Below, one piece after another: positions 1 to 64,000 of a stretch of 64,000 nt of DNA; the first letter of the stretch is position 1; the number at the start of each line of letters is the position of its first letter. A program made the position numbers and the translations under genes. A model generated the notes under the pieces. That model ran no database searches and had not been told where the DNA came from. It saw only the letters and a list, made by a program, of their open reading frames with translations. This DNA comes from Limnochorda pilosa (GTDB lineage Bacteria > Bacillota > Limnochordia > Limnochordales > Limnochordaceae), in contig NZ_AP014924.1 in NCBI RefSeq assembly GCF_001544015.1, positions 992,001 through 1,056,000 of the forward strand. The letters are read 5' to 3'.

Positions 1-549
1 GGCGCGTTCGAACGCCGAAAGGTAGATCTCGCGCAACACTCGCTCGGGGATCTCGGCGCTGACGGTCATCCGATCTGTCTCCTGGTTGTTGGCGGCGAAG
101 TGCTTGAGACAGGTGCCAACGCCGGTGGACTGAACCCCTTCGATATAGGCTGCCGCCAGATCGCCGGCCAGGTAGGGATCCTCCGAGAAGTACTCGAAGT
201 TGCGGCCGCACAGAGGCGTGCGCTTCATGTTGACCCCGGGGGCGAGGAGAACGTGCACCCCGAGGGCCCGGCTTTCTGATCCCAGTGCCTGGCCGATCTC
301 ACGCACAAGGTCCCGATCCCATGAGCACGCGAGGCTGGAAGCGGTGGGAAAACAGGTGGCCGGGATGCTCCGACTCAGGAGCTGACCTTCCTCAGCAGGC
401 CGCCGAAGCCCGTGAGGCCCGTCGGAGACCACAATGGAGGGGATGCCGAGGCGCGCGATGGCTTCGGTGGTCCAGGCGGTTGCACCAGAGCAGAGGGACG
501 CCTTCTCTTCCAGGGTCATCTGGCGTACGAGGGCTTCCAGATCCTCCAT
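1..549 (-). CDS. Glycoside hydrolase family 3 (beta-glucosidase-like), N-terminal part
   Basis: The minus strand is open from an ATG at 549 to the window edge (183 codons, C-terminus outside). The translation reads like the start of a GH3 (beta/alpha)8 barrel: [16 protein letters not shown], then [30 protein letters not shown], and [12 protein letters not shown] with the KHF/N-N substrate-binding signature. The catalytic Asp would lie outside. A GGGGAGG ribosome site precedes the ATG by 10 nt. It is divergent from the Opp-type transporter operon that ends with another glycosidase, so a shared role in oligosaccharide use is likely. Family assignment is firm; the sugar is unknown. Confidence 0.88.
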
Positions 550-742
550 GGCATGGATACCTCCCCTGGGCAGGTCCTGCTGTGCCGGGCCATGGATGGG
601 GTTCGATCGACGACCCCGCGCTCCTGCCGGCGGCCCGTGACCTGGAACCTGGCGACATCGCGCGGGAGGGACGTCCGGCACCCGACGCTCTCACGGCCGG
701 AAGGGAACTGTGGGTCGATCCCGGAATGCTACGAATGGGCAG

Positions 743-762
743 GAGAGTTAATGATGACTCTC
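743..762. promoter_or_regulatory. Inverted repeat in the divergent GH3/transporter intergenic region
   Basis: GAGAGT and ACTCTC are separated by 8 nt, 80 bp upstream of the transporter start. Its position between two divergent sugar-related transcription units makes it a candidate operator. No regulator gene is visible next to it. Confidence 0.35.
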
Positions 763-841
763 TTGCATTTCGAGTCTTGGGCGTCCGGCAAGGCCCGGCA
801 CCTCGGCCGGAGGAGAACGGTTACAAGAGGAGGGTGTCCAC

Positions 842-2548
842 GTGAGAGACGTGATCCGTGCGCTGGCTGTCGTGGCATTCGTCCTGGCGGCTGCCTGTAT
901 GGCCGCCTCACCGGCACTCGCTCAGGTCCTTCCCCGCGGTGAGACCATGTACTTCGCCGGATTCCAGTGGGGTCCCGTGACGCACTTCAATCCTCTGGCA
1001 CCCAACCCGCCCTGGCCTCTCGGCTCCAACGCCAACCCGGACCAGCAGGGGCCCGGATATGTCTACGAGACGCTCTTCCTGTACAACATCGTCCATGGCC
1101 AGTATGAGCCGCTGCTCGGCCGCGAGATGAACTGGGTCGACCCCAACACGCTGCGTATCGTGCTGCAGCCAGGCACCCGGTGGCAGGACGGTCGAGCCTT
1201 GACTTCAGCCGACGTCGTCTTCACCTTCCAGCTCGCTCAACGGTACGCTCTCGGCTACAGCTCGTTCTGGCAGTACGTGAAGTCCATGAGGGCGATCGAC
1301 GACCGAACGGTGGAGATCGCTCTCGACCCGTCCAAGCCTAACCGCCCGCTCGTCAACCAGTACGTCTCCTTCGTCATGATCCTGCCGCAGCACATCTGGG
1401 GTTCGGTGGCGGACCAGGGACGCACTGCACTCCTGCAGTTCGAGAACCTGAATCCGGTCGGCTCCGGCCCCTACAAGGTCCAGGCTTACTCGGCCGAGCG
1501 GATCGTCCTGGAGCGATTCGACGGCTACTGGGGCAAGTCCGTCTACGGCATGCCGGTGCCCAGGTACCTGGTCCATCCTATCTTCAAGAGCAACGACGCC
1601 GGGAACCTCGCGCTCGAGCAGGCCCAGGTCGACTGGTCGCAGCAGTTCGTACCGCGGGTGTGGACCATCCCCAACGTGAAGACCTGGCTCGACGAGGAAC
1701 CGTACTACGTGCCTGGCTCGATTCCGCTGATGATCATCAACGTGCAGCGCCCGGGTCTGGCCAACGCGCTGGTGCGCAGGGCGCTGGCATTCTCCATCGA
1801 CTACGCGCTCATCGCCCGCACCGCCATGTCCAGTTACTCGGAACCTGCCAGGTCCAGCCTGATCCTGCCCACGGGCGTTGAGGCCCGGTACTTCGACGTG
1901 GAGAACGTAGAGCAGTACGGCTGGGAGTACGACCCGGACAGGGCGGTAGAGATCCTGGAGGAGGAACTCAACGCCAGGAAGGGCTCCGATGGCATCTACG
2001 TCCTTCCCGACGGCACCAGGCTGAGCTTCACCGTGCAGACCCCCTACGGGTGGACCGACTGGATGGCCGCGCTGGAGGTCGTCGCCCAGAGCGCCAAGAA
2101 GGTCGGCATCGAGGTGCGCACGGAGTTCCCCCAGGCGCCCGTCGTGACCACCAACATCCAGAACGGCACCTTCGATATGGCCCTCTGGTACGTCGCGCAG
2201 GTGAGCCCGGCCAGCCCGTGGACCCGGTTCCGGGACGTCATGGACGACAGGGACGTGCCGCCCGTAGGCGAGCAGGCGTTCCAGGACTTCGGGCGCTTCT
2301 CGCACCCGGATGTGGCGCCGCTGCTCGACAGAGCCGCGTCTGCCTCCGGCGACGCAGAGCTGAAGCGGATCTATGGCGAGCTCGACCGCATCTTCATGGA
2401 GAACGTGCCCGCCATCCCGCTCATGTACCGGCCTCTCCTGTTCTACGAGTTCAACACGACCCACTGGACCGGCTTCCCAACCAGCGCGAACCCGACGGCA
2501 CCGCCGCTCTTCTACATCTCGGTGCTGCGGACGGTGAGCGCCAGGTGA
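842..2548 (+). CDS. Extracellular solute-binding protein, family 5 (Opp/Dpp type)
   Basis: 568 aa; GTG start preceded by AGAGGAGGG. The first ~28 residues form a Sec signal peptide ending SPALA-Q. The mature part begins with the family-5 pattern (GPVTHFNPLAPN, then YVYETLFLYN, then W.DGRALTSADVVFTFQLA), the fold shared by peptide, nickel and several oligosaccharide binders. It is the first gene of a tightly overlapping operon with two permeases, two ATPases and a GH5-like glycosidase. In Thermotoga and other thermophiles Opp-type systems next to glycosidases import beta-oligosaccharides, so sugar rather than peptide is the likelier ligand here; that is inference from context. Confidence 0.9.
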   Translation: MRDVIRALAVVAFVLAAACMAASPALAQVLPRGETMYFAGFQWGPVTHFNPLAPNPPWPLGSNANPDQQGPGYVYETLFLYNIVHGQYEPLLGREMNWVDPNTLRIVLQPGTRWQDGRALTSADVVFTFQLAQRYALGYSSFWQYVKSMRAIDDRTVEIALDPSKPNRPLVNQYVSFVMILPQHIWGSVADQGRTALLQFENLNPVGSGPYKVQAYSAERIVLERFDGYWGKSVYGMPVPRYLVHPIFKSNDAGNLALEQAQVDWSQQFVPRVWTIPNVKTWLDEEPYYVPGSIPLMIINVQRPGLANALVRRALAFSIDYALIARTAMSSYSEPARSSLILPTGVEARYFDVENVEQYGWEYDPDRAVEILEEELNARKGSDGIYVLPDGTRLSFTVQTPYGWTDWMAALEVVAQSAKKVGIEVRTEFPQAPVVTTNIQNGTFDMALWYVAQVSPASPWTRFRDVMDDRDVPPVGEQAFQDFGRFSHPDVAPLLDRAASASGDAELKRIYGELDRIFMENVPAIPLMYRPLLFYEFNTTHWTGFPTSANPTAPPLFYISVLRTVSAR

Positions 2549-3606
2549 GAACCGGCTCAGCCGGAGAAGCGGACGGAGGCCCCCCTCGGGGGGCCTCCCG
2601 CCACCTCTCGCGCTACATCCTGGGAAAGGCGGTCTGGTATCTCCTGGCCCTGGCGGTGGCCCTCGTCCTCAACTTCCTCCTGCCGCGCTTGATTCCGGGC
2701 AACCCCGTGGACGCGCTCATCGGCCAGTACATCCGCGGCGGCTCGGCGGGACAGGCGACGGCTCGGGTCTACGAGGCCTTCCTGGAGGAGTTCGGGCTCG
2801 ATAGCTCCATGGGCCACCAGTTCGTTGCGTACATCGGAAACGTGGTGCGCGGCAACCTTGGGATCTCGTTCTCCTTCTACCCGGCGAGGGTGACCGACCT
2901 CATCGCCCAGGCTCTGCCCTGGACCGTGGCGCTGCAGTTGCCGGCCATTCTGCTGGGCTGGATCCTCGGGAACGTACTGGGGGCCCTCGCGGCGTACAAG
3001 GGCGGGCGCTTCGATCGCGCCTTCTTCGTGGGCGCGCTGGCCGTCTCCAGCATCCCCTACTATGCGATGGCGATCATCCTGCTCTATGTCCTGGCTGTGG
3101 TCCTGCCGGTCTTCCCGGCTGCAGGGGGCTACAGCTTCGGCATGATGCCGGAGTTCTCAGCCGCGTTCATCCTCGACCTGGCCCACCACTATGCGCTGCC
3201 CTTCCTGTCGTTGGTGCTCATCTCCATCGGCAGCCAGGCGGTGGGCATGCGCTCGATGGCCATCTACGAACTCGGCACGGACTACGTCAACTACTCCAGC
3301 GCCATGGGCGTTCGCGAGGGTTTCATCCTGCGCTATGTCTTCCGCAACGCCATGCTGCCGCAGGTGACGGGGCTCGCGCTCTCCCTCGGAACGCTGGTAG
3401 GAGGAGCCCTGATCACCGAGCTGGTCTTCTCGTATCCGGGCATCGGCGATCTCCTGTTCAAGGCGATCACGCTGAACGACTATCCGCTGATTCAGGGCGT
3501 GACGCTCTTCATCGCCACCGGGGTCCTCCTTGCGAACTTCCTGGTGGACGTTGCCTACGGGTTCATCGACCCGCGGATTCGGGCTGTCCAGATGGGGGAG
3601 CGATGA
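2545..3606 (+). CDS. ABC transporter permease, DppB/OppB-like
   Basis: 353 aa from the GTG that overlaps the preceding stop by 4 nt (GTGA), a translational-coupling arrangement. Six hydrophobic segments are visible; an N-terminal one (WYLLALAVALVLNFLLPRLIPGNP) carries the DppB-like proline-rich exit. The C-terminal cytoplasmic loop has the EAA-type motif around RYVFRNAMLPQVTGLALSLG. It forms the membrane channel with the following gene. An ATG-type start is absent nearby, and the hydrophilic first 25 residues are Gly/Arg rich, so the true start could be slightly inside. Confidence 0.9.
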   Translation: MRTGSAGEADGGPPRGASRHLSRYILGKAVWYLLALAVALVLNFLLPRLIPGNPVDALIGQYIRGGSAGQATARVYEAFLEEFGLDSSMGHQFVAYIGNVVRGNLGISFSFYPARVTDLIAQALPWTVALQLPAILLGWILGNVLGALAAYKGGRFDRAFFVGALAVSSIPYYAMAIILLYVLAVVLPVFPAAGGYSFGMMPEFSAAFILDLAHHYALPFLSLVLISIGSQAVGMRSMAIYELGTDYVNYSSAMGVREGFILRYVFRNAMLPQVTGLALSLGTLVGGALITELVFSYPGIGDLLFKAITLNDYPLIQGVTLFIATGVLLANFLVDVAYGFIDPRIRAVQMGER

Positions 3607-4481
3607 GCATGGCCGCTTCAAGCGTTTCACAGGGCGCGGCGCACGTGCGCGTGATGCGTTCCAATCGCTTCGCGGTGAGTCTCTTCCTCGTGGTGAGCGT
3701 CGTGGCGTTTGCCCTGCTCGGGCCGGTCGTCATCGGGCGGGAGCCTGGAGAGATCGTCGGCATGCCGTTCGAGGAGCCGTCGCGCTTCGCGCTGCTCGGC
3801 ACCGACAACTTCGGCCGGGACGAGCTGACGCTGCTCATGTACGGTGCCCGCACCTCCCTTCAGATCGGCGCGATCGCGGGCATCCTCGCATTGCTGATCG
3901 GCACCGTGGTGGGGACCGTGGCCGGCTACTATGGAGACAACACGGATGAGACCCTGATGGGCCTTACCAACGTCTTCATCACCATCCCGTCCTTCGTGGT
4001 GCTGATCCTGCTCTCCATCGCCCTCCGATCGCGTTCGGTGCCCGTCATGGGGCTCGTCATCGGCATCACCTCGTGGCCGTGGACGGCCCGGGCGGTGCGA
4101 GCGCAGGCATGCAGCCTGCGAGCCAGGGAGCATGTGGACGTGGCTCGCCTCTCCGGGGCGAGCGGGCTTTCCATCATCGCTCGAGACATCGTTCCCTACA
4201 TGTTCTCCTACCTGGCCATGGCGTTCACCCTCCAGCTCTCGTCCGCAGTGCTGACGGAAGCCTCGCTCAGCATGCTGGGCTTGGGCCCCACCAACACGGT
4301 CTCGCTGGGCGTCATGCTCCAGTGGTCCCTGCTGTGGGAGGCCGTACGCCAGGGGAACTGGTGGACCTTCCTGCCCCCCACCTTCTTGCTCGCGATCATC
4401 GCGTTCAGCCTGCAGCTCCTCAACGCCAGCCTGGACGAGGCCTACAATCCACGGCTCCGAAGGAGGGGCAGCGCCAGGTGA
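3603..4481 (+). CDS. ABC transporter permease, DppC/OppC-like
   Basis: 292 aa; the ATGA overlap with the upstream permease fixes the start. One N-terminal helix is followed by LLGTDNFGRDELTLLMYGARTSL, the hallmark of DppC-type permeases, and four to five further helices. The EAA loop lies around ARLSGASGLSIIARDIVPYM. It pairs with the DppB-like gene; its stop overlaps the start of the first ATPase by 4 nt. Confidence 0.92.
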   Translation: MSMAASSVSQGAAHVRVMRSNRFAVSLFLVVSVVAFALLGPVVIGREPGEIVGMPFEEPSRFALLGTDNFGRDELTLLMYGARTSLQIGAIAGILALLIGTVVGTVAGYYGDNTDETLMGLTNVFITIPSFVVLILLSIALRSRSVPVMGLVIGITSWPWTARAVRAQACSLRAREHVDVARLSGASGLSIIARDIVPYMFSYLAMAFTLQLSSAVLTEASLSMLGLGPTNTVSLGVMLQWSLLWEAVRQGNWWTFLPPTFLLAIIAFSLQLLNASLDEAYNPRLRRRGSAR

Positions 4482-5545
4482 GCGTGCTGCTGGAAGCCGA
4501 GCATATCAGTGCGAGCTACCTGCTGGACGAAGCGGGCGCGAGGGAGACTCCGCCCTGCATCCGTGCCGTCGACGACGTCAGTCTGGAGCTGCACGAAGGC
4601 GAGGTGATCGGCATCGCCGGCGAGTCCGGGTGCGGGAAGTCGACCCTCGCCATGGTTCTCTCCGGCACCGTGCGCCCACCGCTGCAGGTGACGGCGGGGC
4701 GGCTACGGATCGCAGAGCAGGCGGTGCCCCTCGCCGGCGGCGGATCGGACCCGCGCGCCGCCTCCGACGCCGACCAGACGCCCCTGCTCCGCGGGCGGGT
4801 GGTGGCGATGCTGCCCCAGGGCGCGATGAACGCCCTGAACCCGACGCTGCGCATCCGGGACTTCGTCTTCGACGTGCTGCGATCCCACCTGCCCGGGATC
4901 ACACGGCAGGAGGCGATCGAGCGTGCGAGCGAGCGTCTGGAACGGCTGGGGTTGCCCCCCCGTGTCCTGAGCGCCTACCCGCACCAGCTGAGCGGGGGCA
5001 TGAAGCAGAGGGTGGTGGCCGTCGTCTCGACGCTGCTCGATCCGGACGTCCTCGTGGCCGACGAGCCCACGTCGGCCCTCGACGTCACCTCCCAGCGGAT
5101 GCTTCTGGCGCTCCTGGTCAGCTTCCTCGAGCAGAGCATCATCCGCGGGATCGTCTTCATCACGCACGAGCTTCCGCTGTTGCGTTACATCGCCCAGCGC
5201 ATTGCGATCATGTACGCCGGGCAGCTCGTGGAGGTCGGCCCTACCGATCGTGTGCTGTTCGCACCCTCGCACCCCTACACCCAGGCGCTCATGCACGCCA
5301 CCATCGTGCTCGAGAAGGGCACCCGCAGGCAGCGGATCAAGACGGTCGGGGGCGCACCGCCCGGCCTTCTCTCACCCCCGCCCGGGTGCCGCTTCCACCC
5401 CCGCTGCCCCGTGGCGATGCCGATCTGTTCCCAGTCCGTCCCACCGGCCGTTTCGGTCGGTGAGCGCCACGATGCCGCCTGCTGGTGGGTTGCGGGCCAT
5501 TCTGCCGGAGAGGCGGGTGCCACCCACGATGCCGCACGCCGATGA
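4478..5545 (+). CDS. ABC transporter ATPase, DppD/OppD-like
   Basis: 355 aa, GTG start overlapping the permease stop (GTGA) with AAGGAGGGG upstream. Walker A GESGCGKST at residues 48-56, signature LSGGMKQR, Walker B LVADEPTSALD and switch histidine ITHE are intact. The C-terminal oligopeptide-family extension has three clustered cysteines (CRFHPRCPVAMPIC), the probable Fe-S binding feature of this subfamily. It energises uptake with the next ATPase. Confidence 0.94.
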   Translation: MSVLLEAEHISASYLLDEAGARETPPCIRAVDDVSLELHEGEVIGIAGESGCGKSTLAMVLSGTVRPPLQVTAGRLRIAEQAVPLAGGGSDPRAASDADQTPLLRGRVVAMLPQGAMNALNPTLRIRDFVFDVLRSHLPGITRQEAIERASERLERLGLPPRVLSAYPHQLSGGMKQRVVAVVSTLLDPDVLVADEPTSALDVTSQRMLLALLVSFLEQSIIRGIVFITHELPLLRYIAQRIAIMYAGQLVEVGPTDRVLFAPSHPYTQALMHATIVLEKGTRRQRIKTVGGAPPGLLSPPPGCRFHPRCPVAMPICSQSVPPAVSVGERHDAACWWVAGHSAGEAGATHDAARR

Positions 5546-6329
5546 CTCGGTGCTGATCGAGACCCAGCACCTCACCCGCACCTTCGGTCAGGGCGCCCAG
5601 CAGGTACGGGCGGTCGACGACGTCTCCCTTCGCCTGCACCGGGGCGAGATCGCGTCCGTGGTCGGGGAGAGCGGCAGCGGGAAGTCGACCCTGGCCAGGT
5701 TGATGCTGCGCCTGCTTCAGCCGTCCGCGGGACGGATCCTCTTCGAGGGGGCGGACGTGACGCGGCAGAGCCGCCTGCCGGAGCTGCGCCGCTACTGGCA
5801 GCGGGTACAGGCGGTCTTCCAGGACCCGTCGGCCTCCTTCAACCAGTTCCTGACCGTCCGTCGCCTCCTGGAGAGGGGGCTGGGGCTCGAGGGCTCGCGC
5901 CTGGACAGCAAGGAGCGCGACGCCCGCGTGCGCTGGGCCCTGGAACGGGTCGCGCTCAACCCGGGCGAGATGCTCGCCAAGCTCTCCCACGAGATGAGCG
6001 GAGGCGAGCGGCAACGGGTGATGATCGCCCGGGCTCTGGTGGTGCGGCCGCTCTTGCTCCTCGCCGACGAGCCGACGACCATGGTGGACGCCTCGTCGCG
6101 CGCGAGCATCCTGAATGTGCTCCTGGACCTGCGGGACGAGTTCGGGATGGCGATCCTCTTCATCACCCACGACGTCAGCCTGGCCACCTACGTGAGCGAC
6201 ACTCTGTTCGTCATGCATGATGGCAGGCTGGTGGAATCGGGCGGCGTGGAGAGGATCACGGCCAGCCCCGAGCACGCGTACACCCGGCAGCTCTTCGCGG
6301 ATGCCTTCACCATGTCGGAACGGGGGTAG
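5529..6329 (+). CDS. ABC transporter ATPase, DppF/OppF-like
   Basis: 266 aa. Walker A GESGSGKST at 46-54, Q-loop QAVFQDPSASFN, signature MSGGERQR, Walker B LLADEPTTMVD and switch ITHD are all present. The ATG at 5529 is inside the end of the previous gene (17-nt overlap). Unlike DppD it lacks the cysteine-rich tail, so it ends soon after the ABC domain, as in short OppF proteins. It is a heterodimer partner of the preceding ATPase. Confidence 0.93.
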   Translation: MPHADDSVLIETQHLTRTFGQGAQQVRAVDDVSLRLHRGEIASVVGESGSGKSTLARLMLRLLQPSAGRILFEGADVTRQSRLPELRRYWQRVQAVFQDPSASFNQFLTVRRLLERGLGLEGSRLDSKERDARVRWALERVALNPGEMLAKLSHEMSGGERQRVMIARALVVRPLLLLADEPTTMVDASSRASILNVLLDLRDEFGMAILFITHDVSLATYVSDTLFVMHDGRLVESGGVERITASPEHAYTRQLFADAFTMSERG

Positions 6330-6333
6330 CGCC

Positions 6334-8022
6334 ATGACCGAGCAGGATACCTCCAGCCAGCTCTCGAGACTGGGCGTCAACTACTGGCCGGCCCATGCCG
6401 GACCCTACATGTGGCGGGAATTCGATGAAGAGGCGATCGCCGCCGACCTGCGGGCGCTCAGGGCCGCCGGGGTCGAGTACACTCGGAGCTTCCTCTTCTG
6501 GCCGGACTTCATGCCGGAGCCGGACCGGGTCGAGCCGGCCATGATGGAACGGCTGGGCCGTTTCATGGATCTCCACGAAGAGGCGCGCCTTGGAGTGCAC
6601 CTCACGCTGCTGGTGGGGCACATGAGCGGGCAGAACTGGCCGCCACCCTGGATGCCCGATCCCTCGCGCCTCTACACCGATCCCGGGCTCCTGCTGGCCC
6701 AGGAGCGCTACCTCACCACGGTCGTCGAGGCGGTCCGACCCAGCCCTGCCCTGGAAGCCTATGTCTTGACCAACGAGCTGCCCCTCTTCACCGGGCCGGC
6801 GCCGGTGGAAGCCGTCCAGGCGTGGTCATCCAGGATGGTGGGGCTCCTGAAGCGCCTCGACCCCGATCGGTCGGTCTCCCTGGGCGACGGCGCGTGGTAC
6901 GTGCTCGGCGACACCGCCAGCGGTTTCCGCCCCACGCACGCCCAGGACGTCATCGCCCCGCACCTGTATCTGGCCGACACCCACCCCGGGCGGCAACTGG
7001 CCGCGTACGGGCTGGCCATGGCCGTGGCCCGACGGCTGGCCCGTGACGCTGGCAAGGCCATCTGGCTGGAGGAGTTCGGAGCGACGCACTCCGTCTTCGG
7101 AGAGGAGGAGGTGGCGAGATGGGCGCGGGGCGTGGTCACGGAGGCCAGGCTCCACGGCGCCGAGCAGGTCTGCTGGTGGTGCGGGTTCGACTTCCCTGAG
7201 GCGATGGGCGAGCGCCCGCCCTACAGTCACCACCCTCACGAGCTCTCCTTCGGGATGATGCGCTCGGATCGGTCACCGCGGCCGGTGGCGGCGGCCCTGA
7301 GGGAGGCAACCGTCGCGCCCCTTCCGAACCTGCGGCGGGCCGGGCTCCTGATACCCTCCTGGGTGTATCGGGCGTATCCCTTCGGTGAGCCCTGGGGTGC
7401 CGCCACGCGGCGAGCCTTCCTCAACGCGTACGCGGCCTTGCGCGAGCTGGGCTACCTGCCCGAGGTGGTGCTGGAGGACGACCTGGGGTCTCAGCCCGCC
7501 ACAGCCGGCAACGCAGGTCCCGTCGTCGACGCCGGCCTTGCCGCCGCCGGTCCCTACGGACTCCCTCCGATCCTGGCGGTACCCTCGGTGCAGAAGCTCC
7601 AGGCAGCCACATGGGCGAGGCTGGAAGCCTATCCCGGTCGGGTTCTCTACAGCTACCTCCACGCGACGGCGGTGCGCTCGCACGAGGGGGCCTGGATCTC
7701 GGCGGCATCGGCCAGACGCTTCTTCGGCGGGGAGGCCCGCAACCGCTTCAACCTGCCTGAGCCGGCGCCTCGGGGCCTGGTCTGGGAGGGTGGGCGGATC
7801 GACCTGCCGAAGGGGCCCGATCCCTTCTCGGAGACGCCGCTCCTGGTGCGCCCCAAGGAGGCCGCCGTTCTGGGGCGGGACGACCAGGGCCGTCCCCTCT
7901 GGATCCGCGCCGGCCGGAGGGACCTCCTTCTCTTCCCGATCGAAGCCCTGGCGGACGACCTCACCCCGGTGATCGCTTTCTATCGGGCGGTGCTCCGGTC
8001 CCCTCCAGAGGCGGGCAGCTGA
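6334..8022 (+). CDS. GH5-like glycoside hydrolase (cellulase/mannanase superfamily)
   Basis: 562 aa, no signal peptide, ATG 4 nt after the ATPase stop. The N-terminal ~330 residues look like a clan-A barrel: GVNYWPAHAGPYMWREFD at the start, AYVLTNELPLF with the expected Asn-Glu acid/base pair, HLYL with the histidine, and KAIWLEEFGATHS with the nucleophile Glu. The second half (from about 340) has an A/G-rich Rossmann-like portion similar to beta-galactosidase trimerisation-type domains. As the last gene of the transporter operon it probably trims an imported oligosaccharide in the cytoplasm. The substrate cannot be read from sequence. Confidence 0.8.
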   Translation: MTEQDTSSQLSRLGVNYWPAHAGPYMWREFDEEAIAADLRALRAAGVEYTRSFLFWPDFMPEPDRVEPAMMERLGRFMDLHEEARLGVHLTLLVGHMSGQNWPPPWMPDPSRLYTDPGLLLAQERYLTTVVEAVRPSPALEAYVLTNELPLFTGPAPVEAVQAWSSRMVGLLKRLDPDRSVSLGDGAWYVLGDTASGFRPTHAQDVIAPHLYLADTHPGRQLAAYGLAMAVARRLARDAGKAIWLEEFGATHSVFGEEEVARWARGVVTEARLHGAEQVCWWCGFDFPEAMGERPPYSHHPHELSFGMMRSDRSPRPVAAALREATVAPLPNLRRAGLLIPSWVYRAYPFGEPWGAATRRAFLNAYAALRELGYLPEVVLEDDLGSQPATAGNAGPVVDAGLAAAGPYGLPPILAVPSVQKLQAATWARLEAYPGRVLYSYLHATAVRSHEGAWISAASARRFFGGEARNRFNLPEPAPRGLVWEGGRIDLPKGPDPFSETPLLVRPKEAAVLGRDDQGRPLWIRAGRRDLLLFPIEALADDLTPVIAFYRAVLRSPPEAGS

Positions 8023-8233
8023 GGTCCGGCCAGGACGGTCTCCCTCTCGATTTCCCCCGGGACTCCTCTCGAGCCTCCGGTCTCTACAGCGCCATGACAG
8101 GCCCTCCGCTCGTGACGAATCGCCGGCACTGCGGCCAGAGCCGCAGGCCCCAGCGCGCACAACCGCTTCCCGATCAGGCGTCGCGCCTGGCGACCTCCCA
8201 TCACCCTCCCTGCTTGGGCCCAGCACCCTTGCA
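8023..8233. other. Intergenic region, nothing recognised
   Basis: Convergent gap between the GH5-like gene and the decayed MFS gene. No T-tract terminator, RNA gene or repeat is evident. Confidence 0.5.
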
Positions 8234-9522
8234 TCAGGCGCGGACCCCTTCCCCTGCCAGGGTGCTGACCGATCTGTTGGTCCTTTCCGTGCAGACAAGC
8301 ATGACCACGGCATACAGGAGAATCACTGCGGGGAAGAGAGCCAAGTGCCTGCCGGAGGTGACGAACCCGAATGCCGGGGGCAGAACGGTAGTGCCTGTAT
8401 ATGCGACCCCCATCTGTACGCCATGAGCATGGGTGCCCAGTCCGCGCTGAACCGGCGGGGCGTCTCGTGCAGCATAGAGGGGTAGATGGGGGCGCATCCC
8501 AGCCCAACGAGCAAGAATCCGACAGGGGAAAAGGGGCCAGGCATGGGCAAGAGCATCAGCCCTGCGCCCGCCAGGATCAACAGAAGACCTGCTCGGATCA
8601 ACGAGGCATTGCTCGTTCTCATGGCCGCGAAACCGGAAATCAACCGCCCGACGGTGAGGCTCCCGAAGAACAGCGAAACCCAGAAAGCTGCAGTGGATGC
8701 ATCCAGTCCCCTTGCCTTGACCAGGAAGCTGCTGCCCCACAAGCCCATCGTAGCTTCTGCCCCGCAGTAAGAGAAGAAAGCCACGAGAACCGGCCACACA
8801 CCTGGGAGCTTCAGGACGGAGAGCAGGCCGGCGTTACCTTTCTCGGCGCTTCCACCATCATCGAGGATCGCGTTCCCGTCTTGAGCGTGGCGTCCGTTAT
8901 CGCGCCCAGCGTTCCTCGTTGGCTGTTGCTGCCCGGCAGGGGCCAGAGCCGGTCGTGCGGATGACGTTTCCCTTTCCGTCCATCTCCACAGCGGCAGCGA
9001 GGCGAGCAGCAATGCAACCAGGCATCCCTGGATGATACCGACGGTGAGGTACCCGCCCCGCCAGTTACCACCCTCCACGATGAAGCGGGACATGATCAGG
9101 GGGCCCGACATGGCCCCGACACCCCAAAAGCAATGCAGCCAGTTCATGTGATTGGCCTTGTAATGGGTGGCGACAAAGTGGTTAAGGGCGGCGTCCACAG
9201 CACCTCCACCCAGGCCGAGGGGGATGGCCATCAAAAGGAGCCATCCAAACGAAGGGGAAAGGGAAAAGCCGCAGAGGGCGATGGCCGTCATGGCGACGCT
9301 GACACGTGTCGTGTTTCCCGTTCCGAAACGCCGGATGATGGGACCGCTGAAGAAACTGGCGACGATGGTCCCGCCGGAGACGATCATGGAGATGATTCCC
9401 GCGAAACTGTATGGAACGCCCAGTCCCGGCTGCATGACGGGCCAGGAGACGCCCAACAGAGAATCGGGCAGGCCGAGGCTGATGAAAGTGGCATAGATGA
9501 GGGCCAAGAACAAGGTAGCCAT
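8234..9522 (-). pseudogene. MFS transporter, frameshifted near the C-terminus
   Basis: The start at 9522 follows GGGGGATAAGCC. Twelve-helix MFS architecture is recognisable, with an FGTGNTTRVS loop after helix 2 and a polar interdomain loop of about 50 residues. After CAPIYPSMLHETPRRF the reading frame is lost at about 8420-8430. The remaining helices (VAYTGTTVLPPAFGFVTSG...LLYAVVMLVCTERTN) continue in another frame to a stop at 8234. A one-base slip in the TACAGATGGGGG stretch explains it. Either a real pseudogene or a sequencing error. Confidence 0.75.
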
Positions 9523-9582
9523 GGCTTATCCCCCGTGGGTCAAGGCTACTGCCGGGCTGATGGATTCGAGCATAGCAGAAAG

Positions 9583-9660
9583 CGGTGGAGCAAGAATCCG
9601 CCCGCTTCCTGGTCCGAGAGGACTACGAGCGCCGCGCCTCTGGAGAGCCTATACAGCTAC
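9583..9660 (+). pseudogene. Fragment of an IS256-type transposase
   Basis: One frame reads VEQESARFLVREDYERRAS, which matches the N-terminal region of the complete IS256-type transposase in this window (EEEVARFLGREHYQRRAAGEP). It ends after about 25 codons. It differs enough to derive from another member of the family. Confidence 0.5.
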
Positions 9661-9826
9661 CGTATGCCATACTCTCGGACGGTATTCAATACCCAGTGTC
9701 GCCGGATTCCGGTCAGCAGGTAGGCTGCCGCCATCCGCCAGCGCGTCAGACTGGCCGTTTCCCTCGCCGGCATACGGCAGGCGCAGGCCCCGGTCCATCA
9801 GCCACCCCGACCCGCTCCCTCATCAT

Positions 9827-10684
9827 TCATGGCGCGTATTCATACTCGATGCGCTCAATCCGGCCGCGCCAGTAAGGCTTCGGCCCGTCCCCCAGCAACC
9901 ACGCCACCTCGCCTTCGAGCGGCACCAGCATGCCGTCCCGGTCCTCGTAGTTCCAGAACCGGCCTTGCCAGGGCGTTGGCACCTGGGTCCCATTCACGGC
10001 TCGGTATCGTCTGTCGGCACGCACGGAGCTGATGAGCCCTTCAGCATCGAATTCGAAGACGAGGGTGACGATCGTTCCCCCATCGGTGAGGGTCGCGCGG
10101 GCATGGGCCTCGTCCACGGCTTCCCACGCCACGCCCTGACTCGGGAGAAGCGCCGTGGGGTACCAGGCCGATTCCGCGAAGAAGCGAATCAGCTCTCCCT
10201 GGTCCAGCTCTGGGCTGCTGGGCTGGTCCATCACGGTCACGAGCCCGAACAGCTTCGCGGTCAGGAGACCTTCGCCCGCCACGTATGCGTCACGGACATG
10301 AACGTTCATCCCGGGAGCCATGTGAATCCGTGCATCCCAGACGAAGCCCGGGCGCCGGGTGACCACACGCTGGTTCGAGGTGAAGGGCCTCCATTGCTCC
10401 TCGGTCTCGCTCATGTTGAAGGTGCCCGTGTGTTCCCCGCTGGCTGAAGCGATCAGCGGCTGCCCATCTTTCAAGACGGTACGGAAGTACCGTTGGACAG
10501 GAGCGGGCAGGCCTTCCAACTCACCAGCGTCGTACGCTTCTGGGGTCACCGCCACACTGGCCGCTTGCATGCGCGCATGCAGGCCTCGCGTATCCGACTG
10601 CCAGCGGTTCGCACCGATGAGGATCGCTGCCGTCATGAGCAAGACGACGACTCCTGCAACTGCGAACGACACTCTCCACCACAT
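9827..10684 (-). CDS. Membrane-anchored protein resembling DUF6544/DUF6920
   Basis: 285 aa from the ATG at 10684 (GGGAGCACCAGAC upstream). One N-terminal helix (VSFAVAGVVVLLMTAAILIGA) anchors a soluble domain containing LPAPVQRYFRTVLKDGQP, ATGEHTGTF-like GEHTGTFNM, RPGFVWDARI, and ALLPSQGVAWEAVDEAHARATLTDGG. This order of motifs is typical of the uncharacterised DUF6544 family. Function unknown; it stands alone, convergent with no partner. Confidence 0.7.
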   Translation of the reverse strand: MWWRVSFAVAGVVVLLMTAAILIGANRWQSDTRGLHARMQAASVAVTPEAYDAGELEGLPAPVQRYFRTVLKDGQPLIASASGEHTGTFNMSETEEQWRPFTSNQRVVTRRPGFVWDARIHMAPGMNVHVRDAYVAGEGLLTAKLFGLVTVMDQPSSPELDQGELIRFFAESAWYPTALLPSQGVAWEAVDEAHARATLTDGGTIVTLVFEFDAEGLISSVRADRRYRAVNGTQVPTPWQGRFWNYEDRDGMLVPLEGEVAWLLGDGPKPYWRGRIERIEYEYAP

Positions 10685-11129
10685 GTCTGGTGCTCCCTTC
10701 GGCCCACAGGTTTCATCGAACCACCTGCAAAGCCCTGCATCAAGGGTACACGGGGCGCCGAGACGGCCGCCATCTCGCTGACCAGGTTCCACATCGCCCC
10801 GAGCGAACCACCCCTGTCGGCATCGGGAGACCGGGCGCGCAGGCCAACGCTAGCCAGATTCGACCTTTCTCCGAATCCCCCTCCAGTGTGCCGGATCCCT
10901 GTGAAACCGGCAAAGGAACCGAAGGATGTGCTCTTGCCTTCAGGACAGCCGGCAGCGGCGCGGCCCGGTGGTAGGCCCTATGGATTCGGGTGCTCTGCCT
11001 ATACGGGCGACTCCTTCGTGGTCACCCCCGTTCTACCTCTGCAACCTCCACTGACCGGTCGGATGGGATGGGATGGGAACTCACACGTTCCGCCGCGGGT
11101 AAAGAGCACCGGCCGGGCAAACTACGCCC
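10685..11129. other. Gene-poor spacer
   Basis: 445 nt without a convincing ORF, RNA gene or attC-like repeat on either strand. Confidence 0.5.
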
Positions 11130-11534
11130 ATGCTGGTGCGCTTTCTGATCTACGGTGCGCTCGGTTGGATCGTGGAGATCCTGTGGACGGGGACGGGAAG
11201 CATCCTCCGGCGCGACCCGCGCTTGACGGCAACGACCTACCTCTGGATGTTTCCCATCTACGGCGGTGGTGCGCTCCTGTTTGAGCGATTGTACCAGGTG
11301 GTCGCAGCTCAGCCGTGGATTCTTCGCGGGCTCGTGTGGGTGGTGGCCATTTTCGGTGTCGAGTACGTGACCGGTTGGCTCATCCGGCGGGCGGTCGGCC
11401 ACTGCCCCTGGGATTACAGCGGGGCGCCCCTCGCTTTGGGCGAGCTGGTCAGGTTGGACTATGCACCGGCCTGGTTTCTGCTTGGCCTGTTGTTTGAGCG
11501 ACTCCACCTTGCGTTGGTGGCAAGCTTTCCATAA
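11130..11534 (+). CDS. Small membrane protein, putative ABC-transporter type IV (CmpB-like, PF06541)
   Basis: 134 aa with about four hydrophobic segments. The sequence has the family pattern LGWIVEILWTG near the start, MFPIYGGGALLFE in the middle, and EYVTGWLIRRAVGHCPWDYS towards the end. Role unknown; annotation as an ABC permease in this family is by name only. It is the last gene before the cassette array and is transcribed towards it. Confidence 0.72.
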   Translation: MLVRFLIYGALGWIVEILWTGTGSILRRDPRLTATTYLWMFPIYGGGALLFERLYQVVAAQPWILRGLVWVVAIFGVEYVTGWLIRRAVGHCPWDYSGAPLALGELVRLDYAPAWFLLGLLFERLHLALVASFP

Positions 11535-11665
11535 GACGAGACGACACGGCGTCTCCGGCATCGCTCGGCCAGCCGCCCACAACTGACGAGAAACCTTCTC
11601 CAACGGGCGGACTGGATCCACGTGGAGAGACCAGCCCCTGCCCCCGAGCAGTTCCGCCGCGATTC

Positions 11666-11725
11666 TGGCTAGCGTTAGCCCAGGCACCCGTCTCCTACGG
11701 CGTCCGCTGGATACGCCTGTTAGGC
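11666..11725 (-). repeat. Degenerate terminal attC
   Basis: The half ACGGCGTCCGCTGGATACGC with GTTAGGC at 11719-11725 is intact; the other half is not recognisable beyond GCTAGCGTTAGCC. This is the distal end of the array. Confidence 0.55.
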
Positions 11726-11756
11726 CGATCGCGTGATCCTCAGTGACCACACATGC

Positions 11757-12395
11757 CTAGGCCGGTCCTTCCCTAGGAACGAACCTGAGATCAAGCCACG
11801 TTCGTGAGGGCAAGACGTCCTCAGGATACTCGTCCCATATCGGCAGGTCCTCATCGTTCTCCACGACGAAGGCTCGTAGGAGAGCTTCGACGGACTGAGG
11901 ATCATCGGGCTGACTATGGGGTCCCAGCTCACATGCAAGCCATTTCCATATGAACTCGGCCAAAGATAACCAGCCTTCCGCGCGGAGGCGTCTTGTCGAG
12001 GCCTCTCCAAACTGCCTGAGAACGTCCGCAACAGGGGTTATGCGGAACGTCGCTCTGACTTCATCCACTGCGAGGACGAAGCTTCGCTCGGCTATGCGGC
12101 TGTGCAGGTGCGCGTCCTTAAGCTGCCTCTTCTCGATGTCTAGCATTAGCTCCTGTGATCGCTTGATCTGAAACAGCGCTGTCTTCATGAATTCTTCCGC
12201 CGGAACGTACACAGTGACTGCTAGGTCTGCGCCATATCGGTCAACTTGACGGGTACCCTTCCGGTGCAGGACGTATACTTGGCTCTCCATTATGATCGGC
12301 GCTGACACACCTATGTCGCACCCACGCCGACGTCGAGCCAGTTTCCCGGTCACGTGGTTCATATAGGCCACTTCGTCTCTAGGGTGGCCATCCAA
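11757..12395 (-). CDS. Hypothetical cassette protein (terminal cassette)
   Basis: 212 aa from a TTG; the same frame stays open upstream to about 12,489 (residues GDSFFHDLDKVLGHALSDVAQ), but no ATG/GTG occurs there, while an ATG with GAGGGG at 12,478 is in another frame. A one-base frameshift near the start is therefore likely. The product is soluble, with VSAPIIMESQVYVLHRKG, AVTVYVPAEEFMKTA and a tryptophan-rich EFIWKWLACELG. I do not recognise the family. It is the last cassette, so it is probably poorly expressed and decaying. Confidence 0.6.
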   Translation of the reverse strand: MDGHPRDEVAYMNHVTGKLARRRRGCDIGVSAPIIMESQVYVLHRKGTRQVDRYGADLAVTVYVPAEEFMKTALFQIKRSQELMLDIEKRQLKDAHLHSRIAERSFVLAVDEVRATFRITPVADVLRQFGEASTRRLRAEGWLSLAEFIWKWLACELGPHSQPDDPQSVEALLRAFVVENDEDLPIWDEYPEDVLPSRTWLDLRFVPREGPA

Positions 12396-12501
12396 CCAGG
12401 CTCTCGTGGCCTGTGCGACATCTGATAGAGCATGACCAAGTACCTTGTCGAGATCATGGAAGAAGGAATCGCCATGTTCATCCCCTCAGCACAGGCAGTC
12501 G

Positions 12502-12591
12502 CCCTAACGTCCTGCCGTATCAGCGGCGGCACGCTCACGCTTCGATCGACGCTCCCCGCCATGACCCGCCCGCTGGATACGCTTGTTAGAC
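12502..12591 (-). repeat. attC site
   Basis: Type with the GTCCTGCCGTATCAGCGGCG arm; ends CCTAAC (left) and GTTAGAC (right). It follows the GNAT gene. Confidence 0.88.
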
Positions 12592-12601
12592 GGACGCCTT
12601 A

Positions 12602-13102
12602 TCAGCACAATTTAAGAACCATGACTTCCTCAAACAGATCTGAACCCGGACGCAAAGGCAACCTGACCCCGGTGCCAATGAACCCGGAAGACAGATAGAG
12701 TCGTTTGGCCTCGTCGTTTCCTTCGGTAACGTGGAGAATAACCTCCGAGACCCCTTTTGATCTCGCCCAGTCAATGGCGGCATCAACTAATGCCCTCCCA
12801 ACCCCCAGGCCACGTTCGCTTGGCATCACCCACATCGAGAAAAGACCTGCTTGGGACGCGTCGTCCTCTGAAGGGCCGACGCGTGCCATGCCGACGGGAC
12901 GGCCATCGCGTTCAGCCAGCAGGAAATCCCGATCGGCCAAGCTACTGGAAGCTACCAATTCCGTCCAGTGGGAATCGATTTGCTGTCTCTCACCATCCAA
13001 CGTACTCCCAAACGCGTTAGGCGAGTCAGCAAGTGCCTGGAGCCGTAACGACTTCCAAAGCTGCCATTCATCGGGGAGAAAGCTTCGAATCAGCGTACCC
13101 AC
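12602..13102 (-). CDS. GNAT family N-acetyltransferase (cassette)
   Basis: 166 aa from the GTG at 13102, which has GAGGTGAGCGGG upstream; an in-frame GTG at 13111 is the alternative. The acetyl-CoA motif A is seen as MWVMPSERGLGVGRALVDAAIDWA, followed by VTEGNDEAKRLYLSSGFIGTG, typical of the RimI/YhbS-like group. Substrate unknown. The ORF ends 11 nt before its attC, the usual cassette geometry. Confidence 0.85.
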   Translation of the reverse strand: MGTLIRSFLPDEWQLWKSLRLQALADSPNAFGSTLDGERQQIDSHWTELVASSSLADRDFLLAERDGRPVGMARVGPSEDDASQAGLFSMWVMPSERGLGVGRALVDAAIDWARSKGVSEVILHVTEGNDEAKRLYLSSGFIGTGVRLPLRPGSDLFEEVMVLKLC

Positions 13103-13122
13103 CCCGCTCACCTCTTCGTTCC

Positions 13123-13215
13123 GTCTAGCGTCCTGCCGTATCAGCGGCGCCGCCACTCAGCTACCAACGGAGCAGCCCAGCCAACTACGGCGTCCGCTGC
13201 AGACGCTTGTTAGTC
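13123..13215 (-). repeat. attC site
   Basis: GTCTAGC at the left and GTTAGTC at the right, with the common CGTATCAGCGGCGCC arm and CGTCCGCTGCAGACGC opposite. Confidence 0.9.
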
Positions 13216-13225
13216 GTTTCTGAAC

Positions 13226-14113
13226 TCACCCGTCCCGTCCGGCTCCCGGCAACGTGTGTCCAAACTCGACAAAGAAACGCTCATCAACCTCGTAGACGGT
13301 TCGCGGTACGAGGCCGAGTTCAAGGTTAGCGAGCATTTCCACGAGAACCTCCCCGTCAACGAGCTCAATAGGTGGTACTCCGTCCCTGATAGCTTCTTTG
13401 CGAGCCTCAGAAGTGAACGTAGCGGTAGTGAGGATCATGCCTTTGTCCGCTCTACCCATCATCGCCCCACGAAAGTCGCGGACTACTGATGGCCCCACCG
13501 AATGGGAGCACCGCTTACATTGAAAGTAGACGTAGAAGCTCACCAGGGGATTGACGCGGAGTACTCCGTGTCCGTCAATGCCTCCATCGCCACTGCGACC
13601 GGTCACCGTAACGTTCTCGAATCCAGATTCCCGAAGCAGCCGCTGGCATAAGCGCTCGAAACCGTCGGGCGGCAACTTCCCCAGGAGCTCCAAAACCTGG
13701 GCCTTGTAGTCCCGCTCTCCCTGCAGTTCTTCGGGATCGGGCAGGTCTCCGTCCGATACCTCGGTCTCTTCCTGGGAACCCGAGGTGCGAAGCCTCTCCT
13801 TCAGCTCACGGAAAAGGTCAAGTGCGCCATCCGCATTCAGGCTAGACGCCCGTCCCCTTTCAGTGAGACTCCATACCCCACGTCTTGACGAATCTACGAG
13901 GCCGGCCTTCGCTAGGTAAAACCGTGCCCAATGTACGCGGTTCTTGAACCGTGACCGGCCACTCGTAAGCTCTCCGTGCAGGATATCCGCCGGAACATCC
14001 AAAGCGGTGGCGATCCACTCTTCCACCTCGCCTGGACGCGCAGAGCCCCCAAGGTGTCTCAACGCATCCAGGATAGGACCCATGAACTCCACAAACTGAG
14101 GTCCCCGTGCCAT
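13226..14113 (-). CDS. Mrr-type restriction endonuclease (cassette)
   Basis: 295 aa from the ATG at 14113 (GAGGGAGACAC upstream). Residues ~1-90 form the Mrr N-terminal winged-helix domain (LGGSARPGEVEEWIATAL, VHWARFYLAKAGLVDSSRRGVWSLTERG). The C-terminal catalytic domain begins near 150: LPPDGFERLCQRLLRESGFENV, then GDGGIDGHGV and FYVYFQCKR, giving the D-QxK nuclease core. Type IV Mrr enzymes cut methylated foreign DNA. No methylase accompanies it, as expected for type IV. A phage-defence gene carried as a mobile cassette. Confidence 0.9.
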   Translation of the reverse strand: MARGPQFVEFMGPILDALRHLGGSARPGEVEEWIATALDVPADILHGELTSGRSRFKNRVHWARFYLAKAGLVDSSRRGVWSLTERGRASSLNADGALDLFRELKERLRTSGSQEETEVSDGDLPDPEELQGERDYKAQVLELLGKLPPDGFERLCQRLLRESGFENVTVTGRSGDGGIDGHGVLRVNPLVSFYVYFQCKRCSHSVGPSVVRDFRGAMMGRADKGMILTTATFTSEARKEAIRDGVPPIELVDGEVLVEMLANLELGLVPRTVYEVDERFFVEFGHTLPGAGRDG

Positions 14114-14158
14114 GTGTCTCCCTCCCGTGAAACCGACCACGTCCTACCGAAGCAAAAC

Positions 14159-14218
14159 GGCTAACATCATCGGCGTCAGCGGCGAGGGCAGCGAGTCCGC
14201 TGCACGCCGGTGTTGGGC
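14159..14218 (-). repeat. attC site, short divergent type
   Basis: 60 bp: GGCTAAC at the left, GTTGGGC at the right, arms CGTCAGCGGCG and GAGTCCGCTGCACG. Different in sequence from the array majority but with the same fold. Confidence 0.75.
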
Positions 14219-14242
14219 CACGAAATACCGAATGGCCGTCGC

Positions 14243-15019
14243 TTACTGCGGTTGGACAAAGGCCAGCACAGGAGGAAGCACCTTGTCGATCTCAGTGAAT
14301 TCCTGCCTGTGGTTCAGTGCTTCCATTAGCTGAACTCGAACCTTTGTTTGGCTGAGTACAGGCCCATATTCTTCCGTGCTTGCCAACGCCGGGTCGTTTC
14401 TTGTGCCGACGAGCCAGAGCGTCGGACAGAGCACGTCGCCGGGTTCGACTGGCGCCCACCCGAGCATTGCGGTCAACCATGCCAGCCTCAGGAGTATCTC
14501 ACCGGTTTGGAGACGAGTTTGGTCTTCCGGAGAGAGCGATTGAAGATTGAGCGTCCCATCTGCTCGAGCCTGCAAAATCGGCGCCCAATGGTCGCGAAGG
14601 CCGCGGATGAACTGCCCGAAATCGCCGGGAGCGGCCGGGCCGAAGGGAATCCCAACCATGACAAACTTGGTGACGCGAGCGGATTGGGCGGCCAAATAGC
14701 GACCCACGTTCGCGCCATACGAGAAACCCCAGACTGCAAACCTTTCAATGCCCACTGCATCAGCAACGGCCAGAATGTCCTGGCAGTGCCTGTCGGTTGT
14801 GTAGCTGGTGGCGTCGATTGGCCTGTCGCTTTCGCCATTCCCGCGTATGTCAACCGTGATGACCCGGAAGTTGCGCTTCAGCCGTTCGACATACCCAGCG
14901 GTGTGCCAATCCTGACGGTCGCGGCCCCCACCATGAAGTAACACAATCGGCGCTCCGGATCCGCTAACATCATAGGCAATACGGTGACCATCGATTGAAG
15001 TCGCAAAGGATGTGCTCAT
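14243..15019 (-). CDS. Alpha/beta hydrolase (cassette)
   Basis: 258 aa, ATG start. It has the oxyanion motif LLHGGGRDRQDW, the nucleophile elbow GFSYGAN (Ser), an acid in LWLVGTRNDPA and the catalytic His in ALNHRQEFTE. The cap is short. Family members include epoxide hydrolases, haloperoxidases and ester hydrolases; the substrate cannot be assigned. Confidence 0.88.
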   Translation of the reverse strand: MSTSFATSIDGHRIAYDVSGSGAPIVLLHGGGRDRQDWHTAGYVERLKRNFRVITVDIRGNGESDRPIDATSYTTDRHCQDILAVADAVGIERFAVWGFSYGANVGRYLAAQSARVTKFVMVGIPFGPAAPGDFGQFIRGLRDHWAPILQARADGTLNLQSLSPEDQTRLQTGEILLRLAWLTAMLGWAPVEPGDVLCPTLWLVGTRNDPALASTEEYGPVLSQTKVRVQLMEALNHRQEFTEIDKVLPPVLAFVQPQ

Positions 15020-15054
15020 ACCTATCCTCTTTCTGTTTGAGAAGTGTGACCCTG

Positions 15055-15150
15055 GCCTAACGTCCTTGCGGCTCAGCGGCGCCGACGGCCGCCGTCAACT
15101 TGTCCCCTCCCGACTCCCCCTTCGGCGTCCGCTGCAGCCGCTTGCTAGAG
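15055..15150 (-). repeat. attC site
   Basis: The GCGGCTCAGCGGCGCC / GGCGTCCGCTGCAGCCGC subtype; ends GCCTAAC and GCTAGAG. Confidence 0.9.
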
Positions 15151-15414
15151 GGCTTGGGCACCGCTCGACGCGTTGCCTAAGGTCGGCGCGAAGAGAGCTC
15201 GAGCCCAGTCCCGCCGTTCAGCGCGCCTCCGTATTCCACCCACGTCAGCCCAAGGTCAACCCGCCACCTTCGCCGTACCGATGGGCCCGCTTCCGCCATC
15301 GCTTGGGGCACCCACCCTCTTCTGGCCACCCGGTACCCTTTACACCGTCACTCCTCGCGCCGCCCTCCATCCAGCTTTCGACGACCGACCAGGTGTCAAC
15401 AGATCCTCATGTCC
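15151..15414 (-). ncRNA. ORF-less cassette A with long-range inverted repeat
   Basis: 264 nt between two attC sites, with no credible ORF on the cassette strand. Arm GGTCGGCGCGAAGAG at 15,181-15,195 pairs with CTCCTCGCGCCGCC at 15,351-15,364 across 155 nt. The same architecture recurs in five other ORF-less cassettes. As a minus-strand RNA the one exception is a G-U pair, and one adenosine (in GCCGACC) is bulged. Structured RNA is inferred; the type label is provisional. Confidence 0.55.
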
Positions 15415-15481
15415 CTCTAACACTCGGGTTCAGGCGCGGTGGCGCGATAGCGCCGACGTCGCCTGGAACCCATTGTTGGGC
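15415..15481 (-). repeat. attC site, short divergent type
   Basis: 67 bp: CTCTAAC at the left, GTTGGGC at the right, arms GGGTTCAGGCG and CGCCTGGAACCC. Confidence 0.8.
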
Positions 15482-15484
15482 CAT

Positions 15485-15895
15485 TCACTTCTGCGGAACC
15501 ACGGCAACGGCATCAATCTCCACAAGAAAATCAGGGTGTGCCAATGCGGGGACAAAGATACCGCTAATGACGGGGGGATTCGGACGTTGGCCCCAAACTT
15601 TTTGAAACGCCTCGAATCCAGCTTGAGCCGATTGGCCATGCAGGATATAGACGTTCCACTTTACGACGTGTTGGAGTCCGGCCCCGCCTGCCGCGAGCGC
15701 TGTTTCCAGATTCTTTAATGCTTTTTCCGTCTGTACTCTGATGTCACCCTTGCCGACAATGTTGCCAGAAGCATCCACCGCATTCTGTCCACCAACATAG
15801 ATTGTTGTTGCGTTGCCGCTGACGACAACAGCCTGAGTATATGCGGGATTCTTGTGCAAGCCCGGCGGATTAAGATGTTGAACGTTTCCATGCAT
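15485..15895 (-). CDS. RidA/YjgF-family protein (cassette)
   Basis: 136 aa from the ATG at 15895, which has AAAGGAGGAAC upstream. YjgF fold features are NPPGLHKNPAYTQAVVVSG at the start, IYVGGQNAVDASG, QTEKALKNLETALAAGGAG and the C-terminal FLVEIDAVAVVP. The conserved catalytic arginine (usually near R105) is not in its usual R.AVxV..LP context here (NPPVISGIFVPALAHP), so it may belong to a non-RidA subgroup that lacks imine deaminase activity. Confidence 0.85.
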   Translation of the reverse strand: MHGNVQHLNPPGLHKNPAYTQAVVVSGNATTIYVGGQNAVDASGNIVGKGDIRVQTEKALKNLETALAAGGAGLQHVVKWNVYILHGQSAQAGFEAFQKVWGQRPNPPVISGIFVPALAHPDFLVEIDAVAVVPQK

Positions 15896-15932
15896 AAGCT
15901 CTTGTTCCTCCTTTAGGGGCGAGAGACTGACA

Positions 15933-16026
15933 GCCCAACGTCCTGCCGTATCAGCGGCGCCGCCACCCCGCCTCCGAGCGAAGCGTCTTGCCCAACTACG
16001 GCGTCCGCTGCATACGCTTGCTAGAC
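15933..16026 (-). repeat. attC site
   Basis: GCCCAAC left, GCTAGAC right; common CGTATCAGCGGCGCC subtype. Confidence 0.9.
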
Positions 16027-16037
16027 GGCCGGCCATG

Positions 16038-16234
16038 TCACTGGAACTGTCCTACCTCAGGGACCGACAGTCCCCGACAGATCTTCCGTGCCAGCTCGTC
16101 CGGGATCTCCACATGACGAGGAATGGTTTCTATGGCGCCCGTCTGCGGATTCATCCAGAGCGAGTGCGACGGCCTTCCCGCTTGAGAACACAGCCGTGTT
16201 TCCTCAGATGCCGAAGTAAGGCACCTCGTTTCAC
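16038..16234 (-). pseudogene. hicA: HicA toxin, copy 1, frameshifted
   Basis: Begins with the GTG that overlaps the hicB stop (GTGA) and reads VKRGALLRHLRKHGCVLKREG, the HicA double-stranded-RNA-binding start. A missing C near 16,172 (GCGACGGCC, where the intact third copy has GCGACCGGCC) then breaks the frame. The rest (SHSLWMNPQTGAIETIPRHVEIP) is in another frame, separating the toxic His region from the start. The same lesion is in copy 2. Confidence 0.8.
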
Positions 16235-16446
16235 CGAACGCTGACCCTCTCAACGACAGCGTCGGGCGGAATCCCACGCAGTCCCTGATCCCGACGGTCC
16301 TCGAGGATCAAGCGGATGGCTTCCGATAGGCTTTGCAGCGCTTCATCCTGCGTCTTGCCCTGGCCGTTAGCGCCCGGAACCTCGGGAGAATACGCAATGA
16401 ACCACTGCCCATCCCGCTCAACAACCGCCGTGAACTCGTTGGCCAC
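16231..16446 (-). CDS. hicB: HicB antitoxin, copy 1 (cassette)
   Basis: 71 aa: EFTAVVERDGQWFIAYSPEVPGANGQGKTQDEALQSLSEAIRLILEDR is the HicB partially degenerated RNase H-like fold; no DNA-binding extension is present, so this is the short form. It is encoded before hicA. About 140 nt of leader separate it from the attC on its right; a TAGAAT -10-like element (GGTAGAATAG) is in that leader, so a private promoter is possible. Nearly identical to copies at 18,758 and 35,365. Confidence 0.88.
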   Translation of the reverse strand: MANEFTAVVERDGQWFIAYSPEVPGANGQGKTQDEALQSLSEAIRLILEDRRDQGLRGIPPDAVVERVSVR

Positions 16447-16592
16447 GCGACCAGCCCCCCATCCACCATCAGCACCCTTGCGCTTGCCCTACTATTCTAC
16501 CGCACCGCGCTGCATCGTGCTGAGTCCCACGTGGCCACTACCGTCTCCCAGAAGAAGCTCAATGAGCCTTCGCACATCTGCCAACTCCGTCC

Positions 16593-16688
16593 GTCTAGCG
16601 CCCTTGCGGCTCAGCGGCGCCGACGGCCGGCGTCAACTTGTCCCCTCCCGACTCCCCCTTCGGCGTCCGCTGCAGCCGCTTGTTAGGG
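16593..16688 (-). repeat. attC site
   Basis: GTCTAGC left, GTTAGGG right; GCGGCTCAGCGGCGCC subtype. Confidence 0.9.
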
Positions 16689-16709
16689 CGGTCACCGCAT
16701 CTCATCCAC

Positions 16710-17264
16710 TCACTTGCGCAGCGCTAGCTTGATGGAACATCGGCTCGCGGCGGCGTCGAGAAGCGCATGCAGGGTCTTGGATCTCTCGCGCACGTCGAGG
16801 TCGCCGGCGGACCGCCGAGCGTCTTCGAGTGCGGATCGCAGCTCCGACAGGTCGAGAACGGTGGCGGCGATGCAGTAGTAGGTCTTCGACCGCCCTTCAT
16901 TGAAGTGGGCGAGCATCTCGTCGAGCAGTTCCTCCCGGGCGCACTGTTCCTCGATGAACAGGTCGAGCCCGGCACGCTTGATCAGGGCGATGTTGCCGTC
17001 GAGCGACGCGTAGCAGGTGAAGGTGTCGCGCTGCCGTCCGAAAGCGCGGTGCTCCGCCCAGCGCGCGCATGACTCGCTCTCGGCGCAATCCCAGCAGAAT
17101 TCGATGCCCTTGCGTTTCACGGCGCACGTGATGAAGGGGCAGCCAGCAGATACGCGAATCTCGCTCTTGCATCCACCGCAGCGGCTCGCTCCCTCCGTGT
17201 GATAGCGTGGGCACAGCCGACACGACAACCCGCAGATCCCGACCTCGGGGTAACGAAACTTCAT
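16710..17264 (-). CDS. DUF3795 cysteine-rich protein (cassette)
   Basis: 184 aa from the ATG at 17264. The N-terminal half has closely spaced Cys typical of DUF3795: GICGLSCRLCPRYHTEG, CGGCKS, CPFITCAVKRKGIEFCWDCAE. It probably binds zinc or an Fe-S cluster. A helical C-terminal part follows. Function is unknown; members are common as solitary genes in Firmicutes and methanogens. An earlier in-frame codon could extend it by five residues. Confidence 0.82.
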   Translation of the reverse strand: MKFRYPEVGICGLSCRLCPRYHTEGASRCGGCKSEIRVSAGCPFITCAVKRKGIEFCWDCAESESCARWAEHRAFGRQRDTFTCYASLDGNIALIKRAGLDLFIEEQCAREELLDEMLAHFNEGRSKTYYCIAATVLDLSELRSALEDARRSAGDLDVRERSKTLHALLDAAASRCSIKLALRK

Positions 17265-17294
17265 TGGCGCCCCCCCCACCCGTGCCGTGACCCG

Positions 17295-17387
17295 GCCTAA
17301 CGTCCTGCCGTATCAGCGGCGCCGCCACCCGGCCGCCGGCCGGTGCTCCGGGCCACCTACGGCGTTCGCTGCATGCGCTTGTTGGGG
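17295..17387 (-). repeat. attC site
   Basis: GCCTAAC left, GTTGGGG right; CGTATCAGCGGCGCC arm against GGCGTTCGCTGCATGCGC. Confidence 0.9.
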
Positions 17388-17806
17388 CTGTGGGCGAATC
17401 CGCGAAACGGTCTCCTCGGTCGGCACGAAGAGACAAGAAAGGCACGGGACCCTGCTCGCTCGTACGTCCCACTCCATACGCTCAACCTCCGCGTGCCATC
17501 GCGCGGGTACTCCGGAGCCCGCGCCGTGACCCAGCCCTACCCACTTAGCGTTTCTGTGGAACTAGTACCCTTCACCACATCCGAGAAGTCCAGCGGCCTC
17601 GACGCAAAGCCACATGCGGCGAAACAGCCACCTCAATCAGTACCCAATTGACTGAGCGCACCCCTCGCGCACTCAGCCACTGTCCGAGCTCGGCCCTCCA
17701 TAGAGGAAACGTGATAGCCGACCATTCATTCTCGACGCTGTGACTCTTCGCGCCGCCCACCGCAGCGATACCGACAACTGGCCAGGTCTCGCACGTTCCA
17801 CCTGTA
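17388..17806 (-). ncRNA. ORF-less cassette B with long-range inverted repeat
   Basis: Longest member (about 420 nt). Arms GGTCGGCACGAAGAG (17,418-17,432) and CTCTTCGCGCCGCC (17,744-17,757) are 311 nt apart. The A in GGTCGGCA makes a U that pairs with G in the minus-strand RNA but an A-C mismatch on the plus strand. A 62-codon minus ORF at 17,572-17,760 has no family features and spans the arm, so it is taken as chance. Confidence 0.55.
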
Positions 17807-17899
17807 TCCTAACGTCCTGCCGTATCAGCGGCGCCGACCGCCAGCCACCAACCGGTGTACCCCGCCCCCTACGGCGTCCGCTGCATACGCTTGCTAGAC
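17807..17899 (-). repeat. attC site
   Basis: TCCTAAC left, GCTAGAC right. The CTAG supplies the stop codon of the deaminase gene. Confidence 0.9.
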
Positions 17900-18433
17900 C
17901 TCATCTTTAATCGGTGCACCAATCCTGAATCCATCCTGCGCCGGTCTCCCGCCTGCAAGAATGTACTCCAGAGCCCGGGGAGCATATCGCCTGAAGAGAG
18001 ACATCGACTCCTCCGCGAGCACATCGCCGAGATAGGTTTTCAGGTGTCGACGAACGTACGGATTCGCCTCGATGGTCTCCTGAGAGTATACGACTGGATC
18101 GTGCATAGCAAAGACCACGTGTGGAACATCTGCCATCACGGCAGCTCCAAGACACATCGGGCAGGGTTCGAGTGTGGTAAAGAGTACTGCGCGGCAGTAG
18201 TCTCGCCACAGGCGCTCACCTCCGGCAAGGAGTGCATTCAACTCCGCATGGCATAACTGGCTTCGTGCTTCGTTGTGGCGCGCTCGCCCGCGCGACACAA
18301 CTTCGCCGTCGATCACCACAACGGCTCCAACAGGCAGCTCTCCAGCTTTGCCGGCAAGATCGGCTTCGATCAGTGCTTCGCGCATGAAGGCGTCGAGGTC
18401 CAAGGAACCTATCGCATCCGCGACTGGGTCCAT
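17894..18433 (-). CDS. Nucleoside/guanine deaminase-like zinc hydrolase (cassette)
   Basis: 179 aa, ATG at 18433 with GGAGGCGAGCTC upstream. The cytidine/deoxycytidylate deaminase fold is shown by GELPVGAVVVIDGEVVSRGRARH, the zinc site CHAELNALL (His, Glu) and PCPMCLGAAV (two Cys). It resembles TadA/guanine deaminase members; the extra C-terminal 60 residues suggest a free nucleobase or nucleoside substrate rather than tRNA. The stop TAG is made by the first bases of its attC. Confidence 0.87.
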   Translation of the reverse strand: MDPVADAIGSLDLDAFMREALIEADLAGKAGELPVGAVVVIDGEVVSRGRARHNEARSQLCHAELNALLAGGERLWRDYCRAVLFTTLEPCPMCLGAAVMADVPHVVFAMHDPVVYSQETIEANPYVRRHLKTYLGDVLAEESMSLFRRYAPRALEYILAGGRPAQDGFRIGAPIKDEV

Positions 18434-18460
18434 GAGCTCGCCTCCGACTCTGAAATGGAG

Positions 18461-18553
18461 GTCTAACGTCCTGCCGTATCAGCGGCGCCGACAGCCAGCC
18501 ACGAGTCGATGTACCTGACCATCTGCGGCGTCCGCTGCATACGCTTGTTAGAC
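18461..18553 (-). repeat. attC site
   Basis: GTCTAAC left, GTTAGAC right; CGTATCAGCGGCGCC subtype. Confidence 0.92.
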
Positions 18554-18564
18554 GGCCGGCCATG

Positions 18565-18761
18565 TCACTGGAACTGTCCTACCTCAGGGACCGACAGTCC
18601 CCGACAGATCTTCCGTGCCAGCTCGTCCGGGATCTCCACATGACGAGGAATGGTTTCTATGGCGCCCGTCTGCGGATTCATCCAGAGCGAGTGCGACGGC
18701 CTTCCCGCTTGAGAACACAGCCGTGTTTCCTCAGATGCCGAAGTAAGGCACCTCGTTTCAC
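18565..18761 (-). pseudogene. hicA: HicA toxin, copy 2, frameshifted
   Basis: Same sequence and same missing C as copy 1. Because both share the lesion, one cassette is a duplicate of the other made after the toxin was inactivated. Confidence 0.8.
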
Positions 18762-18973
18762 CGAACGCTGACCCTCTCAACGACAGCGTCGGGCGGAATC
18801 CCACGCAGTCCCTGATCCCGACGGTCCTCGAGGATCAAGCGGATGGCTTCCGATAGGCTTTGCAGCGCTTCATCCTGCGTCTTGCCCTGGCCGTTAGCGC
18901 CCGGAACCTCGGGAGAATACGCAATGAACCACTGCCCATCCCGCTCAACAACCGCCGTGAACTCGTTGGCCAC
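18758..18973 (-). CDS. hicB: HicB antitoxin, copy 2 (cassette)
   Basis: Identical in predicted protein to copy 1 (71 aa). The whole 565-bp cassette, including the non-coding leader, is repeated; differences begin in the next attC, where this copy has the CGTATCAGC subtype instead of GCGGCTCAGC. An antitoxin kept while its toxin is broken could still counter the intact copy 3 toxin. Confidence 0.88.
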   Translation of the reverse strand: MANEFTAVVERDGQWFIAYSPEVPGANGQGKTQDEALQSLSEAIRLILEDRRDQGLRGIPPDAVVERVSVR

Positions 18974-19119
18974 GCGACCAGCCCCCCATCCACCATCAGC
19001 ACCCTTGCGCTTGCCCTACTATTCTACCGCACCGCGCTGCATCGTGCTGAGTCCCACGTGGCCACTACCGTCTCCCAGAAGAAGCTCAATGAGCCTTCGC
19101 ACTCCTGCCAACTCCGTCC

Positions 19120-19213
19120 GTCTAACGTTCTGCCGTATCAGCGGCGCCGCCTGCCAGTCACCGATCGAGTCTCTCCGGCCTCCTACGGCGTCCGCTGAAT
19201 ACGCTTGCTAGAC
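19120..19213 (-). repeat. attC site
   Basis: GTCTAAC left, GCTAGAC right. Its loop-side segment (GATCGAGTCTCTCCGGCC) also occurs in the sites at 23,149 and 48,371. Confidence 0.92.
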
Positions 19214-19250
19214 GCCCAACGCAGAGCACCGCTTGTCGTTGAGTTGCGAG

Positions 19251-19904
19251 CTAATCCTCGGCGAGCAGCTCGTCAAGCGCGTCGCGCTTGCGTCGATTGC
19301 ATTCGCTGTGGACAAGCCGAAGGTTTTCAGGCGTAGTAGGCCCTCCCCTTGACCACGGTATGATATGGTCAAACTCGACCTGGTTATCCGGCACCGGTTG
19401 GTGGCATATCTGACAGATTTGCCCGTCACGTCTCACCACCTTCAGCATAACCTCATGCGGTATGGCTCGGCTCATCCGACGGGTCGCGCGCGTCTCAGTA
19501 GCCAACTCCGCGACAAAGAAGACCGGGCAAACGTGCCCAAACACTCGGCAGGACACGTCCTGCAAGACCTGGGGAACAGCCTCAGGATAATCCTCCGCAT
19601 TGAACTCAGCGACGCGCTGCTCGAACTCCTCCCTCCTCTCGTCGTCCAACGGTTCTCCGCTTCCAAGCCTCCCTGATTTTAGGCACTGGCTGAAGTACTC
19701 GTTGTGCTCAATGGCATCCGCACGTAACGGGGGGAGTAACGGGAATTGCTCCACCAGGGGACCGTACGGGCAGTACTTGATCTCCCAGCAAGGTTTGCAG
19801 ATCTGACGGATACGCCTACCCCAATCGGAGAGGACTTGACTGTCCGGGCTATCGGGCTTATATCCTAAGGCGACTTTCACGGAAGCGTGTAGCCTGTCAG
19901 CCAA
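19251..19904 (-). CDS. HNH endonuclease (cassette)
   Basis: 217 aa if started at the TTG at 19904, which follows GGGGGG; no ATG fits, and the frame runs on into the attC. The C-terminal 60 residues are a classical zinc-finger HNH domain: CQICHQPVPDNQVEFDHIIPWSRGGPT, ENLRLVHSECNRRK, with two CxxC pairs and DH..H. An N-terminal CKPCWEIKYCPYGPLVEQFPLL motif occurs in a group of HNH proteins found near defence loci. Likely a DNA-nicking or restriction-like enzyme. Confidence 0.85.
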   Translation of the reverse strand: MADRLHASVKVALGYKPDSPDSQVLSDWGRRIRQICKPCWEIKYCPYGPLVEQFPLLPPLRADAIEHNEYFSQCLKSGRLGSGEPLDDERREEFEQRVAEFNAEDYPEAVPQVLQDVSCRVFGHVCPVFFVAELATETRATRRMSRAIPHEVMLKVVRRDGQICQICHQPVPDNQVEFDHIIPWSRGGPTTPENLRLVHSECNRRKRDALDELLAED

Positions 19905-19922
19905 AGTGGTAGCCCCCCGTGC

Positions 19923-20031
19923 GTCTAACGGACTGCGCTTCAGCTGCCGTCGAGGCGCGCTCTCCAAGAAGACCTCGAAAACCGTACGATCTTGCGCGCC
20001 GAAGGCGGTCAGCTGCAAGCACTTGTTGGGC
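19923..20031 (-). repeat. attC site, divergent long type
   Basis: GTCTAAC left, GTTGGGC right; arms TGCGCTTCAGCTGCCG and GGTCAGCTGCAAGCA. Sequence outside the core differs from the array majority, suggesting a cassette acquired from elsewhere. Confidence 0.82.
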
Positions 20032-20054
20032 AGTGCGGACGTGATGACAATCGC

Positions 20055-20570
20055 TCAGCAGTCGAACACCGACCAGCAGATGGCGTTGCGTAAACGCTGG
20101 TCATCCAGAACTAGCTCGCGAACCGCCTCCGGCAACTGCTCACGCTGCCACGCACACTCGTGCCGACCGGCCTGTTCACCCTGGCCGTCAGGTGCGGCAG
20201 CCCGTGCAGCCTTGATCGCGTACGCGGCAGCACCGAGTTCATGTGCGGCGACGTGGGCGACGGCGGCGGCCTGACCTGCGGCATAGGCGGCATAGCGCGC
20301 GGCCCCGGTGAGATCTCGAGCCGCTGCATTGGCGGCGCCCGCCGCAGCGCGAGCCTCAGACATCGTGATCTCGCCGCGCACCCACGCCCGGGCCTGGTCG
20401 ATGGCATGGCGCGGACGCGGATCCGAAGGCTGCACCGCCTCGAAGAGAGGCAACACGTGCTCCGCGCAGTCGGCCGCCCATTGAGCGAGAAGCCGGTGAT
20501 GCGAGTCTTCCAGCGTGCCGCCGCGACGGATGGTGATGAATCGGGGATCGCGCTCCTTGGGGAGAATCAC
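20055..20570 (-). CDS. Imm-5-like putative immunity protein (cassette)
   Basis: 171 aa from the GTG at 20570 (AAGGAGGCAGACCT upstream). The alanine-rich helical repeat with LAQWAADCAEHVLPLFE, RHAIDQARAWVRGE and AHVAAHELGAAAYAIKAARAA is the pattern of proteins annotated as Imm-5-like immunity proteins. These protect against contact-dependent toxins in some systems; here no toxin is adjacent. Function by similarity only. Confidence 0.7.
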   Translation of the reverse strand: MILPKERDPRFITIRRGGTLEDSHHRLLAQWAADCAEHVLPLFEAVQPSDPRPRHAIDQARAWVRGEITMSEARAAAGAANAAARDLTGAARYAAYAAGQAAAVAHVAAHELGAAAYAIKAARAAAPDGQGEQAGRHECAWQREQLPEAVRELVLDDQRLRNAICWSVFDC

Positions 20571-20594
20571 AGGTCTGCCTCCTTCGCTTCATCT

Positions 20595-20688
20595 GCCCAA
20601 CGTCCTTGCGTTTCAGCGGCGCCGCCACCCAGCCCCCGGTCGAGACGCCCCGCCTAACTACGGCGTCCGCTGGAAACGCTTGTTGGGC
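20595..20688 (-). repeat. attC site
   Basis: GCCCAAC left, GTTGGGC right; arms TTGCGTTTCAGCGGCGCC and GGCGTCCGCTGGAAACGC keep pairing through matched changes. Confidence 0.92.
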
Positions 20689-21209
20689 ATCGTTTTGGCG
20701 ATTTCGGCTTCCTTTCTCGTCAGCTGATACCAGCAAACTCCGGACTCCGTGCCCTGCTGGTCCGAGGGTTGAAATGGGCGAAATCCCACACGTTCGGCTA
20801 CTCGTTGAGACCGCACATTGTTTGCATACGTCTTGAGAGTAATCCGGTCGAATCCTTCCTCCGCGAGAGCCCAGTGGCAGAGTAGGCGTAGTGCTTCTGT
20901 CGCGATCCCGCGTCCACGCGCAGATGCCGCCAGCCAGTACATTGCTTCACCTGTAGCCGCGTTGTCTTCATCCCGAACCAACGAGATGTTCCCTAAGATC
21001 TCATTGCTTTTGGTCTCGACGATCGCGAAAGAGAACACATTATCGCCCTTATTCACTGCTTCTATGGCCGCCTCAGTCTCAGCAACCGTCAACTCGCGGC
21101 GTTCGGTCGTCCACCTGTACACCTCTTCATCTCGTGCTTCGATATACCATTGAGCATCAGCGGTTTGCCAAGATCTAAGGTGCACACCCGCATCACCCTG
21201 AATGAACAC
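20658..21209 (-). CDS. GNAT family N-acetyltransferase, RimJ/RimL-like (cassette)
   Basis: 183 aa from the GTG at 21209 (AGGAGGAGGCAACG upstream). Motif A reads YWLAASARGRGIATEALRLLCHWAL and motif B TYANNVRSQRVAERVGFRP, the RimJ pattern. The ORF runs 31 nt into its own attC and takes its last residues (NKRFQRTP) and TAG stop from it, so the attC encodes the protein tail. Substrate unknown. Confidence 0.85.
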   Translation of the reverse strand: MFIQGDAGVHLRSWQTADAQWYIEARDEEVYRWTTERRELTVAETEAAIEAVNKGDNVFSFAIVETKSNEILGNISLVRDEDNAATGEAMYWLAASARGRGIATEALRLLCHWALAEEGFDRITLKTYANNVRSQRVAERVGFRPFQPSDQQGTESGVCWYQLTRKEAEIAKTMPNKRFQRTP

Positions 21210-21251
21210 CGTTGCCTCCTCCTGTACCTTCCCTAATCGTGCTCTCCGTAC

Positions 21252-21344
21252 GCCCAACGTCCTGCCGTATCAGCGGCGCCGACGACCAGCTACCGGCTGG
21301 TGCTCCTGAGTTACTCCGGCGTCCGCTGCATACGCTTGTTAGCT
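21252..21344 (-). repeat. attC site (first VOC cassette)
   Basis: GCCCAAC left, GTTAGCT right. From the arm inwards identical to the site at 21,808. Confidence 0.92.
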
Positions 21345-21423
21345 CGCCTGCCACGTCCCATCCAAGCCAACCTTCGATCCCCTCTTCCCAGGACCCCGGT
21401 AGCATCCATCCGCCGGCGATGCC

Positions 21424-21780
21424 TCAGCCCTCGAGCCCTCTAAGTTCCACCATACGTCCGTCAGGATCATACAGAAACGCAGAGCGTCCCCAGGGAAACA
21501 TCGTTGGACCTAAGACTTCGTATCCGGCCGAAGACAACCTCTCACACTCTGCATCAAGATCTTCGACTTGGAAGGCAACATGATCAACGTCCTTCGGCCA
21601 TCCTGGTTCGGCCGGCTCCTCCGACACGGAATGGATGAACAGGTCTACTCCTTCCACGTCAAAGCTGTACGCGTCGCGCCCCGGGTCAGGGGTGGACGCA
21701 CCCAAGAGATCTGCATAGAACATGGCGAGTTCGCCCGGTTGCTTCGTGAACCTCGCGACCTCGATGACCCGACGCTTCAA
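21424..21780 (-). CDS. VOC-family (glyoxalase-like) protein, tandem copy 1 (cassette)
   Basis: 118 aa; TTG start at 21780 with GGAGGTGGGGGC upstream. Two beta-alpha-beta-beta-beta modules: FTKQPGELAMFYADLLG at the start and KDVDHVAFQVEDLDAECERLSSAGYEVLGPT in the second, ending SAFLYDPDGRMVELRG with the metal-ligand Glu. Bleomycin/fosfomycin-resistance-like and dioxygenase members share this fold. A 556-bp tandem repeat with the next cassette. Confidence 0.82.
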   Translation of the reverse strand: MKRRVIEVARFTKQPGELAMFYADLLGASTPDPGRDAYSFDVEGVDLFIHSVSEEPAEPGWPKDVDHVAFQVEDLDAECERLSSAGYEVLGPTMFPWGRSAFLYDPDGRMVELRGLEG

Positions 21781-21807
21781 GCCCCCACCTCCAATGCTGC
21801 AAAGTCG

Positions 21808-21900
21808 AGCTAACGTCCTGCCGTATCAGCGGCGCCGACGACCAGCTACCGGCTGGTGCTCCTGAGTTACTCCGGCGTCCGCTGCATACGCTTGTTAGCT
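21808..21900 (-). repeat. attC site (second VOC cassette)
   Basis: AGCTAAC left, GTTAGCT right; copy of the site 556 bp away. Confidence 0.92.
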
Positions 21901-21979
21901 CGCCTGCCACGTCCCATCCAAGCCAACCTTCGATCCCCTCTTCCCAGGACCCCGGTAGCATCCATCCGCCGGCGATGCC

Positions 21980-22336
21980 TCAGCCCTCGAGCCCTCTAAG
22001 TTCCACCATACGTCCGTCAGGATCATACAGAAACGCAGAGCGTCCCCAGGGAAACATCGTTGGACCTAAGACTTCGTATCCGGCCGAAGACAACCTCTCA
22101 CACTCTGCATCAAGATCTTCGACTTGGAAGGCAACATGATCAACGTCCTTCGGCCATCCTGGTTCGGCTGGCTCCTCCGACACGGAATGGATGAACAGGT
22201 CTACTCCTTCCACGTCAAAGCTGTACGCGTCGCGCCCCGGGTCAGGGGTGGACGCACCCAAGAGATCTGCATAGAACATGGCGAGTTCGCCCGGTTGCTT
22301 CGTGAACCTCGCGACCTCGATGACCCGACGCTTCAA
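21980..22336 (-). CDS. VOC-family protein, tandem copy 2 (cassette)
   Basis: Predicted protein identical to copy 1; the DNA differs visibly only at GGCTGGCTC here against GGCCGGCTC in copy 1 (silent). The repeat unit is the complete cassette, as expected from excision-reinsertion or unequal exchange between attC sites. Confidence 0.82.
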   Translation of the reverse strand: MKRRVIEVARFTKQPGELAMFYADLLGASTPDPGRDAYSFDVEGVDLFIHSVSEEPAEPGWPKDVDHVAFQVEDLDAECERLSSAGYEVLGPTMFPWGRSAFLYDPDGRMVELRGLEG

Positions 22337-22363
22337 GCCCCCACCTCCAATGCTGCAAAGTCG

Positions 22364-22457
22364 AGCTAACGTCCTTGCGGCTCAGCGGCGCCGACGGCCG
22401 CCGTCAACTTGTCCCTCTACCCTCTCCATCGGCGTCCGCTGCAGCCGCTTGTTAGGA
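22364..22457 (-). repeat. attC site
   Basis: AGCTAAC left, GTTAGGA right; GCGGCTCAGCGGCGCC subtype. Confidence 0.92.
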
Positions 22458-22721
22458 GTCTTGAACAGTCCCTGACGCGGTCCCTTTGGTCGGCGCGAAG
22501 AGCACCCGGGCTCGGCATGACCCATCCCGTGACCGCGCGTCCCTCTCACGTCAGCTCGATCTCTCAGCCGGCCACACTTCCTGTGCTCATCCGCCCGTCG
22601 GGCCCCACACCATGGCCTCGGGGCCCTTGTAATGACCCGGTAGCCGGCAGTACGTCACTCTTCGCGCCGCCAGCCGCACCGACCTCGACCATCACCCAGG
22701 TCTCGAGCGGTTCAGCTGTAC
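22458..22721 (-). ncRNA. ORF-less cassette C with long-range inverted repeat
   Basis: 264 nt. Arms GGTCGGCGCGAAGAG (22,488-22,502) and CTCTTCGCGCCGCC (22,658-22,671) enclose 155 nt, the same loop length as cassette A although the loop sequences differ. No ORF with a start site on the cassette strand. Confidence 0.55.
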
Positions 22722-22812
22722 TCCTAACGTCCTTGCGGCTCAGCGGCGCCGACGGCCGCCGTCATGCAACCCGCTTGGCCTTCACGGCGTCCGCTGCAGC
22801 CGCTTGTTATGC
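22722..22812 (-). repeat. attC site
   Basis: TCCTAAC left, GTTATGC right; GCGGCTCAGC subtype. Confidence 0.9.
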
Positions 22813-23148
22813 CGGAGCCCTCATCGTTGCTGATGGTGTTCGGCCTCCAACTGATGGGGCCTCCGGTGGTCGGCCCGAGGATTCGGACGGCTCTCCCCCT
22901 TGCAGCCCCTTCGCGATGGGCCCTGTCGCACCGCTACACCGTCAATCACGCTGGAGAGGCGCCAAGAACCTCTCTGGCTCCGGCCTGCTTCCCGAATCCT
23001 CGGGCCGCCACGCTCCCTTTCGCCAGTTCCGCATCACCCGCTACGGGACCGCAGGTCCCCCGTTCGACGGCCTGGCACCCAAAGGGACGCCAGATGAATC
23101 GAGCCTCCCCTACCCTCAGCACCACTCGTTCGTGCCCTACCCTAATCG
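22813..23148 (-). ncRNA. ORF-less cassette E with long-range inverted repeat
   Basis: 336 nt. Arms GGTCGGCCCGAGGATTCGG (22,868-22,886) and CCGAATCCTCGGGCCGCC (22,992-23,009) enclose 105 nt. Compared with cassettes A-D the stem has changed on both sides (GCG to CCG with CGC to CGG, AAG to AGG with CTT to CCT), keeping pairing. The nearest relative is cassette F at 34.7 kb. Confidence 0.57.
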
Positions 23149-23242
23149 GCATAACGTCCTGCCGTATCAGCGGCGCCGACAGCCAGCCACCGATCGAGTC
23201 TCTCCGGCCTCCTACGGCGTCCGCTGAATACGCTTGTTAGAC
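23149..23242 (-). repeat. attC site
   Basis: GCATAAC left, GTTAGAC right; CGTATCAGCGGCGCC subtype. Confidence 0.92.
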
Positions 23243-23318
23243 GCCTGCGAAACCTGGTCGGGAGAGAAAGGCGAACATGGCGGAGCATGCGTTACCAACA
23301 TGCAGTGCATTTGGAGTT

Positions 23319-23810
23319 TCACGGCGACTTGACGCCGCTATCGGTGCTGCTTGATGGTGCTGGTGCCGCCCTGTACGACTGATCACGGGCGACGACCGTT
23401 TCAGGCTCGAACCGGATGAACGAGCATCCCTCCCACGACTGCGCGTCACCCCAGAGTCGCGGGTCCCAACTCTCCTTATGTGGGCCCAGATAACGGGCGA
23501 GCAGCCGCTCCACCCGCTTGATATCAATCCGTTCAACGCGGGCGCGCCCGCGCATTCCGACGTGCCATACCCGTCCAGTCCGGCGATCAAAGTCCACGAT
23601 CCCGATAGCGCACCTAGGATTGTGCGTAATGCGGGCTGGGAAGGTGTTCTTGGCCTCAGCAATGATCCAGATTGCACCGTCTTCCCAGAGGAACCAAACG
23701 GGTGAATCGCACGGCTGCCCTGTTTCCGAAGCTGTTGCCAAGTGGGCGAACAGAGGGCGTGCGAGGAGCTCCTCAAGACTGACCGGCAGCGTGTCTTGCA
23801 GAATCCTCAC
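23319..23810 (-). CDS. Pyridoxamine 5'-phosphate oxidase-like FMN split-barrel protein (cassette)
   Basis: 163 aa from the GTG at 23810 (AAGGAGGGCTCTCG upstream). LEELLARPLFAHLATASETGQPCDSPVWFLWEDGAIWIIAEAKNTFPARITHNPRCAIGIVDFD is the first half of the split barrel, followed by VWHVGMRGRARVERID. Relatives bind FMN, F420 or haem. Reaction unknown. Confidence 0.85.
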   Translation of the reverse strand: MRILQDTLPVSLEELLARPLFAHLATASETGQPCDSPVWFLWEDGAIWIIAEAKNTFPARITHNPRCAIGIVDFDRRTGRVWHVGMRGRARVERIDIKRVERLLARYLGPHKESWDPRLWGDAQSWEGCSFIRFEPETVVARDQSYRAAPAPSSSTDSGVKSP

Positions 23811-23861
23811 CGAGAGCCCTCCTTCGTAGACACGTATAGTAGGTTCCTGGAGCCAGAGTGC

Positions 23862-23955
23862 GTCTAACGTCGGGTCGTATCAGCGGCGCCGCCACTCAGC
23901 GCCCACGTGGAGGATCTCGCCCTCCTTCGGCGTCCGCTGCATACGCTTGTTAGGC
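23862..23955 (-). repeat. attC site
   Basis: GTCTAAC left, GTTAGGC right; arm GGGTCGTATCAGCGGCGCC. It provides the TAA stop of the phosphatase gene. Confidence 0.92.
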
Positions 23956-24471
23956 GGTGGCTCCCCAAGTTCGGACCAAGCGAGCTTGCCACTCTGACTC
24001 AGGCCAACCGTCCTTGCCTCGCTCTTTGTGTACCCTGTCAAGAAACGAAATAGCATCCTCGGCAGGGAAACCCAACTGTCGGAGCACGCAGCCTATTACT
24101 GTGCCGGTTCGGCCTCGCCCTCCGTAGCAATGAACCACTATGCCGTGCTTACTCTCCAGTCCTAACATGACCGCATTGACTGCTTGCGCTACCAGCGTCC
24201 TCTGTTCCCCCTCGTCCCGCGGATCACCCCCATGGACGAGGTCTTCCAGATGCGCCGAAAACGCCAACCTCAGTGGCCGTGGGTCGTATCTCCCACGGTG
24301 TAGAGACACGACCTCGTCGAAACCGGCATCATGGAGCGCTTTCCAGGGCCAGTCGCTAGATGGCAGGCGCATTCCGGCGAGAGGGATAGGGTCTATGAGT
24401 ACCCAGTAGAGTTGACTCGGGATCTTCAGGCCCGCGATGTGCGGGCCTTGGTCTGGTTCGATCAAGGTCAT
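23950..24471 (-). CDS. Dual-specificity/tyrosine phosphatase-like protein (cassette)
   Basis: 173 aa from the ATG at 24471 (GGAAGGGG upstream); a GTG six codons earlier is possible. The P-loop VVHCYGGRGRTGTVIGC carries the HCx5R signature with catalytic Cys and Arg, and the general-acid loop is near HLEDLVHGGDP. The N-terminal PIPLAGMRLPSSDWPWKALHDAGFDEVVSL places it with small DSP proteins. Stop codon contributed by the attC. Confidence 0.86.
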   Translation of the reverse strand: MTLIEPDQGPHIAGLKIPSQLYWVLIDPIPLAGMRLPSSDWPWKALHDAGFDEVVSLHRGRYDPRPLRLAFSAHLEDLVHGGDPRDEGEQRTLVAQAVNAVMLGLESKHGIVVHCYGGRGRTGTVIGCVLRQLGFPAEDAISFLDRVHKERGKDGWPESEWQARLVRTWGATA

Positions 24472-24490
24472 CGTGCCAACCCCTTCCACC

Positions 24491-24583
24491 GCCTAACGTC
24501 CTGCCGTATCAGCGGCGCCGCCACCTGGCCACCGGCCGGTGCTCCAGGCCACCTACGGCGTCCGCTGCATGCGCTTGTTAGGA
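24491..24583 (-). repeat. attC site
   Basis: GCCTAAC left, GTTAGGA right; arm CGTATCAGCGGCGCC against GGCGTCCGCTGCATGCGC. First cassette site next to the orphan attI. Confidence 0.92.
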
Positions 24584-25390
24584 GTCGGTCTTTACCGCAT
24601 CGTCCAGCCTGCGATGGAGCAACGATGCCACGGTCATCATGTCGAGAGCATCTTGTTCAGTCATCTTCCACGTAATCCGTGGTGCATGCGCCGTGGGATT
24701 ACGAAACGCACCAAAGAAGCCTTTCATGAGATTCATGAGGCCGGTATGTTCGCTACGTTCGGGATCCGTTCTCAACGAATTGAAGGCTATGACGGGGTAC
24801 AGCTTCTTACCCATACCAAAGGCCTCATCCACCAATTCGGCCCCATCTGAGGCAAGGCCGCTCTTGTCCCTGATCTTCTGGGCGACACTCTTTGCAGCCT
24901 CAAGTACCGCGTGGAAGTAGTTCCCTTCTACCAACTCCGCCCGACAAAACTGCAGGACATCGGGGTGTACACCCCGATCACGCAACTTGCGACGCAGTTG
25001 ATCCGCCGCCGCTTCCGCTTCGGAGATAGTCCGGGCCCGTGGCACGGTCTGCAACGTCCCCTGGTCCGTCAACCGCAGTCCCTCAAAAGACAGGATCCGA
25101 TTGAGTTCTGCCTGCTTCATCTTGAAGTAGTCAGGTGACTGGACATAGAGCACAGGATTCATGACGCGCTGGATGAAAGCACACACGTTATTGGCGCATT
25201 GGTCTCGGCGTTGGCGAGCCACGAGAGCCTCGTACAGCCGGATTCGTTTGGTCATGCCAGGATGCGGGTCCGCAATGCCGCACTCCTGAAGATAGCGGCC
25301 GATCTCGCTCCCGGTCAGACCGGTGTTGGTGTCGCCGAGCACATTACACACCTGCTCCAAGTTGGCTTCCGCGAATGCCGGAATACGCAT
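24578..25390 (-). CDS. TIGR02391-family protein (Ymh domain), first cassette of array 1
   Basis: 270 aa. The C-terminal ~120 residues match the TIGR02391/Ymh pattern: GNYFHAVLEAAKSVAQKIRDKSGL, DGAELVDEAFG, FNSLRTDPERSEHTGLMNLMKGFFGAFRNPTAHAP, ALDMMTVASLLHRRLDDA. Such proteins occur in phage-defence and mobile contexts and may act on nucleic acid; role unproven. Its AGGAG ribosome site is part of the recombination junction GTTAGGAG, and its TAA stop lies in the attC. Confidence 0.83.
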   Translation of the reverse strand: MRIPAFAEANLEQVCNVLGDTNTGLTGSEIGRYLQECGIADPHPGMTKRIRLYEALVARQRRDQCANNVCAFIQRVMNPVLYVQSPDYFKMKQAELNRILSFEGLRLTDQGTLQTVPRARTISEAEAAADQLRRKLRDRGVHPDVLQFCRAELVEGNYFHAVLEAAKSVAQKIRDKSGLASDGAELVDEAFGMGKKLYPVIAFNSLRTDPERSEHTGLMNLMKGFFGAFRNPTAHAPRITWKMTEQDALDMMTVASLLHRRLDDAVKTDS

Positions 25391-25401
25391 CGCTCTTGTG
25401 C

Positions 25402-25452
25402 TCCTAACTACGTCTTAAGCAGTTCCTCATATAGCCTGTGGACCGCAACATC
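25402..25452 (-). repeat. Orphan attI-like site
   Basis: The array edge TCCTAAC (25,402-25,408) is followed by about 44 bp alignable with the DNA beside the intact intI at 49,038: both share, read on the minus strand, TTGCG, ACAGG, ATATG, GAAC, CTTAAG and GTAGTTRGG at matching spacing. It lacks the arms of an attC. Interpreted as the attI of an integron that lost its integrase. Confidence 0.75.
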
Positions 25453-25804
25453 GCTCCGTAACCACCGGATCGCACGCAAGAGGTAATCCCACTCAGGACC
25501 GTCGTCATCGCTGATCCGCCTTCTTCGCGTCGCTCTTTACGCAGTTCCAGATGACCCAATCTGCCAGCCGCGGCGCTCAGTACCCACGCGGCAAATGCAC
25601 CGGACTCCGGGTGCTGCCTCCACCACCGGTCAGGTGGCGCTGTAGACCGTCATCGCCCGCCGCGTGTGTAGGCTGCGAACCGCCTCACCGGCAGGCAAGC
25701 CTCTCTTCGACCCTCTGATGAACCGACGTGAACGGCGCGGTTGTCGTGACTGGTCAACAGATCCGGGCCTCGATCCCCAATTCCCGTTGGGGTCGTTTCG
25801 CCGC
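25453..25804. other. Scar of the deleted integrase body
   Basis: About 350 nt without a recognisable ORF lie where a ~1.1 kb intI would be expected between the orphan attI and the intI-5'-like segment. No integrase motifs can be read in any frame. Confidence 0.5.
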
Positions 25805-26065
25805 TACTGGCACTGGGCACGGTTCAGGAGTCATGGGATGCGCTGCCGGCAGCGCCGGAGGCACAGGCCGTGCCTGGACGAAGCACTCCTGGGCCGCTGT
25901 GTTCCGAGTGTCGCAGCTTCACCCGGACGGCCTCGGCTCCTGCGAGCTGCTGTCGGCAGCGTCCAGGGTAGGGCAGAACCTAGGTGCGTGGTTCGACAGG
26001 CGGGTAGGAACTCCTTTGACATCTTGCCATCTTCAGGACTGCCTGACGCCCTCGAAGCGCAGCTG
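25805..26065 (-). pseudogene. Remnant of an integron integrase 5' end and promoter region
   Basis: Clear DNA similarity to 50,225-50,490: GGGATGCGCTGCC, GCCTGGACGA, GCTTCACCCGGAC, TCCAGGG, AGAACCTA.GTGCGTG.TTCGACAGG, GCCATCTTC occur in the same order. In the intact locus this segment holds the GTG start and first ~36 codons of IntI plus its upstream DNA. Similarity ends abruptly at about 26,065. Confidence 0.72.
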
Positions 26066-26259
26066 GACGCCGAACACGGACGATCGCATTCGAAGCGGGC
26101 CGTAACCACGCGGTGCCGCTGTTGGGCGCCGCACGCCCGGTAACCCGCTCAGCCGTCCACGCTGCCACCCGGGCCGGGCGTCGCCCTCGGGGTATGGCCT
26201 CACCCCTTTCGTTCCTTTTCCGAAGGCATGATCAGACCCACCTACCATCCTACCAGATC

Positions 26260-26553
26260 CCCGGGATCAGCCGGTACCGCACCTTCTCGCGGTACTCGGC
26301 GTAGCCCGGCAGATCGCGGAGCAGCATCTTCTCCTCCTCGCGGATTCGGAAGCCGAGGCCTACCGCCAGCAGCGCTCCGGGGATCAGGCCCGAAAAGGGT
26401 CATGGGCACGAAGAGGACGGCCATGAAGATCCAGGCCTCCCACTAGCGGATCGTTCCCGCGGGTGCGATGAAGACCAGAGCGAGGAGTACGATGCCCGCC
26501 AGCAGACGGCCCACGGTGATCCTTCGCAACTGCCGGGGCAACAGATCGGTCAT
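26260..26553 (-). pseudogene. Isoprenylcysteine carboxyl methyltransferase-family protein, broken
   Basis: Starts MTDLLPRQLRRITVGRLLAG, FIAPAGTIR, then an in-frame TAG, WEAWIFMAVLFVPMTLFG, an internal deletion, and in another frame the family C-terminus FRIREEEKMLLRDLPGYAEYREKVRYRLIPGIW. Nonsense codon, deletion and frameshift make it non-functional. Confidence 0.72.
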
Positions 26554-26572
26554 GGGTGAACTCCTTCCCGCC

Positions 26573-26798
26573 GGGCATGGTGGTACTCTGGCCACCTTGA
26601 TGCGGGCACCACCGCCACCGCCGCTGCCTGAAGCCGGCTCGTTGCCGGGAGACTTGGCGTCGCCGCCCCCGGCGCCGAACCCGTGCTCACGTTGACGATG
26701 GGAATGAGAGTGAGGGCGCCGATTTGCATCGGCTCACCGATCACGGTCTTGATGCTCATGCCTTCCACGACCTTGTCAATGATTGCCTCGACGTTCAT
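26573..26798 (-). pseudogene. GerW/YtfJ-type sporulation protein, truncated
   Basis: MNVEAIIDKVVEGMSIKTVIGEPMQIGALTLIPIVNVSTG is the GerW (YtfJ) N-terminus. After the first glycine the frame slips by one base; the glycine-rich loop and ARIKVARV follow in another frame and the C-terminal domain is missing. The gene family is tied to spore-forming Firmicutes, a hint of the host's lineage. Confidence 0.72.
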
Positions 26799-27084
26799 TC
26801 TCCGACCTCCTGTACTCAGATGCTGGTCTCTTGCTCCTGCCTTACACGTCCTGCCTTCTCACGGCTGCCGCCTGGAGAGGATGCGGCAAGCCGCATCTTG
26901 GCGATCACCCCCTGCGCCCTCGCCGCCTTGAGGAGGGCAGCCGGGACGCCAGCAGACGACTGCCGGCCCGGAAGAGGAGCCCGCTCACCAGCTCCACGGG
27001 AGGTACGTGTCGGGCCAAGAGCACCGTGTACCCGGCCCAGGCGGGGATGTCAGCCCCCAAGCCACGCGCAGCGGGTCGGCGCCG

Positions 27085-27255
27085 TCAGCCCTGGAGGGCG
27101 TTCTCCTTCTGCATCGCCGCGCTCAATGCTCGGCGTGCCCGGAACAGATACGTCTTCACCGTGCCCAGCGGCAAGTTCATCCCCTGGGCGATCTCCTCGT
27201 AGCTCAGATCCTCCTGGTGGCGGAGAATGACCACCATGCGGTGCAGCGGAGGCAT
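27085..27255 (-). pseudogene. ECF sigma factor, region 4 only
   Basis: 56 codons: LHRMVVILRHQEDLSYEEIAQGMNLPLGTVKTYLFRARRALSAAM is a complete sigma-4 helix-turn-helix. Regions 1-3 are absent upstream, so this is the tail of a deleted gene. It lies before a membrane-protein gene transcribed in the same direction, possibly once its partner. Confidence 0.7.
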
Positions 27256-27426
27256 GTGGCGGCCACCGCACCTCCAGCCGTGCCATGCAAGCTCGGTCGC
27301 CGGTGGAGGCGACCCGGATTCTGCCCCCTCATGCAGACGGAGCGTCTGCCTCCCGGCCCTTCACCTGACGCAGCCACGGCCAGACCGGCTTTCCCAGGTG
27401 TGGAGAATGGGGCCAGCGGCACCCGA

Positions 27427-28794
27427 TCAGATGTATCCGAACAGAGGCGGAAAGGCGATCACGACGATCGCTGCCCATATGGCATAGACCGGCAGGTAAT
27501 CCGTCTGCCACCGTTCGAGATCCGAGAACGGCCCGCGCCCGCGCAGAAAACGGATGTACAGCAGGGCGGACCACGCCAGATTGACCAGGAGAATCACGTT
27601 CATGCCCAAAGCGGCCACTCGGTTGGGGCTGAAACCGAACTCGGATATGCGCGCGGCGATGGCCCACAGGGCTACGGCGTCGGCCAGCAGCGCACCGACC
27701 ACCAGCACCACCTGCAGCACATCGAAGGCGCCGGGCGGCGCCTGGGGCTCGCGGGCGGAGACGGAGTAGAGCAGCAGGCCCAGGACCAGCACCAGGAGCA
27801 GGTCGAAGGCGATGAGCACGTTCCGCTCGATGTCGACCCCTCGCCCGGTCCAGAGAAGGGTCGCCAGGAAGGTGAGCAGCACCGCGGCAAAGAGCGGTGC
27901 GAACAGGCGCGTCAACACCGGCGCCATGTTCTCGATCACGCTCTGCTTGGCTTCCACCAGCCAGGAGCCGATCACGACGGCGCCCATGGCGCCGCACGGT
28001 AGCAGCCACGACTCGAGGAACGGCTCGATGTCGACGGCGATGGCCTGGAAGATCAGGGCCGAGAACGCAGAGAGCACCCCGCCGCCCAGCGCGATCAGGA
28101 CGTAGTAGATGAAGAGCTCTCCCGAGAACCGGATGAAGTCCATGCGCCCCGCCCCATCGCTCCACCGGCCGCCCGCGTAGGTGGTTCCCACCACCACCCA
28201 AAGGGCGATCGGCAGGTGCAGCGCCGTGAGCGCCTCGGTATAGCCCTGCGGCGCGAAGGGAAAGACGTTGGCAAGCAAGGCCGCCCCGACGAAACCTGCC
28301 GCTGGCCAGCGGAGAGTGGCTCGGTCGGCTCTGCGCTTCCAGACGAAATAGCCGACCAGGAGCGGCAGCACGAAGAAAGACAGATTGCGGGCGTAGAAGC
28401 CGAGGTCTTCGTCCAGGGAGATACCGAACAGCGCAGGCAGCTTGATCGCCAGCGCGGCCGCTGCCGCGAGGCAGACGGCGACGATCGCCTCCGTACGGGC
28501 CCGGGGCGGCTCCCCTGACTCCGAAGCGGGCATCACGAGCTGCTTCCAGAGCCGCTCCGAGTGCTCCCGTGCGAACTCGCGCGAGAGGGCGTCGAGCTCG
28601 CCCATGCGCTTCACGGCCACCAGGAACGCCTCATCGGGGGCGAGGCCCCCGTCGACCAACGCCGCGATCTGCTCGCGTAGGTGGTCCTCCAGCTCCGCTA
28701 CATCGACGGAATGGATCGCCTGCCGGCGGCGCAGGTAGCTCCGCCACTGGTCGATCTGCCGCTCCAGCGATTCGTCCTGATCCGGGTCCTGCAT
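27427..28794 (-). CDS. Membrane protein with N-terminal permease-prefix-like (HAAS) domain
   Basis: 455 aa. Residues 1-95 are soluble and helical (LERQIDQWRSYLRRRQAI, VAELEDHLREQIAALVDGGLAPDEAFLVAVKRMGELDALSREFAREH), the pattern of permease-prefix or HAAS domains. About eleven hydrophobic helices follow, with no enzyme signature. It starts 3 nt after a PadR regulator, an arrangement known for PadR-controlled membrane-stress or efflux genes. Confidence 0.75.
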   Translation of the reverse strand: MQDPDQDESLERQIDQWRSYLRRRQAIHSVDVAELEDHLREQIAALVDGGLAPDEAFLVAVKRMGELDALSREFAREHSERLWKQLVMPASESGEPPRARTEAIVAVCLAAAAALAIKLPALFGISLDEDLGFYARNLSFFVLPLLVGYFVWKRRADRATLRWPAAGFVGAALLANVFPFAPQGYTEALTALHLPIALWVVVGTTYAGGRWSDGAGRMDFIRFSGELFIYYVLIALGGGVLSAFSALIFQAIAVDIEPFLESWLLPCGAMGAVVIGSWLVEAKQSVIENMAPVLTRLFAPLFAAVLLTFLATLLWTGRGVDIERNVLIAFDLLLVLVLGLLLYSVSAREPQAPPGAFDVLQVVLVVGALLADAVALWAIAARISEFGFSPNRVAALGMNVILLVNLAWSALLYIRFLRGRGPFSDLERWQTDYLPVYAIWAAIVVIAFPPLFGYI

Positions 28795-28797
28795 CGC

Positions 28798-29181
28798 TCA
28801 GACTCCTTGTGGAACCGGCGTAGACGCCACGTCGCCGTATCGAATAGCAATACTGAGCGCGGACCAGAGGCCCCGCAGCGTCTCGTCCACCGCCTGCCAC
28901 TGCCTGCGTTCCTCGGCCAGTTGCGCCCGACCCCGGGATGTGATCCGGTAATACTTGCGACGGCGGCCGCTCTCCGCAACTTCCCACCGCGCCTCGACGT
29001 AACCGAGCCGCTCGAGCCGGTGCAGAACAGGGTAGAGCATCCCGTCCGTCCACTCCAGGTGCCCTCCGGACAACTCCCGAACCCGCTTGATGATGGCGTA
29101 GCCGTAGCTGTCCCCTTCGGCCAGGATCCCCAGAACGATCGGGGTCGAGGACGCGGCGATCAGGTCCTTGTTGATCTCCAT
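28798..29181 (-). CDS. PadR-family transcriptional regulator
   Basis: 127 aa from the ATG at 29181. The winged helix is INKDLIAASSTPIVLGILAEGDSYGYAIIKRVRELSGGHLEWTDGMLYPVLHRLERLGYVEARW, then RRRKYYRITSRG. The C-terminal helix is short, the PadR-s2 form. It precedes and probably controls the membrane protein gene, and the palindrome over its own promoter points to autorepression. Confidence 0.93.
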   Translation of the reverse strand: MEINKDLIAASSTPIVLGILAEGDSYGYAIIKRVRELSGGHLEWTDGMLYPVLHRLERLGYVEARWEVAESGRRRKYYRITSRGRAQLAEERRQWQAVDETLRGLWSALSIAIRYGDVASTPVPQGV

Positions 29182-29223
29182 GGTTTCACCCGGCGCGACG
29201 CGCCGACCTAATCGATCCCGAGT

Positions 29224-29264
29224 GTACCTAGCAGCATTATACATAGCTGTGCTAGGTACGTAAA
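29224..29264 (-). promoter_or_regulatory. padR promoter with overlapping palindromic operator
   Basis: On the minus strand TTTACG (29,264-29,259), a 17-nt spacer and TATAAT (29,241-29,236) make a good sigma-A promoter. Perfect inverted arms GTACCTAGCA (29,224-29,233) and TGCTAGGTAC (29,250-29,259) flank the -10, so a bound dimer would block polymerase. Confidence 0.75.
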
Positions 29265-29468
29265 GGAGCGGAGGTTCGAGGAGTGCGAATGCTCGCCTGG
29301 AAGCGCCCTACCCTGGGCCGAGGAGGAACGGGTGGTCATCGAGCATGCCCGCCGCGGGCTTGGTCGTCCGGGCCGGCGTGCGGCATCCCCGGCCGAGGCG
29401 TTCAAGGCGCCGCTGGGTGGGAAACCCGGGCTCCTTCAGCGCGATGAAGCAGCCTTTGGATGGTTGTC

Positions 29469-29700
29469 GACATACGCCGCCAGGTGCTGGCCGGTCAGCG
29501 TCGACCGTACCGCCACCAGGTCGGCAGTGGTAAGCGGTTGGCCGAACCGCAGAGACCGTGGTGACGCCGGCCATCATCCCCAGGTCGGTGTAGATCACCC
29601 CGGCCCCGTTGCATGCAGGACAGGCGCCCTCGGAAGGCGCTGAACAGGGCCGGCTTCACGCCGTTGGCCTTGGCGAACGCCTTGCGGATCGGCTCCAGGC
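29469..29700 (-). pseudogene. UvrA-like ATPase fragment
   Basis: Pieces in different frames read LEPIRKAFAKANGVKPALFSA, GVIYTDLGMMAGVTTV and RSTLTGQHLAAYVDN, which belong in that order to UvrA-like (UvrA2/DrrC) proteins. The Walker and signature regions between the second and third piece are deleted. Confidence 0.65.
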
Positions 29701-29772
29701 CCTTCCAGCACGTCTCGGAGACGTCGGTGAACACGGTGAGGCGTCGCGCAGCGAACACGGGTCGATTCCCGC

Positions 29773-30300
29773 TCACGTCCGGCCTCGCCCCTGTGATTTC
29801 GCGGCGCCGGACCGGAGATTCTCCGCGACCGCAGCCTGGATCAGGGCCTTGAACGCCTCCGCGTCGAGCGCCTCTCCCTCCCGGATGTCGATGGCGCGTC
29901 GCGTGCTGGCATCGAGGCTAGAGTTGAAGAGCCTCCCAGGGTCTGCCAGGAAGGCGCCCCGCGCGAAGGTCAGCTTGACCGCCTGCTTGTAGACCTCCCC
30001 GGTGCAGACGATGCCTGCGTGAGACCAGACCGGCACCCCCAGCGGGTTCATGGGCTTGATCCACTTGCACTCCTCCGTGATCTTCGGATCCGCCTCGTGG
30101 ATCAGGCGGCGAACCTCCGCCAGGACCTCGCCGCGCCAGTCGCCCAGCGATCGGATCCGCTCGTCGATGAGATCCGAGGCCGTCCTTGCGGTCGCGCCTG
30201 CCTTCGGCGGAGATGCGGCCCCGACGGCCGGCTTGCGCGGCTTCATCGCGCGTGACGTGACGTCGCCTTTCGGCTTACTTCCCCTTGGTTCCAGCGTCAC
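29773..30300 (-). CDS. DUF1801/YdhG-like small protein
   Basis: 175 aa from a GTG preceded by AAGGTGG; an ATG at 30246 would remove a Lys/Pro-rich 18-residue start. The core DLIDERIRSLGDWRGEVLAEVRRLIHEADPKITEECKWIKPMNPLGVPVWSHAGIVCTGEVYKQAVKLTFARGA resembles the DUF1801 fold (YdhG/frataxin-like). Function unknown. Confidence 0.78.
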   Translation of the reverse strand: MTLEPRGSKPKGDVTSRAMKPRKPAVGAASPPKAGATARTASDLIDERIRSLGDWRGEVLAEVRRLIHEADPKITEECKWIKPMNPLGVPVWSHAGIVCTGEVYKQAVKLTFARGAFLADPGRLFNSSLDASTRRAIDIREGEALDAEAFKALIQAAVAENLRSGAAKSQGRGRT

Positions 30301-30491
30301 GGTTCATTCGCCACCTTTCCGCCACCTCATGTTGGTCTCCCATGCGTCCTGCGTGCTGCTACGGTACCATGCGGCATGACCTGGCGCGGTACTCTGTCGT
30401 CCAGACATCGCCGCATCTCGTTCGCGCCGTGCTGCGCCGTGCAGGGCCTGGCCCTGCACGGCGAGCGGAGGCGTGCCGGCTGTACTGGGCG

Positions 30492-30887
30492 CTAGCCTTG
30501 CCAGGAGATCTGCGCCAGCTGGATCAGGTTGCCGCAGGTGTCGTTCAGCATGGCGATGGTCGAGCCCGTCACCTCGGTCGGCGGCATGGTGAACTCGGCC
30601 CCGCGAGCCTTGATGCGCTCATGGTCGGCCTGAATGTGGTCGGTGTAGAACATCGCCGCCGGCTGGCCCTGTTGGAACATCGCCTGCTGGTAGGTCCTGG
30701 CCGCAGGGTTGTCGTTGAGGGCCAGCTGCAGCTCGGTGCCATCGGGCTCCTCCGGCGAGACCACCGTCAGCCAGCGATAGGGGCCGTTGCTGAAGTCGGC
30801 CTTCTTGACGAAACCCAGGACGTCCGTGTAGAAGCGCAGCGCCTTCTCCTGGTCGTCCACGTGAAGAGTGGTCAGCTTGATCTTCAT
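30492..30887 (-). CDS. VOC-family protein
   Basis: 131 aa from the ATG at 30887 with AAGGAGAATCAGT upstream. KLTTLHVDDQEKALRFYTDVLGFVKKADFSNGPYRWLTVVSPEEPDGTELQL, then YTDHIQADHERIKARGAEFTMPPTEVTGSTIAMLNDTCGNLIQLAQ shows both VOC modules and the metal-site Glu replaced by Gln in NLIQL, so metal binding is doubtful. Divergent from an ECF sigma gene across a 79-bp region. Confidence 0.88.
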   Translation of the reverse strand: MKIKLTTLHVDDQEKALRFYTDVLGFVKKADFSNGPYRWLTVVSPEEPDGTELQLALNDNPAARTYQQAMFQQGQPAAMFYTDHIQADHERIKARGAEFTMPPTEVTGSTIAMLNDTCGNLIQLAQISWQG

Positions 30888-30966
30888 ACTGATTCTCCTT
30901 TCTGGTAGAATCACCCTCGTGTGGCCCGTCACCCCTATGACGAAACCCAACGGGAGAATGTGACCG

Positions 30967-31842
30967 ATGGACGATAAATGGCTGGCGGAGCGCTTCGAGG
31001 CCGACCGCCCACGATTGCAGGCGGTGGCCTGTCGGCTGCTCGGCTCGGCCAACGAGGCCGACGACGCCGTGCAGGAGGCCTGGCTGCGGCTGAGCCGTTC
31101 CGACACCCGTGACGTGAAGAACCTGAGCGGCTGGCTGACCACGGTCGTGGCGCGGGTCTGTCTGGATATGCTGCGCTCGCGCCGGTCCCGGCGCGAGGTG
31201 CCGCTGTCGCCGGACGACGAATCGATCCCGGACGCTGCCGATCCGGAGCGCGAGGCGATGCTGGCGGAGTCGGTCGGGCAGGCCATGCTGGAGGTGCTCC
31301 AGCGCCTGGCGCCGGCCGAGCGCGTGGCGTTCGTGCTGCACGACGTCTTCGGCGTCTCCTTCGAGGAGATTGCTGGCATCGTCGGCCGCTCGCCCGTCGC
31401 CGCCCGCCAGCTCGCCAGCCGTGGCCGCCGGCGGGTGAAGGCCGCGTCGGAGGATCGCCGAGCGCCCGACGTGGCGCGACACCGGGAGATCGTGGAGGCA
31501 TTCTTCCAAGCCTCCCGTGCCGGCGACTTTCAGGCGCTGCTGGCGGTGCTCGATCCGGACGTGGCGCTGCGAGCTGACGAGGCGGCGCTGCGGATGGGCG
31601 TGCGGACCGGTTGGCTCACGTCCGAGCTCCGTGGAGCGACGGCGGTCGCCAGGCACTTCGCCGGCCGGGCCGAGGCCGCGCAGCTGGCGCTGGTCGATGG
31701 TGTGCCGGGCGTGGTGTGGGCCCCCGGCGGGACCCCGCGCGTGGTCTTTGGCTTCACGATCCGGAACGGCAGGGTGGTCGAGATCGAGCTGGCGGCCGAT
31801 ACCGAGCGGCTCAACCGCCTGAAGATCGAGATTCTGCCGTAA
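30967..31842 (+). CDS. ECF sigma factor with C-terminal SnoaL-like domain (ECF41/SigJ-like)
   Basis: 291 aa. Region 2: RLQAVACRLLGSANEADDAVQEAWLRLSRSD and SGWLTTVVARVCLDMLRSRRSR; region 4: LAPAERVAFVLHDVFGVSFEEIAGIVGRSPVAARQLASRGRRRV. After ~165 residues an NTF2/SnoaL-like domain follows (REIVEAFFQASRAGDFQALLAVLDPDVAL), which modulates activity in ECF41. The family's usual partner is a divergent oxidoreductase or decarboxylase gene; here a VOC gene takes that place. Confidence 0.9.
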   Translation: MDDKWLAERFEADRPRLQAVACRLLGSANEADDAVQEAWLRLSRSDTRDVKNLSGWLTTVVARVCLDMLRSRRSRREVPLSPDDESIPDAADPEREAMLAESVGQAMLEVLQRLAPAERVAFVLHDVFGVSFEEIAGIVGRSPVAARQLASRGRRRVKAASEDRRAPDVARHREIVEAFFQASRAGDFQALLAVLDPDVALRADEAALRMGVRTGWLTSELRGATAVARHFAGRAEAAQLALVDGVPGVVWAPGGTPRVVFGFTIRNGRVVEIELAADTERLNRLKIEILP

Positions 31843-32162
31843 CGCCGACCTCAGCCTGTGGTGGGCTTCCAGCGCCGACGCCCGGTCCGAGCCGTCGTCG
31901 AGGCGAAGATCGCCGGTTCCACTGAAGACGCCTGTCAGACTGGTCTTCAGGTCAGGCCGATCGACCGGTGGTGCCATGTATGGCGCTCCACTCTGAAACG
32001 CCTCAGGCGTCAACCAGGGTTCTATAAGGCCGAACCCGCCCGGATTGAGGTGGCTCTTCGAGCGTACATCATAGACCCCCGCCCCGGTTACTCCCATCCC
32101 ACCTGAGTGCACAATCCTTCTCGATCTTCCGGCGATGCGCAACCCGCTCTGTCCGGCTCGGC
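31843..32162. other. Unassigned spacer
   Basis: About 320 nt. A minus-strand frame is open but shows no family features and no ribosome site. Probably decayed DNA. Confidence 0.4.
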
Positions 32163-32444
32163 TCAGCGGAGGTGGGATGCCACCGCTTCCACCCGTTTGC
32201 GCAGCAGCGGCTCGCCGATCGCCCGAGCGTTCAGCTTCTCCGCACTGAGAAACCCGACGAATCGTGCAAAGCCGCGGGCCAACGCCTCCGCGAACGCCTC
32301 GTCGGCGCCGAGCGCGTAATGCACCGCCCGCCAGCCTTCGACGCGTACCTCTTCGGCCAGAACGTCCCGCACTTCGACGATCGCATCCGGTTGATCGCTG
32401 GACATCTTGCGAAGGCGCGGGTCGCCGTCGCGCTCGCCGCGCAT
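32163..32444 (-). CDS. Hypothetical protein or C-terminal remnant
   Basis: Up to 93 aa ending RVEGWRAVHYALGADEAFAEALARGFARFVGFLSAEKLNARAIGEPLLRKRVEAVASHLR. It has normal codon bias but no clear start signal, and lies next to a broken arr gene; possibly a fragment of a larger gene. Family not recognised. Confidence 0.35.
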   Translation of the reverse strand: MRGERDGDPRLRKMSSDQPDAIVEVRDVLAEEVRVEGWRAVHYALGADEAFAEALARGFARFVGFLSAEKLNARAIGEPLLRKRVEAVASHLR

Positions 32445-32513
32445 GACGACGCGCCAGGGCGGCAGCTCGAGTGTCCGGCATTCAGGCGAGAGAGAGCTGG
32501 CCGTGCCCTTCGT

Positions 32514-32845
32514 TCAGTCGTCGATGGGCTCAACAGCGATTTGCTCGAGTCGCTTCAGCCCGTCCTTCATGGCTTTGAGCGCTTCGGGGGAGTGCCCCTG
32601 CCAATCGGTGATCTCGCCCGTGACCCGCAGCGGCTCCCGGGAGCGGTATGACTTGACCGGGTTACCCCGGAACCTCTGATTCGTCAGATTGGGGTCATCT
32701 TCAAGCGGTCCAGTCGGTTCTACGGTGTAGATTCGGCCGGGACCTTCGCCGGCCGCCAGCTCTGCCGCCCAGACGGCCCCATCCAGATTGGGGGTGAGGT
32801 AGACATAGGCTGTCGTCCTGTCCCGCTCACCGAACCCCAGATGGA
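32514..32845 (-). pseudogene. arr: Rifampin ADP-ribosyltransferase (Arr), N-terminus missing
   Basis: The minus strand is open without a start codon and reads YVYLTPNLDGAVWAAELAAGEGPGRIYTVEP, then TGPLEDDPNLTNQRFRGNPVKSYRSREPLRVTGEITDWQGHSPEALKAMKDG, unmistakably Arr. The catalytic Tyr (YVYLT) and Asp (EDDPN) regions remain, but the N-terminal His (YHGT motif) and about 30 residues are gone. Arr inactivates rifampin with NAD. Likely a dead gene; an intact rph lies 10 kb away. Confidence 0.82.
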
Positions 32846-32939
32846 TAAGTTACGACATGTCCGATCTCACTACCCGATCGCGACCGCCGGGAGCCGGCTC
32901 ACCCGTGGAGCGCGTGTCTTCTGTGGCCATGGAGCTCCC

Positions 32940-33617
32940 TTACGGACGGGGCACCAGGTCCGCGAACCAGAACCCGTCGCGGCATACGGTCTCGCCCACC
33001 TGCACGGGAATCGCCCCTGCGAACATGGGGCCTGCAAAGCAGAAGGTGTGGAACTCACCACGCTCCCCGCACGGATCGACCCCCTCCGGAAGCTCGGCCA
33101 GCACGGCCGCGTCGTAAGGGCGTCCCACCAATCGTTCCGGCAGGTGATGAGGGTCCACGGCGGTCACCACCGCCCGAAGGCCGGCGTCCAGCATGCGACG
33201 GGCCAGTCGGGGCGTCTCCGGGCGGGAGGTCCACAGAGGGAAGAGGGGCTCGATGCCTGTTCCGGCGAGCTGGCGCTCCCGGTAGGCCCGCACGTCCTCC
33301 AGGTACAGGTCCCCGAAGGCTATGTGGGTGATGCCCTCCTGCCGCAACGCGTGCAGGGCCTGGGACATCCGCTCTTCGTAGGCATCGTTGGAGCAAGGGG
33401 AGGGCAAAGGGACCGGCCAGAGGAGCAGGTTCGCAGCGGCCGCCTGGGCCTCCACCAGCTCCTGGCGCACGGCGTGCATGGAGACACGCCCCGCCACTTC
33501 GTTGACTGTGGTCAGGAGGCCTACCACTTCCGTGTCGGGCTGCCGGCGTAACACGTACAAGGCCCAGGCGCTGTCCTTGCCCGAACTCCAGGAGAGCACG
33601 ACGCGGCGATTCATCAT
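32940..33617 (-). CDS. PP-loop ATPase related to diphthine-ammonia ligase (Dph6-like)
   Basis: 225 aa from the ATG ATG at 33617. PP-loop VVLSWSSGKDSAWALYVLRR; later THIAFGDLYLEDVRAYRERQL, GIEPLFPLW and a C-terminal GVDPCGERGEFHTFCFAGPMF with the EFHT substrate motif, all typical of the bacterial adenine nucleotide alpha-hydrolase-like Dph6 group. Bacteria lack diphthamide, so the real substrate is unknown. Its first ~17 codons recur as a fragment at 50.6 kb. Confidence 0.88.
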   Translation of the reverse strand: MMNRRVVLSWSSGKDSAWALYVLRRQPDTEVVGLLTTVNEVAGRVSMHAVRQELVEAQAAAANLLLWPVPLPSPCSNDAYEERMSQALHALRQEGITHIAFGDLYLEDVRAYRERQLAGTGIEPLFPLWTSRPETPRLARRMLDAGLRAVVTAVDPHHLPERLVGRPYDAAVLAELPEGVDPCGERGEFHTFCFAGPMFAGAIPVQVGETVCRDGFWFADLVPRP

Positions 33618-33847
33618 CCCGTCTATCCCTTCCGGTCCCCATGGGCCTGGGTGTGAAGCATCGGCATCCCTCCCATCCACCCCTTCGCCGGGAGGAGTGC
33701 TCGTCCGACCGAGGCCACCTCTGCTTCCGCGTTACCCTCGCCGCCTCCTGCCGGCCTCGCCATCGAGGACCGCTCCATCAAGGGGCCGGGAGGCGACCCC
33801 GCGGTGCGCCTCTATCGTCCTACCAGGGCCGGGCCCCGCGGCCGACC
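33618..33847. other. Spacer, nothing recognised
   Basis: No gene, RNA or repeat identified; Arg/Pro-rich frames here are chance products of high GC. Confidence 0.45.
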
Positions 33848-34380
33848 GGTGACGTCTCCAGCGTGCTGTAAAGAGTGAGGGACCTGGGTTATCCTGGTAG
33901 CGACGAAGCAAAGCCAGGAAAGGAGACCCAAGTCCCTATGAAGAGGATACCACCGTCTCGTCAGCTTGGCCAGGAGATCCAGGAGCTCTTGGAGCACGGG
34001 GTGGCCGAGGGGGACGGCGGAGGTTGAGATTCCGGTAGCCGTGCCGCAGGTGAGGGACGCGCAGGAGCCGTTCGTCTCGCAGCTCCTGGGGATGTTGGCC
34101 GGTCGGACGGACGAGCTGGAACGGCTGACGGCCGAGATGTACGCCCGGGGGCTTTCCACCCGCGACATCGAGGAGACCTTCACGGCCGATGACGGGCGGC
34201 GTGGGCTCACCCGGACGGAGGTGAGCGGGATCACCGAGGTGCTCTGGCAGGAGTACGAGGCGTTCCGAAGCCACAGCCTGGAGGAGCTCGATGTGGTCTT
34301 TCCTGGACGCGGTCTTCGAGCCGTTGCGCCGGACAGGGACCACCCGGGAAGGCATCCTCTGCGCCTGCGGGATCACCGTG
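33848..34380 (+). mobile_element. IS256-type element remnant
   Basis: Left terminus GGTGACGTCTCCAGCGTGCTG and promoter region match the intact element at 38,492. The transposase frame (MKRIPPSRQLGQEIQELLEHG) suffers an internal deletion of about 190 bp after ~25 codons, resumes at VEIPVAVPQVRDAQEPFV, slips frame near 34,300, and stops at 34,380 within the catalytic domain. The break fuses it to an integron cassette gene fragment. Confidence 0.82.
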
Positions 34381-34590
34381 AGGGTACAAAGCAGCCTTTG
34401 CCGGTGTTGCCCATTGCGAGTACGTGCTTGGCGAGGGCAGACTCTTCGGGCCATTGCCTCTTGAAATCGCAAACGTCCGTTTCTCCTATAGCATCTTTCA
34501 GAATGTTCCTTAGGGATTCGCGATCGGGGCTTTCCAGGAATGTGGCGAAAGTACTCCTTCATACCCTTTGGCTTAGTCCCCACTCCGTCA
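34381..34590 (-). pseudogene. AlbA_2/Schlafen-like ATP-binding protein fragment (truncated cassette)
   Basis: One minus frame reads TFATFLESPDRESLRNILKD, then AIGETDVCDFKRQWPEESALAKHVLAMGNTGKGC, the start of a putative DNA/ATP-binding protein of the AlbA_2 type. AAGGAG is at the right distance but no ATG is in frame. The rest is cut off by the IS256 remnant at 34,380. Its own attC is lost, making this the broken distal end of array 2. Confidence 0.55.
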
Positions 34591-34604
34591 GTCACCCCCA
34601 ATCG

Positions 34605-34697
34605 GCCTAACGTCCTTGCGGCTCAGCGGCGCGGCCACCCGGCCCTCCGGCGGTACACCTCGCCATCACCGGCGTCTGCTGCAGCCGCTTGTTATGC
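34605..34697 (-). repeat. attC site
   Basis: GCCTAAC left, GTTATGC right; GCGGCTCAGC subtype. Confidence 0.9.
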
Positions 34698-35066
34698 CGG
34701 GGCCCATCATCAGCCGCGAAAGATGTCGCGCCGCCCACTCGCTGGTCTGCCGTCGCTTACCCCGTGGTCGGCCCGAGGATTCGGCCGACCTGCCCAGTGC
34801 TCCGTTCCTTCGGAAGGGCCCTGTGGTAGCGCCACACCATCGACAGTCCCGGCCGGGTGCCATGAACCTCGCCGGCTCCGAGCTGCTTCCCGAATCCTCG
34901 GGCCGCCACCCCTCACGTGAACGGCAGCTCACAACCTACTACGTCACTGGCAGCCGGTGCTCTCTGAACCCCCAGACCCCTCGATCCGGCTAGGTCAAGC
35001 AACCACGGACAGCACCCGTGTCCACGCGCCCCAACTACCACTCGTCGTCGACCTCGCCCCTAATCG
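34698..35066 (-). ncRNA. ORF-less cassette F with long-range inverted repeat
   Basis: 369 nt. Arms GGTCGGCCCGAGGATTCGG (34,766-34,784) and CCGAATCCTCGGGCCGCC (34,890-34,907) are identical to cassette E and enclose the same 105 nt, while the loop has diverged except for GGGCCCTGT and GGCTCCG islands. The cassette ends also match E (TAATCGGCATAAC). Confidence 0.57.
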
Positions 35067-35159
35067 GCATAACGTCCTGCCGTATCAGCGGCGCCGATAG
35101 CCAGCCACGAGGCAATGCACCTGGCCATCTACGGCGTCCGCTACATACGCTTGCTAGAC
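35067..35159 (-). repeat. attC site
   Basis: GCATAAC left, GCTAGAC right; CGTATCAGCGGCGCC subtype with one base change (CTACATACGC). Confidence 0.9.
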
Positions 35160-35170
35160 GGCCGGCCATG

Positions 35171-35368
35171 TCACTGGAACTGTCCTACCTCAGGGACCGA
35201 CAGTCCCCGACAGATCTTCCGTGCCAGCTTGTCCGGGATCTCCACATGACGAGGAATGGTTTCTATGGCGCCCGTTTGCGGATTCATCCAGAGCGAGTGC
35301 GACCGGCCTTCCCGCTTGAGAACACAGCCGTGTTTCCTCAGATGCCGAAGCAAAGCACCTCGTTTCAC
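35171..35368 (-). CDS. hicA: HicA toxin, copy 3, intact (cassette)
   Basis: 65 aa, GTG start overlapping the hicB stop by 4 nt (GTGA). KRGALLRHLRKHGCVLKREGRSHSLWMNPQTGAIETIPRHVEIPDKLARKICRGL is a full HicA: the SHSLW strand region and the catalytic His in PRHVEI. It cleaves mRNA independently of the ribosome when not bound by HicB. The only one of three copies with an unbroken frame. Confidence 0.9.
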   Translation of the reverse strand: MKRGALLRHLRKHGCVLKREGRSHSLWMNPQTGAIETIPRHVEIPDKLARKICRGLSVPEVGQFQ

Positions 35369-35580
35369 GGAACGCTGACCCTCTCAACGACAGCGTCGGG
35401 CGGAATCCCACGCAGTCCCTGATCCCTACGGTCCTCGAGGATCAAGCGGATGGCTTCCGATAGGCTTTGCAGCGCTTCATCCTTCGTCTTGCCCTGGCCG
35501 TTAGCGCCCGGAACCTCGGGAGAATACGCAATGAACCACTGCCCATCCCGCTCAACAACCGCCGTGAACTCGTTGGCCAC
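35365..35580 (-). CDS. hicB: HicB antitoxin, copy 3 (cassette)
   Basis: 71 aa, differing from copies 1 and 2 by two residues (TKDEAL for TQDEAL, final Pro for Arg). It neutralises the HicA encoded directly downstream with an overlapping start. Confidence 0.9.
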   Translation of the reverse strand: MANEFTAVVERDGQWFIAYSPEVPGANGQGKTKDEALQSLSEAIRLILEDRRDQGLRGIPPDAVVERVSVP

Positions 35581-35726
35581 GCGACCAGCCCCCCATCCAC
35601 CATCAGCACCCTTGCGCTTGCCCTACTATTCTACCGCACCGCGCTGCATCGTGGTGAGTCCCACGTGGCCACTACCGTCTCCCAGAAGAAGCTCAATGAG
35701 CCTTCGCACATCTGCCAACTCCGTCC

Positions 35727-35819
35727 GTCTAGCGCCCTTGCGGCTCAGCGGCGCCACCGCCCAACCGTCAGACGGTGCACCCCGGCCATCCCGGAGTCCG
35801 CTGCAGCCGCGTGTTAGAG
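35727..35819 (-). repeat. attC site
   Basis: GTCTAGC left, GTTAGAG right; GCGGCTCAGC subtype. Confidence 0.9.
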
Positions 35820-36149
35820 GGCTGCTGCACTGTTCGAAGCAGTGCCTTGGGTCGGCGCGAAGACGACGGCGATCGTGCCGACTCGACCCCTACTCGCTCG
35901 TCCAGTACACCCCTGACGAGTTCGGGGAAGCAGCCCACAGCCCAATGGAGGGGCCAAGCCCATGTCCCCCCCAACCCCTTGGTGCTCTGTTCGGGGAGCT
36001 CCCTTGGGGATCCGCGGCTCTGAGCAAATCCCTGCGCCACCAGGTCCCCGGTAGTGCTCGTCCCACCTCGTGTCCTTTCGTAACGCGTCTTCGCGCCGCC
36101 GTCACCGCGGTCTCAGCGCTCGTCCCAGTCTCGACCGACCCTCCTGTCC
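35820..36149 (-). ncRNA. ORF-less cassette D with long-range inverted repeat
   Basis: 330 nt. Arms GGTCGGCGCGAAGACG (35,850-35,865) and CGTCTTCGCGCCGCC (36,086-36,100) enclose 220 nt. Where cassettes A-C pair G with C at the arm tip, this one has C with G plus a further pair: a compensatory change. The end shares TCGACCGACC and CTGTCCCTCTAAC with cassette A. Confidence 0.57.
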
Positions 36150-36242
36150 CTCTAACGTCCTGCCGTATCAGCAGCGCCGGCTGCCGGCTGCCGACCGGCC
36201 GACCCAGCCACCCACGGCGTCCGCTGCATACGGTTGTTAGGT
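36150..36242 (-). repeat. attC site
   Basis: CTCTAAC left, GTTAGGT right; CGTATCAGCAGCGCC variant of the common subtype. Confidence 0.9.
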
Positions 36243-36534
36243 GGCCTTCGTTGGAGACTCATCTCCACCATCGTCAACGTGCATGCTCTCTCGCTGCACC
36301 GATCGCAACACGTCCCTCGATCTCCGAACTATCTCTGCTGCCCTGTTGAGGCTCGCGACGTCTACTTCGTCGCCCGAGAGCATTCTCTGAAGCTCGGACA
36401 AGAGCCGTTCCTCGAGCTCTTCCAGTAGCGGGTAGTATCCAGCCTGTTCAATTGTATTCATATGTGGCTCCAGATGCGGAAGGACAGCGTTGACGAGCAT
36501 CTTGACAGCTTCGCGATTCATGACATTCGTCGGA
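36237..36534 (-). pseudogene. 3' part of an IS-split cassette gene
   Basis: The frame (PTNVMNREAVKMLVNAVLPHLEPHMNTIEQAGYYPLLEELEERLLSELQRMLSGDEV...) runs to a stop in the attC. Upstream it meets the IS1634-type element; the frame resumes beyond it at 38,458-38,491 and, beyond the IS256 element, at 39,929-39,994. Reassembled it is a ~130-residue protein with one N-terminal membrane helix. Family unknown. Confidence 0.65.
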
Positions 36535-38457
36535 CTGGCGCTGTACAGTGCAAACGCACAACCATGGCGGAACAAGGCCGCCACGAAGGCGTTTGAGCCC
36601 TGAAGCGGCCGGGGAGCGGTTGTGACCACGCGTCCTATGCGCTTCTCGGCGTGGGAATGGCCAGGTATCGGGCCGGAGGCTTGATGTGGAGGGCCTGGAA
36701 GAGCGCCTTCTGCTCCTCGGTCACTCGGTTCGTCTGGCAGAGCTCGCCGTGACGGGTCTGGTGAATACCAAGCTCCAGCGTGGAGAGGATGCGCTTCATC
36801 TGGTACCAGGTACACTGGGTCTCGTTCTCGGCCACGCGGATCACCAGCAGAGCCAGCCAGCAAAGGAGCACGTGCGCGCGGATCCGGTCCTCCAGGCGGT
36901 GGTAGACGGGGCGGATGTCGACGGTGTGCTTGAGCTGGCGGTTCACCCGCTCAATCTGCCACAGCTGCTTGTACCCGGCGACCACGTCCTCGGTGGAGAG
37001 CCCATCGTCCGAGGTGCTCACCAGGAACTTCCCGTCGAGCTTCTCCTCCTGGCGGATCTTCGCCCGGTTGATCTTGAGGGCGCCGTTCTTGGCCTGGCGG
37101 AGGTAGCGGCCGTAGGTGGCGTGGGCCCGCAGCTCGCAGACGGCCTTGGTGTGCTCTTTCCCTTCAAGGTTCCCCAGCTCGGCCAGCCTCCGCTCGGCCT
37201 CGGCAACGATGTCCTCCCGCTTCTTCCGATCCCGCTCGGCCTCTTCAGGGTTGTAGACCACGACGAAACGGCGGTGGGCGACGCTTCCGGGCTGGACGAC
37301 GACCTCCTTGATCTCGAGGCCGTTCTCGAGCTTCTTGTACTTCCCGGCCCGCTTGAGCGCATCAGGCGGCTTGCCGTCCTTGCCCAGGCGCATCTTCTCG
37401 CCGATGATGTAGGCATCGCCCGTTCCCTGGAGGATCCGCCGGTTCTCCTCGGAGTTGAAGCCGGTGTCCATCACCACCACCACCCGGCCCAGCTTCCAGC
37501 CGTTGAGGTCCCGCTTCACCTCCTCCACCACGTTCATGTCGGAGGTGTTTCCGGGCCAGACCCAGCAGCGAACCGGGATCCCGTCCCGGGTGACGGCGAA
37601 GCCGATCACCACCTGGGCAAGCCCGGGCTGGCCGTCCTTGCTCCTGCCCCGCTTCCTGAACCCGTCGGCCTCGTCCCCGTCCGGGTCCTCGCCCTCGATC
37701 TCGAAGTAGGTGCTGGTGGTGTCGATGAAGAGGAGGTCCACCTCCAGGTTGAGGAGGTTGGCCACGGCGTAGAAGACGTCCCGCTGGATCTCGTCGTGGG
37801 CCTCCAGGAGGAAGTCCATGGCCCGGTAGAGCTGGTGGACCTCCACCTCGGGCAACCCTTCGATCCAGACCTCGTTGGCGACCCAGTGCTCCATGGCGAG
37901 CTTGCTTGCGGGGGCGAGGGCCCGGTTGACCACCATGGCGAAGATGAGCCGCTCGACGGGGGTGCGGTAGCCTCGCTGGGAGAGGAGCCGGTTGAAGGCC
38001 TCGTCGAGCTTCAACCCGCGCCAGAGCCCATCGAGCAGCCAGGTGCCTCCAAGCTTCCGCGACCCCAAGAATTCGAAGGGCCAGTCCATGCCGAGCTCTT
38101 CCTGGATCTTCTCGACCTCCTCGGGCTCCAGAAAGCGGGAGATGCTCTTCACGAGCCGTCTGAGCGCGTCGAGGTCCAACTGGTCCTTCCGGCCAAAGCT
38201 GTAGAGGATCTCAGACCTGGTCTGGCCTCCGGACCGGTGGTTATGGGCGAGCTGGACATACTCGGTTCCTTTGGAACGAACAGTGCGCAGGTACATTGTA
38301 CCCACATTATACCAGCATGGATAGATATCTGTCAACGTCTACTGGCCCTGGCGTTGTGCCCACGCGTTTTCGCGTCTTGACCACCCTTCGCGGCCGAAAA
38401 AGGCCATGGTTGAGGGATCGGGGTCGCGCGATTTGCCTTCCGACTGTACAGGACCAC
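36535..38457 (-). mobile_element. IS1634-type insertion sequence, copy 1
   Basis: 1,923 bp bounded by imperfect terminal repeats CTGGCGCTGTACAGT (left) and, read inwards from the right, GTGGTCCTGTACAGT. It carries one transposase. No target duplication is visible. It interrupts a cassette gene. About the same length as copy 2 at 45,219. Confidence 0.82.
36635..38296 (-). CDS. IS1634-family DDE transposase
   Basis: 553 aa from MYLRTVRSKGTEYVQLAH. First Asp in LLFIDTTSTYFEIEG, second in VVVVMDTGFNSEENRR, and the IS4-type YREK-like C-terminal block YKQLWQIERVNRQLKHTVDIRPVYH with the catalytic Glu. An upstream extension to 38,335 lacks a ribosome site. Intact and probably active. Confidence 0.92.
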   Translation of the reverse strand: MYLRTVRSKGTEYVQLAHNHRSGGQTRSEILYSFGRKDQLDLDALRRLVKSISRFLEPEEVEKIQEELGMDWPFEFLGSRKLGGTWLLDGLWRGLKLDEAFNRLLSQRGYRTPVERLIFAMVVNRALAPASKLAMEHWVANEVWIEGLPEVEVHQLYRAMDFLLEAHDEIQRDVFYAVANLLNLEVDLLFIDTTSTYFEIEGEDPDGDEADGFRKRGRSKDGQPGLAQVVIGFAVTRDGIPVRCWVWPGNTSDMNVVEEVKRDLNGWKLGRVVVVMDTGFNSEENRRILQGTGDAYIIGEKMRLGKDGKPPDALKRAGKYKKLENGLEIKEVVVQPGSVAHRRFVVVYNPEEAERDRKKREDIVAEAERRLAELGNLEGKEHTKAVCELRAHATYGRYLRQAKNGALKINRAKIRQEEKLDGKFLVSTSDDGLSTEDVVAGYKQLWQIERVNRQLKHTVDIRPVYHRLEDRIRAHVLLCWLALLVIRVAENETQCTWYQMKRILSTLELGIHQTRHGELCQTNRVTEEQKALFQALHIKPPARYLAIPTPRSA

Positions 38458-38491
38458 TCTCGGTGATGGCCGCCTCTAGAGACCTGCGACC
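38458..38491 (-). pseudogene. Middle part of the IS-split cassette gene
   Basis: 34 nt (encoding about RSLEAAITES) between the IS1634-type and IS256-type elements. It joins in frame with 39,929-39,994 once the IS256 element and one copy of its 9-bp target repeat are removed. Confidence 0.6.
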
Positions 38492-39928
38492 GGTGACGTC
38501 TCCAGCGTGCTGTAAAAAGTGAGGGACCTGGGTTATCCTGGTAGCAGCGGTAGCAAGCCAGGAAAGGAGACCCAAGTCCCTATGAAGAGGATACCACCGT
38601 CTCGTCAGCTTGGCCAGCAGATCCAGGAGCTTCTGGAGCACGGGTTGCCCGAAGGGGACGGCGGTTCGCTCCTGGGCGAGATCGCTCGGCTCGGCATGAG
38701 GAGGCTGATCCAGGAGGCGCTGGAAGAGGAGGTCGCCCGGTTTCTTGGGCGAGAGCACTACCAGCGCCGAGCTGCCGGGGAGCCGCTCCGGGGGCACCGG
38801 AACGGGTATCGCACCAAGGGCTTCGCGACGGCGGAGGGTGAGATTCCGGTGGCCGTGCCGCAGGTGAGAGAGACGCAGGAGCCCTTTGTCTCGCAGCTGC
38901 TGGGGATGCTGGCAGGGCGAACCGACGAGCTGGAGCGGCTGACGGCCGAGATGTACGCCCGGGGGCTCTCCACCCGAGACATCGAGGAGGCCTTCACCGG
39001 TGAGGACGGCGGACGCCTGCTCACCCGGACGGAGGTGAGCAGGATCACCGAGGCGCTCTGGGAGGAGTACGAGACCTTCCGAAGTCGCAGCTTGGCGGAG
39101 CTCGATGTGGTCTACCTCTTCCTGGACGCGGTCTTCGAGCCGCTCAGGCGAACGGGGACCACCCGGGAAGGCATCCTCTGCGCCTGGGGGATCACCGTTG
39201 AGGGCCGGCGGGTGTTGCTCCACCTGGCGTTGGGCAACAAGGAGAGCTACGAGAACTGGCTCGAGTTCCTCCGAGACATGGTGGGCCGCGGGCTCGGCAC
39301 GCCGCTCACGGTGACGACCGACGGGGCGCCGGGGCTCATCCGGGCCGTGGAAGCCATGTGGCCCAAGAGCCTGCGGGTGCGCTGCTGGGCGCACAAAGCC
39401 CGCAACGTCCTGGACAAGGTCCCGGAGGAGATGCGGGCTGAGGTGAAGGCCTACCTGGCTGCGGTACGGGAGGCTCCCACGCCTGCCGACGGCAAGCAAG
39501 CGGCACGCCGCTTCGTGGAGCGGTTCGAGCGGGACTATCCTTCGGCGGTGCGGAGCTTCACCGACGATCTGGAGGCGAGCCTCAACCACCTCAAGGTCCC
39601 CCTGGCGCACCGGAAGTACGTGCGAACGACGAACCTGATCGAGCGGAGCTTCGAGGAGGAGCGACGACGCACGAAGGTGCTCCCCCGGTTCTGGACCGAG
39701 CACAGCGCCCTGAAGCTCGTCTTCGCGACGCTGCAGAGGGCCACGAAGCGCTGGCAGCGGGTGCGGATCACCGAGCTCGAGCGCAAGCAGATCGCAGCTC
39801 TTCGCCGAGAGCTCGGCCTGGATCCCGATCCGGGGCCTGGGCGAAAGAGCGAGGAATCCGTTGAGAAAACGACGCACGCTGCGTGAGGACCAGGTCCTCA
39901 CATTTTACAGCAGCTAGGGGACATGACC
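38492..39928 (+). mobile_element. IS256-type insertion sequence, complete
   Basis: Terminal inverted repeats GGTGACGTCTCCAGCGTGCTG (left, 20 of these bases shown in part) and, inwards from the right, GGTCATGTCCCCTAGCTGCTG match at most positions and continue TGTAAAA.GTGAGG. Flanked by perfect 9-bp direct repeats CCTGCGACC at 38,483-38,491 and 39,929-39,937, the target duplication. A recent insertion. Confidence 0.9.
38582..39886 (+). CDS. IS256-family (Mutator-type) transposase
   Basis: 434 aa from the ATG of MKRIPPSRQLGQQIQ, preceded by AAGGAGACCC; an in-frame start 20 codons earlier is less likely. N-terminal EEEVARFLGREHYQRR; first Asp in VVYLFLDAVFEPL, second in TVTTDGAPGLIRAVEAMW, C-(2)-H region RCWAHKARNVLDKVP, and Glu in TTNLIERSFEEERRRTKVLPRF. 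Complete DDE set. Confidence 0.93.
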   Translation: MKRIPPSRQLGQQIQELLEHGLPEGDGGSLLGEIARLGMRRLIQEALEEEVARFLGREHYQRRAAGEPLRGHRNGYRTKGFATAEGEIPVAVPQVRETQEPFVSQLLGMLAGRTDELERLTAEMYARGLSTRDIEEAFTGEDGGRLLTRTEVSRITEALWEEYETFRSRSLAELDVVYLFLDAVFEPLRRTGTTREGILCAWGITVEGRRVLLHLALGNKESYENWLEFLRDMVGRGLGTPLTVTTDGAPGLIRAVEAMWPKSLRVRCWAHKARNVLDKVPEEMRAEVKAYLAAVREAPTPADGKQAARRFVERFERDYPSAVRSFTDDLEASLNHLKVPLAHRKYVRTTNLIERSFEEERRRTKVLPRFWTEHSALKLVFATLQRATKRWQRVRITELERKQIAALRRELGLDPDPGPGRKSEESVEKTTHAA

Positions 39929-39994
39929 CCTGCGACCAAGCCAAAGTATCAAGCCAAGCAGCACTGTGGTCACAATGGAAGGAATCCAAGTCAA
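39929..39994 (-). pseudogene. 5' part of the IS-split cassette gene
   Basis: Starts at a TTG (39,994) after GAAAGGAGGGGGGG and reads LTWIPSIVTTVLLGLILWLGRR, a single membrane helix, up to the IS256 target repeat. The rest of the gene is at 38,458-38,491 and 36,237-36,534. Confidence 0.62.
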
Positions 39995-40014
39995 GGCCCC
40001 CCCTCCTTTCGTCC

Positions 40015-40085
40015 GCCTAACGTCATGCCGTATCAGCGGCGCCGCCACCCACTCGCCTGCTGGTGCTAGGGGCCACCTACGGCGC
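40015..40085 (-). repeat. Truncated attC site
   Basis: GCCTAAC, the CGTATCAGCGGCGCC arm and spacer are normal up to CCACCTACGGCG; the expected TCCGCTGCATACGCTTGTTAG half is replaced by unrelated DNA (CACATTCC). The array is broken here. Confidence 0.85.
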
Positions 40086-40631
40086 ACATTCCGCACCCTT
40101 TGGGTGACACTCCGGCCTTTTTTCGGGCAAAACGTAGTAGACCTGGATTTCAAACTCCGGTCAGTGGCGTAACGTAGATCTCCGGCCCGAAGCCGGCGAG
40201 GTCGAGGATGTCCAGGTGTTCTTTCGGAAGGTCGCTCTGCAAATGGCGCCCATAGCCTTCCGGGGTCATATGCCACAGGATGTGGAAGTGCGAGCAGGGA
40301 GACGCTGAACAGAGTGCCCGACTTGATGGAAGAGTCCAGCGCGGCCATGAATGCCATGGAGCCGAGAGTGGAGACCGTACCCCCAATTGAAAGCACCAGC
40401 AGCCAGACCCCGATCAGCGCCAGGCCGACGGCGGCCAGTCCTCCCACAGACCCTGCCTCCCACCTCTGAAGTGATCGAAGGCTGACAGCGCCTGAGCCCT
40501 GTCATCTCCTGCATCGGCCAGCCCCGGCGTCTGGTGCAACCGCAAGGTCCATGGGGTAGACCCGCCGGGGCCATCCCTCTGGAAAAATCACGGACCCATG
40601 CCAGATGTTGTATTAGCAATCGACGAATGGA
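40086..40631 (-). other. Decayed region with possible membrane-protein remnant
   Basis: Minus-strand frames contain VGGLAAVGLALIGVWLLVLSIGG (a membrane helix) and, in another frame, EHLDILDLAGFGPEIYVTPLTGV before a stop at 40,150. Together they look like a frameshifted small membrane protein. No family recognised and no attC beside it. Confidence 0.35.
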
Positions 40632-41753
40632 TCACAGTGCCCCAGAGCGAATCGCTGAGTCGAGATCAGCCCAGAGATCATCCGGGTCCTCAATGCCGAC
40701 GCTGAGTCGCAGGAGCGAAGGGGGCAGGTGTTCCTGCCCCGGAACGGCAGCTCTTCGTTCCATCGTTGATTCGACTGCTCCAAGGCTGGTCGCGTGGCGG
40801 ATGAGCCTGACCTTCCGGCAGACCGCATCTGCAAACTCAGCCCCACCGAGTAGATCGAAGGAGATCATGGTTCCGAAGCCCTTCAGGACACGCCTGGCAA
40901 TCCCATGCGTCGGATGGGACGGCAGGCCGGGGTATCGGACCCGAGCGACCAGCGGGTGCCCTTCCAATCGCTCGGCCAGGATCATGGCGGTCTGCTGAGC
41001 CCGCTGTAGGCGAAGGGCGAGCGTCCTCGCGCCGCGGACGGCGAGAAATGCCTCGAACGTTCCCGGTGTTGCGCCCGTCAACTCGCGGGACTTCCTGAGG
41101 GCGTGCCAGAGCCCATCATCTCGGGTCGTGACTACTCCTGCCAGCAAGTCCGAGTGGCCCCCGATGAACTTGGTGGCGGATTGGACGGATACCGTGGCGC
41201 CGAGGTCGAGGGGCTGCTGGTTCAAAGGCGTGGCGAAGGTGTTGTCCACGGCCACGATTGCTCCAGGCTTGCGTGCCGCCGCAAGGATCGCCTCCAGGTC
41301 TGCTACGACCAGAAGCGGGTTCGATGGCGATTCGAGCCAGATCAGATCCGCGGCGGCACTGGCATGGATCCATCCACGTGTATCGTCCACCGCCACGCGC
41401 TGCACGGACCAACGCCCGCGTTCCGCGCCCCGGGCCGAGAGCGATGCAACACCCTGATAGCAATCCTCCGGAATGACCACAACAGCGCCAACCGGAAGCT
41501 GGTCGAAGACCGCGGCAACGGCCGCGAGGCCGGAGGCGAAGGCGACCGCCTTGCCACCCTCGAGCCCGCCGACAATCGCCTCGAGGGCTTCCCAGGTTGG
41601 TGTGCCACTGCCACGCGCGTACTCGCGCCCACCGCCGATGATGAAGTTGGAAGCGAGGATGGGTGGCACGTTCAGTGGAGCGCCAGGCTCCGTCGGGCGG
41701 CCTGCCGAGACGAGCCACGTTTCGGGTTTGATCCCAGACGGGTGCTTCTCCAT
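40632..41753 (-). CDS. PLP-dependent Cys/Met metabolism enzyme (cystathionine gamma-synthase family)
   Basis: 373 aa from the internal ATG at 41753 (AGGTAGACGAGAGA upstream); an ATG six codons earlier is possible. Fold-type I features: AVAFASGLAAVAAVFDQLPVGAVVVIPEDCYQGV, IWLESPSNPLLVVADLEAI, VAVDNTFATPLNQQPLDLGATVSVQSATKFIGGHSDLLAG (PLP Lys in ATKFIGGHSD), and SLGAVESTMERR. Synthase, lyase or racemase cannot be told apart. No methionine-pathway neighbours. Confidence 0.88.
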   Translation of the reverse strand: MEKHPSGIKPETWLVSAGRPTEPGAPLNVPPILASNFIIGGGREYARGSGTPTWEALEAIVGGLEGGKAVAFASGLAAVAAVFDQLPVGAVVVIPEDCYQGVASLSARGAERGRWSVQRVAVDDTRGWIHASAAADLIWLESPSNPLLVVADLEAILAAARKPGAIVAVDNTFATPLNQQPLDLGATVSVQSATKFIGGHSDLLAGVVTTRDDGLWHALRKSRELTGATPGTFEAFLAVRGARTLALRLQRAQQTAMILAERLEGHPLVARVRYPGLPSHPTHGIARRVLKGFGTMISFDLLGGAEFADAVCRKVRLIRHATSLGAVESTMERRAAVPGQEHLPPSLLRLSVGIEDPDDLWADLDSAIRSGAL

Positions 41754-41871
41754 TCTCTCGTCTACCTCCATGTGCGCTCACTATCCCCACGGGACCGAAT
41801 GGCGTCCAGCGCGGCGCGCCCCGGGCCACACCGCGTCGCCGCCGGTTGATCCACGACCGGGGGCGAATGGC

Positions 41872-41898
41872 CGCGCCCCCCAGATACGCTTGCCTATT
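41872..41898 (-). repeat. Possible attC half-site
   Basis: AGATACGCTTGCCTATTG resembles the GCATACGCTTGTTAG half of local attC sites and sits directly after the stop of a GNAT remnant on the minus strand. Confidence 0.35.
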
Positions 41899-42187
41899 GA
41901 TTCGGGTGCAATCGGTAGTCTACCACACGACTGAGAAGCACCCCGTTGACACCCTTCTTGATCTCGTCCCTCATCGTGCCCACCAGTTCCCACCCGCAAC
42001 GCTCGAAGAACGACCTGGCCACCGGGTCGCCTTCCGACGTGATCAGGCTCACTCTGCAGCTTTCCCTTGAAGCCGATGAAAGCGAGGGCGTCGGCATGAC
42101 GGGGCAGTGCTCTGTCGCGGGACTACACGTCTGTATTGCGCCCTCGGATCGAACAGTGAAGAGGAGACCGAAGGCCCGCGCCGTCAT
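41894..42187 (-). pseudogene. GNAT acetyltransferase remnant
   Basis: The last ~55 residues (CRVSLITSEGDPVARSFFERCGWELVGTMRDEIKKGVNGVLLSRVVDYRL) look like motif B and the end of a GNAT protein; the acetyl-CoA loop is absent. Probably a former cassette, given the attC-like half-site at its end. Confidence 0.5.
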
Positions 42188-42242
42188 GCGCAGGCCCTCT
42201 CGCCACTTTCATTATACCAGATCCCGCCCAAGATTCTTAGCG

Positions 42243-42271
42243 TTGCCTTCCCCGTTCCTGAAGGCTACAAT
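42243..42271 (+). promoter_or_regulatory. rph promoter
   Basis: TTGCCT (42,243-42,248), 17-nt spacer, TACAAT (42,266-42,271); start codon 76 nt downstream. Confidence 0.65.
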
Positions 42272-42292
42272 GGGCTTCCCATGGTCTCCTGG

Positions 42293-42310
42293 CGCTTTGC
42301 TGGCAAAGCG
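42293..42310 (+). promoter_or_regulatory. RAE-like palindrome upstream of rph
   Basis: CGCTTTGCTGGCAAAGCG is a perfect 8-bp inverted repeat with a 2-nt centre, 22 bp after the -10 element. Position and GCTT-GC-GCAAG-like character recall the rifamycin-associated element of rph/arr/helR genes, though the sequence is not identical to the actinobacterial consensus as I remember it. Confidence 0.55.
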
Positions 42311-42347
42311 GCGGCATTGACTGGCGCACGCGCGAGGGAGGTAGCTG

Positions 42348-44942
42348 ATGGGCTGCTACGTGTTGGGTTTCGAGGAGATCGACCGGACTCAGGCCGCGGC
42401 CGTTGGTGGCAAGGGAGCGAACCTGGGGGAGCTGGCGCGGATCGAAGGCTTCCGCGTGCCGCCCGGGTTCTGCGTGACGACGGACGCCTTCCAGCGGATC
42501 ATGGCGGAAGCGCCGGCGATGGACGATCGGCTCGATCGGCTGTCACACCTGAATCCGGACGACCGGGAGGCGATCCGCGCGCTCAGCGCGGAGATCCGCC
42601 AGACCCTCGAAAAGGTCGCCATCCCCGACGATCTGGCGGCGGCGATTGCCCACCGGCTCGCCCGGCTCGGCGAAGAAGCCGCCTACGCCGTCCGCTCCAG
42701 CGCGACGGCGGAGGACTCGTCGACGGCCGCTTTCGCGGGCCAGCACGACACGTTCCTGAACGTCGTGGGACCGGCGGCCATCCTCCAGCACATCAGACGG
42801 TGCTGGGCCTCGCTCTTCACCGAGCGGGCCGTGACCTACCGCCTGCGGAACGGCATTGACCACCGGAAGGTCCGCATGGCCGTCGTCGTGCAGCAGATGG
42901 TCTTCCCGCAGGCGGCTGGCATCCTGTTCACGGCCGACGCCGTCACCGGCCACCGCAAGGTCGCCTCGGTCGAGGCCGGCTTCGGCCTGGGCGAGGCCCT
43001 GGTTTCCGGCCTGGTGAACGGGGACGTCTACAGGGTGCGGGACGGCCGGGTCGTCGCCAGGACGGTGGGCACCAAGCGGCTTGCCATCCAGGCTTCGCCG
43101 GCCGGCGGGACGCAGAAACAGGCGATCGAGCCGGAGCGGCAGGAGCAACCCGTGCTCACCGATGAGCAGGTCGTGCGGCTCGCGGAGCTGGGCCGGCGGA
43201 TCGAAGTCCACTTCGGCCGCCCCCAGGACATCGAGTGGTGCCTGGTCGACGATCAGTTCCACGTCGTCCAGAGCCGGCCGATCACCACCCTCTTCCCCAT
43301 CCCTGAGGCCGGCGACGGGAAGAACCACGTCTACGTCTCCGTCGGTCATCAGCAGATGATGACCGATCCCATCAAGCCCCTGGGGATCTCCTTCTGGCAG
43401 CTGACGGCGGGCCGGCCTATGTACGAGGCCGGCGGGAGACTGTTCGTCGACGTCACCCGGGATCTGGCTTCCCCGGCGAGTCGTGCTGGCCTCCTGGAAG
43501 GCCTGGGGAGGTCCGATCCGCTGACCCGAGACGCGCTGCAGACCCTCCTCGACCGCGGCGACTTCATCCCATCGCTTCCGGACGAGGCTCCCGGCGGGCC
43601 GCCGGTGGGCGGCGCGCCGGCCCCCATTGCGACCGATCCGGCCATCGTCGCCGGGCTGATCGAGCGCACTGAGGCCTCCATCGCCGCTGCGCAGCGCGAG
43701 ATCCGGAAGAAGTCCGGATCGGCGCTCCTCGACTTCATCCTGGCGGACATCCAGGAGATGAAGCGGGTCCTGGTCGATCCTCATAGCTATCAGGTGATCA
43801 TCGCGGCGATGGAAGCCAGCCGGTGGCTCAACGAGCAGCTTGAGGCGTGGCTGGGCGAGAAGAACGCCGCCGATACCCTCTCGCAGTCCGTCCCCCACAA
43901 CGTCACCTCGGAGATGGGGCTGGCACTCGTGGACGTCGCAGACGTGATCCGCCCGCATCCGGAAGTGGTGGCTTTTCTGGAGCACGTCGAGGGCGAGGAC
44001 TTCCTGGACGAACTGCCCAGGCTCCCGGGCGGCCGGGAAGCGCGCGACGTTATCCGGGCCTGGCTCGACAGGTACGGCATGCGATGCGTCGGCGAGATCG
44101 ACATCACCAGGCCGCGGTGGCGCGAACGCCCCTCCACCCTCGTGCCCATCATCCTCGGCCACATCAGGAACTTGGAGCCGGGGGCCGGCAAGCGGCGCTT
44201 CGAGCAAGGCCGGCAGGAGGCCTGGAACAAGGAGCAGGAGCTGCTGCAGCGGCTGCGGGCGTTGCCCGACGGGGAGCAGAAGGCGCAGGAGACCAGGCGG
44301 ATGATCGACCGGGTCCGGACCTTCAGCGGGTACCGGGAGTATCCCAAGTACGGCATGGTCAGCCGCTACTTCGTCTACAGGCAGGCCTTGCTGGAAGAAG
44401 CCGAGCGCCTCGTGCAGGCCTACGTGCTGCGGGAGAAGGAGGACATCTTCTACCTCACGTTCCAGGAGCTCCACGACGTGGTGCGCACGCATCACGTGGA
44501 TGACCGGCTCATCCGCGAGCGCAAGGAGGCCTTCAGGTCGTATGAAGCGCTCACCCCGCCCCGGGTGCTCACGTCGGATGGCGAGGCCCTCACCGGCGCC
44601 TACCGACGCGACGACTTGCCTGACGGCGCCCTGGCCGGCTTGCCGGTCTCGGCCGGGACCGTCGAGGGGCGGGCCCGGGTCATCCTGGACATGGCCGAGG
44701 CCGATCTCGAAGGGGGCGACATCCTGGTCACCGCCTACACCGACCCCAGCTGGACACCCCTGTTCGTCGCGATCAAGGGCCTGGTGACCGAGGTGGGCGG
44801 CCTGATGACCCATGGCGCGGTGACCGCCCGGGAGTACGGCCTGCCGGCCGTTGTGGGGGTGGAGCATGCCACCCGCCTGATTCGGGACGGGCAGCGGATC
44901 CGCGTGGATGGCACGAAGGGGTATGTTGAGATCTTGGGCTAG
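42348..44942 (+). CDS. rph: Rifamycin-inactivating phosphotransferase
   Basis: 864 aa, close to the usual length. Phosphorylates rifamycin at the ansa-bridge C21 hydroxyl using ATP. ATP-grasp domain at ~1-315 (GGKGANLGELARIEGFRVPPGFCVTTDAF, AAYAVRSSATAEDSSTAAFAGQHDTFLNV, FTADAVTG), a rifamycin-binding domain (VYVSVGHQQMMTDPIKPLGISFWQ), and the swivelling His domain near the end (GGLMTHGAVTAREYG, His ~822). GGGAGGTAGCTG precedes the ATG. All key motifs are present, so it should confer resistance. Confidence 0.93.
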   Translation: MGCYVLGFEEIDRTQAAAVGGKGANLGELARIEGFRVPPGFCVTTDAFQRIMAEAPAMDDRLDRLSHLNPDDREAIRALSAEIRQTLEKVAIPDDLAAAIAHRLARLGEEAAYAVRSSATAEDSSTAAFAGQHDTFLNVVGPAAILQHIRRCWASLFTERAVTYRLRNGIDHRKVRMAVVVQQMVFPQAAGILFTADAVTGHRKVASVEAGFGLGEALVSGLVNGDVYRVRDGRVVARTVGTKRLAIQASPAGGTQKQAIEPERQEQPVLTDEQVVRLAELGRRIEVHFGRPQDIEWCLVDDQFHVVQSRPITTLFPIPEAGDGKNHVYVSVGHQQMMTDPIKPLGISFWQLTAGRPMYEAGGRLFVDVTRDLASPASRAGLLEGLGRSDPLTRDALQTLLDRGDFIPSLPDEAPGGPPVGGAPAPIATDPAIVAGLIERTEASIAAAQREIRKKSGSALLDFILADIQEMKRVLVDPHSYQVIIAAMEASRWLNEQLEAWLGEKNAADTLSQSVPHNVTSEMGLALVDVADVIRPHPEVVAFLEHVEGEDFLDELPRLPGGREARDVIRAWLDRYGMRCVGEIDITRPRWRERPSTLVPIILGHIRNLEPGAGKRRFEQGRQEAWNKEQELLQRLRALPDGEQKAQETRRMIDRVRTFSGYREYPKYGMVSRYFVYRQALLEEAERLVQAYVLREKEDIFYLTFQELHDVVRTHHVDDRLIRERKEAFRSYEALTPPRVLTSDGEALTGAYRRDDLPDGALAGLPVSAGTVEGRARVILDMAEADLEGGDILVTAYTDPSWTPLFVAIKGLVTEVGGLMTHGAVTAREYGLPAVVGVEHATRLIRDGQRIRVDGTKGYVEILG

Positions 44943-45218
44943 GGGGCCGGCACGTGGGACCCACACCAGGAGCGCGTATGGACGGAACGCGACAACGGTG
45001 AACTGATCCCCTATCAGGAGGCCGATGAGGTTCGAATGCTCGACGGGCTTGAGTAGCTCGCGCCTCCCCGTATCGGAAGGTGGACCCTGCCCAGGAACAG
45101 CCCCAGCCGCAAGCCGCTCCTACCCTGGCAGGGGTGCTCTTGCCGATCCGCTGGCGCCCAAGAGCGCGTGGACCTCGCCCTTAGAGCCTCACGACGCGGC
45201 TTTCTCCCCCGCGCCAGG
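44943..45218. other. Spacer, nothing recognised
   Basis: 276 nt between rph and the second IS1634-type element without a gene, terminator or repeat that I can defend. Confidence 0.45.
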
Positions 45219-47140
45219 CTGGCGTTGTACAGTGCAAACACACAACCATGGCTGAAAGAAGCCGCAACGAAGGCATTTGCGCCCTGTCGCGGCGGCAAAC
45301 CGGTTGTTACCATGCACGCTATGCGCTTCTTGGTGTAGGAATGGCCAGATATCTGGCCGGAGGCTTGATGTGAAGCGCCTCGAAGAGGGCCTTCTGGTCC
45401 TGGGTGACCCGATTGGTCTGGCAGACCTCACCGTGATGGGTCCGGTGGATCCCCAGCTCGAGCGTGGAGAGGAGGAGCTTCATCTGGTTCCAGGTGCGGT
45501 GGGTCTCGTTCTCGGCGACTCTGATGAGCAGGAGTGCGAGCCAGCAGAGGAGCACGTGCGCCCGGATCCGGTCCTCCAGCCGGTGGAACACAGGCCGGAT
45601 GTCGACGGTGTGCTTGAGCTGGCGGTTCACACGCTCGATCTGCCAGAGCTGCTTGTACCCGGCGACGACGTCCTCGGTGGAGAGGCCATCGTCCGAGGTG
45701 CTCACCAGGAGCTTCCCGTCGAGCCTCTCCTCCTGGCGGATCTTCGCCCGGTTCATCTTGAGCGCGCCGGTCTTGGTCTGACGGAGGTAGCGGCCGTAGG
45801 TGGGGTGGGAGCGGAGCGCGCAGACAGCCTTGCTGTGCTCCTTCCCCTCCAGATCCCCGAGTTCCGCCAGCCGCTGTTCGGCCTCGGCCACGATGTCCTC
45901 CCGCTTCTTCCGATCCCGCTCAGCCTCCTCGGGGTTGTAGACCACGACGAAACGGCGGTGAGCGGCGCTCTCGGGCTGGACGACGACCTCCTTGATCTCA
46001 AGCCCATGCGCGAGCTTCTTGTACGTCCCGGGTCGCTTCAGCGCCTCATGCGGCGTACCGCCCTTGCCGAGACGCATCTTCTCGCCAAGGATGTACGCAT
46101 CGCCCGCCCCCTGGAGGATCCGGCGGTTCTCCTCGGAGTTGAAGCCGGTGTCCATGACCACCACGACACGGCCCAGCTTCCACCCGTTCAGGTCCCGCTT
46201 CACCTCCTCCACCACGTTCATGTCGGAGGTGTTGCCGGGCCAGACCCAGCAGCGTACCGGGATCCCGTCCCGGGTGACGGCGAAGCCGATCACGACCTGG
46301 GCAAGCCCGGGTCGTCCGTCCTTGCTCTTGCCCCGCTTCCTGAAGCCCTCTGCCTCTTCGGTGTCCGCCTCCTCGTCCTCGATCTCGAAGTACGTGCTGG
46401 TGGTGTCGACGAAGAGGAGATCCACCTCCAGGTTGAGGAGGTTGGCCACCGAGTAGAAGACCTCCCGCTGGACCTCGTCGTGGGCCTCCAGGAGGAAGTC
46501 CATCGCCCGGTAGAGCTGGTGGACCTCCACCTCGGGGAGCCCTTCAATCCAGACCTCGTTGGCGACCCAATGCTCCATGCCGAGCTTGCTGCCTGGGGCG
46601 AGGGCCCGGTTGGCCACCATGGCGAAGATGAGTCTTTCGACAGGGGTGCGGTAGCCCCGCTGGGAGAGGAGCCGGTTGAAGGCCCGATCGAGCTTCAGCC
46701 GGCGCCAGACGCCGTCCAGGAGCCAGGTGCCCCCGAGCTTCCTCGATCCCAGGAACTCGAAGGGCCAGTCCAACCCGAGCTCTTGCTGGATCGACTGAAC
46801 CTCCTCGGGTTCGAGGAAGCGGCTGATGCTCTTGACGAGCCGTCTCAGAGCGTCGAGATCCAGTTGCTCCTTCCGGCCGAAGTTGTAGAGGATCTCAGGC
46901 CGGCTCTGACCGCCCTTCCAGCGACTGTGGGCGAGCTGGACGTACTCGACTCCCCTGGATCGAACAGTGCGCAAGTACATTGTACCCAGATCATACCATA
47001 TCGATCACTGGATATCAAGCCTCTACGCATCTATGGTTGTTACTAGGCGATTTCGGGTTTTTCCCAGCCTTCGTCGCGAAAAAAGCCCATGGTTGAGGGA
47101 TCGGGGTCGCGAGATGTGCCTCTCGACTGTACAACGCCAG
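45219..47140 (-). mobile_element. IS1634-type insertion sequence, copy 2
   Basis: 1,922 bp with perfect 15-bp terminal inverted repeats CTGGCGTTGTACAGT. It inserted into the third cassette of array 2, whose first codons (MASPTESAVASAV) survive at 47,141-47,193. No target duplication is evident. Confidence 0.85.
45319..46980 (-). CDS. IS1634-family DDE transposase
   Basis: 553 aa, a close paralogue of the transposase at 36,635 (same DTTSTYFE, DTGFNSEENRR and WQIERVNRQLKHTVDIRP blocks) but with many substitutions, so the two copies are not from one recent burst. Intact. Confidence 0.92.
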   Translation of the reverse strand: MYLRTVRSRGVEYVQLAHSRWKGGQSRPEILYNFGRKEQLDLDALRRLVKSISRFLEPEEVQSIQQELGLDWPFEFLGSRKLGGTWLLDGVWRRLKLDRAFNRLLSQRGYRTPVERLIFAMVANRALAPGSKLGMEHWVANEVWIEGLPEVEVHQLYRAMDFLLEAHDEVQREVFYSVANLLNLEVDLLFVDTTSTYFEIEDEEADTEEAEGFRKRGKSKDGRPGLAQVVIGFAVTRDGIPVRCWVWPGNTSDMNVVEEVKRDLNGWKLGRVVVVMDTGFNSEENRRILQGAGDAYILGEKMRLGKGGTPHEALKRPGTYKKLAHGLEIKEVVVQPESAAHRRFVVVYNPEEAERDRKKREDIVAEAEQRLAELGDLEGKEHSKAVCALRSHPTYGRYLRQTKTGALKMNRAKIRQEERLDGKLLVSTSDDGLSTEDVVAGYKQLWQIERVNRQLKHTVDIRPVFHRLEDRIRAHVLLCWLALLLIRVAENETHRTWNQMKLLLSTLELGIHRTHHGEVCQTNRVTQDQKALFEALHIKPPARYLAIPTPRSA

Positions 47141-47210
47141 TCCACGGCCGAAGCAACAGCACTCTCAGTCGGGGAGGCCATGCTTCCTATACGTACCGAA
47201 GCCCATGGCC

Positions 47211-47304
47211 GCCTAACGTCATGCCGTATCAGCGGCGCCGACTGTGGGCTCCCCATCTGGCGCGCCCAGTGATCTACGGCGTCCGCTGCATACGCTTGTT
47301 GGGC
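47211..47304 (-). repeat. attC site
   Basis: GCCTAAC left, GTTGGGC right; ATGCCGTATCAGCGGCGCC arm. Confidence 0.92.
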
Positions 47305-47331
47305 AGTATTGAGCATGCAGTTGACACCAGA

Positions 47332-48309
47332 TCAACGTCCAAACTCGCTCCAGAACGTTTCGGTTGGCTCTGCACTGGCTAGTCCTCGATAGTGTTCCCG
47401 CATGTCCCTCAAGAAGCGTTGGACGTTGCTTGTTCCACCCCGTTGTTCTGAGTATGCCAAAGCCCACGTCCAGACAAAGCGTGCACTGGCCGCTAGGGCG
47501 CTGATGAAGTCATCGTCCAGGCATTGCGTATCCCTTCCATATGTCATAAAGAGCCCGTCGCGATAGTTGGCCTTTCCTCGATACCGGAAAGCGCAATGCA
47601 AGAATGCGATCTTCCTTGGGAGTTGCTGGTCTCTAGTCCTTCTTGCTTCCCTACTACGGAAATCTCGAAAACCATGCTGCCGCCTAACCCGAGTCTTTAT
47701 GTCCTCAACGTACCAGTTGGCTGTTCCATTAAGATACGAAATCAAGAGACCTTGTGCGTGGCGTCGGCTCGCCCTAAACGTGGCGACCAGGGATTCCCCT
47801 CCTACGCCAGGGTAGCTAGGCAACCGTGATTCGTACTCCTCGTCTCTCTGGTGCTCCGCGACCATATTGAGCGGATGAGGGAAGATGCTGGCAAGATCAG
47901 CAACAAATCGCGCATAGAAGGAATGATTCGTCCCTTCTCGTCCATCATAGGCTGCCGCGATCGATCGGAATGAGTTGTATACGGCATAGTACCACGCCAC
48001 GACTGCCGTAGGCCCGATCCACGGCATCGTAAGGGTTCGTATCTCCAGAGATATCAGTGCGATTACAAAGTTCAGTGACTGCAGCAGGGGCGCGAACACC
48101 TGCACTACGTTGAAGTCGCGTCGGCGCCTAGTAGCCGAGACGTGCGCCCGACACGCCGCCAACTGCTCTCTTGGAGTAGATCCATGTTCCTGCTCGATCT
48201 CGAAACGCAAGGCCTTCGCCCAGTTCATGGTCGCTTGATAGGCGAAGTCAGGCCTCCAGTCCCTATCCTGGGTTCTGATTGCCTGGTACAGCCAGTACTC
48301 GGTTGCCAT
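47332..48309 (-). CDS. Hypothetical cassette protein, 325 aa
   Basis: ATG at 48309 with GGAGGGGG upstream. Starts ATEYWLYQAIRTQDRDWRPDFAYQATMNWAKALRFEIEQEHG; the middle is aromatic and moderately hydrophobic (FAPLLQSLNFVIALISLEIRTLTMPWIGPTAVVAWYYAVYNSFRSIAAAYDG) and the C-terminal half is basic (KTRVRRQHGFRDFRSREARRTRDQQLPRKIAF). No family recognised; the layout resembles HEPN-like helical proteins only loosely. Second cassette from attI, so well placed for expression. Confidence 0.75.
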   Translation of the reverse strand: MATEYWLYQAIRTQDRDWRPDFAYQATMNWAKALRFEIEQEHGSTPREQLAACRAHVSATRRRRDFNVVQVFAPLLQSLNFVIALISLEIRTLTMPWIGPTAVVAWYYAVYNSFRSIAAAYDGREGTNHSFYARFVADLASIFPHPLNMVAEHQRDEEYESRLPSYPGVGGESLVATFRASRRHAQGLLISYLNGTANWYVEDIKTRVRRQHGFRDFRSREARRTRDQQLPRKIAFLHCAFRYRGKANYRDGLFMTYGRDTQCLDDDFISALAASARFVWTWALAYSEQRGGTSNVQRFLRDMREHYRGLASAEPTETFWSEFGR

Positions 48310-48370
48310 AATACCCCCTCCACCGGACACAAGCCGATTAGAAAGTAGCCTCGCCTGTTCTTTCCGATCT

Positions 48371-48464
48371 GCCCAACGTCCTGCCGTATCAGCGGCGCCG
48401 ACAGCCAGCCACCGATCGAGTCTCTCCGGCCTCCTACGGCGTCCGCTGCATACGCTTGTTGGGC
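48371..48464 (-). repeat. attC site
   Basis: GCCCAAC left, GTTGGGC right; shares its inner sequence with the array 1 sites at 19,120 and 23,149. Its end doubles as the -35 of the addiction-module promoter. Confidence 0.93.
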
Positions 48465-48484
48465 GGCGCTCCGCAGCATACAAT
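48456..48484 (+). promoter_or_regulatory. Addiction-module promoter overlapping attC
   Basis: TTGTTG (48,456-48,461, inside the attC terminus), 17-nt spacer, TACAAT (48,479-48,484). It reads against the array direction into the antitoxin gene 7 nt downstream, implying a nearly leaderless transcript. Confidence 0.65.
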
Positions 48485-48490
48485 GGTGGT

Positions 48491-48844
48491 ATGATGAAGC
48501 CCAGTGACGAAGTGCTTGCCGATGCGCTCCGGCTCGATGCAAAGGCCCGGGCTGAGATCGCCGCTGAACTCCTCGCAAGCCTGGACGGCCCCCCCGATCC
48601 GGACGCCGAGTCTGCCTGGGAGGCCGAGATCCAGCGACGAGTCGCCGACATCGAGGCTTGGACCGCCGAGCTTGAGCCCTGGGAGAAGGTCAAGCGCAGG
48701 ATCGAGAGAGAAATCCTCGACCGATCACCAGGGCTCTCCGCAGCAGCAAGTCCGCCTCCGATGAGTTCATCGCAGCCGTTCGCTGGTACGAAGCACAAAA
48801 CCCGGGCCTTGGCGCCGATTCCTAAAGGGCCGTCGCGTCGGTAA
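48491..48844 (+). CDS. Addiction-module antitoxin, TIGR02574-like (cassette, reversed)
   Basis: The first ~78 residues (DEVLADALRLDAKARAEIAAELLASLDGPPDPDAESAWEAEIQRRVADIEAWTAELEPWEKVKRRIEREILDR) match the short antitoxin family paired with RelE/ParE toxins. The frame then runs 39 codons beyond the usual end into toxin DNA, a sign that the natural stop was lost by mutation. On the plus strand, opposite to the array, with its own promoter. First cassette after attI. Confidence 0.8.
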   Translation: MMKPSDEVLADALRLDAKARAEIAAELLASLDGPPDPDAESAWEAEIQRRVADIEAWTAELEPWEKVKRRIEREILDRSPGLSAAASPPPMSSSQPFAGTKHKTRALAPIPKGPSRR

Positions 48845-49026
48845 CGGCCCTGATCGAAACCCATCCCGAGATCGGCTCCCCCGTCTCTGCTGACCACCTT
48901 ACCCGCAGGGTCCTCGTCCGAGGCTTTCCCTACCAAGTCGTGTACCACCTCCGACCGGACGAGATCGTTATCGTGGCGGTTGCTCACCTGAAGCGTCGCC
49001 CGGGCTACTGGCGGAACCGGACCTGA
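48748..49026 (+). pseudogene. RelE/ParE-type toxin, frameshifted
   Basis: Reads SASDEFIAAVRWYEAQNPGLGAD, then a one-base loss at about 48,823 (GATTCCTAAAGG where GATTTCCTAAGG-like sequence is expected) puts the rest, RAVASVTALIETHPEIGSPV...RRVLVRGFPYQVVYHLRPDEIVIVAVAHLKRRPGYWRN, in another frame. No start codon is visible in the first frame either. Inactive as written. Confidence 0.78.
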
Positions 49027-49037
49027 GTTCCGAGTCC

Positions 49038-49087
49038 GCCCAACTACAGCTTAAGACGTTCTCCATATGACCTGTAGGTCGCAAGAT
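49038..49087 (-). repeat. Probable attI of the intact integron
   Basis: The first cassette ends at GCCCAAC (49,038-49,044). The following ~43 bp towards intI have no attC arms but align with the orphan site at 25,402. It lies about 140 bp beyond the 3' end of intI, not at its 5' end. Confidence 0.78.
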
Positions 49088-49224
49088 TGATTGGTAATCA
49101 GCGTGCCACACGCCCGGAGGAACGGCCTCAGGACGGATCCTTTCTGCAATCTACCTGCTTCGCGCGGCGTCTTATCTTGTTCTGGGTAACTCGACCTGAA
49201 GATCCTGACTCTCTGGGTCCCCAC

Positions 49225-50334
49225 TTACAACGAATCCACCGGGCTACGGACGCCACGGCCGCCGCGGTTCAGGACGTGGGTGTAGATCATGGTCGTTCGC
49301 ACGTCCTTGTGGCCGAGGAGCTCCTGGACCGTCCGGATGTCGTAGCCGTCGGCCAGCAGGTGCGTGGCGAAGGAGTGACGGAACGTGTGACAGGACGCCC
49401 GCTTGGTGAGTCGGGCGCGTCGAACCGCTTGGGCCACGGCCCTCTGCACCAGGGACTCGTGCATGTGGTGACGGCCCTGTTCTCCTGTTGTTGGGTTCCT
49501 CCAACGTCTCGCCTGGGGGAAGACCCACTGCCAGCGCCAGTCGGTCGCTGCTTGAGGGTACTTGCGCGCAATGGCCTGCGGAAGGTCGACCCGACCCGAG
49601 CCCTCGCGAAGGTCCCGATCGTGGGTCGCCTTGACGGTCCGAAGGTGCCTGCGAAGGGGCTCTTTGAGCGCCTCCGGAAGCATCGTCACCCGGTCCTTCG
49701 CCCCCTTGCCGTCGCGCACGAGGATCTCGCCTCGGGCGAAGTCCATATCTTGCACCCGCAGGCCGAGGCACTCGGTCACCCGGAGCCCGGAGCCATACAT
49801 CAGGGAAGCGATGAGCCGGTAGGTTCCCTCGAGCTCGGCCAGGACCGCCCTTACTTCGTCCTTTGTGAGGACGACAGGGAGCCGGCGAGGCTTTCGGGCT
49901 CGGATCACGGACCCAAGATCCCCGGTGTGACGGCGGAGCACGTTGCGATAGAGGAAGAGCAGGGCACTGAGGGCCTGATTCTGTGTGGAAGCGCTCACCT
50001 TCTCGTGGGTGGCCAGGTGGCTTAGGAACGCGTTGATCTCTGCTTCCCCCATCTCCGCCGGATGGCGCAGGTTGTGAAAGCGGATGAACCGTCTCACCCA
50101 CAGGCGGTAGCTCTCTTCGGTCCTACGGCTGTAATGGCGTGAACGGAGCGCTTCTCTCAACTGATCAAGGAGCCTGGGCTTGGGTCTGCGGTGTTCGATA
50201 GGGTCATCACGCCGGTAGTCTCCGGTACGTGTGGTTCCGGAGTACTGGGATGCGCTGCCTGCGGCGCTCGATGGTGTCCGCCTGGACGATCCATACGGAG
50301 GTCGCTCCTTCGAACCGGAGCCTTGCTGCTTCAC
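49225..50334 (-). CDS. intI: Integron integrase IntI (tyrosine recombinase)
   Basis: 369 aa. Catalyses attI x attC recombination. Catalytic Arg185 (YGSGLRVTE), Lys213 region (GKGAKDR), His316/Arg319 ([12 protein letters not shown]), His342 (LLGHKD) and Tyr351 (MIYTH) are present. The IntI-only insert is at ~258-276 ([19 protein letters not shown]), separating it from XerCD. N-terminal SAM-like domain from ~52 ([32 protein letters not shown]). The only start is a GTG (GAGGTGGG upstream) giving a ~50-residue extension absent from typical IntI. Transcribed in the same direction as the cassettes. Confidence 0.95.
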
Positions 50335-50500
50335 CCGGACCCACCTCGCCTCTTGGGCCCCGTGGGCATGTCGGGCTCCAGGGAGAAGCGGAACCTACGT
50401 GCGTGATTCGACAGGAAGGTAGCCAATCCTCCCGGATCTCGCCATCTTCGGGGCTGATACACGACTTCGAGGAGCGCGCCGCGCCTCGACACGGGGCAAG
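50335..50500 (-). promoter_or_regulatory. intI upstream region conserved in the orphan integron
   Basis: Shares AACCTA.GTGCGTG.TTCGACAGG with 25,978-26,002. An imperfect repeat GAACC-N9-G(G/A)TTC is retained in both copies. No LexA-type box with 4-nt spacing was found. Confidence 0.4.
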
Positions 50501-50574
50501 ACCATGTACCCATCGTGCTCAAGCTCGGCCCCCTCCGCAGGGTTGCCCAGGTCGAGTCTCTGGCCAGGCAGCCG

Positions 50575-50645
50575 TGCAGCTCGTACGTGCCCAGGCGCTG
50601 TCCTTGGCGGAGCTCCAGGAGAGCAGCACACGGCGCACCATCGCG
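50575..50645 (-). pseudogene. Dph6-like PP-loop gene, 5' fragment
   Basis: Minus strand reads VRRVLLSWSSAKDSAWARTS, matching the first residues of the complete PP-loop protein at 33.6 kb (RRVVLSWSSGKDSAWALYV). It ends after about 20 codons. The lysine-glycine step is changed, and nothing of the rest of the gene is found. Confidence 0.6.
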
Positions 50646-50955
50646 CGGGACCTTCCTTTCCTGCGCACGGGCTGCGCTCGGTGCACTCATCCCCGGGCAT
50701 CGGGGCAGCCTCCCGGCCCGGCAGCCACACGGCGCGGATCACGCGCAGGCAGAGGCGCCCCCCGCGGCGAACTCGGTACCTGCGCGCCACTACACCTCGA
50801 GGGCGGGCGCCGGCGTACCATGGAGTGCTCGCCCTCTTCTTCCCTCTTTGACCCCGGCGCACGCCGCCGGCACCTCAGGGGTGCCGGGGCGCAACCGAGC
50901 TGAGGCGAGCAGAGTCCAGGTGAGGCGACCCATCCTGGCGAGGAGTGTGGACCTC

Positions 50956-52374
50956 ATGCCTCATGTGGACCTGTCGCGACTGGACGAACCCCTGGCCTGG
51001 GCGGAACCGTACCGGGCCAAGATGGTGGAGCCGATCCCCGTCACCCGCAGGGCCGAACGCGAGCGCTTCATCGCGGAGGCCGGCTACAACCCCTTCCGCC
51101 TGCGGGCGGAGCAGGTCAGCATCGACCTCCTCACCGATTCGGGCACGGCCGCCATGAGCGACGCCCAGTGGTCCGCCCTGATGCTGGGCGACGAGTCGTA
51201 CGCCGGCTCCCGGAGCTTCTACCGGCTACGGGACGCGGTGCGGGACGTCCTGGGCTTCGACCACGTCCTTCCCGCCCACCAGGGCCGGGCGGCCGAGAAC
51301 GTCCTCTTCCACACGCTGGTGCAGCCGGGGCAGGTGGTGCCCAACAACATGCACTTCGACACCACCAAGGCCCACGTCCAGAACCGGCACGCCCGCCCCG
51401 TGGACCTGGGGATCCCCGATGGCCGGGATCCCCAGAGCACCCACCCCTTCAAGGGGAACATGGACGTGGCCGCCCTGGAGGTGCTGCTGGAGGAAGAGGG
51501 GCCGACCGCGCCCCTGGTCATGCTCACCGTCACCTGCAACAACAACGGCGGCCAGCCCGTCTCCATGGAGAACATCCGGCGGGTGAGCGAGGTGGCCCAC
51601 CGGCACGGCGCCCTGCTCTTCTTTGACGCCGCCCGCTTCGCCGAGAACGCCTACCTCATCCAGCAGCGGGAACCAGGGTACCGGGACGTGCCGCTCTCCG
51701 AGATCGTCCATGAGATGATGAGCCATGCCGACGGCTGCACCATGAGCGCCAAGAAGGACGGCCTGGTGAACATGGGCGGCTTCGTCGCCTTCCGGGACGA
51801 GACCCTCTACCGGCAGGCCTCCTCCTTCGCCATCCTCTACGAGGGCTTCGTCACCTACGGGGGCATGTCGGGGCGGGACCTGGACGCTCTGGCCGCCGGC
51901 CTGCGGGAGGTGCTGGACGAGGCGTACCTGTCCAGCCGGGTGGGGCAGGTGCGGTACCTGTGGGAGCAGCTCGACGGGCTCGGCATCCCGCTGGTGGCGC
52001 CTGCCGGCGGCCACGGGGTCTACGTGGACGCGGCCCGCTTCCTCCCCCACTTCGGCCGCGACGACCTGCCCGGCTGGGCCCTCTCGGTCGCCCTCTACGA
52101 GGAGGCCGGGGTGCGGGCGACCGAGATCGGCACGGTCCTGGCCGGCCGGGACCCCGAGACGGGCGAGCACGACTACCCCGCCCAGGAGCTCCTGCGGCTC
52201 GCCATCCCCCGTCGGGTCTACAGCTTCCGCCACATGGACGTGGTGGCCGAGGGGCTCCGCCGGGTCTGGGAGCGGCGGGAGAGCCTGCCCGCCTACCGCT
52301 TCTCCTACGAACCGCCCGTGCTCCGGCACTTCACGGCCACCTTCGAGCCGCATCCGGTGGCGGTGCACCCGTAG
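50956..52374 (+). CDS. Tryptophanase/tyrosine phenol-lyase family beta-eliminating lyase, tryptophanase-like
   Basis: 472 aa, GAGGAG upstream. Releases indole (or phenol), pyruvate and ammonia. PLP Lys267 in TMSAKKDGLVNMGG; DSGTAAMSD, GDESYAGS, PAHQGRAAENVL and FFDAARFAENAYLIQQREPGY are family blocks. At the substrate-selective site it has GVRATEIGTVLAGRD, where tyrosine phenol-lyases carry Arg (SMERG), so tryptophan is the likelier substrate. No tnaC leader or permease is adjacent. Confidence 0.88.
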   Translation: MPHVDLSRLDEPLAWAEPYRAKMVEPIPVTRRAERERFIAEAGYNPFRLRAEQVSIDLLTDSGTAAMSDAQWSALMLGDESYAGSRSFYRLRDAVRDVLGFDHVLPAHQGRAAENVLFHTLVQPGQVVPNNMHFDTTKAHVQNRHARPVDLGIPDGRDPQSTHPFKGNMDVAALEVLLEEEGPTAPLVMLTVTCNNNGGQPVSMENIRRVSEVAHRHGALLFFDAARFAENAYLIQQREPGYRDVPLSEIVHEMMSHADGCTMSAKKDGLVNMGGFVAFRDETLYRQASSFAILYEGFVTYGGMSGRDLDALAAGLREVLDEAYLSSRVGQVRYLWEQLDGLGIPLVAPAGGHGVYVDAARFLPHFGRDDLPGWALSVALYEEAGVRATEIGTVLAGRDPETGEHDYPAQELLRLAIPRRVYSFRHMDVVAEGLRRVWERRESLPAYRFSYEPPVLRHFTATFEPHPVAVHP

Positions 52375-52436
52375 CGGTCGGACCGCTCCCTCGCGCGCCG
52401 TCGCGGGAGGATCGGAAAGCGATATCGGACCACACG

Positions 52437-52575
52437 ACGAGCGAGGCGACACCGATCGGGCTCTCGTGGACCATGCCCGCGCCCACGGGTTCACCCGCAC
52501 CGGACAGCCGCGCGAGCGCTACCTTTCCGATCCCGGGACCGTCGCCGAGCAGCACTCCGGAACGAGCGAGGTAGC
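52437..52575 (+). pseudogene. GyrI-like effector-binding domain, C-terminal fragment
   Basis: The frame reads DRALVDHARAHGFTRTGQPRERYLSDPGTVAEQ, the characteristic end of AraC-effector/GyrI-like domains. Nothing upstream continues it, so it is a leftover of a regulator gene. Confidence 0.55.
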
Positions 52576-52739
52576 GGCGGCCCCCGCACGGGGCCGTCCT
52601 GCCTCGCGGCGGGCTGGAGGACCGCGGGAGAGCGGTGGGGCCTTGAAGGTCAAGGCCCAGCATCAAGAAGCCCCAGATCACCTAGGTGCCCCGCTGGCTG
52701 CAACCGCTGGGCCGCCCTGAGACGATGCCACCGGGTCCG

Positions 52740-53219
52740 TCATCTCGCGGGCCCGGGCGACGACTCAGGGACGGCCCCCTGCGCGGGGTCGTTCTGCCTC
52801 TCGGCGCGCCGGCAGGCCACCAGGAGCAGCGTCATCGCTGTGAAGGCCACCCAGGCCAGGAACGGCAGGGTGACGAAACCGAGCCAGTTGACGTACTGCA
52901 CCGAGCACGGCACCCCCGCCGCGCAGAAGGCGTCGGACTCCAGGGCCGGAACCTTCTGAAGGAGGAAGTGGTAGAGCGACGTGAGCCCGCCCAGCACGGT
53001 GAGCGGCAGGACGTAGTCGACGACGCCCCGGTCCCGCCGGAGGCTGGCCAGTCCCAGGATGAGCACCAGCGGGAACATGAAGATCCGCTCCACCCAGCAC
53101 AGGGTGCACGGCAGGAACTGCCGCACCTCACTCGCGTAGATGCTGCCGGCCGTGGCCACCAGCGCGATCAGCCACGCCAAGGTAAGGCCGTGGCGTTCCA
53201 GCCAAGGCATGAGAGCCAT
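52740..53219 (-). CDS. Disulfide bond formation protein, DsbB/BdbC family
   Basis: 159 aa, four transmembrane helices. The first periplasmic CxxC is LPCTLCWVERIFMFPL and the second Cys pair is in AFCAAGVPCSVQYVNWLGFVTLPFLA, so both redox pairs are present. It reoxidises a DsbA/BdbD partner using quinone. No thioredoxin-like partner is adjacent. It starts 19 nt after the MFS gene and may share its transcript. Confidence 0.92.
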   Translation of the reverse strand: MALMPWLERHGLTLAWLIALVATAGSIYASEVRQFLPCTLCWVERIFMFPLVLILGLASLRRDRGVVDYVLPLTVLGGLTSLYHFLLQKVPALESDAFCAAGVPCSVQYVNWLGFVTLPFLAWVAFTAMTLLLVACRRAERQNDPAQGAVPESSPGPAR

Positions 53220-53237
53220 CCTCCTTTCCTCCGGCTC

Positions 53238-54422
53238 CTACTCCGGGTGAAGGGCCGGCCCCGCGACCGCCGGCTGGCGCCGGGCCACGGCCGCGGCCAC
53301 CCCCGCGAGCAGGGCCAAGCAGACGGGAATGAGCCGCATCCCCCAGGCAAGCCCGAAACCGTCTGCAACGAGCCCGATCACCTCCGGCGACACGAGCCCG
53401 CCCAGGCCGCTGGCCACGGTGAGGGCGCCGGCGATGGGCCCGGCGAGCTGGGGGCCTTCGTCCATGGCAAGACCCATCAGGGTGGGGAAAGCGCCGGCCA
53501 GAAGCACGCCCAGGGCCACACCGAGGACCATCAGGGCCATTGGAGGCCACTCAAACGTGAGGCCCAGCGCCACCGCCGCCGCGCCTGCAGAAGCCCACAC
53601 CAGCACCGACCCGGGTCGGAAGCGAAGGAGCAGGCGGCTCATCACCAGCCGGCCCGCCAGCAAGCCCAGCCAGAAACCCGAGAGGGTACGGCCGGCCGCC
53701 AGGATCTCCAGGCCGCGCTCGACGGTCAGGTAGGTGACGAACCAGTGGACCATACCCCAGACGGTCGCCCCTTCGAGCAGCGCGCCCATCAGGAAGGGCC
53801 GCATCCCCTGCCGGCGAAGCAGGTCTCCGTAACCGGGGGCGCGGGTCGGACCTTCAAGGGCCGCCTGGAGCTCGATGGGCCGCAGCGCCACCGCCACTGC
53901 CAGGGCCAGGGCGACGGGGACCACCGACAGGCCGAAGACCGGCCGCCATCCCCCGACCGCCACCAGCACCGCCGAAGCCACCAGCGGCCCCACGATGCCC
54001 CCGAGGCCGAAGAAGACGTTGAGCAGGTTCAGCGACGCGGCGCGGCGGTCGGGGTGGATCTCGCCCGTCAGGGCGGTGACCGTGGTCGTCAGCACGCCGC
54101 CTGCAGAGCCCGCCCCGGCCACGGCCACCAGGAGCAATGGGTAGACCGGGGACCGCCAGGCCAGCGCGAAGCTCGCGAGCAACCCGGCGGCGGCAGCGAC
54201 CAGGATCCTTCGCCGATCAGCCCGGGCGGTCGCCGCCCCACCCGCAAGCGAGCCGGCCATGAACCCCGCCGATGACGCGGCGAAGAGCATGCCGCCCGCG
54301 CCGAAGGACAGACCGAAGGTCTCCAGCACGCTGGGGAGCACCGGGCTGAGCAGCGACGAGGCATAACCCCAGAGGAAGACGACACCATGGAAGAAGAGGA
54401 CCCGCCCGACCCGGTGTGGCAC
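53238..54422 (-). CDS. MFS transporter
   Basis: 394 aa from the GTG at 54422. Twelve helices with ARADRRRILVAAAAG as the loop 2-3 motif and GEIHPDRRAASLNLLNVFFGLGGIVGPL in helix 5. Related to the FucP/YfkF-like or set-type exporters; substrate not predictable. A longer upstream frame exists but lacks a ribosome site and is very Ala/Arg-rich. Confidence 0.85.
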   Translation of the reverse strand: MPHRVGRVLFFHGVVFLWGYASSLLSPVLPSVLETFGLSFGAGGMLFAASSAGFMAGSLAGGAATARADRRRILVAAAAGLLASFALAWRSPVYPLLLVAVAGAGSAGGVLTTTVTALTGEIHPDRRAASLNLLNVFFGLGGIVGPLVASAVLVAVGGWRPVFGLSVVPVALALAVAVALRPIELQAALEGPTRAPGYGDLLRRQGMRPFLMGALLEGATVWGMVHWFVTYLTVERGLEILAAGRTLSGFWLGLLAGRLVMSRLLLRFRPGSVLVWASAGAAAVALGLTFEWPPMALMVLGVALGVLLAGAFPTLMGLAMDEGPQLAGPIAGALTVASGLGGLVSPEVIGLVADGFGLAWGMRLIPVCLALLAGVAAAVARRQPAVAGPALHPE

Positions 54423-54631
54423 GCGGACGCCCCCGCCTCGGCATGATCGGGATGCAGGCTCAGCGGCGCCGGCCTCGACGCCGGCCCGGCGCGCGAAGGC
54501 CGCCCCCGGAACGTTCGCACTCGGGGACGGCCTCACCTGCAACGGCGTGCCGTCGACCCCCACTCCCTGGGGCGCCCCAGGACGCCATCGCCTTGGAGCA
54601 CCCCCGGCAACCGCCGTCAGGACTCCCGGGT

Positions 54632-56059
54632 CTAGAACTGCTCCCGCTCGGTCGATCCGGTGAGGGCCGTGGTGGACGTCTCGCCGGCCGAGACGGTCAG
54701 GGCCACCTGGTCGAAGTAACCGGCGCCCGCTTCCCACTGGTGCCGCACTGCCGTGTAGCCGTCCCGCTGCCGGGCGAACTCCTGCTGCTGGAGGCGGACG
54801 TAGGCCGTCATGCCTTCGTTCCGGTAGGCAGCAGCCAGGTCGTAGGCGTGGAAGTTCACCAGGTGCCAGCCGGCCAGGGTGATGAACTGGAAGCGGTACC
54901 CCATGGCGGCCAGCTCCTGCTGGAAGCCGGCGATGGCCCCGGGGTCCAGGTTGGCCTCCCAGTTGAAGGAAGGCGAGCAGTTGTACGCCAAGAGCTTGCC
55001 AGGGTAGCGGGCGTGGATGGCCTCGGCGAAGGCCCTGGCCTGCTCCAGATCGGGCCGGGCCGTCTCGAACCAGAGCATGTCGGCATAGGGGGCGTACTCG
55101 AGCGACCGGGCGATGGCACTCTCGAGGACGCCCCGCACCACGTGGTACCCTTCGACCGTGCGCTCGCCCGTCAGGAACCGCTGGTCGCGGGGATCCACGT
55201 CGCTGGTGAGGAGGGTGGCGCTCAGAGCGTCGGTGCGGGCGACGAGCACCGTGGGCACGTCCTGCACGTCCGCCGCCAGCCGGGCCGCCTTCAGCGTCCG
55301 GATGAACTGGCCCGTGGGCACCAGCACCTTGCCGCCCATGTGCCCGCACTTCTTTTCGGCAGCAAGCTGGTCTTCGAAGTGGACGCCCGCCGCCCCGGCC
55401 TCGATCATGCTCCGCATCAGCTCAAAGGCGTGGATGGTGCCGCCGAAGCCCGCCTCCGCGTCGGCCAGGATGGGCACCAGCCAGCGGGAGGCCCGGCCGT
55501 CCTCGGGGGTCGTTCGCGCGCTCGCCTCCGGACCCCCGGCGGAATGGCCGTTGGAGGTGGAAGGGTGAACCCCGTTGCCGTTGGACCCCGGCGCCTGCCC
55601 TTGGTCGACGACCTCGCCCGGAGACGCCCCACGCCCGGCCGTCTCGCTCCACTCGACCTGGTCGGCCCGGAGCAATGCGCTGTTCAGGCGCCGGACCAGG
55701 GCGGGGACGCTGTCGGAGGGGTAGAGGCTCTGGTCGGGGTAGGTCTGGCCAGCCAGGTTGGCGTCCGCGGCCACCTGCCAGCCGCTCACGTAGATGGCTT
55801 TCAGACCCGCCCGTACCATCTGGACGGCCTGGGCGCCCGTCTCGGCCCCGAAGGTGGCCACGTAGGGCTCCTCATGCAGCAGCCGCCAGAGGCGCTCGGC
55901 CCCAAGCCGGGCCAGCGTGTGCTCGATCCCCACCGAGCCCCGCAGCCGGACCACGTCCTGGGCGCCATACTCCCGCCGGATGCCGCTCCACCGCTCGTGG
56001 GCGGCCCACCGTCGTTCCAGGTCCCGCACCTGCTCTTCGAAGGTCTCGCTCGCGGTCAC
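54632..56059 (-). CDS. aceA: Isocitrate lyase
   Basis: 475 aa from the GTG at 56059 (GGGAGG upstream). Cleaves isocitrate to glyoxylate and succinate. Signature KKCGH at 236-240, [22 protein letters not shown], and [10 protein letters not shown]. Residues ~138-192 form a Gly/Ser/Asn/Pro-rich low-complexity insert ([20 protein letters not shown]) where other isocitrate lyases have a tight loop of about ten residues. No malate synthase is in the window. Confidence 0.93.
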
Positions 56060-56433
56060 GCGCCATACCTCCCTGTGCTGGACCGCGCCGGCCTCCTCAG
56101 GCCGGCGCCGGGCCATGTCGTCACGTCGCGTCGCCGATGTCGGGCTTCAAGTACACGGTATGCGAGGACGAATTTTCCGTGTATACAATGTTGCGCTCAG
56201 TCTAATCGCGCGCGTTAGCGCCCGTCAAGCGAACAGAGGCTCGTCGATGCCCCGGAATGCGGATCACGCGACGCGCGAGGTCACGTCCGGCGCACGAACG
56301 GGCGCCGGGCGGTCCCGATCTGCTTCACCGGGCGCTGGAACCGGCGCTGGAAGCAAAGGACCGGGGCCCGCGGGATCACCCGCGGGGCCCGGTCCAAGGC
56401 CGGCGCGTCCTGGACGGCCGGTGGTCGGCGGGC
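56060..56433. other. Upstream region of aceA
   Basis: About 370 nt between aceA and the binding-protein gene. AATTTTCCGTGTATACAATGTTGC around 56,170-56,200 is AT-rich for this genome and may hold a promoter; GGGGCCCGCGG/CCGCGGGGCC near 56,365-56,392 is an inverted repeat that could terminate the binding-protein transcript. Confidence 0.4.
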
Positions 56434-57501
56434 CTACCGGTCCGCCTCCCCGTACGGTCCCAGGATCTCCACCGCGTTCTGGGCCAGAGAGAGGTCGATC
56501 ACCTTGGAGAGGTCCACGTCGCCCACCAGGGCGCCGTTCGCCTTGTAGAACTCGTACTGGCGGTTGATGTCGTCCACGTACACGCCGCCGTCGGGATCGA
56601 GCCCCGGCGGGTTCACCCTGGACCACATCTCCTTCTCTTTCAACGGTGTGTAGCGGGTCATGATGTCGACGACGGCCTCCCGATCCCCCACGCCCCTGAC
56701 GAAGACGTCGTTGAAGTCCCGCAGGCCCTTCAGGTAGGCGAGCATGAACCGCAGCGCCACGTCGTGGTTGGCCACGAACCGGGGTGATCCCAGCACGACG
56801 GCCGCCTGCGCCCGGGGCAGGTACTCCGTGGTGTCGTTGAAGCGCTCGATGATTCCCTGCTCCACCCCGCGGGTGATGAAGGGCTCGATCTCCATGGCCA
56901 CGTCCACCGAGCCGCTGGCCAGGGCGGCCAGGATCTGGGCGAAGTCCTGGATCACCACCACCTTCACGTCCTGCTCGGTGAGACCGCCCGCTTCCAGGGC
57001 CTTCACCGTCATGTACTGGTCCACGCTGTCCGCGGACGAGTAGGAAACCGTGAGCCCCTTCATCTGCTCGTAGCTTCGGATCTGGCCCGAAAGCCCCTTC
57101 CGGATCACCAGGGTGAAGTACGAGCGGCCCGGCAGGTCGTGGCCCTTGTCGGAGATGATGCGCACGTCGAATCCCTGTGCCACCGCGTTGAAGAGGGCGG
57201 CGGAGGTGATGCCGCCCGCCACGTCCAGCTGCCCCGCCGCCACTGCCGGCAGCATGTCGTCGGAGTTGATGAAGCTGACCCACTCCACGTCGATGTTGTA
57301 CTGCTTGAAGTAGCCCCGGGCGTCGGCGATGTAGAAGCCTGCGCCGCTGGCCGCCCCGTCCTCGGCGATCCGAACCGTCACGGGCTCAGGCAGCGGGTCC
57401 AGGTCCCCAGAGGACGGCGAATCCTGGGCCACCGCCGCCCATCCGCTCCCCAGGAAAACGAGGGCCCACATCAGCAGGCATGCCATGAGTCTCTTGCGCA
57501 C
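56434..57501 (-). CDS. ABC transporter substrate-binding protein, SsuA/TauA/NMT1 type
   Basis: 355 aa with a signal peptide (MRKRLMACLLMWALVFLGSGWAAVAQ). EDGAASGAGFYIADARGYFKQYNIDVEWVSFINSDDMLPAVAAGQLDVAGG is the NMT1/SsuA start; later VDVAMEIEPFITRGVEQG. Ligands in this family are sulfonates, taurine, nitrate or thiamine precursors; cannot be narrowed. The ATPase upstream is truncated and no permease is present, so uptake is probably lost. Confidence 0.87.
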   Translation of the reverse strand: MRKRLMACLLMWALVFLGSGWAAVAQDSPSSGDLDPLPEPVTVRIAEDGAASGAGFYIADARGYFKQYNIDVEWVSFINSDDMLPAVAAGQLDVAGGITSAALFNAVAQGFDVRIISDKGHDLPGRSYFTLVIRKGLSGQIRSYEQMKGLTVSYSSADSVDQYMTVKALEAGGLTEQDVKVVVIQDFAQILAALASGSVDVAMEIEPFITRGVEQGIIERFNDTTEYLPRAQAAVVLGSPRFVANHDVALRFMLAYLKGLRDFNDVFVRGVGDREAVVDIMTRYTPLKEKEMWSRVNPPGLDPDGGVYVDDINRQYEFYKANGALVGDVDLSKVIDLSLAQNAVEILGPYGEADR

Positions 57502-57612
57502 GCGTCACTCCCCCTTCTCCAGGTTCCGGCAAACCCTATGCGCCCGCACCCCGCCTCAGGCCAGGCCCTGGCTTGCCCGTCGCGCCCTGCGGGCCGTGCG
57601 GCGTGGATTCGG

Positions 57613-57932
57613 TCACGCCATCCGGTTCCGTGCGCCCGAGACCTCCTCGCGCAGGTGCTGCCAGATGCGCACGAAGAGCTCCGCGGCCGCGGGGTCGGCA
57701 CGGAGCCCTTCCACGCTTCGGGGTCGCGGCAAGGGCACGGGCATGTCCTCGGCCACCCTTCCGGGGCGGGCGGTCATCAGCACCAGGCGATCGCCCAGGA
57801 GGATGGCCTCGTCGATGCTGTGGGTGACGTAGACCACGGTGCGGCGGTTCTCCCCCCAGATCCGCAGGAGCTCCTCCTGGAGCAGGAACGTGTTCTGCTC
57901 GTCCAGGGCCGAGAAGGGTTCGTCCATGAGCC
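57613..57932 (-). pseudogene. ABC transporter ATPase (SsuB/TauB-like), C-terminal fragment
   Basis: Begins inside Walker B (LMDEPFSALDEQNTFLLQEELLRIWGENRRTVVYVTHSIDEAILLGDRLVLMTARPG) and runs to a natural stop. Walker A and the signature are missing, replaced by an IS110 fragment. Partner of the following binding protein. Confidence 0.85.
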
Positions 57933-58298
57933 GTGTCCTTCGGGTCCGTCTTGCTCGGGCTGTTGTCACGGTCCTCCTTGTGACGCTTGGTGATTATCGG
58001 GTTGACCAGCACCACGGTGTAGCCCCTGCCGACCAGCCAGTAGGCCAGCGGCTTCCAGTAGTGGCCGGTGGGCTCCATCCCGATGATCACCCTCTTCGCG
58101 CCGATTTCTGCTTGCCGGCGCAGGAGCCGGCTCTCCAGGCGGCGAAACCCTTCGTCGCCGTTGTGGAACTTGAACGGCTCCTCGACGGTTCGCCCCACCT
58201 GATCGATGATGCGTGCGTAGTGGGTCTTCTTGGCCACCTCCACCGCCACGATCAGGGTGTTGGAACGAACGAGCGTGATCTTCTCATCGGTTTTCACT
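57933..58298 (-). pseudogene. IS110-family transposase, N-terminal fragment
   Basis: KTDEKITLVRSNTLIVAVEVAKKTHYARIIDQ (first Asp of DEDD replaced in this position by Glu), VIIGMEPTGHYWKPLAYWL, VNPIITKRHKEDRDNSPSKTDPKD are the IS110 RuvC-like half. It is cut right after TDPKD and fused out of frame context to the ATPase fragment. The C-terminal Tnp_20 domain is absent. Confidence 0.85.
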
Positions 58299-58379
58299 GT
58301 GAGGGCCTCCCGGTGCTGGTTTGGCTGTCGCTTCCAGATTAGCCGGTGGGTCCTCACTTCTTCAACTTCCCCCATCAAA

Positions 58380-58629
58380 CCTCACAGGACTGCTCGGGTA
58401 CGTCGAGAACACCGTGCCTGACGATGGCCCCATCGCGGCCATGAAGCGCTTCCACCGAACCTACCTCGACGGGTACATGCAGCGGGTGCCAGAGGGATGG
58501 GCCGAGTACCAGCGGTGGCTGCCGATCGTGGCCGCTGCCCGGCTGTCCGATGGCATCGTGGAGCAGCAGGAGTGGCTTCTCGAGCAGGTCCGCTCAGGAT
58601 TGGCCGCCTCGGAGCCCCCGCCTGCGTGA
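58380..58629 (+). pseudogene. C-terminal fragment of an unidentified enzyme
   Basis: Plus-strand frame LLGYVENTVPDDGPIAAMKRFHRTYLDGYMQRVPEGWAEYQRWLPIVAAARLSDGIVEQQEWLLEQVRSGL. Helical, with the look of the last ~80 residues of an aminoglycoside-phosphotransferase-like protein. The 5' end was removed where the IS110 remnant begins. Confidence 0.45.
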
Positions 58630-59042
58630 CCCGATAGCGGCCAGCCCCGAACCGGAGGGCCTGAGTGAGCCGATCCTCCTCGCTGACAACCTGGTGAGAG
58701 GAGAGCAGCCATGATACGATCCATGGTCGGATGTAGGGAGGAACGGCTACTCTCCCGTCGAATTCTAAAAGCTTATGAGATTAGCTGCTCCGCTCCCTGG
58801 GATAGGGACTTGCCATGCCGATGGGGTCCAAGAGGCGATTGATCCAACCAGGCGATAGACCCCGTGGACCATACAGCCACAGCGCCGGTCACAACTCGAG
58901 CAACAACCGCAGAGACGACCCCAACAAGAACCAAGGCGACGAGCCCAGGCTTGATCGGCTGGGATGGGCGCTGCCTTCTCGTCACTACAGGTCGGACCGA
59001 AGAGAGCAACGGGCAGGCGTATCAGTCTTAAGGAGTTCAGAG
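58630..59042. other. Spacer upstream of the methyltransferase
   Basis: No gene or clear repeat. TAAAAGCTTATGAGATTAG around 58,768 is locally AT-rich. Confidence 0.4.
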
Positions 59043-59819
59043 ATGCGTCCGATGAACTTCTTTCGATACAATAGTGAAGCGGCACGCTATGCCCGGTTTC
59101 GACCCTACTTTCACCCGATGGTGGTGGAGCGTGTTCGAAAGCGGCTAGAACTCGACGAGCCGCTGGAGCATGCCTTGGATGTAGGGTGTGGGACCGGACA
59201 ATCTGCTGTGGCCTTGAAGCCGATCGCACGATCCATCACAGGCGTCGATAGCTCGCGTTCCATGCTTGAGGAGGCGCTGTCCGACGAGTGCGTTCGGTAC
59301 GTGGAAGCTCCGGCGGAGGACCTTCCATTTCGCGACGAGTCATATGAGCTGGTTACGGTCTCCTTGGCCCTCCACTGGTTCGAGCGTGCCAAATTCTTGT
59401 TCGAGGCAGCCCGGGTTCTCAAGAACAACGGCTGGCTAGTGATCTACGACAACTGGTTCAGCGGCGTGATGAGAGAGAACCCAAAGTTCCTGGGGTGGGT
59501 GAAAGAGGTTTACCTTCACCGGTATCCAGCTCCGCCACGCGACTCCCGTCCGATTGACGCCGAGGAGGCGGGTAAGTACGGCTTCCGACTTCTGGAGGAC
59601 GAGAGGTACGAAAATGAGGTTGCATTCACAGTAGAGGAATTGGCGGCTTATCTCAGCACTCAAACGAATGTGGTTGGTGCCGTGGAGGCAGGCTCGGAGG
59701 CGCTGGAGTCCGTGCTCGACTGGTTGATGGATCAACTTCGGCCGATGTTTCCGAGAGCTTCGGCCACGTTTGTGTTTCGGGGACGGATATGGTACTTGCA
59801 GAAATCTGGATCATCGTAG
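59043..59819 (+). CDS. Class I SAM-dependent methyltransferase
   Basis: 258 aa; ATG 8 nt after AAGGAG. Motif I HALDVGCGTGQSAVAL, motif II VDSSRSMLEEA, post-I VRYVEAPAEDLPFRDESYELVTVSLALHWFERAKF, then EAARVLKNNGWLVIYDNW: the Methyltransf_11 (UbiE/Tam-like) pattern. Substrate unknown. A decayed attC follows on the same strand, so it may be an old cassette gene. Confidence 0.88.
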   Translation: MRPMNFFRYNSEAARYARFRPYFHPMVVERVRKRLELDEPLEHALDVGCGTGQSAVALKPIARSITGVDSSRSMLEEALSDECVRYVEAPAEDLPFRDESYELVTVSLALHWFERAKFLFEAARVLKNNGWLVIYDNWFSGVMRENPKFLGWVKEVYLHRYPAPPRDSRPIDAEEAGKYGFRLLEDERYENEVAFTVEELAAYLSTQTNVVGAVEAGSEALESVLDWLMDQLRPMFPRASATFVFRGRIWYLQKSGSS

Positions 59820-59837
59820 CCGACTGACGGAGTCAAC

Positions 59838-59953
59838 GCCTGACAAGCGTATTCACTGGACGCGCAGAAGACTGGGTGCCCGGGTCGCGGCCCGGTGTCG
59901 CGCCGCCAGTACGCCGGGCCGCTGGATGGCCAAGGACATGAGCGAGGTTAGGG
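59838..59953 (+). repeat. Degenerate attC, plus-strand orientation
   Basis: GCCTGACAAGCGTATTCACT and GGACGCGC match the AAGCGTATGCAGCGGACGCC half of local attC sites; GGGCCGCTGGATGG and GTTAGGG (59,947-59,953) are the other half. Follows the methyltransferase gene. Confidence 0.55.
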
Positions 59954-60028
59954 ATTGACCGCCACCGCGCAGCCGCGAGGGCGTTGGCTGTATGAACGTC
60001 ATTGGAAAGGCGTGGAGGTTTGACGGAC

Positions 60029-60667
60029 ATGTACGTTCCCAAGCGTTTTGCCGAGACACGGCTGGAGGCCTTACAGGAACTCATTGGCTCATGTCCCTTC
60101 GGGACGTTGATTACGATGACGACACAAGGGCTCGAGGCAAACCACATTCCTTTTGTACTGAAGGCCGACCCTGGTCCATACGGGGCTTTGCAAGGTCATG
60201 TTGCGCAAGCGAATTCTCAGTGGAAGGACTTCGACCCTGACGTGGAAGCCCTAGTCGTATTTCAAGGTCCGCAGGCGTACATTTCGCCTTCATGGTATCC
60301 GACAATACAAGAGACCGGCAAGGTCGTCCCGACCTGGAACTACATGGTCGTTCACGCGTATGGCAAGCTCCGGGTCATACAGGATCAGGATTGGCTCCAG
60401 AGACACGTCGAAGAGCTGACAGATCAACAGGAACGGAGACGCGAGGAGCCGTGGCACGTCTCTGACGCACCACCCGAGTTCACGACGAAGTTGATGCATG
60501 CCATCGTTGGAGTTGAGATCCACGTGTCACGGCTCGTGGGCAAGTGGAAGCTTGGTCAGAATCGGTCGATCGAGGATCAGATGGGCCTGATGAAGGGCTT
60601 GAGTATGGAAGATGACGCGGATGCGCTGTCCATGGCTCGGTATTTGAGAGAGCACGAGCGGGGTTGA
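60029..60667 (+). CDS. FMN-binding PaiB-family protein
   Basis: 212 aa; ATG at 60029 after GTGGAGG. MYVPKRFAETRLEALQELIGSCPFGTLIT, LEANHIPFVL, GALQGHVAQANSQWKDF, VFQGPQAYISPSWYPTIQETGKVVPTWNYMVVHAYGKLRV, and a C-terminal GVEIHVSRLVGKWKLGQNR are all PaiB hallmarks. In Bacillus PaiB represses sporulation and protease genes; here no paiA is adjacent. Confidence 0.92.
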   Translation: MYVPKRFAETRLEALQELIGSCPFGTLITMTTQGLEANHIPFVLKADPGPYGALQGHVAQANSQWKDFDPDVEALVVFQGPQAYISPSWYPTIQETGKVVPTWNYMVVHAYGKLRVIQDQDWLQRHVEELTDQQERRREEPWHVSDAPPEFTTKLMHAIVGVEIHVSRLVGKWKLGQNRSIEDQMGLMKGLSMEDDADALSMARYLREHERG

Positions 60668-60687
60668 GTAGCTAACGACGCATCGGC

Positions 60688-60780
60688 AGCCAACAGGCGC
60701 ATCCGCGGACGCACGTCGATGGCGAGGTGCTTCGGGCCGTGAGCCGCAAGGGGCGCCGCTGATACGTGGATGCCTTACGC
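60688..60780 (+). repeat. Degenerate attC, plus-strand orientation
   Basis: AGCCAACAGGCGCATCCGCG with GGACGC, then GGGGCGCCGCTGATACGTGG and CCTTACGC, in the order of a plus-strand attC. It follows the PaiB-like gene. Confidence 0.55.
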
Positions 60781-60846
60781 GGGGACGGGCGTGCTTCACG
60801 CTCCGATCCAACACAGGCCGTTGGGCCGAGGAAGGTGTAATCTCTG

Positions 60847-61476
60847 ATGAACGATCACGAGATCGAACAGACTCCAGCGGTGCTGGAAGCCATCCTTCAT
60901 GACACCCGGCGGATCGGGTTTACAAGGGGTTCCGAGCCACAGACCGGCACACTGCTGAGGACCTTGGCGGCGTCAAAGCCCGGCGGGCGTTTCCTGAAAC
61001 TCGGCACCGGCACCGGCCTGGGTACGGCATGGCTGCTCTCAGGCATGGATGCCACTGCCCGGCTCGACTCTGTCGACAACGATCCGACGGTGGTAGAAGT
61101 GGCTCGCCGCCACTTGGGACATGATCCACGCGTGAGGTTTCATATCGCTGACGGCGGGGATTCTCTCGCCCAACTTCCGCCATCACAATTCGACTTCATG
61201 TACGCTGATACGTGGCCTGGTGAGTTCACACACCTGGATCTTGCTCTTTCGCTGCTCCGGGTCGGGGGCATTTACTTCGTCGACGACCTCTTTCCACAAC
61301 CTTCTTGGCCGGAAGGGCCTGCGCCCAAGGTTGGGGCTTTGATCTCTGAACTTGTGAAGAGGCGGGATTTCATCGCCACCAAACTTGCATGGGCATCAGG
61401 TCTCATGATTCTCGCTAGAGTCAACGCGCCTAACACAGACATGCAGCGAATGCGGCATACGACGCGGCGCCGCTGA
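60847..61476 (+). CDS. O-methyltransferase-like SAM enzyme
   Basis: 209 aa. GGRFLKLGTGTGLGTAWLLSGMDATARLDSVDNDPTVVEVARRHLGHDPRVRFHIADGGDSLAQLPPSQFDFMYADTWPGEF resembles the caffeoyl-CoA/catechol O-methyltransferase family, with DDLFPQ late. Motif I has LGTGTG instead of the usual (E/D)xGxGxG, lacking the first acid. The last ~14 codons (MQRMRHTTRRR) are read from a decayed attC. Confidence 0.82.
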   Translation: MNDHEIEQTPAVLEAILHDTRRIGFTRGSEPQTGTLLRTLAASKPGGRFLKLGTGTGLGTAWLLSGMDATARLDSVDNDPTVVEVARRHLGHDPRVRFHIADGGDSLAQLPPSQFDFMYADTWPGEFTHLDLALSLLRVGGIYFVDDLFPQPSWPEGPAPKVGALISELVKRRDFIATKLAWASGLMILARVNAPNTDMQRMRHTTRRR

Positions 61477-61491
61477 TGCCCGATGTTTGCT
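61428..61491 (+). repeat. Degenerate attC, plus-strand orientation
   Basis: GCCTAAC (61,428-61,434), ACATGCAGCGAATGC, CGGCGCCGCTGATG, ending GTTTGCT (61,485-61,491). The clearest of the plus-strand sites. Confidence 0.6.
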
Positions 61492-61554
61492 GTTCGCTGC
61501 TTTCGTCGTGTCAGCCACTGCGTTCACTAGGACCGAGGAGATGGAGGGACGGGC

Positions 61555-62145
61555 ATGTTCGCAGATATGCCAGAGGATGTACGTCGACGGATGGCCTACC
61601 TTGAGGAGATAGATGCCCGAGACCGCGATGACGGGACACCGCGGCTGGAACGTCTCCGCCAGGTTCCACCAGAGACGGGACAATTCATCGCGCTGCTATC
61701 ATTGACCGCTCCAGCTGGGCGGCACATCGAGATCGGTACGAGTGCTGGATACTCGACGCTTTGGCTGGCTCTGGCATGTCGTCGACTGGGTCGCCGGATC
61801 ACGACTTACGAGATACTCCCTGAGAAGGTCCGCTTAGCAAAGGAGACCTTCGAGAGAACAGGGCTCAGCGATGTCATTGAGTTGGTCGAAGGCGATGCGA
61901 GAGACCATATTCATGGTGTCTCTGGAATATCGTTCTGCTTCTTGGATGCGGAGAAGGAGGTCTATAAGGACTGCTATGATCTCGTTGTCCCTAGAATGGT
62001 TTCTGGTGGCCTTCTGGTTGCCGACAACGCGATCAACCACCGAGACGCCCTGCAAGCCATGATTGAGGAAGCACTGGCCGACCCAAGGGTGGACGCCATG
62101 GTTGTCCCCGTGGGCAAAGGAGAGTTGGTCTGTCGGAAGAGATGA
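61555..62145 (+). CDS. O-methyltransferase (family 3-like)
   Basis: 196 aa, GGAGGGACGGGC before the [50 protein letters not shown] (motif I), [65 protein letters not shown] (metal-site Asp/Asn). Matches the divalent-metal O-methyltransferase family; substrate unknown. Confidence 0.88.
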
Positions 62146-62152
62146 GTCTGGC

Positions 62153-62203
62153 CGTTGACGTGTGTATATGCCGGCAATCGGCGCCGCTGATAGGATGCTG
62201 GGC
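62153..62203 (+). repeat. Degenerate attC, plus-strand orientation
   Basis: GTTGACGTGTGTATATGCCG followed by TCGGCGCCGCTGATAGG and GCTGGGC. Weakest of the four sites. Confidence 0.45.
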
Positions 62204-62221
62204 TGATGGAGGTGTTCCTCG

Positions 62222-62647
62222 GTGGAGATTCGCCCGTTTGAACCCACGGATGAAGCTGCTGTGATCGCTCTCTGGGAGCGTTGCGAACTGACCCGGCCGT
62301 GGAATGATCCCAGGAAAGATATCCGGCGCAAGCTCCACGTGTGCGCTGAACTCTTCCTGGTTGGAGAACGAGATGGGAAGATCATCGCCACTGTAATGGT
62401 CGGTTATGAGGGACATCGCGGTTGGATCAACTACCTGGCTGTCGCGCCAGAACACCAGCGTCAAGGGTTCGGACGGATGATGATGGAGGAAGCGGAGCGC
62501 CTGCTAGAAAGAGAGCGGTGCCCTAAGGTCAACCTTCAAGTCCGGGCCGAAAACCAAGCGGCAATTGAGTTTTACCAAAGGCTCGGGTATTCCGTCGACA
62601 GGGTCATCAGTATGGGAAAGCGACTCGAAAATGACCACGTCAGGTGA
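62222..62647 (+). CDS. GNAT family acetyltransferase, YpeA-like
   Basis: 141 aa; GTG after GGAGGTG. IRPFEPTDEAAVIALWERCELTRPWNDPRKDI, LFLVGERDGKIIATVMVGYEGHRGWINYLAVAPEHQRQGFGRMMMEEAERLLERERCPKVNLQVRAENQAAIEFYQRLGYSVDRVISMGKRL matches the YpeA group almost throughout. Substrate unknown. Confidence 0.92.
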   Translation: MEIRPFEPTDEAAVIALWERCELTRPWNDPRKDIRRKLHVCAELFLVGERDGKIIATVMVGYEGHRGWINYLAVAPEHQRQGFGRMMMEEAERLLERERCPKVNLQVRAENQAAIEFYQRLGYSVDRVISMGKRLENDHVR

Positions 62648-62666
62648 CCGTTGTCTGAGAGCACCC

Positions 62667-63326
62667 ATGAAGAGGTTCGTCGATCTCAGTCATACCGTGG
62701 AGCATGGGATGGTCACCTACCCGGGACTCCCGGCTCCGCTCATCTGCGACTTCCTCAGCCGGGAAGAGTCGAAGACGCACTATGCCGAGGGGACGACCTT
62801 CCACATAGGAAAGATCGAGATGGTCGCCAATACGGGCACGTATCTGGACTCGCCCTTTCACCGGTACGAGGACGGGCGGGACCTGGCCGACCTGGATCTC
62901 GGGACGCTCGCAGACCTGGAGGGAGTGCTCTTCCGAGCCGACCCTCCGAAGCGGGCCATTGGTCCCGAGTTCTTCTCGGAAGCGGATGTTCGAGGCAAGG
63001 CCGTCCTGGTCCATACGGGCTGGGCCAGGCATTGGGGGTCGGAGCGGTACTTCGACGGTCACCCCTTTCTCACGGCGGAGGCCGCGGAGTGGCTGAAGGC
63101 CTCCGGTACCACCCTGGTGGGGATCGACTCGCTGAACATCGATGACACGTCGGGTGGGGAGCGCCCCGTGCATTCGATCCTGCTGGGTGCCGACATACCC
63201 ATCGTCGAACACATGTGCAACCTGGAGAGCCTGCCGGACGCGAGGTTCAGGTTTCACGCGGTCCCGGTCAAGGTGCGTCGTTTCGGCACGTTTCCGGTGC
63301 GCGCCTATGCCATCGTTGAGGGCTGA
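62667..63326 (+). CDS. Cyclase-family protein (kynurenine formamidase-like)
   Basis: 219 aa from the ATG at 62667. MKRFVDLSHTVEHGMVTYPGLPAP is the family start; the metal motif HxGTHxDxPxH appears as NTGTYLDSPFHRYEDG, with both first histidines changed, a variant in some cyclase-family proteins that may alter metal binding. VDSLNIDD and HSILLGADIPIVEHMCNLESLP follow. Hydrolase is likely; the two His changes make true formamidase activity uncertain. Confidence 0.87.
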   Translation: MKRFVDLSHTVEHGMVTYPGLPAPLICDFLSREESKTHYAEGTTFHIGKIEMVANTGTYLDSPFHRYEDGRDLADLDLGTLADLEGVLFRADPPKRAIGPEFFSEADVRGKAVLVHTGWARHWGSERYFDGHPFLTAEAAEWLKASGTTLVGIDSLNIDDTSGGERPVHSILLGADIPIVEHMCNLESLPDARFRFHAVPVKVRRFGTFPVRAYAIVEG

Positions 63327-63364
63327 CCGGCGCTACCCCAGAGGCGAATAGAGAGGGTGGGCCC

Positions 63365-63985
63365 ATGGCAGTAGAGATCCGGCTCGCTACCGCCCGCGAC
63401 GCCCGAGCCGTCGCCGACATCTACGGACCGATCGTAGCCTCTACGCCGATCTCCTTCGAGATCGAGCCACCGGACGAGCGGGAGATGCAGCGGCGAATCG
63501 AGCAGACGTTGCAGGTCTATCCGTGGATCGTCTGTGAACATGACGGTCGCATCATCGGCTACGCGTATGCCACGCAGCACCGGGCGCGTTCCGCGTATCA
63601 GTGGTCCGTCGACACGTCGGTCTACGTGCACTCGGACTTTCACCGCTGCGGCGTCGGCCGCGGGCTCTACACGTCCCTCTTCCAAATCCTCATCGCTCAG
63701 GGGTACTTCAACGCCTACGCGGGTATCACTCTGCCGAATCCGGGTAGCGTCGGTCTGCACGAATCGGTCGGATTCCGGCCCGTTGGCGTGTACCGAAGGG
63801 TCGGCTACAAGCTGGGCGCGTGGCATGACGTCGGCTGGTGGCACGCGGCGTTGCAGCCATCGGACTCCAGTCCTCGCCCGCCAGTGGTCCTCTCCAGGGT
63901 CCAGGACGACCCATCCTGGGATGCCCTGGTGAGGGCGGGGAAGTCGTGCATCCGCGGGGCCTTCCTGAAGCGCAGCGTGCCCTGA
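63365..63985 (+). CDS. GNAT N-acetyltransferase, phosphinothricin/arsinothricin acetyltransferase-like
   Basis: 206 aa, GAGAGGGTGGGCCC before the ATG. IRLATARDARAVADIYGPIVASTPISFEIEPPDEREM, ARSAYQWSVDTSVYVHSDFHRCGVGRGLYTSLFQILIAQGYFNAYAGITLPNPGSVGLHESVGFRPVGVYRRVGYKLGAWHDVGWWH is the Pat/Bar/ArsN pattern over nearly its full length. It would acetylate phosphinothricin-like amino acids; the C-terminal 40 residues are unusually long. Confidence 0.9.
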   Translation: MAVEIRLATARDARAVADIYGPIVASTPISFEIEPPDEREMQRRIEQTLQVYPWIVCEHDGRIIGYAYATQHRARSAYQWSVDTSVYVHSDFHRCGVGRGLYTSLFQILIAQGYFNAYAGITLPNPGSVGLHESVGFRPVGVYRRVGYKLGAWHDVGWWHAALQPSDSSPRPPVVLSRVQDDPSWDALVRAGKSCIRGAFLKRSVP

Positions 63986-64000
63986 CACGGCCTCCAGCCG

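Follow-up and report, generated by a model that had tools for sequence, protein, structure and literature searches.

The window, by which we mean the whole 64,000-nucleotide stretch of Limnochorda pilosa DNA analysed here, carries an integron integrase gene, intI (49228..50172, minus strand; TIGR02249 at 482 bits against a cut-off of 265, and Phage_integrase in Pfam), and six gene-less integron cassettes that have a long-range stem in common; a seventh lies in the second cassette array of the genome. Work on integrons has mostly treated them as stores of protein genes, and the roles of gene-less cassettes are largely open beyond promoters and small RNA. Coordinates are window positions in plus-strand numbering, except for the copy outside the window (G), which is given in genome coordinates.

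The cassettes measure 266-426 bp, and all six in the window are on the minus strand. Type I comprises cassette A (15144..15420, 277 bp; 5' arm 15351-15364, 3' arm 15181-15195, loop 157 nt, short 3' hairpin P2 at 15157-15177), cassette B (17382..17807, 426 bp; 5' arm 17744-17757, 3' arm 17418-17432, loop 313 nt, P2 at 17396-17414), cassette C (22457..22722, 266 bp; 5' arm 22658-22671, 3' arm 22488-22502, loop 157 nt, no P2), cassette F (35819..36150, 332 bp; 5' arm 36086-36100, 3' arm 35850-35865, loop 224 nt, P2 at 35827-35845) and copy G (genome 948773-949049), which is 97% identical to cassette A (the 15151 cassette). Type II comprises cassettes E (22812..23149, 338 bp; 5' arm 22992-23009, 3' arm 22868-22886, loop 115 nt) and D (34697..35067, 371 bp; 5' arm 34890-34907, 3' arm 34766-34784, loop 115 nt). 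Rechecking the coordinates, we recovered both arms in all six window cassettes for which the first-pass annotation had described them, and the loop lengths that it reported (155, 311 and 105 nt) correspond to 157, 313 and 115 nt here once extra closing pairs are counted, lengths being taken with arms set at 13 and 14 nt. Allowing up to one mismatch, the window contains 11 matches to one arm pattern and 17 to the other, where 1.33 and 5.47 would be expected, and none of 100 shuffles reached this level; the two counts overlap in part because each arm, with a mismatch, fits the pattern of the other.

All seven cassettes end in an attC site found by pattern. That of cassette A (15055..15150, minus strand) belongs to the TTGCGGCT subtype, which also ends C (22364), E (22722), D (34605), F (35727) and G (outside the window), and which recurs at an ORF-containing cassette with its attC at 16593. 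Six of the seven stem cassettes thus have this subtype, against one of 22 other sites (p=1e-4), B being the only one with the common attC type. The count rests on 29 pattern-found sites and misses sites seen by eye near 15,420, near 19,910 and beside G, none of which is of the TTGCGGCT type by eye. Because six of seven have this subtype in common, the stem cassettes look like one lineage, in which types I and II are tied together. The seven copies amount to only about five independent lineages. We assume that intI mobilises them.

The stem itself, which we call the clamp P1, has at least 14 bp and one bulged A, and closes a loop of 115-313 nt. Its base is GG/CC in every copy, all 98 cells of pairs 1-14 over the seven copies contain standard pairs, and 108 of 112 cells pair when the stem is extended to 16 pairs. 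The covariation score is 0.304, whereas shuffles average 0.112, with none of 500 attaining that score, and slid registers give at most 0.119; the first-pass annotation had called the arms covarying, and the double changes are as it described. Five of the 16 pairs have changed on both sides (pairs 7, 11 and 14 within pairs 1-14), a number that taken alone is not unusual, being matched in 79 of 500 shuffles. Pair 14 is G-C, C-G or U-A across the copies (C-G in cassette F, G-C in the other type-I copies) and is matched in all of them, so that what varies freely is its identity, not its pairing. A long-range stem scan of 23 cassettes, with 100 shuffles each, gave a stem never matched by shuffling in five of the six stem cassettes and matched 8 times in the cassette at 17388 (B), while the other 17 cassettes were unremarkable, the lowest count among them being 17 of 100. 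The unpaired A, also noted earlier, lies two pairs above the base and is kept in seven of seven copies. Likewise, the two G-U positions in the cassette direction are as previously described, and each of the four wobbles within pairs 1-16 reads as G-U on the cassette strand but as A-C on its complement, a weak hint that RNA may be the folded molecule. The earlier reading of pairing maintained through drift thus stands as far as the kept pairing goes; the larger alignment on which it was to be judged gained no copies from other genomes at loops of 101-161 nt, and the sequence is compatible with RNA and with single-stranded DNA alike.

Folding of single-stranded DNA, with the arms as a hairpin or cruciform used in recombination, in replication or by a hairpin-binding protein, as in attC, would account for the covariation through base pairing equally well. 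Every copy adjoins an attC, a site known to act as folded single-stranded DNA, and the integron that carries it has an integrase. An attC site keeps an extrahelical base, and its inverted arms covary in a cassette setting, as in P1. Unlike attC, however, P1 has no R-box recombination core GTT/AAC at the stem base or in the arms, its loops are long for a DNA hairpin, and each cassette has an ordinary attC of its own besides. Moreover, the strand folded in attC recombination is the bottom (opposite) one, on which the wobbles are A-C, the G-T form falling on the cassette strand. On balance we regard a DNA fold as unlikely.

The arms may also never pair. Two arms bound by one protein are a possible third source of covariation beside RNA and single-stranded DNA, and inverted sites recognised by a single DNA-binding protein, or the termini of a MITE-like element, would fit an inverted pair with variable spacing; in type II, arm-loop-arm is 77% identical between D and E, and the flanks show no conservation. 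Against this, pair 14 takes three forms that always match and pair 16 is matched in six of seven copies, and the extra base sits in one arm in all seven. A MITE would be expected in varied places with target duplications, yet in the 3.8-Mb genome the arm pair was seen only inside cassettes of its two arrays, and the flanks show no duplication by eye. The flanks of type I are common to its copies, which therefore did not insert separately. We consider unpaired sites or element ends quite unlikely.

Beyond the stem, conservation falls away. A gap-free comparison of four type-I copies, which omits the type-II cassettes D and E and also G, nearly a duplicate of A, gives 93-100% identity in the arms and 22-68% in the flanks and loop ends. 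That seven gene-less cassettes diverge almost throughout yet keep a compensating clamp suggests selection on a folded nucleic acid in such cassettes, and they offer a natural set of variants. Whole-cassette folding on the cassette strand gave z-scores near zero in six of seven copies (-0.88 to +1.37) and -2.63 in E, and in C, D and F the opposite strand folds relatively better. No fold common to aligned loops or flanks was found (z -0.93 for the D/E loop, +0.31 for the A/C loop, +0.55 for the 5' flanks); the B/F loops gave -2.13, though they scarcely align. P1 is the only strong helix in register across A, C, B and F among the best listed, and the only one with compensatory changes of the kind seen in structured RNA. 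P2 occurs in four of five type-I copies and fails in C, each instance alone being equalled by 95-151 of 1000 shuffles; one of its alignments was made without C, and the figure including C was also computed. It is suggestive, as the sole feature beyond the stem that hints at structure. A 5' hairpin did no better than shuffles. A continuous helix of 14-18 bp that encloses a long loop is unusual for a compact RNA and counts against one.

That the cassettes lack credible genes, as first annotated, holds, with the qualification that an unconserved frame, opposite to the cassette direction, is open right through five of the seven (A, C, E, F, G). In A, C and G this frame reads SARR...L(L/F)APP where it crosses the arms, and it would favour ordinary cassettes with a decayed or unusual protein gene. 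It is nevertheless broken at the arms of the others, by stops in B, D and E and by a shift in F, and five translations had no Pfam match to E 0.1. The cassette strand has a GC skew of 0.16-0.29, and on the opposite, G-poor strand long open frames come cheaply. A six-frame comparison across the copies found no conserved protein-coding frame, the observation that, according to the first-pass annotation, would have told against a structured element. A promoter cassette is another ordinary role, most of 29 gene-less Vibrio cassettes being reported to show promoter activity (PMC11014356); here a consensus-only scan of 15-25 kb of the window, the part with A, B, C and E, found no sigma-70-like site against 1.9 expected. 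Arm-to-arm copying (quasi-palindrome correction) could match the arms without selection, but should have erased the bulge that all copies keep. Ordinary cassettes of any of these kinds seem improbable to us.

At the stem sequence and loop lengths covered by the searches, no convincing further copy came to light elsewhere. No stem copy was seen outside cassettes in its 3.8 Mb, where two further single-arm matches have no partner arm and loops of about 45-105 nt gave nothing; pair-pattern searches reach loops of about 225 nt, longer ones in the own genome being covered by the single-arm search. The further copies hoped for in related genomes did not appear: a two-arm pattern with 23 fixed bases and loops of 101-161 nt found none in 13 other genomes of the order or 397 of the phylum. 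Over 84,980 species, 29 hits look like chance; only one (L033) is complementary at both free positions, and we take it for chance because an open frame of 601 codons surrounds it and attC-like boxes are lacking. Two IMG/VR hits are within long reading frames of viral contigs, their free positions not both complementary. A looser pattern gave 13 hits in 40 other genomes of the class, one of which (L078) pairs at 11 of 12 positions inside a 286-codon open frame, again without attC-like boxes. Compared with plasmids, cassettes C and E matched one record, over 33 bases under a cytochrome oxidase gene; against one other genome of the genus, C had a 29-base match (E 0.006) and E none. No Rfam family was detected, at gathering score or at E up to 2, in the window or in the six loci holding the seven cassettes, and no title or abstract on a stem common to such cassettes was found in a literature search whose scope included few subscription papers.

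Taking together the clamp, its covariation, the cassette location of all seven copies, the shared attC subtype and the absence of any conserved frame, all read from the DNA itself, we would give an even chance to the seven cassettes being one mobile gene-less family whose conserved product is base-paired, most probably a structured RNA read leftwards with the array. Transcription would run in the cassette direction, and RNA rather than single-stranded DNA would fold. The constant clamp, with its bulged A two pairs from the base, would close a domain free to change in sequence and length (115-313 nt), followed in most type-I copies by the short hairpin; it may hold or protect this domain, which would be exchangeable and may act in trans, and copying and movement of the cassettes would fall to the integrase. 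More tentatively, and as a possibility we would not call probable, the RNA may be modular, a fixed bulged clamp presenting a domain that can be swapped; the integrase would then shuffle a library of RNA variants just as it shuffles genes, and these may act in trans against changing targets.

Long-range processing stems close rRNA precursors, and P1 is similar in that a long helix closes a large independent domain; unlike for those stems, any processing enzyme, domain or transcript for it would be hypothetical. On our best reading the stem-bearing family is new, ORF-less and small-RNA cassettes as such being already known. Cassette size, attC, the lack of genes and the occurrence of several per array are as in the ORF-less cassettes of Treponema and Vibrio, some of which have promoters (PMC8876359, PMC11014356), whereas the covarying stem common to seven is particular to ours, the accessible text of those reports describing no shared structure. 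PMC8876359 gives a precedent for regulatory RNA on ORF-less cassettes in Xanthomonas. An integron-encoded small RNA of Xanthomonas that it cites, sRNA-Xcc1 (RF02221), is a non-coding RNA on integron cassettes, as the putative one here would be. The RF02221 covariance model scored at best 19.1 bits in the whole genome against a cut-off of 53, away from the arrays, and sRNA-Xcc1, at 88 nt (PMC2996969), is shorter than our cassettes of 266-426 bp. One further pairing, in which the 5' flank would form a pseudoknot with the loop (CACCTGGT/ACCGGGTG in A, GACCTGG/CCGGGTC in C), shifts in B and is unlisted for F, and we keep it as an idea only; between A and C it stays in the same register, with one end pair changed from C-G to G-C.

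The covarying long-range stem carried by a family of gene-less integron cassettes in Limnochorda pilosa is real and probably under selection; so far, it has not been found elsewhere. The genome is one contig of 3,817,036 bp, and the window holds a chromosomal integron whose cassettes, all read on the minus strand and interspersed with transposase-bearing DNA, extend from about 48.4 to 12.5 kb. Its integrase gene (49228-50172, minus strand) matches TIGR02249 with 482 bits against a cut-off of 265, and a second array, shorter and with its integrase gene broken, is found at 946-954 kb of the genome. Strain HC45 is described in the IntegronFinder 2.0 paper (PMC9024848) as having the only complete Firmicutes integron in that dataset. 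Both integrase genes (the window's and the one at genome 953497-954436, minus strand) are on the strand of their own cassettes with the 3' end towards the array, the reverse of the usual layout. A lone attC-like site (genome 3545422-3545480, minus strand) is distant from both arrays, and the 15 kb fetched around it contain no stem arms.

Both arms were recovered in all six window cassettes proposed by the first-pass annotation, A (15144-15420), B (17382-17807), C (22457-22722), E (22812-23149), D (34697-35067) and F (35819-36150), all on the minus strand, as well as in a seventh, G, in the second array (genome 948773-949049). A and G are 97% identical. Type I (A, B, C, F, G) has end sequences in common, while the arms and loop of the type II cassettes, D and E, are 77% identical. 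The attC subtype TTGCGGCT occurs in six of the seven, versus one of the 22 further attC sites identified (Fisher p 1e-4). This shared subtype suggests that both types form one lineage, in which case the arm differences between them would be changes and not coincidence. The sole ORF cassette with this subtype (16593-16688, DUF3795) has an attC 96% identical to that of A, as if attC had been exchanged. On the cassette strand, GC skew is 0.16-0.29 in the G-rich A-G and 0.01-0.21 in 12 ORF cassettes.

In the cassette direction, GGCGGCnCGAnGAn pairs with nTCnTCGnGCCGACC, leaving the A of GACC unpaired. As had been claimed, pairing is kept despite sequence change: all 98 cells of pairs 1-14 are standard across the seven copies, with pair 7 appearing as G-C, C-G and G-U, pair 11 as A-U, G-C and G-U, and pair 14 as G-C, C-G and U-A. 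Pair 15 forms in four of seven copies and pair 16 in six; in D and E the stem extends to pair 18, with two further outer pairs readable by eye. Over 16 pairs, 108/112 cells are paired and five pairs show double changes, a number not unusual by itself (79/500 shuffles). Covariation is 0.304 against 0.112 (sd 0.034) in shuffles, none of 500 reaching it, and at most 0.119 in slid registers; these statistics overstate certainty, because the seven sequences represent only about five lineages. Among A, C, B and F, ungapped identity is 93-100% in the arms, versus 26-66% in 5' flanks, 22-52% in loop ends and 42-68% in 3' flanks, and the arms appear to be where selection acts.

Matched arms might also come from a symmetric site for a protein or from one arm being copied onto the other. 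Three features favour pairing over both: pair 14 occurs in three of the four possible Watson-Crick combinations with the match always kept, one-sided changes in pairs 1-14 all lead to G-U, and the bulge is repaired in no copy. A protein gene was rejected as the cassette content, since neither strand has a frame that all copies keep. A frame running against the cassette direction is fully open in five copies (A, C, E, F, G); at the arms it reads SARR...L(L/F)APP in A, C and G, while in B, D and E it is interrupted by stops there and in F it is shifted. Five of its translations had no Pfam match. Promoter-like sites numbered 0 against 1.9 expected in the 15-25 kb scan, outside which D, F and G lie.

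A structured RNA is the likeliest reading of the stem, at about an even chance; folded DNA and paired protein sites are less probable readings. Pairs 1-16 include four wobble cells, at pair 11 in A, pair 7 in B and pairs 15 and 16 in C. All four read as G-U on the cassette strand and would be A-C on the other, those of A and B being the unmatched positions already noted as G-U leftward. This orientation, expected by chance 1 in 16 times, or 1 in 8 with C's two cells counted once, weakly favours a leftward RNA. Folding energy gives no support for a compact RNA: z (60 shuffles per cassette) was -0.16 (A), -0.46 (B), -0.66 (C), -2.63 (E), -0.88 (D), -0.37 (F) and +1.37 (G) on the cassette strand, and -0.22, -0.27, -1.23, -2.35, -1.62, -1.29 and -0.77, respectively, on the other. 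A 3' hairpin is found in A/G, B and F (95, 151 and 96 of 1000 single-copy shuffles as good) and is absent from C (985/1000 match). The 3' flank alignment gave z of -2.94 without C and +0.51 with it, and -2.01 and +0.60 on the other strand. A possible pseudoknot joins the 5' flank with the stem loop in A (15160-15420) and C (22470-22720), minus strand, in equal register and with one end pair compensated.

Neither Rfam nor sRNA-Xcc1 gave a match. Searches with loops of 101-161 nt found no relatives among 13 further genomes from the order or 397 others from the phylum, and only chance-looking matches in 84,980 species plus IMG/VR. In none of those 13 does an integron integrase score above the cut-off, so the absence of the stem from relatives says little.

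Elsewhere in the array, one cassette is present in three copies (16027-16593, 18554-19120 and 35160-35727), 98-100% identical over a 300-base stretch; by eye it resembles a HicAB toxin-antitoxin, and the single ORF tested had no Pfam match. Another is tandemly duplicated (21345-21808 and 21901-22364), the copies being identical over the 300 bases compared.

Follow-up and report, generated by a model that had tools for sequence, protein, structure and literature searches.

Many arrays of attC sites have no integrase of their own, and as a rule one cannot tell a dead array from one that is still exchanged in trans. A large array of this kind (array B) lies in the window, a stretch of 64,000 nucleotides corresponding to positions 992001-1056000 of a genome assembled as a single contig of 3,817,036 bp (G000:C1). 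The chromosome also carries related arrays, which permits the dates of integrase loss and of cassette exchange to be set against each other, with a result that favours exchange having gone on. Positions below refer to the window unless chromosome positions are named, and features are listed in Table 1.

Anatomy and decay of platform B

Pairwise alignment identifies 25403-26079 as a decayed, orphaned integron platform (B) that matches the intact platform C in type. The preliminary description of this DNA had reported a 51-bp attI-like match at the right edge of the array and about 260 bp matching the intI start and upstream region in like order and orientation, and both are real: 25403-25537 aligns with 49039-49173 at 67% identity (score 38, against a maximum of 23 for dinucleotide-shuffled sequence), and 25701-26079 with 50111-50494 at 68% (score 116, shuffle maximum 33). 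The 350 bp placed between the two matches are not a blank gap. B and C are collinear from the attI across the 3' end of intI (25403-25695 against 49039-49336, score 109, shuffle maximum 37), most clearly up to about 25668/49311; taken alone, 25538-25676 reaches a score against the intI 3' region that is matched by 1 of 1000 shuffles. From 25677 the alignment picks up again at 50086, within the N-terminal codons of intI (50086-50494). Read against C (49039-50494), B comprises the attI, ~85 bp from the very end of intI, an internal deletion of ~774 bp, the intI N-terminus and a leader of ~320 bp. Since the alignment holds on both sides of the gap, B is a platform with an internal intI deletion that kept both ends of the gene; the integrase body is indeed missing, as described, but the loss is smaller than the 1 kb proposed.

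We scored B by codon position at sites where platforms A and C agree. A functional gene is expected to show far fewer changes at codon positions 1 and 2, and intI of A and C differ at few coding sites, with especially few differences at these two positions. In B the fractions changed at positions 1/2/3 are.34/.32/.30 in the N-terminal remnant and.38/.44/.32 in the C-terminal remnant; the non-coding parts next to them give.28/.29. The remnants thus change equally at the three positions and at the non-coding rate, which suggests that the B integrase died early and, as far as ~160 bp of coding remnant can tell, that the gene has been without constraint for most of its branch. By its deletion, frame breaks and equal change across codon positions, intI of B is a pseudogene. 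The non-coding distance (leader and attI) from B to A and C is 0.37-0.46 substitutions per site, and dS between intI of A and C is 0.42.

The attI core of B has changed at 10 of 52 sites (19%), compared with 112 of 361 (31%) elsewhere in the platform (one-sided p=0.05). The core may be marginally better conserved than the remaining platform, a margin so slight that it counts among the weak points of the trans reading given below. B probably retains a usable attI; the attI status of B and of platform D is based on homology and position.

Table 1. Coordinates of the platforms, arrays and shared cassettes (window positions unless marked chr., for positions on G000:C1)
Feature	Position	Strand	Remarks
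attI of platform B (core)	25403-25467	-	cassette junction 25403-25408; similarity runs on to 25537; aligns to attI of C (49039-49173) and of A
intI 3' end remnant of B, decayed, last ~25-28 codons	25588-25668	-	collinear with 49227-49311, at equal distance from attI; codon-position bias absent
intI internal deletion junction of B	25669-25676		~774 bp missing relative to 49312-50085
intI N-terminal coding remnant of B, frame broken	25677-25763	-	75% identity to 50086-50172; differences equal at codon positions 1-3
Former intI leader/promoter region of B	25764-26079	-	71% to C, 69% to A; holds dyad GAACC-N9-GGTTC (25976-25994)
Cassette array B	11627-24587	-	20 attC sites with E<1e-3 and one weak site (11627-11729)
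attI-proximal cassette gene of B	24578-25390	-	TIGR02391/Hypoth_Ymh family; start codon ~13 bp from attI core
Cassette X, GNAT acetyltransferase	12503-13153	-	97.4% identical to distal cassette of array A
Cassette Y, toxin-antitoxin pair (read by eye as HicBA)	15937-16622	-	copies at 18465-19149 (B) and 35071-35761 (C)
Array C, distal four attC sites	34603-36246	-	covariance model
Array C, proximal two attC sites	47209-48468	-	covariance model
attI of platform C	49039-49173	-	aligned with attI of A and B
intI of C, intact integron integrase IntI	49225-50334	-	TIGR02249, 482 bits, E 9e-145; homologous domain from about 50172
Platform A	chr. attC sites 946249-952560; attI 953306-953431; intI 953497-954436	-	38 kb left of window; strand given for intI
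Platform D	chr. attI 3542826-3542883; five attC sites 3545402-3552012	opposite to other platforms	targeted alignment, attC covariance model

Sibling platforms and their inverted layout

The orphaned platform had been taken as one of two. Its type agrees with that of the intact platform, as proposed, but by homology there are four sibling platforms on the chromosome: A is frameshifted, B internally deleted, C intact and D represented by its attI only. A whole-genome search returned one intact and one frameshifted IntI above the family cut-off, and no intI is detectable at D (3.54 Mb). In intI of A, two 1-bp deletions put the C-terminal end, including the catalytic tyrosine, out of frame; in this one assembly the frameshifts may be sequencing errors. 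The first cassette region of D contains a Mutator-family transposase with 98.7% DNA identity to 38492-39928 of the window.

Upstream of intI, the homology of A, B and C stops at one shared point (chromosome position 954740, window positions 26079 and 50494), and the flanks beyond it are unrelated, scoring no better than shuffles. The common unit consists of attI, intI and leader only, as if it were a discrete module. A dyad GAACC-N9-GRTTC is conserved in the leader (50391-50409 and 25976-25994, with a spacer one base longer in A). It differs from the LexA-type box upstream of this genome's lexA, and no box of that type occurs upstream of the intI copies with up to one mismatch allowed. No match to an Rfam family was obtained at the integron sites; the sole weak match in the window lies elsewhere, with E 0.16 and a score well under the gathering score.

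In C and A, intI points toward attI and the cassettes, attI lies at the intI 3' end and most cassette genes are co-directional with intI; this is the inverted-integrase layout, and the B remnants lie in matching order. The IntI of A and C are sisters with 100/100 support, in a clade with sequences from Actinomycetota, Planctomycetota, Omnitrophota, Spirochaetota and others. All entries of this clade that could be classified have the inverted layout. In many relatives the attC matches lie on the intI strand downstream of intI, and in others, mostly proteobacterial, on the other strand upstream. A strict R-box regular expression missed most attC sites in relatives and was replaced by a covariance model trained on the attC sites of this genome. 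Among 30 relatives of the class searched with the model, one genome only, outside the order, gave a match, at a single site. As expected, the attI sequence lacks conservation outside this genome, with only marginal matches among 33 loci in relatives, and a DNA search with the flanking gene in four relatives found no syntenic empty site.

Probable cassette exchange after loss of the integrase

Covariance-model matches are present at arrays A, B, C and D. The 21 cassettes attributed to array B were borne out if its weak site is counted. The nearest intact intI lies ~24 kb off, past another attI, and B is accordingly a CALIN (at least two attC sites without a neighbouring intI); intI stands beside attI at C, and at B only its two ends do. 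Array C totals six attC sites and a weak one at 40013. The attC sites are ~90 bp repeats of high identity, of a type common to all arrays. Their bottom strand folds into the R/L-box attC hairpin, which carries extrahelical bases (three sites, z -2.0 to -2.6; top strand of one site, z -0.9); for array B, single-strand DNA folding of two sites shows this form.

Several further features surround these arrays. Array C is split by a segment of ~10.6 kb bounded by two direct copies of a DDE transposase element (36535-38450 and 45219-47133, 86% identical). Its attI-proximal cassette (48463-49040) contains an antitoxin-like gene (PF09720) and a ParE-like frame with an in-frame stop, on the strand opposite to the array. 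To the right of C, three degraded attC-like sites at 59834-61493 (+), between methyltransferase-type and other genes, appear to be an old, inverted, decayed array. Restriction or anti-phage-like genes (Mrr, HNH, GmrSD, TIR effector, HsdM) occur in arrays at 13226-14140 and 19251-20018 of the window and at locus L115 (5402-12012), and a lone attC site with a good score lies at chromosome position 2438704 (L116, 2704-2802).

Cassettes are shared among the arrays. The match of cassette X between A and B includes its own attC (dS 0.030), and cassette Y is 94% identical over the unit between B and C (antitoxin gene dS 0.019). The shared units end at attC cores, contain their own attC, have unrelated neighbours and differ in order by array. 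The two copies of Y in B have identical coding sequence and different attC loops (15935-16024 and 18463-18551); the loop mismatch of Y1 hints at recombination inside attC. Cassette dS of 0.02-0.03, set against the dS of intI and the unconstrained B remnants, suggests that cassette traffic through B outlasted the B integrase. The exchange would be younger than the loss, as judged from the short remnant and a few cassette families.

From the observed anatomy, homology, decay state and cassette sharing we infer an action in trans: B is a decayed platform of a sedentary inverted-integrase family, and its array was probably served later by a sibling IntI. After the death of the B integrase, the attI and attC sites of array B would stay substrates for this enzyme. 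It would cut single-stranded, folded attC hairpins and release cassettes as circles, which could be re-inserted into attC or attI sites of any array. The enzyme today would be IntI of C, the sole intact one, and that of A may have contributed earlier. The preliminary description had offered service in trans as speculation; it has become a reasonable inference because the platforms are about ten times as old as the cassettes they share, and because intI of B is unconstrained.

Three other explanations deserve comparison with this reading. That the match between B and C is chance or a generic repeat can be practically discounted, since nothing beyond its short length speaks for it: pairwise and three-way alignments score far above shuffled sequence, and in the 3.8 Mb genome the platform sequence is confined to integron platforms beside attC arrays (three loci by BLAST, the fourth, attI only, by targeted alignment). 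Neither of the two outcomes that the preliminary description had named as fatal to its reading was therefore obtained. Array B might instead have been frozen integrase-wise since the loss of intI, with RecA-dependent homologous recombination or gene conversion between arrays spreading the shared cassettes. RecA exchange between the highly identical attC repeats would give similar boundaries, and the attC-internal chimerism of Y1 and a tandem 99% duplicate in array B (21256/21812) would fit this scheme. We nevertheless consider it unlikely, as the shared units stop at attC cores with their own attC, in neighbourhoods and orders particular to each array, and an intact IntI and intact attC hairpins coexist in one cell. 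Action of a sibling IntI in trans remains the simplest and most likely route for the exchange on sequence grounds.

The other doubt concerns origin. B, A and C may go back to separate acquisitions from related donors and not to duplication within the lineage, given that flanks are unshared beyond the platform module, that B is 31-34% diverged and that none of 60 genomes of the class (one of them a same-genus genome ~86% complete) has an IntI over the cut-off. Against this, A and C are sisters relative to all other IntI in the tree, attC type and cassettes are common to all arrays, and neutral decay inflates the apparent age of B. Separate acquisition seems the less likely origin, though for B either may hold, and it is somewhat less doubtful than the recombination scheme. 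Returning to service in trans, we put forward tentatively that one chromosomal IntI may maintain a network of four sibling-platform arrays, with array evolution surviving integrase loss, although the phylum, Bacillota, has almost no integrons.

Comparison with known systems

Earlier publications have described genomes with several intI, intI pseudogenes, attC arrays that lack intI, and the Limnochorda pilosa integron. Pseudogenes make up about one third of intI genes, and about one in five integron carriers has several intI (PMC2426708; 22% in PMC9024848). The Limnochorda pilosa HC45 genome, very probably the one analysed here, holds the only complete integron reported in Firmicutes in PMC9024848, in a passage that mentions one complete integron; here there are four platforms. 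The literature searched yielded no four-copy decay series or multi-platform structure of this kind. Platform decay can be followed on this one chromosome through four graded stages, in a phylum with very few integrons.

The inverted layout was described for Treponema denticola (PMC3607928). As there, intI is transcribed toward attI in the cassette direction, attI lies at the intI 3' end, and the IntI clade includes Treponema sequences; in contrast to those integrons, four platforms occur on one chromosome, three of them without a working intI. CALINs are clusters of attC sites lacking an integrase, and loss of a recognisable intI is one published origin (PMC8618304, PMC9024848). B resembles them as a large attC array with no functional intI alongside, but it retains attI and both ends of intI, so that the route of loss is documented in place. 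Xanthomonas integrons have lost intI through deletion or frameshift but kept the array, and there the loss accompanies stable arrays (PMC12444791). That paper also states that mobilisation in trans is possible for arrays lacking intI. Here, unlike in Xanthomonas, cassettes are shared with other arrays after the loss of intI, and an intact IntI is present elsewhere in the genome.

Follow-up and report, generated by a model that had tools for sequence, protein, structure and literature searches.

The plus strand of the window, by which we mean the whole 64,000-nucleotide stretch of Limnochorda pilosa DNA analysed here (C1:992,001-1,056,000, where C1 is the single contig of a genome of 3,817,036 bases), very probably carries a degraded sedentary integron between 58.7 and 62.2 kb, probably extending to 62.65 kb, that belongs to the lineage of the intact integron in the same window. 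The unit appears to comprise an intI stub, a probable attI end and four fixed cassettes, probably five (Table 1). The original prediction saw the cassettes; it missed the head of the array, the 5' relic of intI and the probable attI end, which strengthens the case.

Table 1. Features of the plus-strand unit, its sister units and the inversion edge (window coordinates unless preceded by C1)
Feature	Position	Strand	Evidence
intI relic: promoter/leader and ~65 N-terminal codons, with internal gaps	58736..59010	+	Alignment, blastn, tblastn
Probable remnant of attI 3' end, CAGGCGTATCAGTCTTAAGGAGTT	59014..59037	+	Resembles attI ends of sister units
Gene 1, class I SAM methyltransferase (Methyltransf_11)	59043..59819	+	Pfam 2.9e-22; GC3 0.66
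Decayed attC 1	59838..59927	+	CM 30.3 bits, genome-wide E 1.1e-4; R'' GCCTGAC, R' GCTGGAT
Gene 2, PaiB-like FMN-binding protein (FMN_bind_2)	60029..60667	+	PF04299 1.4e-66
Decayed attC 2	60688..60790	+	CM 23.3 bits, genome-wide E 0.0145; HMM E 6.4e-6
Gene 3, methyltransferase (Methyltransf_24)	60847..61476	+	Pfam 4e-10
Decayed, shortened attC 3	61428..61491	+	CM 19.6 bits; exact GGCGCCGCTGAT; overlaps end of gene 3
Gene 4, O-methyltransferase (Methyltransf_3)	61555..62145	+	Pfam 8.3e-22
attC 4 fragment, chiefly 3' core	62148..62203	+	HMM E 0.012; exact GGCGCCGCTGATA; CM just 9.2 bits (62,169)
Probable fifth cassette gene, GNAT acetyltransferase	62222..62647	+	NF002959 191 bits; GC3 0.62
Intact sister integron integrase intI	49225..50334	minus	TIGR02249 481.8 bits, cut-off 265; reference for intI relic
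Second intI 5' relic	26,041-25,677	minus	z 54; ahead of 12.5-24.6 kb array
attI end of 25.7 kb relic unit	25406-25419	minus	attI end motif
Frameshifted second intI and attI	C1:953.3-954.7 kb (13306-14740 of C1:940000-956000)	minus	83% identical to intact intI-attI
Further attC cluster without recognised intI	7408-13975 of C1:3538000-3557000	+	attC sites
5' part of split IS110, right edge of inversion	57931..58395	minus	97% identical to intact IS110 at C1:982.2 kb

An intact sister integron in the window

The minus strand of the window harbours a sedentary integron that consists of an integron integrase and 23 good attC sites at 12.5-48.5 kb. Throughout this intact integron (11-50 kb) intI and the cassettes share one orientation, an atypical layout that has also been reported in Treponema (PMC3607928). 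The consensus structure of the minus-strand attC sites has unpaired bases, as expected of attC, at alignment columns 16 and 23, and two of its pairs show compensatory changes; an Rfam scan of the whole window at the gathering cut-off returned zero matches. A covariance model (CM) located further attC clusters in the genome at C1:946-953, 2,438.7 (a single site) and 3,545-3,552 kb. Upstream of the intact intI, a fragment at 50589-50635 (-) matches 33562-33608 (-) over 47 nt with 87% identity and resembles the start of an ATP-pyrophosphatase-like gene at 33.6 kb. A short ATG frame at 50334-50370 (-) overlaps the start of intI, and a similar ATG is retained in both the frameshifted intI copy and the 58.8 kb relic.

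Four attC-like sites on the plus strand

According to the original prediction, the sequences that follow the four plus-strand genes match the attC family of the minus-strand array. A nucleotide profile HMM, for which the window's minus-strand attC sites formed the only training set, ranked three of these sites directly below the array sites, at + 60,688-60,779 (E 6.4e-6), + 59,838-59,927 (2.6e-4) and + 62,148-62,203 (0.012), and placed site 3 lower in the list (+ 61,444-61,490, E 1.5). The CM bit scores of the four sites (Table 1) were obtained with full scoring, and the genome-wide E-values derive from 150 scored candidates of 11,019, site 3 not being among the matches listed. Across the genomes of eight relatives (~23 Mb) the best background score was 20.6 bits, which sites 1 and 2 exceed and to which site 3 comes close; the comparison with an attC model that had been proposed as a check thus came out in favour of the sites. 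Taken alone, site 3 would not stand out genome-wide, and by the CM site 4 scores no better than chance (E 4.0). Membership of the family is therefore supported by the HMM ranks and, for sites 1-3, by the CM, but the CM does not extend it to site 4, which may be regarded as a weak attC site on the strength of the HMM, an exact 12-mer core and its position.

The motif said to recur at three of the four sites does so: GGCGCCGCTGAT is present as an exact match at + 60,752, 61,466 and 62,180, and when up to one mismatch is allowed it has 28 matches in the window versus 1.0 expected by chance. Each site starts at most 20 nt past the preceding stop codon or, in one case, overlaps the gene by 49 nt. 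Chance does not account for three such sites on the same strand in the space of 1.7 kb, every one of them at a gene end, and sites 1-3 are above chance. As in an integron, one same-strand attC follows each cassette gene, three of these being strong to moderate and one a fragment, and with the lineage-specific model at least two attC sites without an integrase are found, as in a CALIN. A search reaching 10 kb past the downstream end of the window found no more attC sites.

Loss of the hairpins and R' boxes

Single-strand folding of the four sites, on both strands, gave z values from -0.40 to +0.83, no better than shuffles, compared with -3.1 and -2.4 for two intact attC controls; folding, which had been put forward as a means of recognising the sites, therefore does not single them out. 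None of the four forms the stable bottom-strand hairpin, with extrahelical bases and GTTRRRY, that is associated with a functional integron. The R' boxes deviate from GTTRRRY (GCTGGAT and GTTTGCT) and site 2 has no clear R'. As folding has been lost and the R' boxes are altered, the four attC sites are probably dead, and the cassettes would be fixed and no longer excisable.

It could be argued that the unit is a still usable CALIN whose cassettes continue to be shuffled by the IntI of the intact integron 9 kb away. The genome does contain an intact intI, site 1 retains the R'' box GCCTGAC, and site 3 retains GCCTAAC together with a hairpin-like bottom-strand fold. The deviant R' boxes, folding scores near zero and the reduction of site 4 to a fragment, however, make continued shuffling highly improbable.

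The cassette genes

The four small genes had been described as two methyltransferases, a PaiB-like gene and an O-methyltransferase, with which the Pfam assignments agree (Table 1), except that the start of gene 1 has been moved. The methyltransferase ORF called from 58,815 reads through the intI relic, and the ATG at 59,043 is likely to be the gene's own start. All four reading frames are intact. The GC3 of the plus-strand cassette genes (0.60-0.66) contrasts with that of host genes (0.92-0.95); a cassette of the main array has a value of 0.66. On the basis of its cassette-like GC3 the GNAT gene is probably a fifth cassette, and no attC was recognised after it. The cyclase and ArsN1-like genes that lie past the GNAT gene (GC3 0.81-0.82) are probably not cassettes.

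Among 40 relatives no homologues were found of PaiB at 1e-10 or of gene 1 at 1e-20, and genes 3 and 4 matched only distant methyltransferases (27-44% identity). The search of these genomes yielded no convincing orthologues of genes 1-4, whose DNA gave zero matches to the relatives. Gene order, the second check that had been suggested, gave the expected outcome, as the cassette genes show no conserved synteny in the 40 relatives.

An intI relic and a probable attI end head the array

The segment at 58,736-59,010 (+) locally aligns with intI at minus 50,433-50,107, with a z of 19 over dinucleotide shuffles, which served as the null since one drawn from window segments is contaminated by the second relic at 25.7-26.0 kb. 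Within the segment, 58,942-59,010 is 76% identical to intI (blastn, genome-wide E 9e-6), and in a tblastn search IntI residues 13-68 matched the relic in one frame with 40% identity (E 0.003). The homology to intI stops at 59,010, and a search of the plus-strand unit for an integrase domain found none; the integron integrase is thus represented solely by a 5' relic, and the unit lacks the complete intI of a functional integron.

Immediately after the relic, the sequence at 59,014-59,037 is probably the remnant of an attI end. Besides this plus-strand site, the pattern CTTAAGN{0,5}AGTT turns up at just two places in the window, the attI ends of two other units, with 0.03 occurrences expected; when compared with the three attI ends the remnant, which is short and was aligned with permissive gaps, is equalled in score by 0.25% of window positions. 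Because the intI relic, the attI-like end and the first gene at 59,043 adjoin, the plus-strand unit appears to have the order of its sister units with about 1 kb deleted.

These features bear on whether the four genes are an ordinary acquired methyltransferase/PaiB operon in which the attC-like sequences arose by chance or are unrelated repeats. Such an operon would fit plain metabolic genes that all run in one direction, and sites that fold no better than shuffles. It is hard to reconcile, however, with the attC scores and ranks, the presence of one site per gene, the absence of synteny and an intI stub heading the array, and we consider its likelihood very slight indeed. The original proposal that the genes are old, fixed cassettes is instead reinforced by the intI relic, the probable attI end, the foreign GC3 and the decayed sites.

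Sister units at different stages of decay

Four integron units can be distinguished, of which one is intact, one is frameshifted and two have 5' stubs. The frameshifted intI is followed by approximately nine attC sites. The attC cluster at about 3,545 kb was searched for an intI relic, and none was found. The antitoxin/toxin-like cassette at window 48430-49047 has an 85% copy in that cluster, as its last cassette. Descent of the 25.7 kb and 58.8 kb stubs from a shared truncated ancestor found no support, as their mutual similarity (z 2.3) is inside the shuffle range.

The similarity to intI in the 25.7 kb and 58.8 kb relics stops within ~20 nt of the same point. It may be speculated that the units form a graded series of integron death within one lineage, running from intact through frameshifted and a stub with good sites to a stub with dead sites, and that the cutting of two intI genes near the same N-terminal position, with the attI end kept, reflects repeated, perhaps IntI-driven, self-deletion of intI, although we regard this proposal as unlikely.

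Orientation of the unit reflects a 111-kb inversion

In a draft genome of the same genus the ABC permease-ATPase-substrate operon is contiguous, whereas in L. pilosa it is split between a 5' part at C1:937,114-938,397 (+) and the 3' part of the ATPase gene at 1,049,641-1,049,931 (-). An IS110 element is similarly divided: the 3' portion is found at C1:938.4 kb, just past the ATPase 5' part, and the 5' portion, at window 57,931-58,395, adjoins the ATPase 3' part, such that the two joints are reciprocal. Comparison with this one draft genome indicates that a reciprocal inversion of ~111 kb split both IS110 and the ABC ATPase gene. When the inversion is undone all four units share a strand, with the intact unit first, followed by a stub, the frameshifted unit and the plus-strand unit (58.7 kb); the plus-strand unit is thus opposite to its sisters because ~111 kb has been inverted. 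The description of a third array on the opposite strand was correct as to orientation, but the strand is a secondary consequence of the inversion and the genome contains more than three units.

That the unit is instead a piece of the main array moved by rearrangement, accompanied by a stray duplicate of the 5' region of intI, is scarcely credible: an end of the 111-kb inversion does adjoin it, but the unit retains intI stub, attI end and cassettes in that order, and its sites and stub are far more diverged than those of its sisters, whereas the joint of the inversion has an IS110 that still shares 92-97% identity with the intact copy, so that the unit must have been separate before the inversion.

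Discussion

In the reading that we favour, a degraded integron, the original layout would have been that of the intact integron, in which promoter, intI, attI and cassettes follow one another on a single strand. A deletion of ~1 kb removed intI from approximately codon 77 onwards, reaching almost to the crossover point of attI, and left the 5' stub seen today joined to what is probably the attI end. The attC sites have lost their hairpins and R' boxes, through which excision would have been lost and the cassettes fixed. The intact frames suggest that the genes were kept as ordinary accessory genes, and perhaps were useful. Later, reciprocal recombination involving IS110 and the ABC ATPase gene inverted the ~111 kb that holds the three sister units.

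Like a CALIN (IntegronFinder 2.0, PMC9024848), the plus-strand unit consists of an attC cluster, has cassette-like genes and lacks a functional integrase. In contrast with a CALIN it has kept the 5' stub of intI and, probably, an attI end, and decay has gone so far that the sites have been shown to be detectable only with a lineage-specific model; a generic attC search would probably find no more than one or two of the four. The Treponema phagedenis remnant (PMC3607928) has similarly lost intI, leaving attC sites and cassettes, but there intI is reported to be absent whereas the L. pilosa unit keeps a stub beside intact and frameshifted sisters. About one-third of intI genes are pseudogenes and one-fifth of carriers have more than one intI (Nemergut et al. 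2008, PMC2426708); the relic described here differs from such pseudogenes in that it reflects a large internal deletion and not a stop or frameshift, and that decay of the attC sites is also visible. A complete integron, the only one in Firmicutes, has been described in Limnochorda pilosa HC45 (PMC9024848), probably from the present genome, and the passage concerned mentions the complete integron and not the plus-strand remnant. Degraded integrons and CALINs are already known, and the novelty of the unit is modest.

Integron decay is usually inferred from attC clusters that lack an integrase. In L. pilosa several stages of decay and an intact reference are found in one chromosome, which allows a direct comparison of the steps of loss, in which the integrase is broken, the hairpins are lost and the genes are kept. 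The recovery of sites scoring 20-30 bits with a lineage-specific model suggests that generic attC searches undercount old cassettes.
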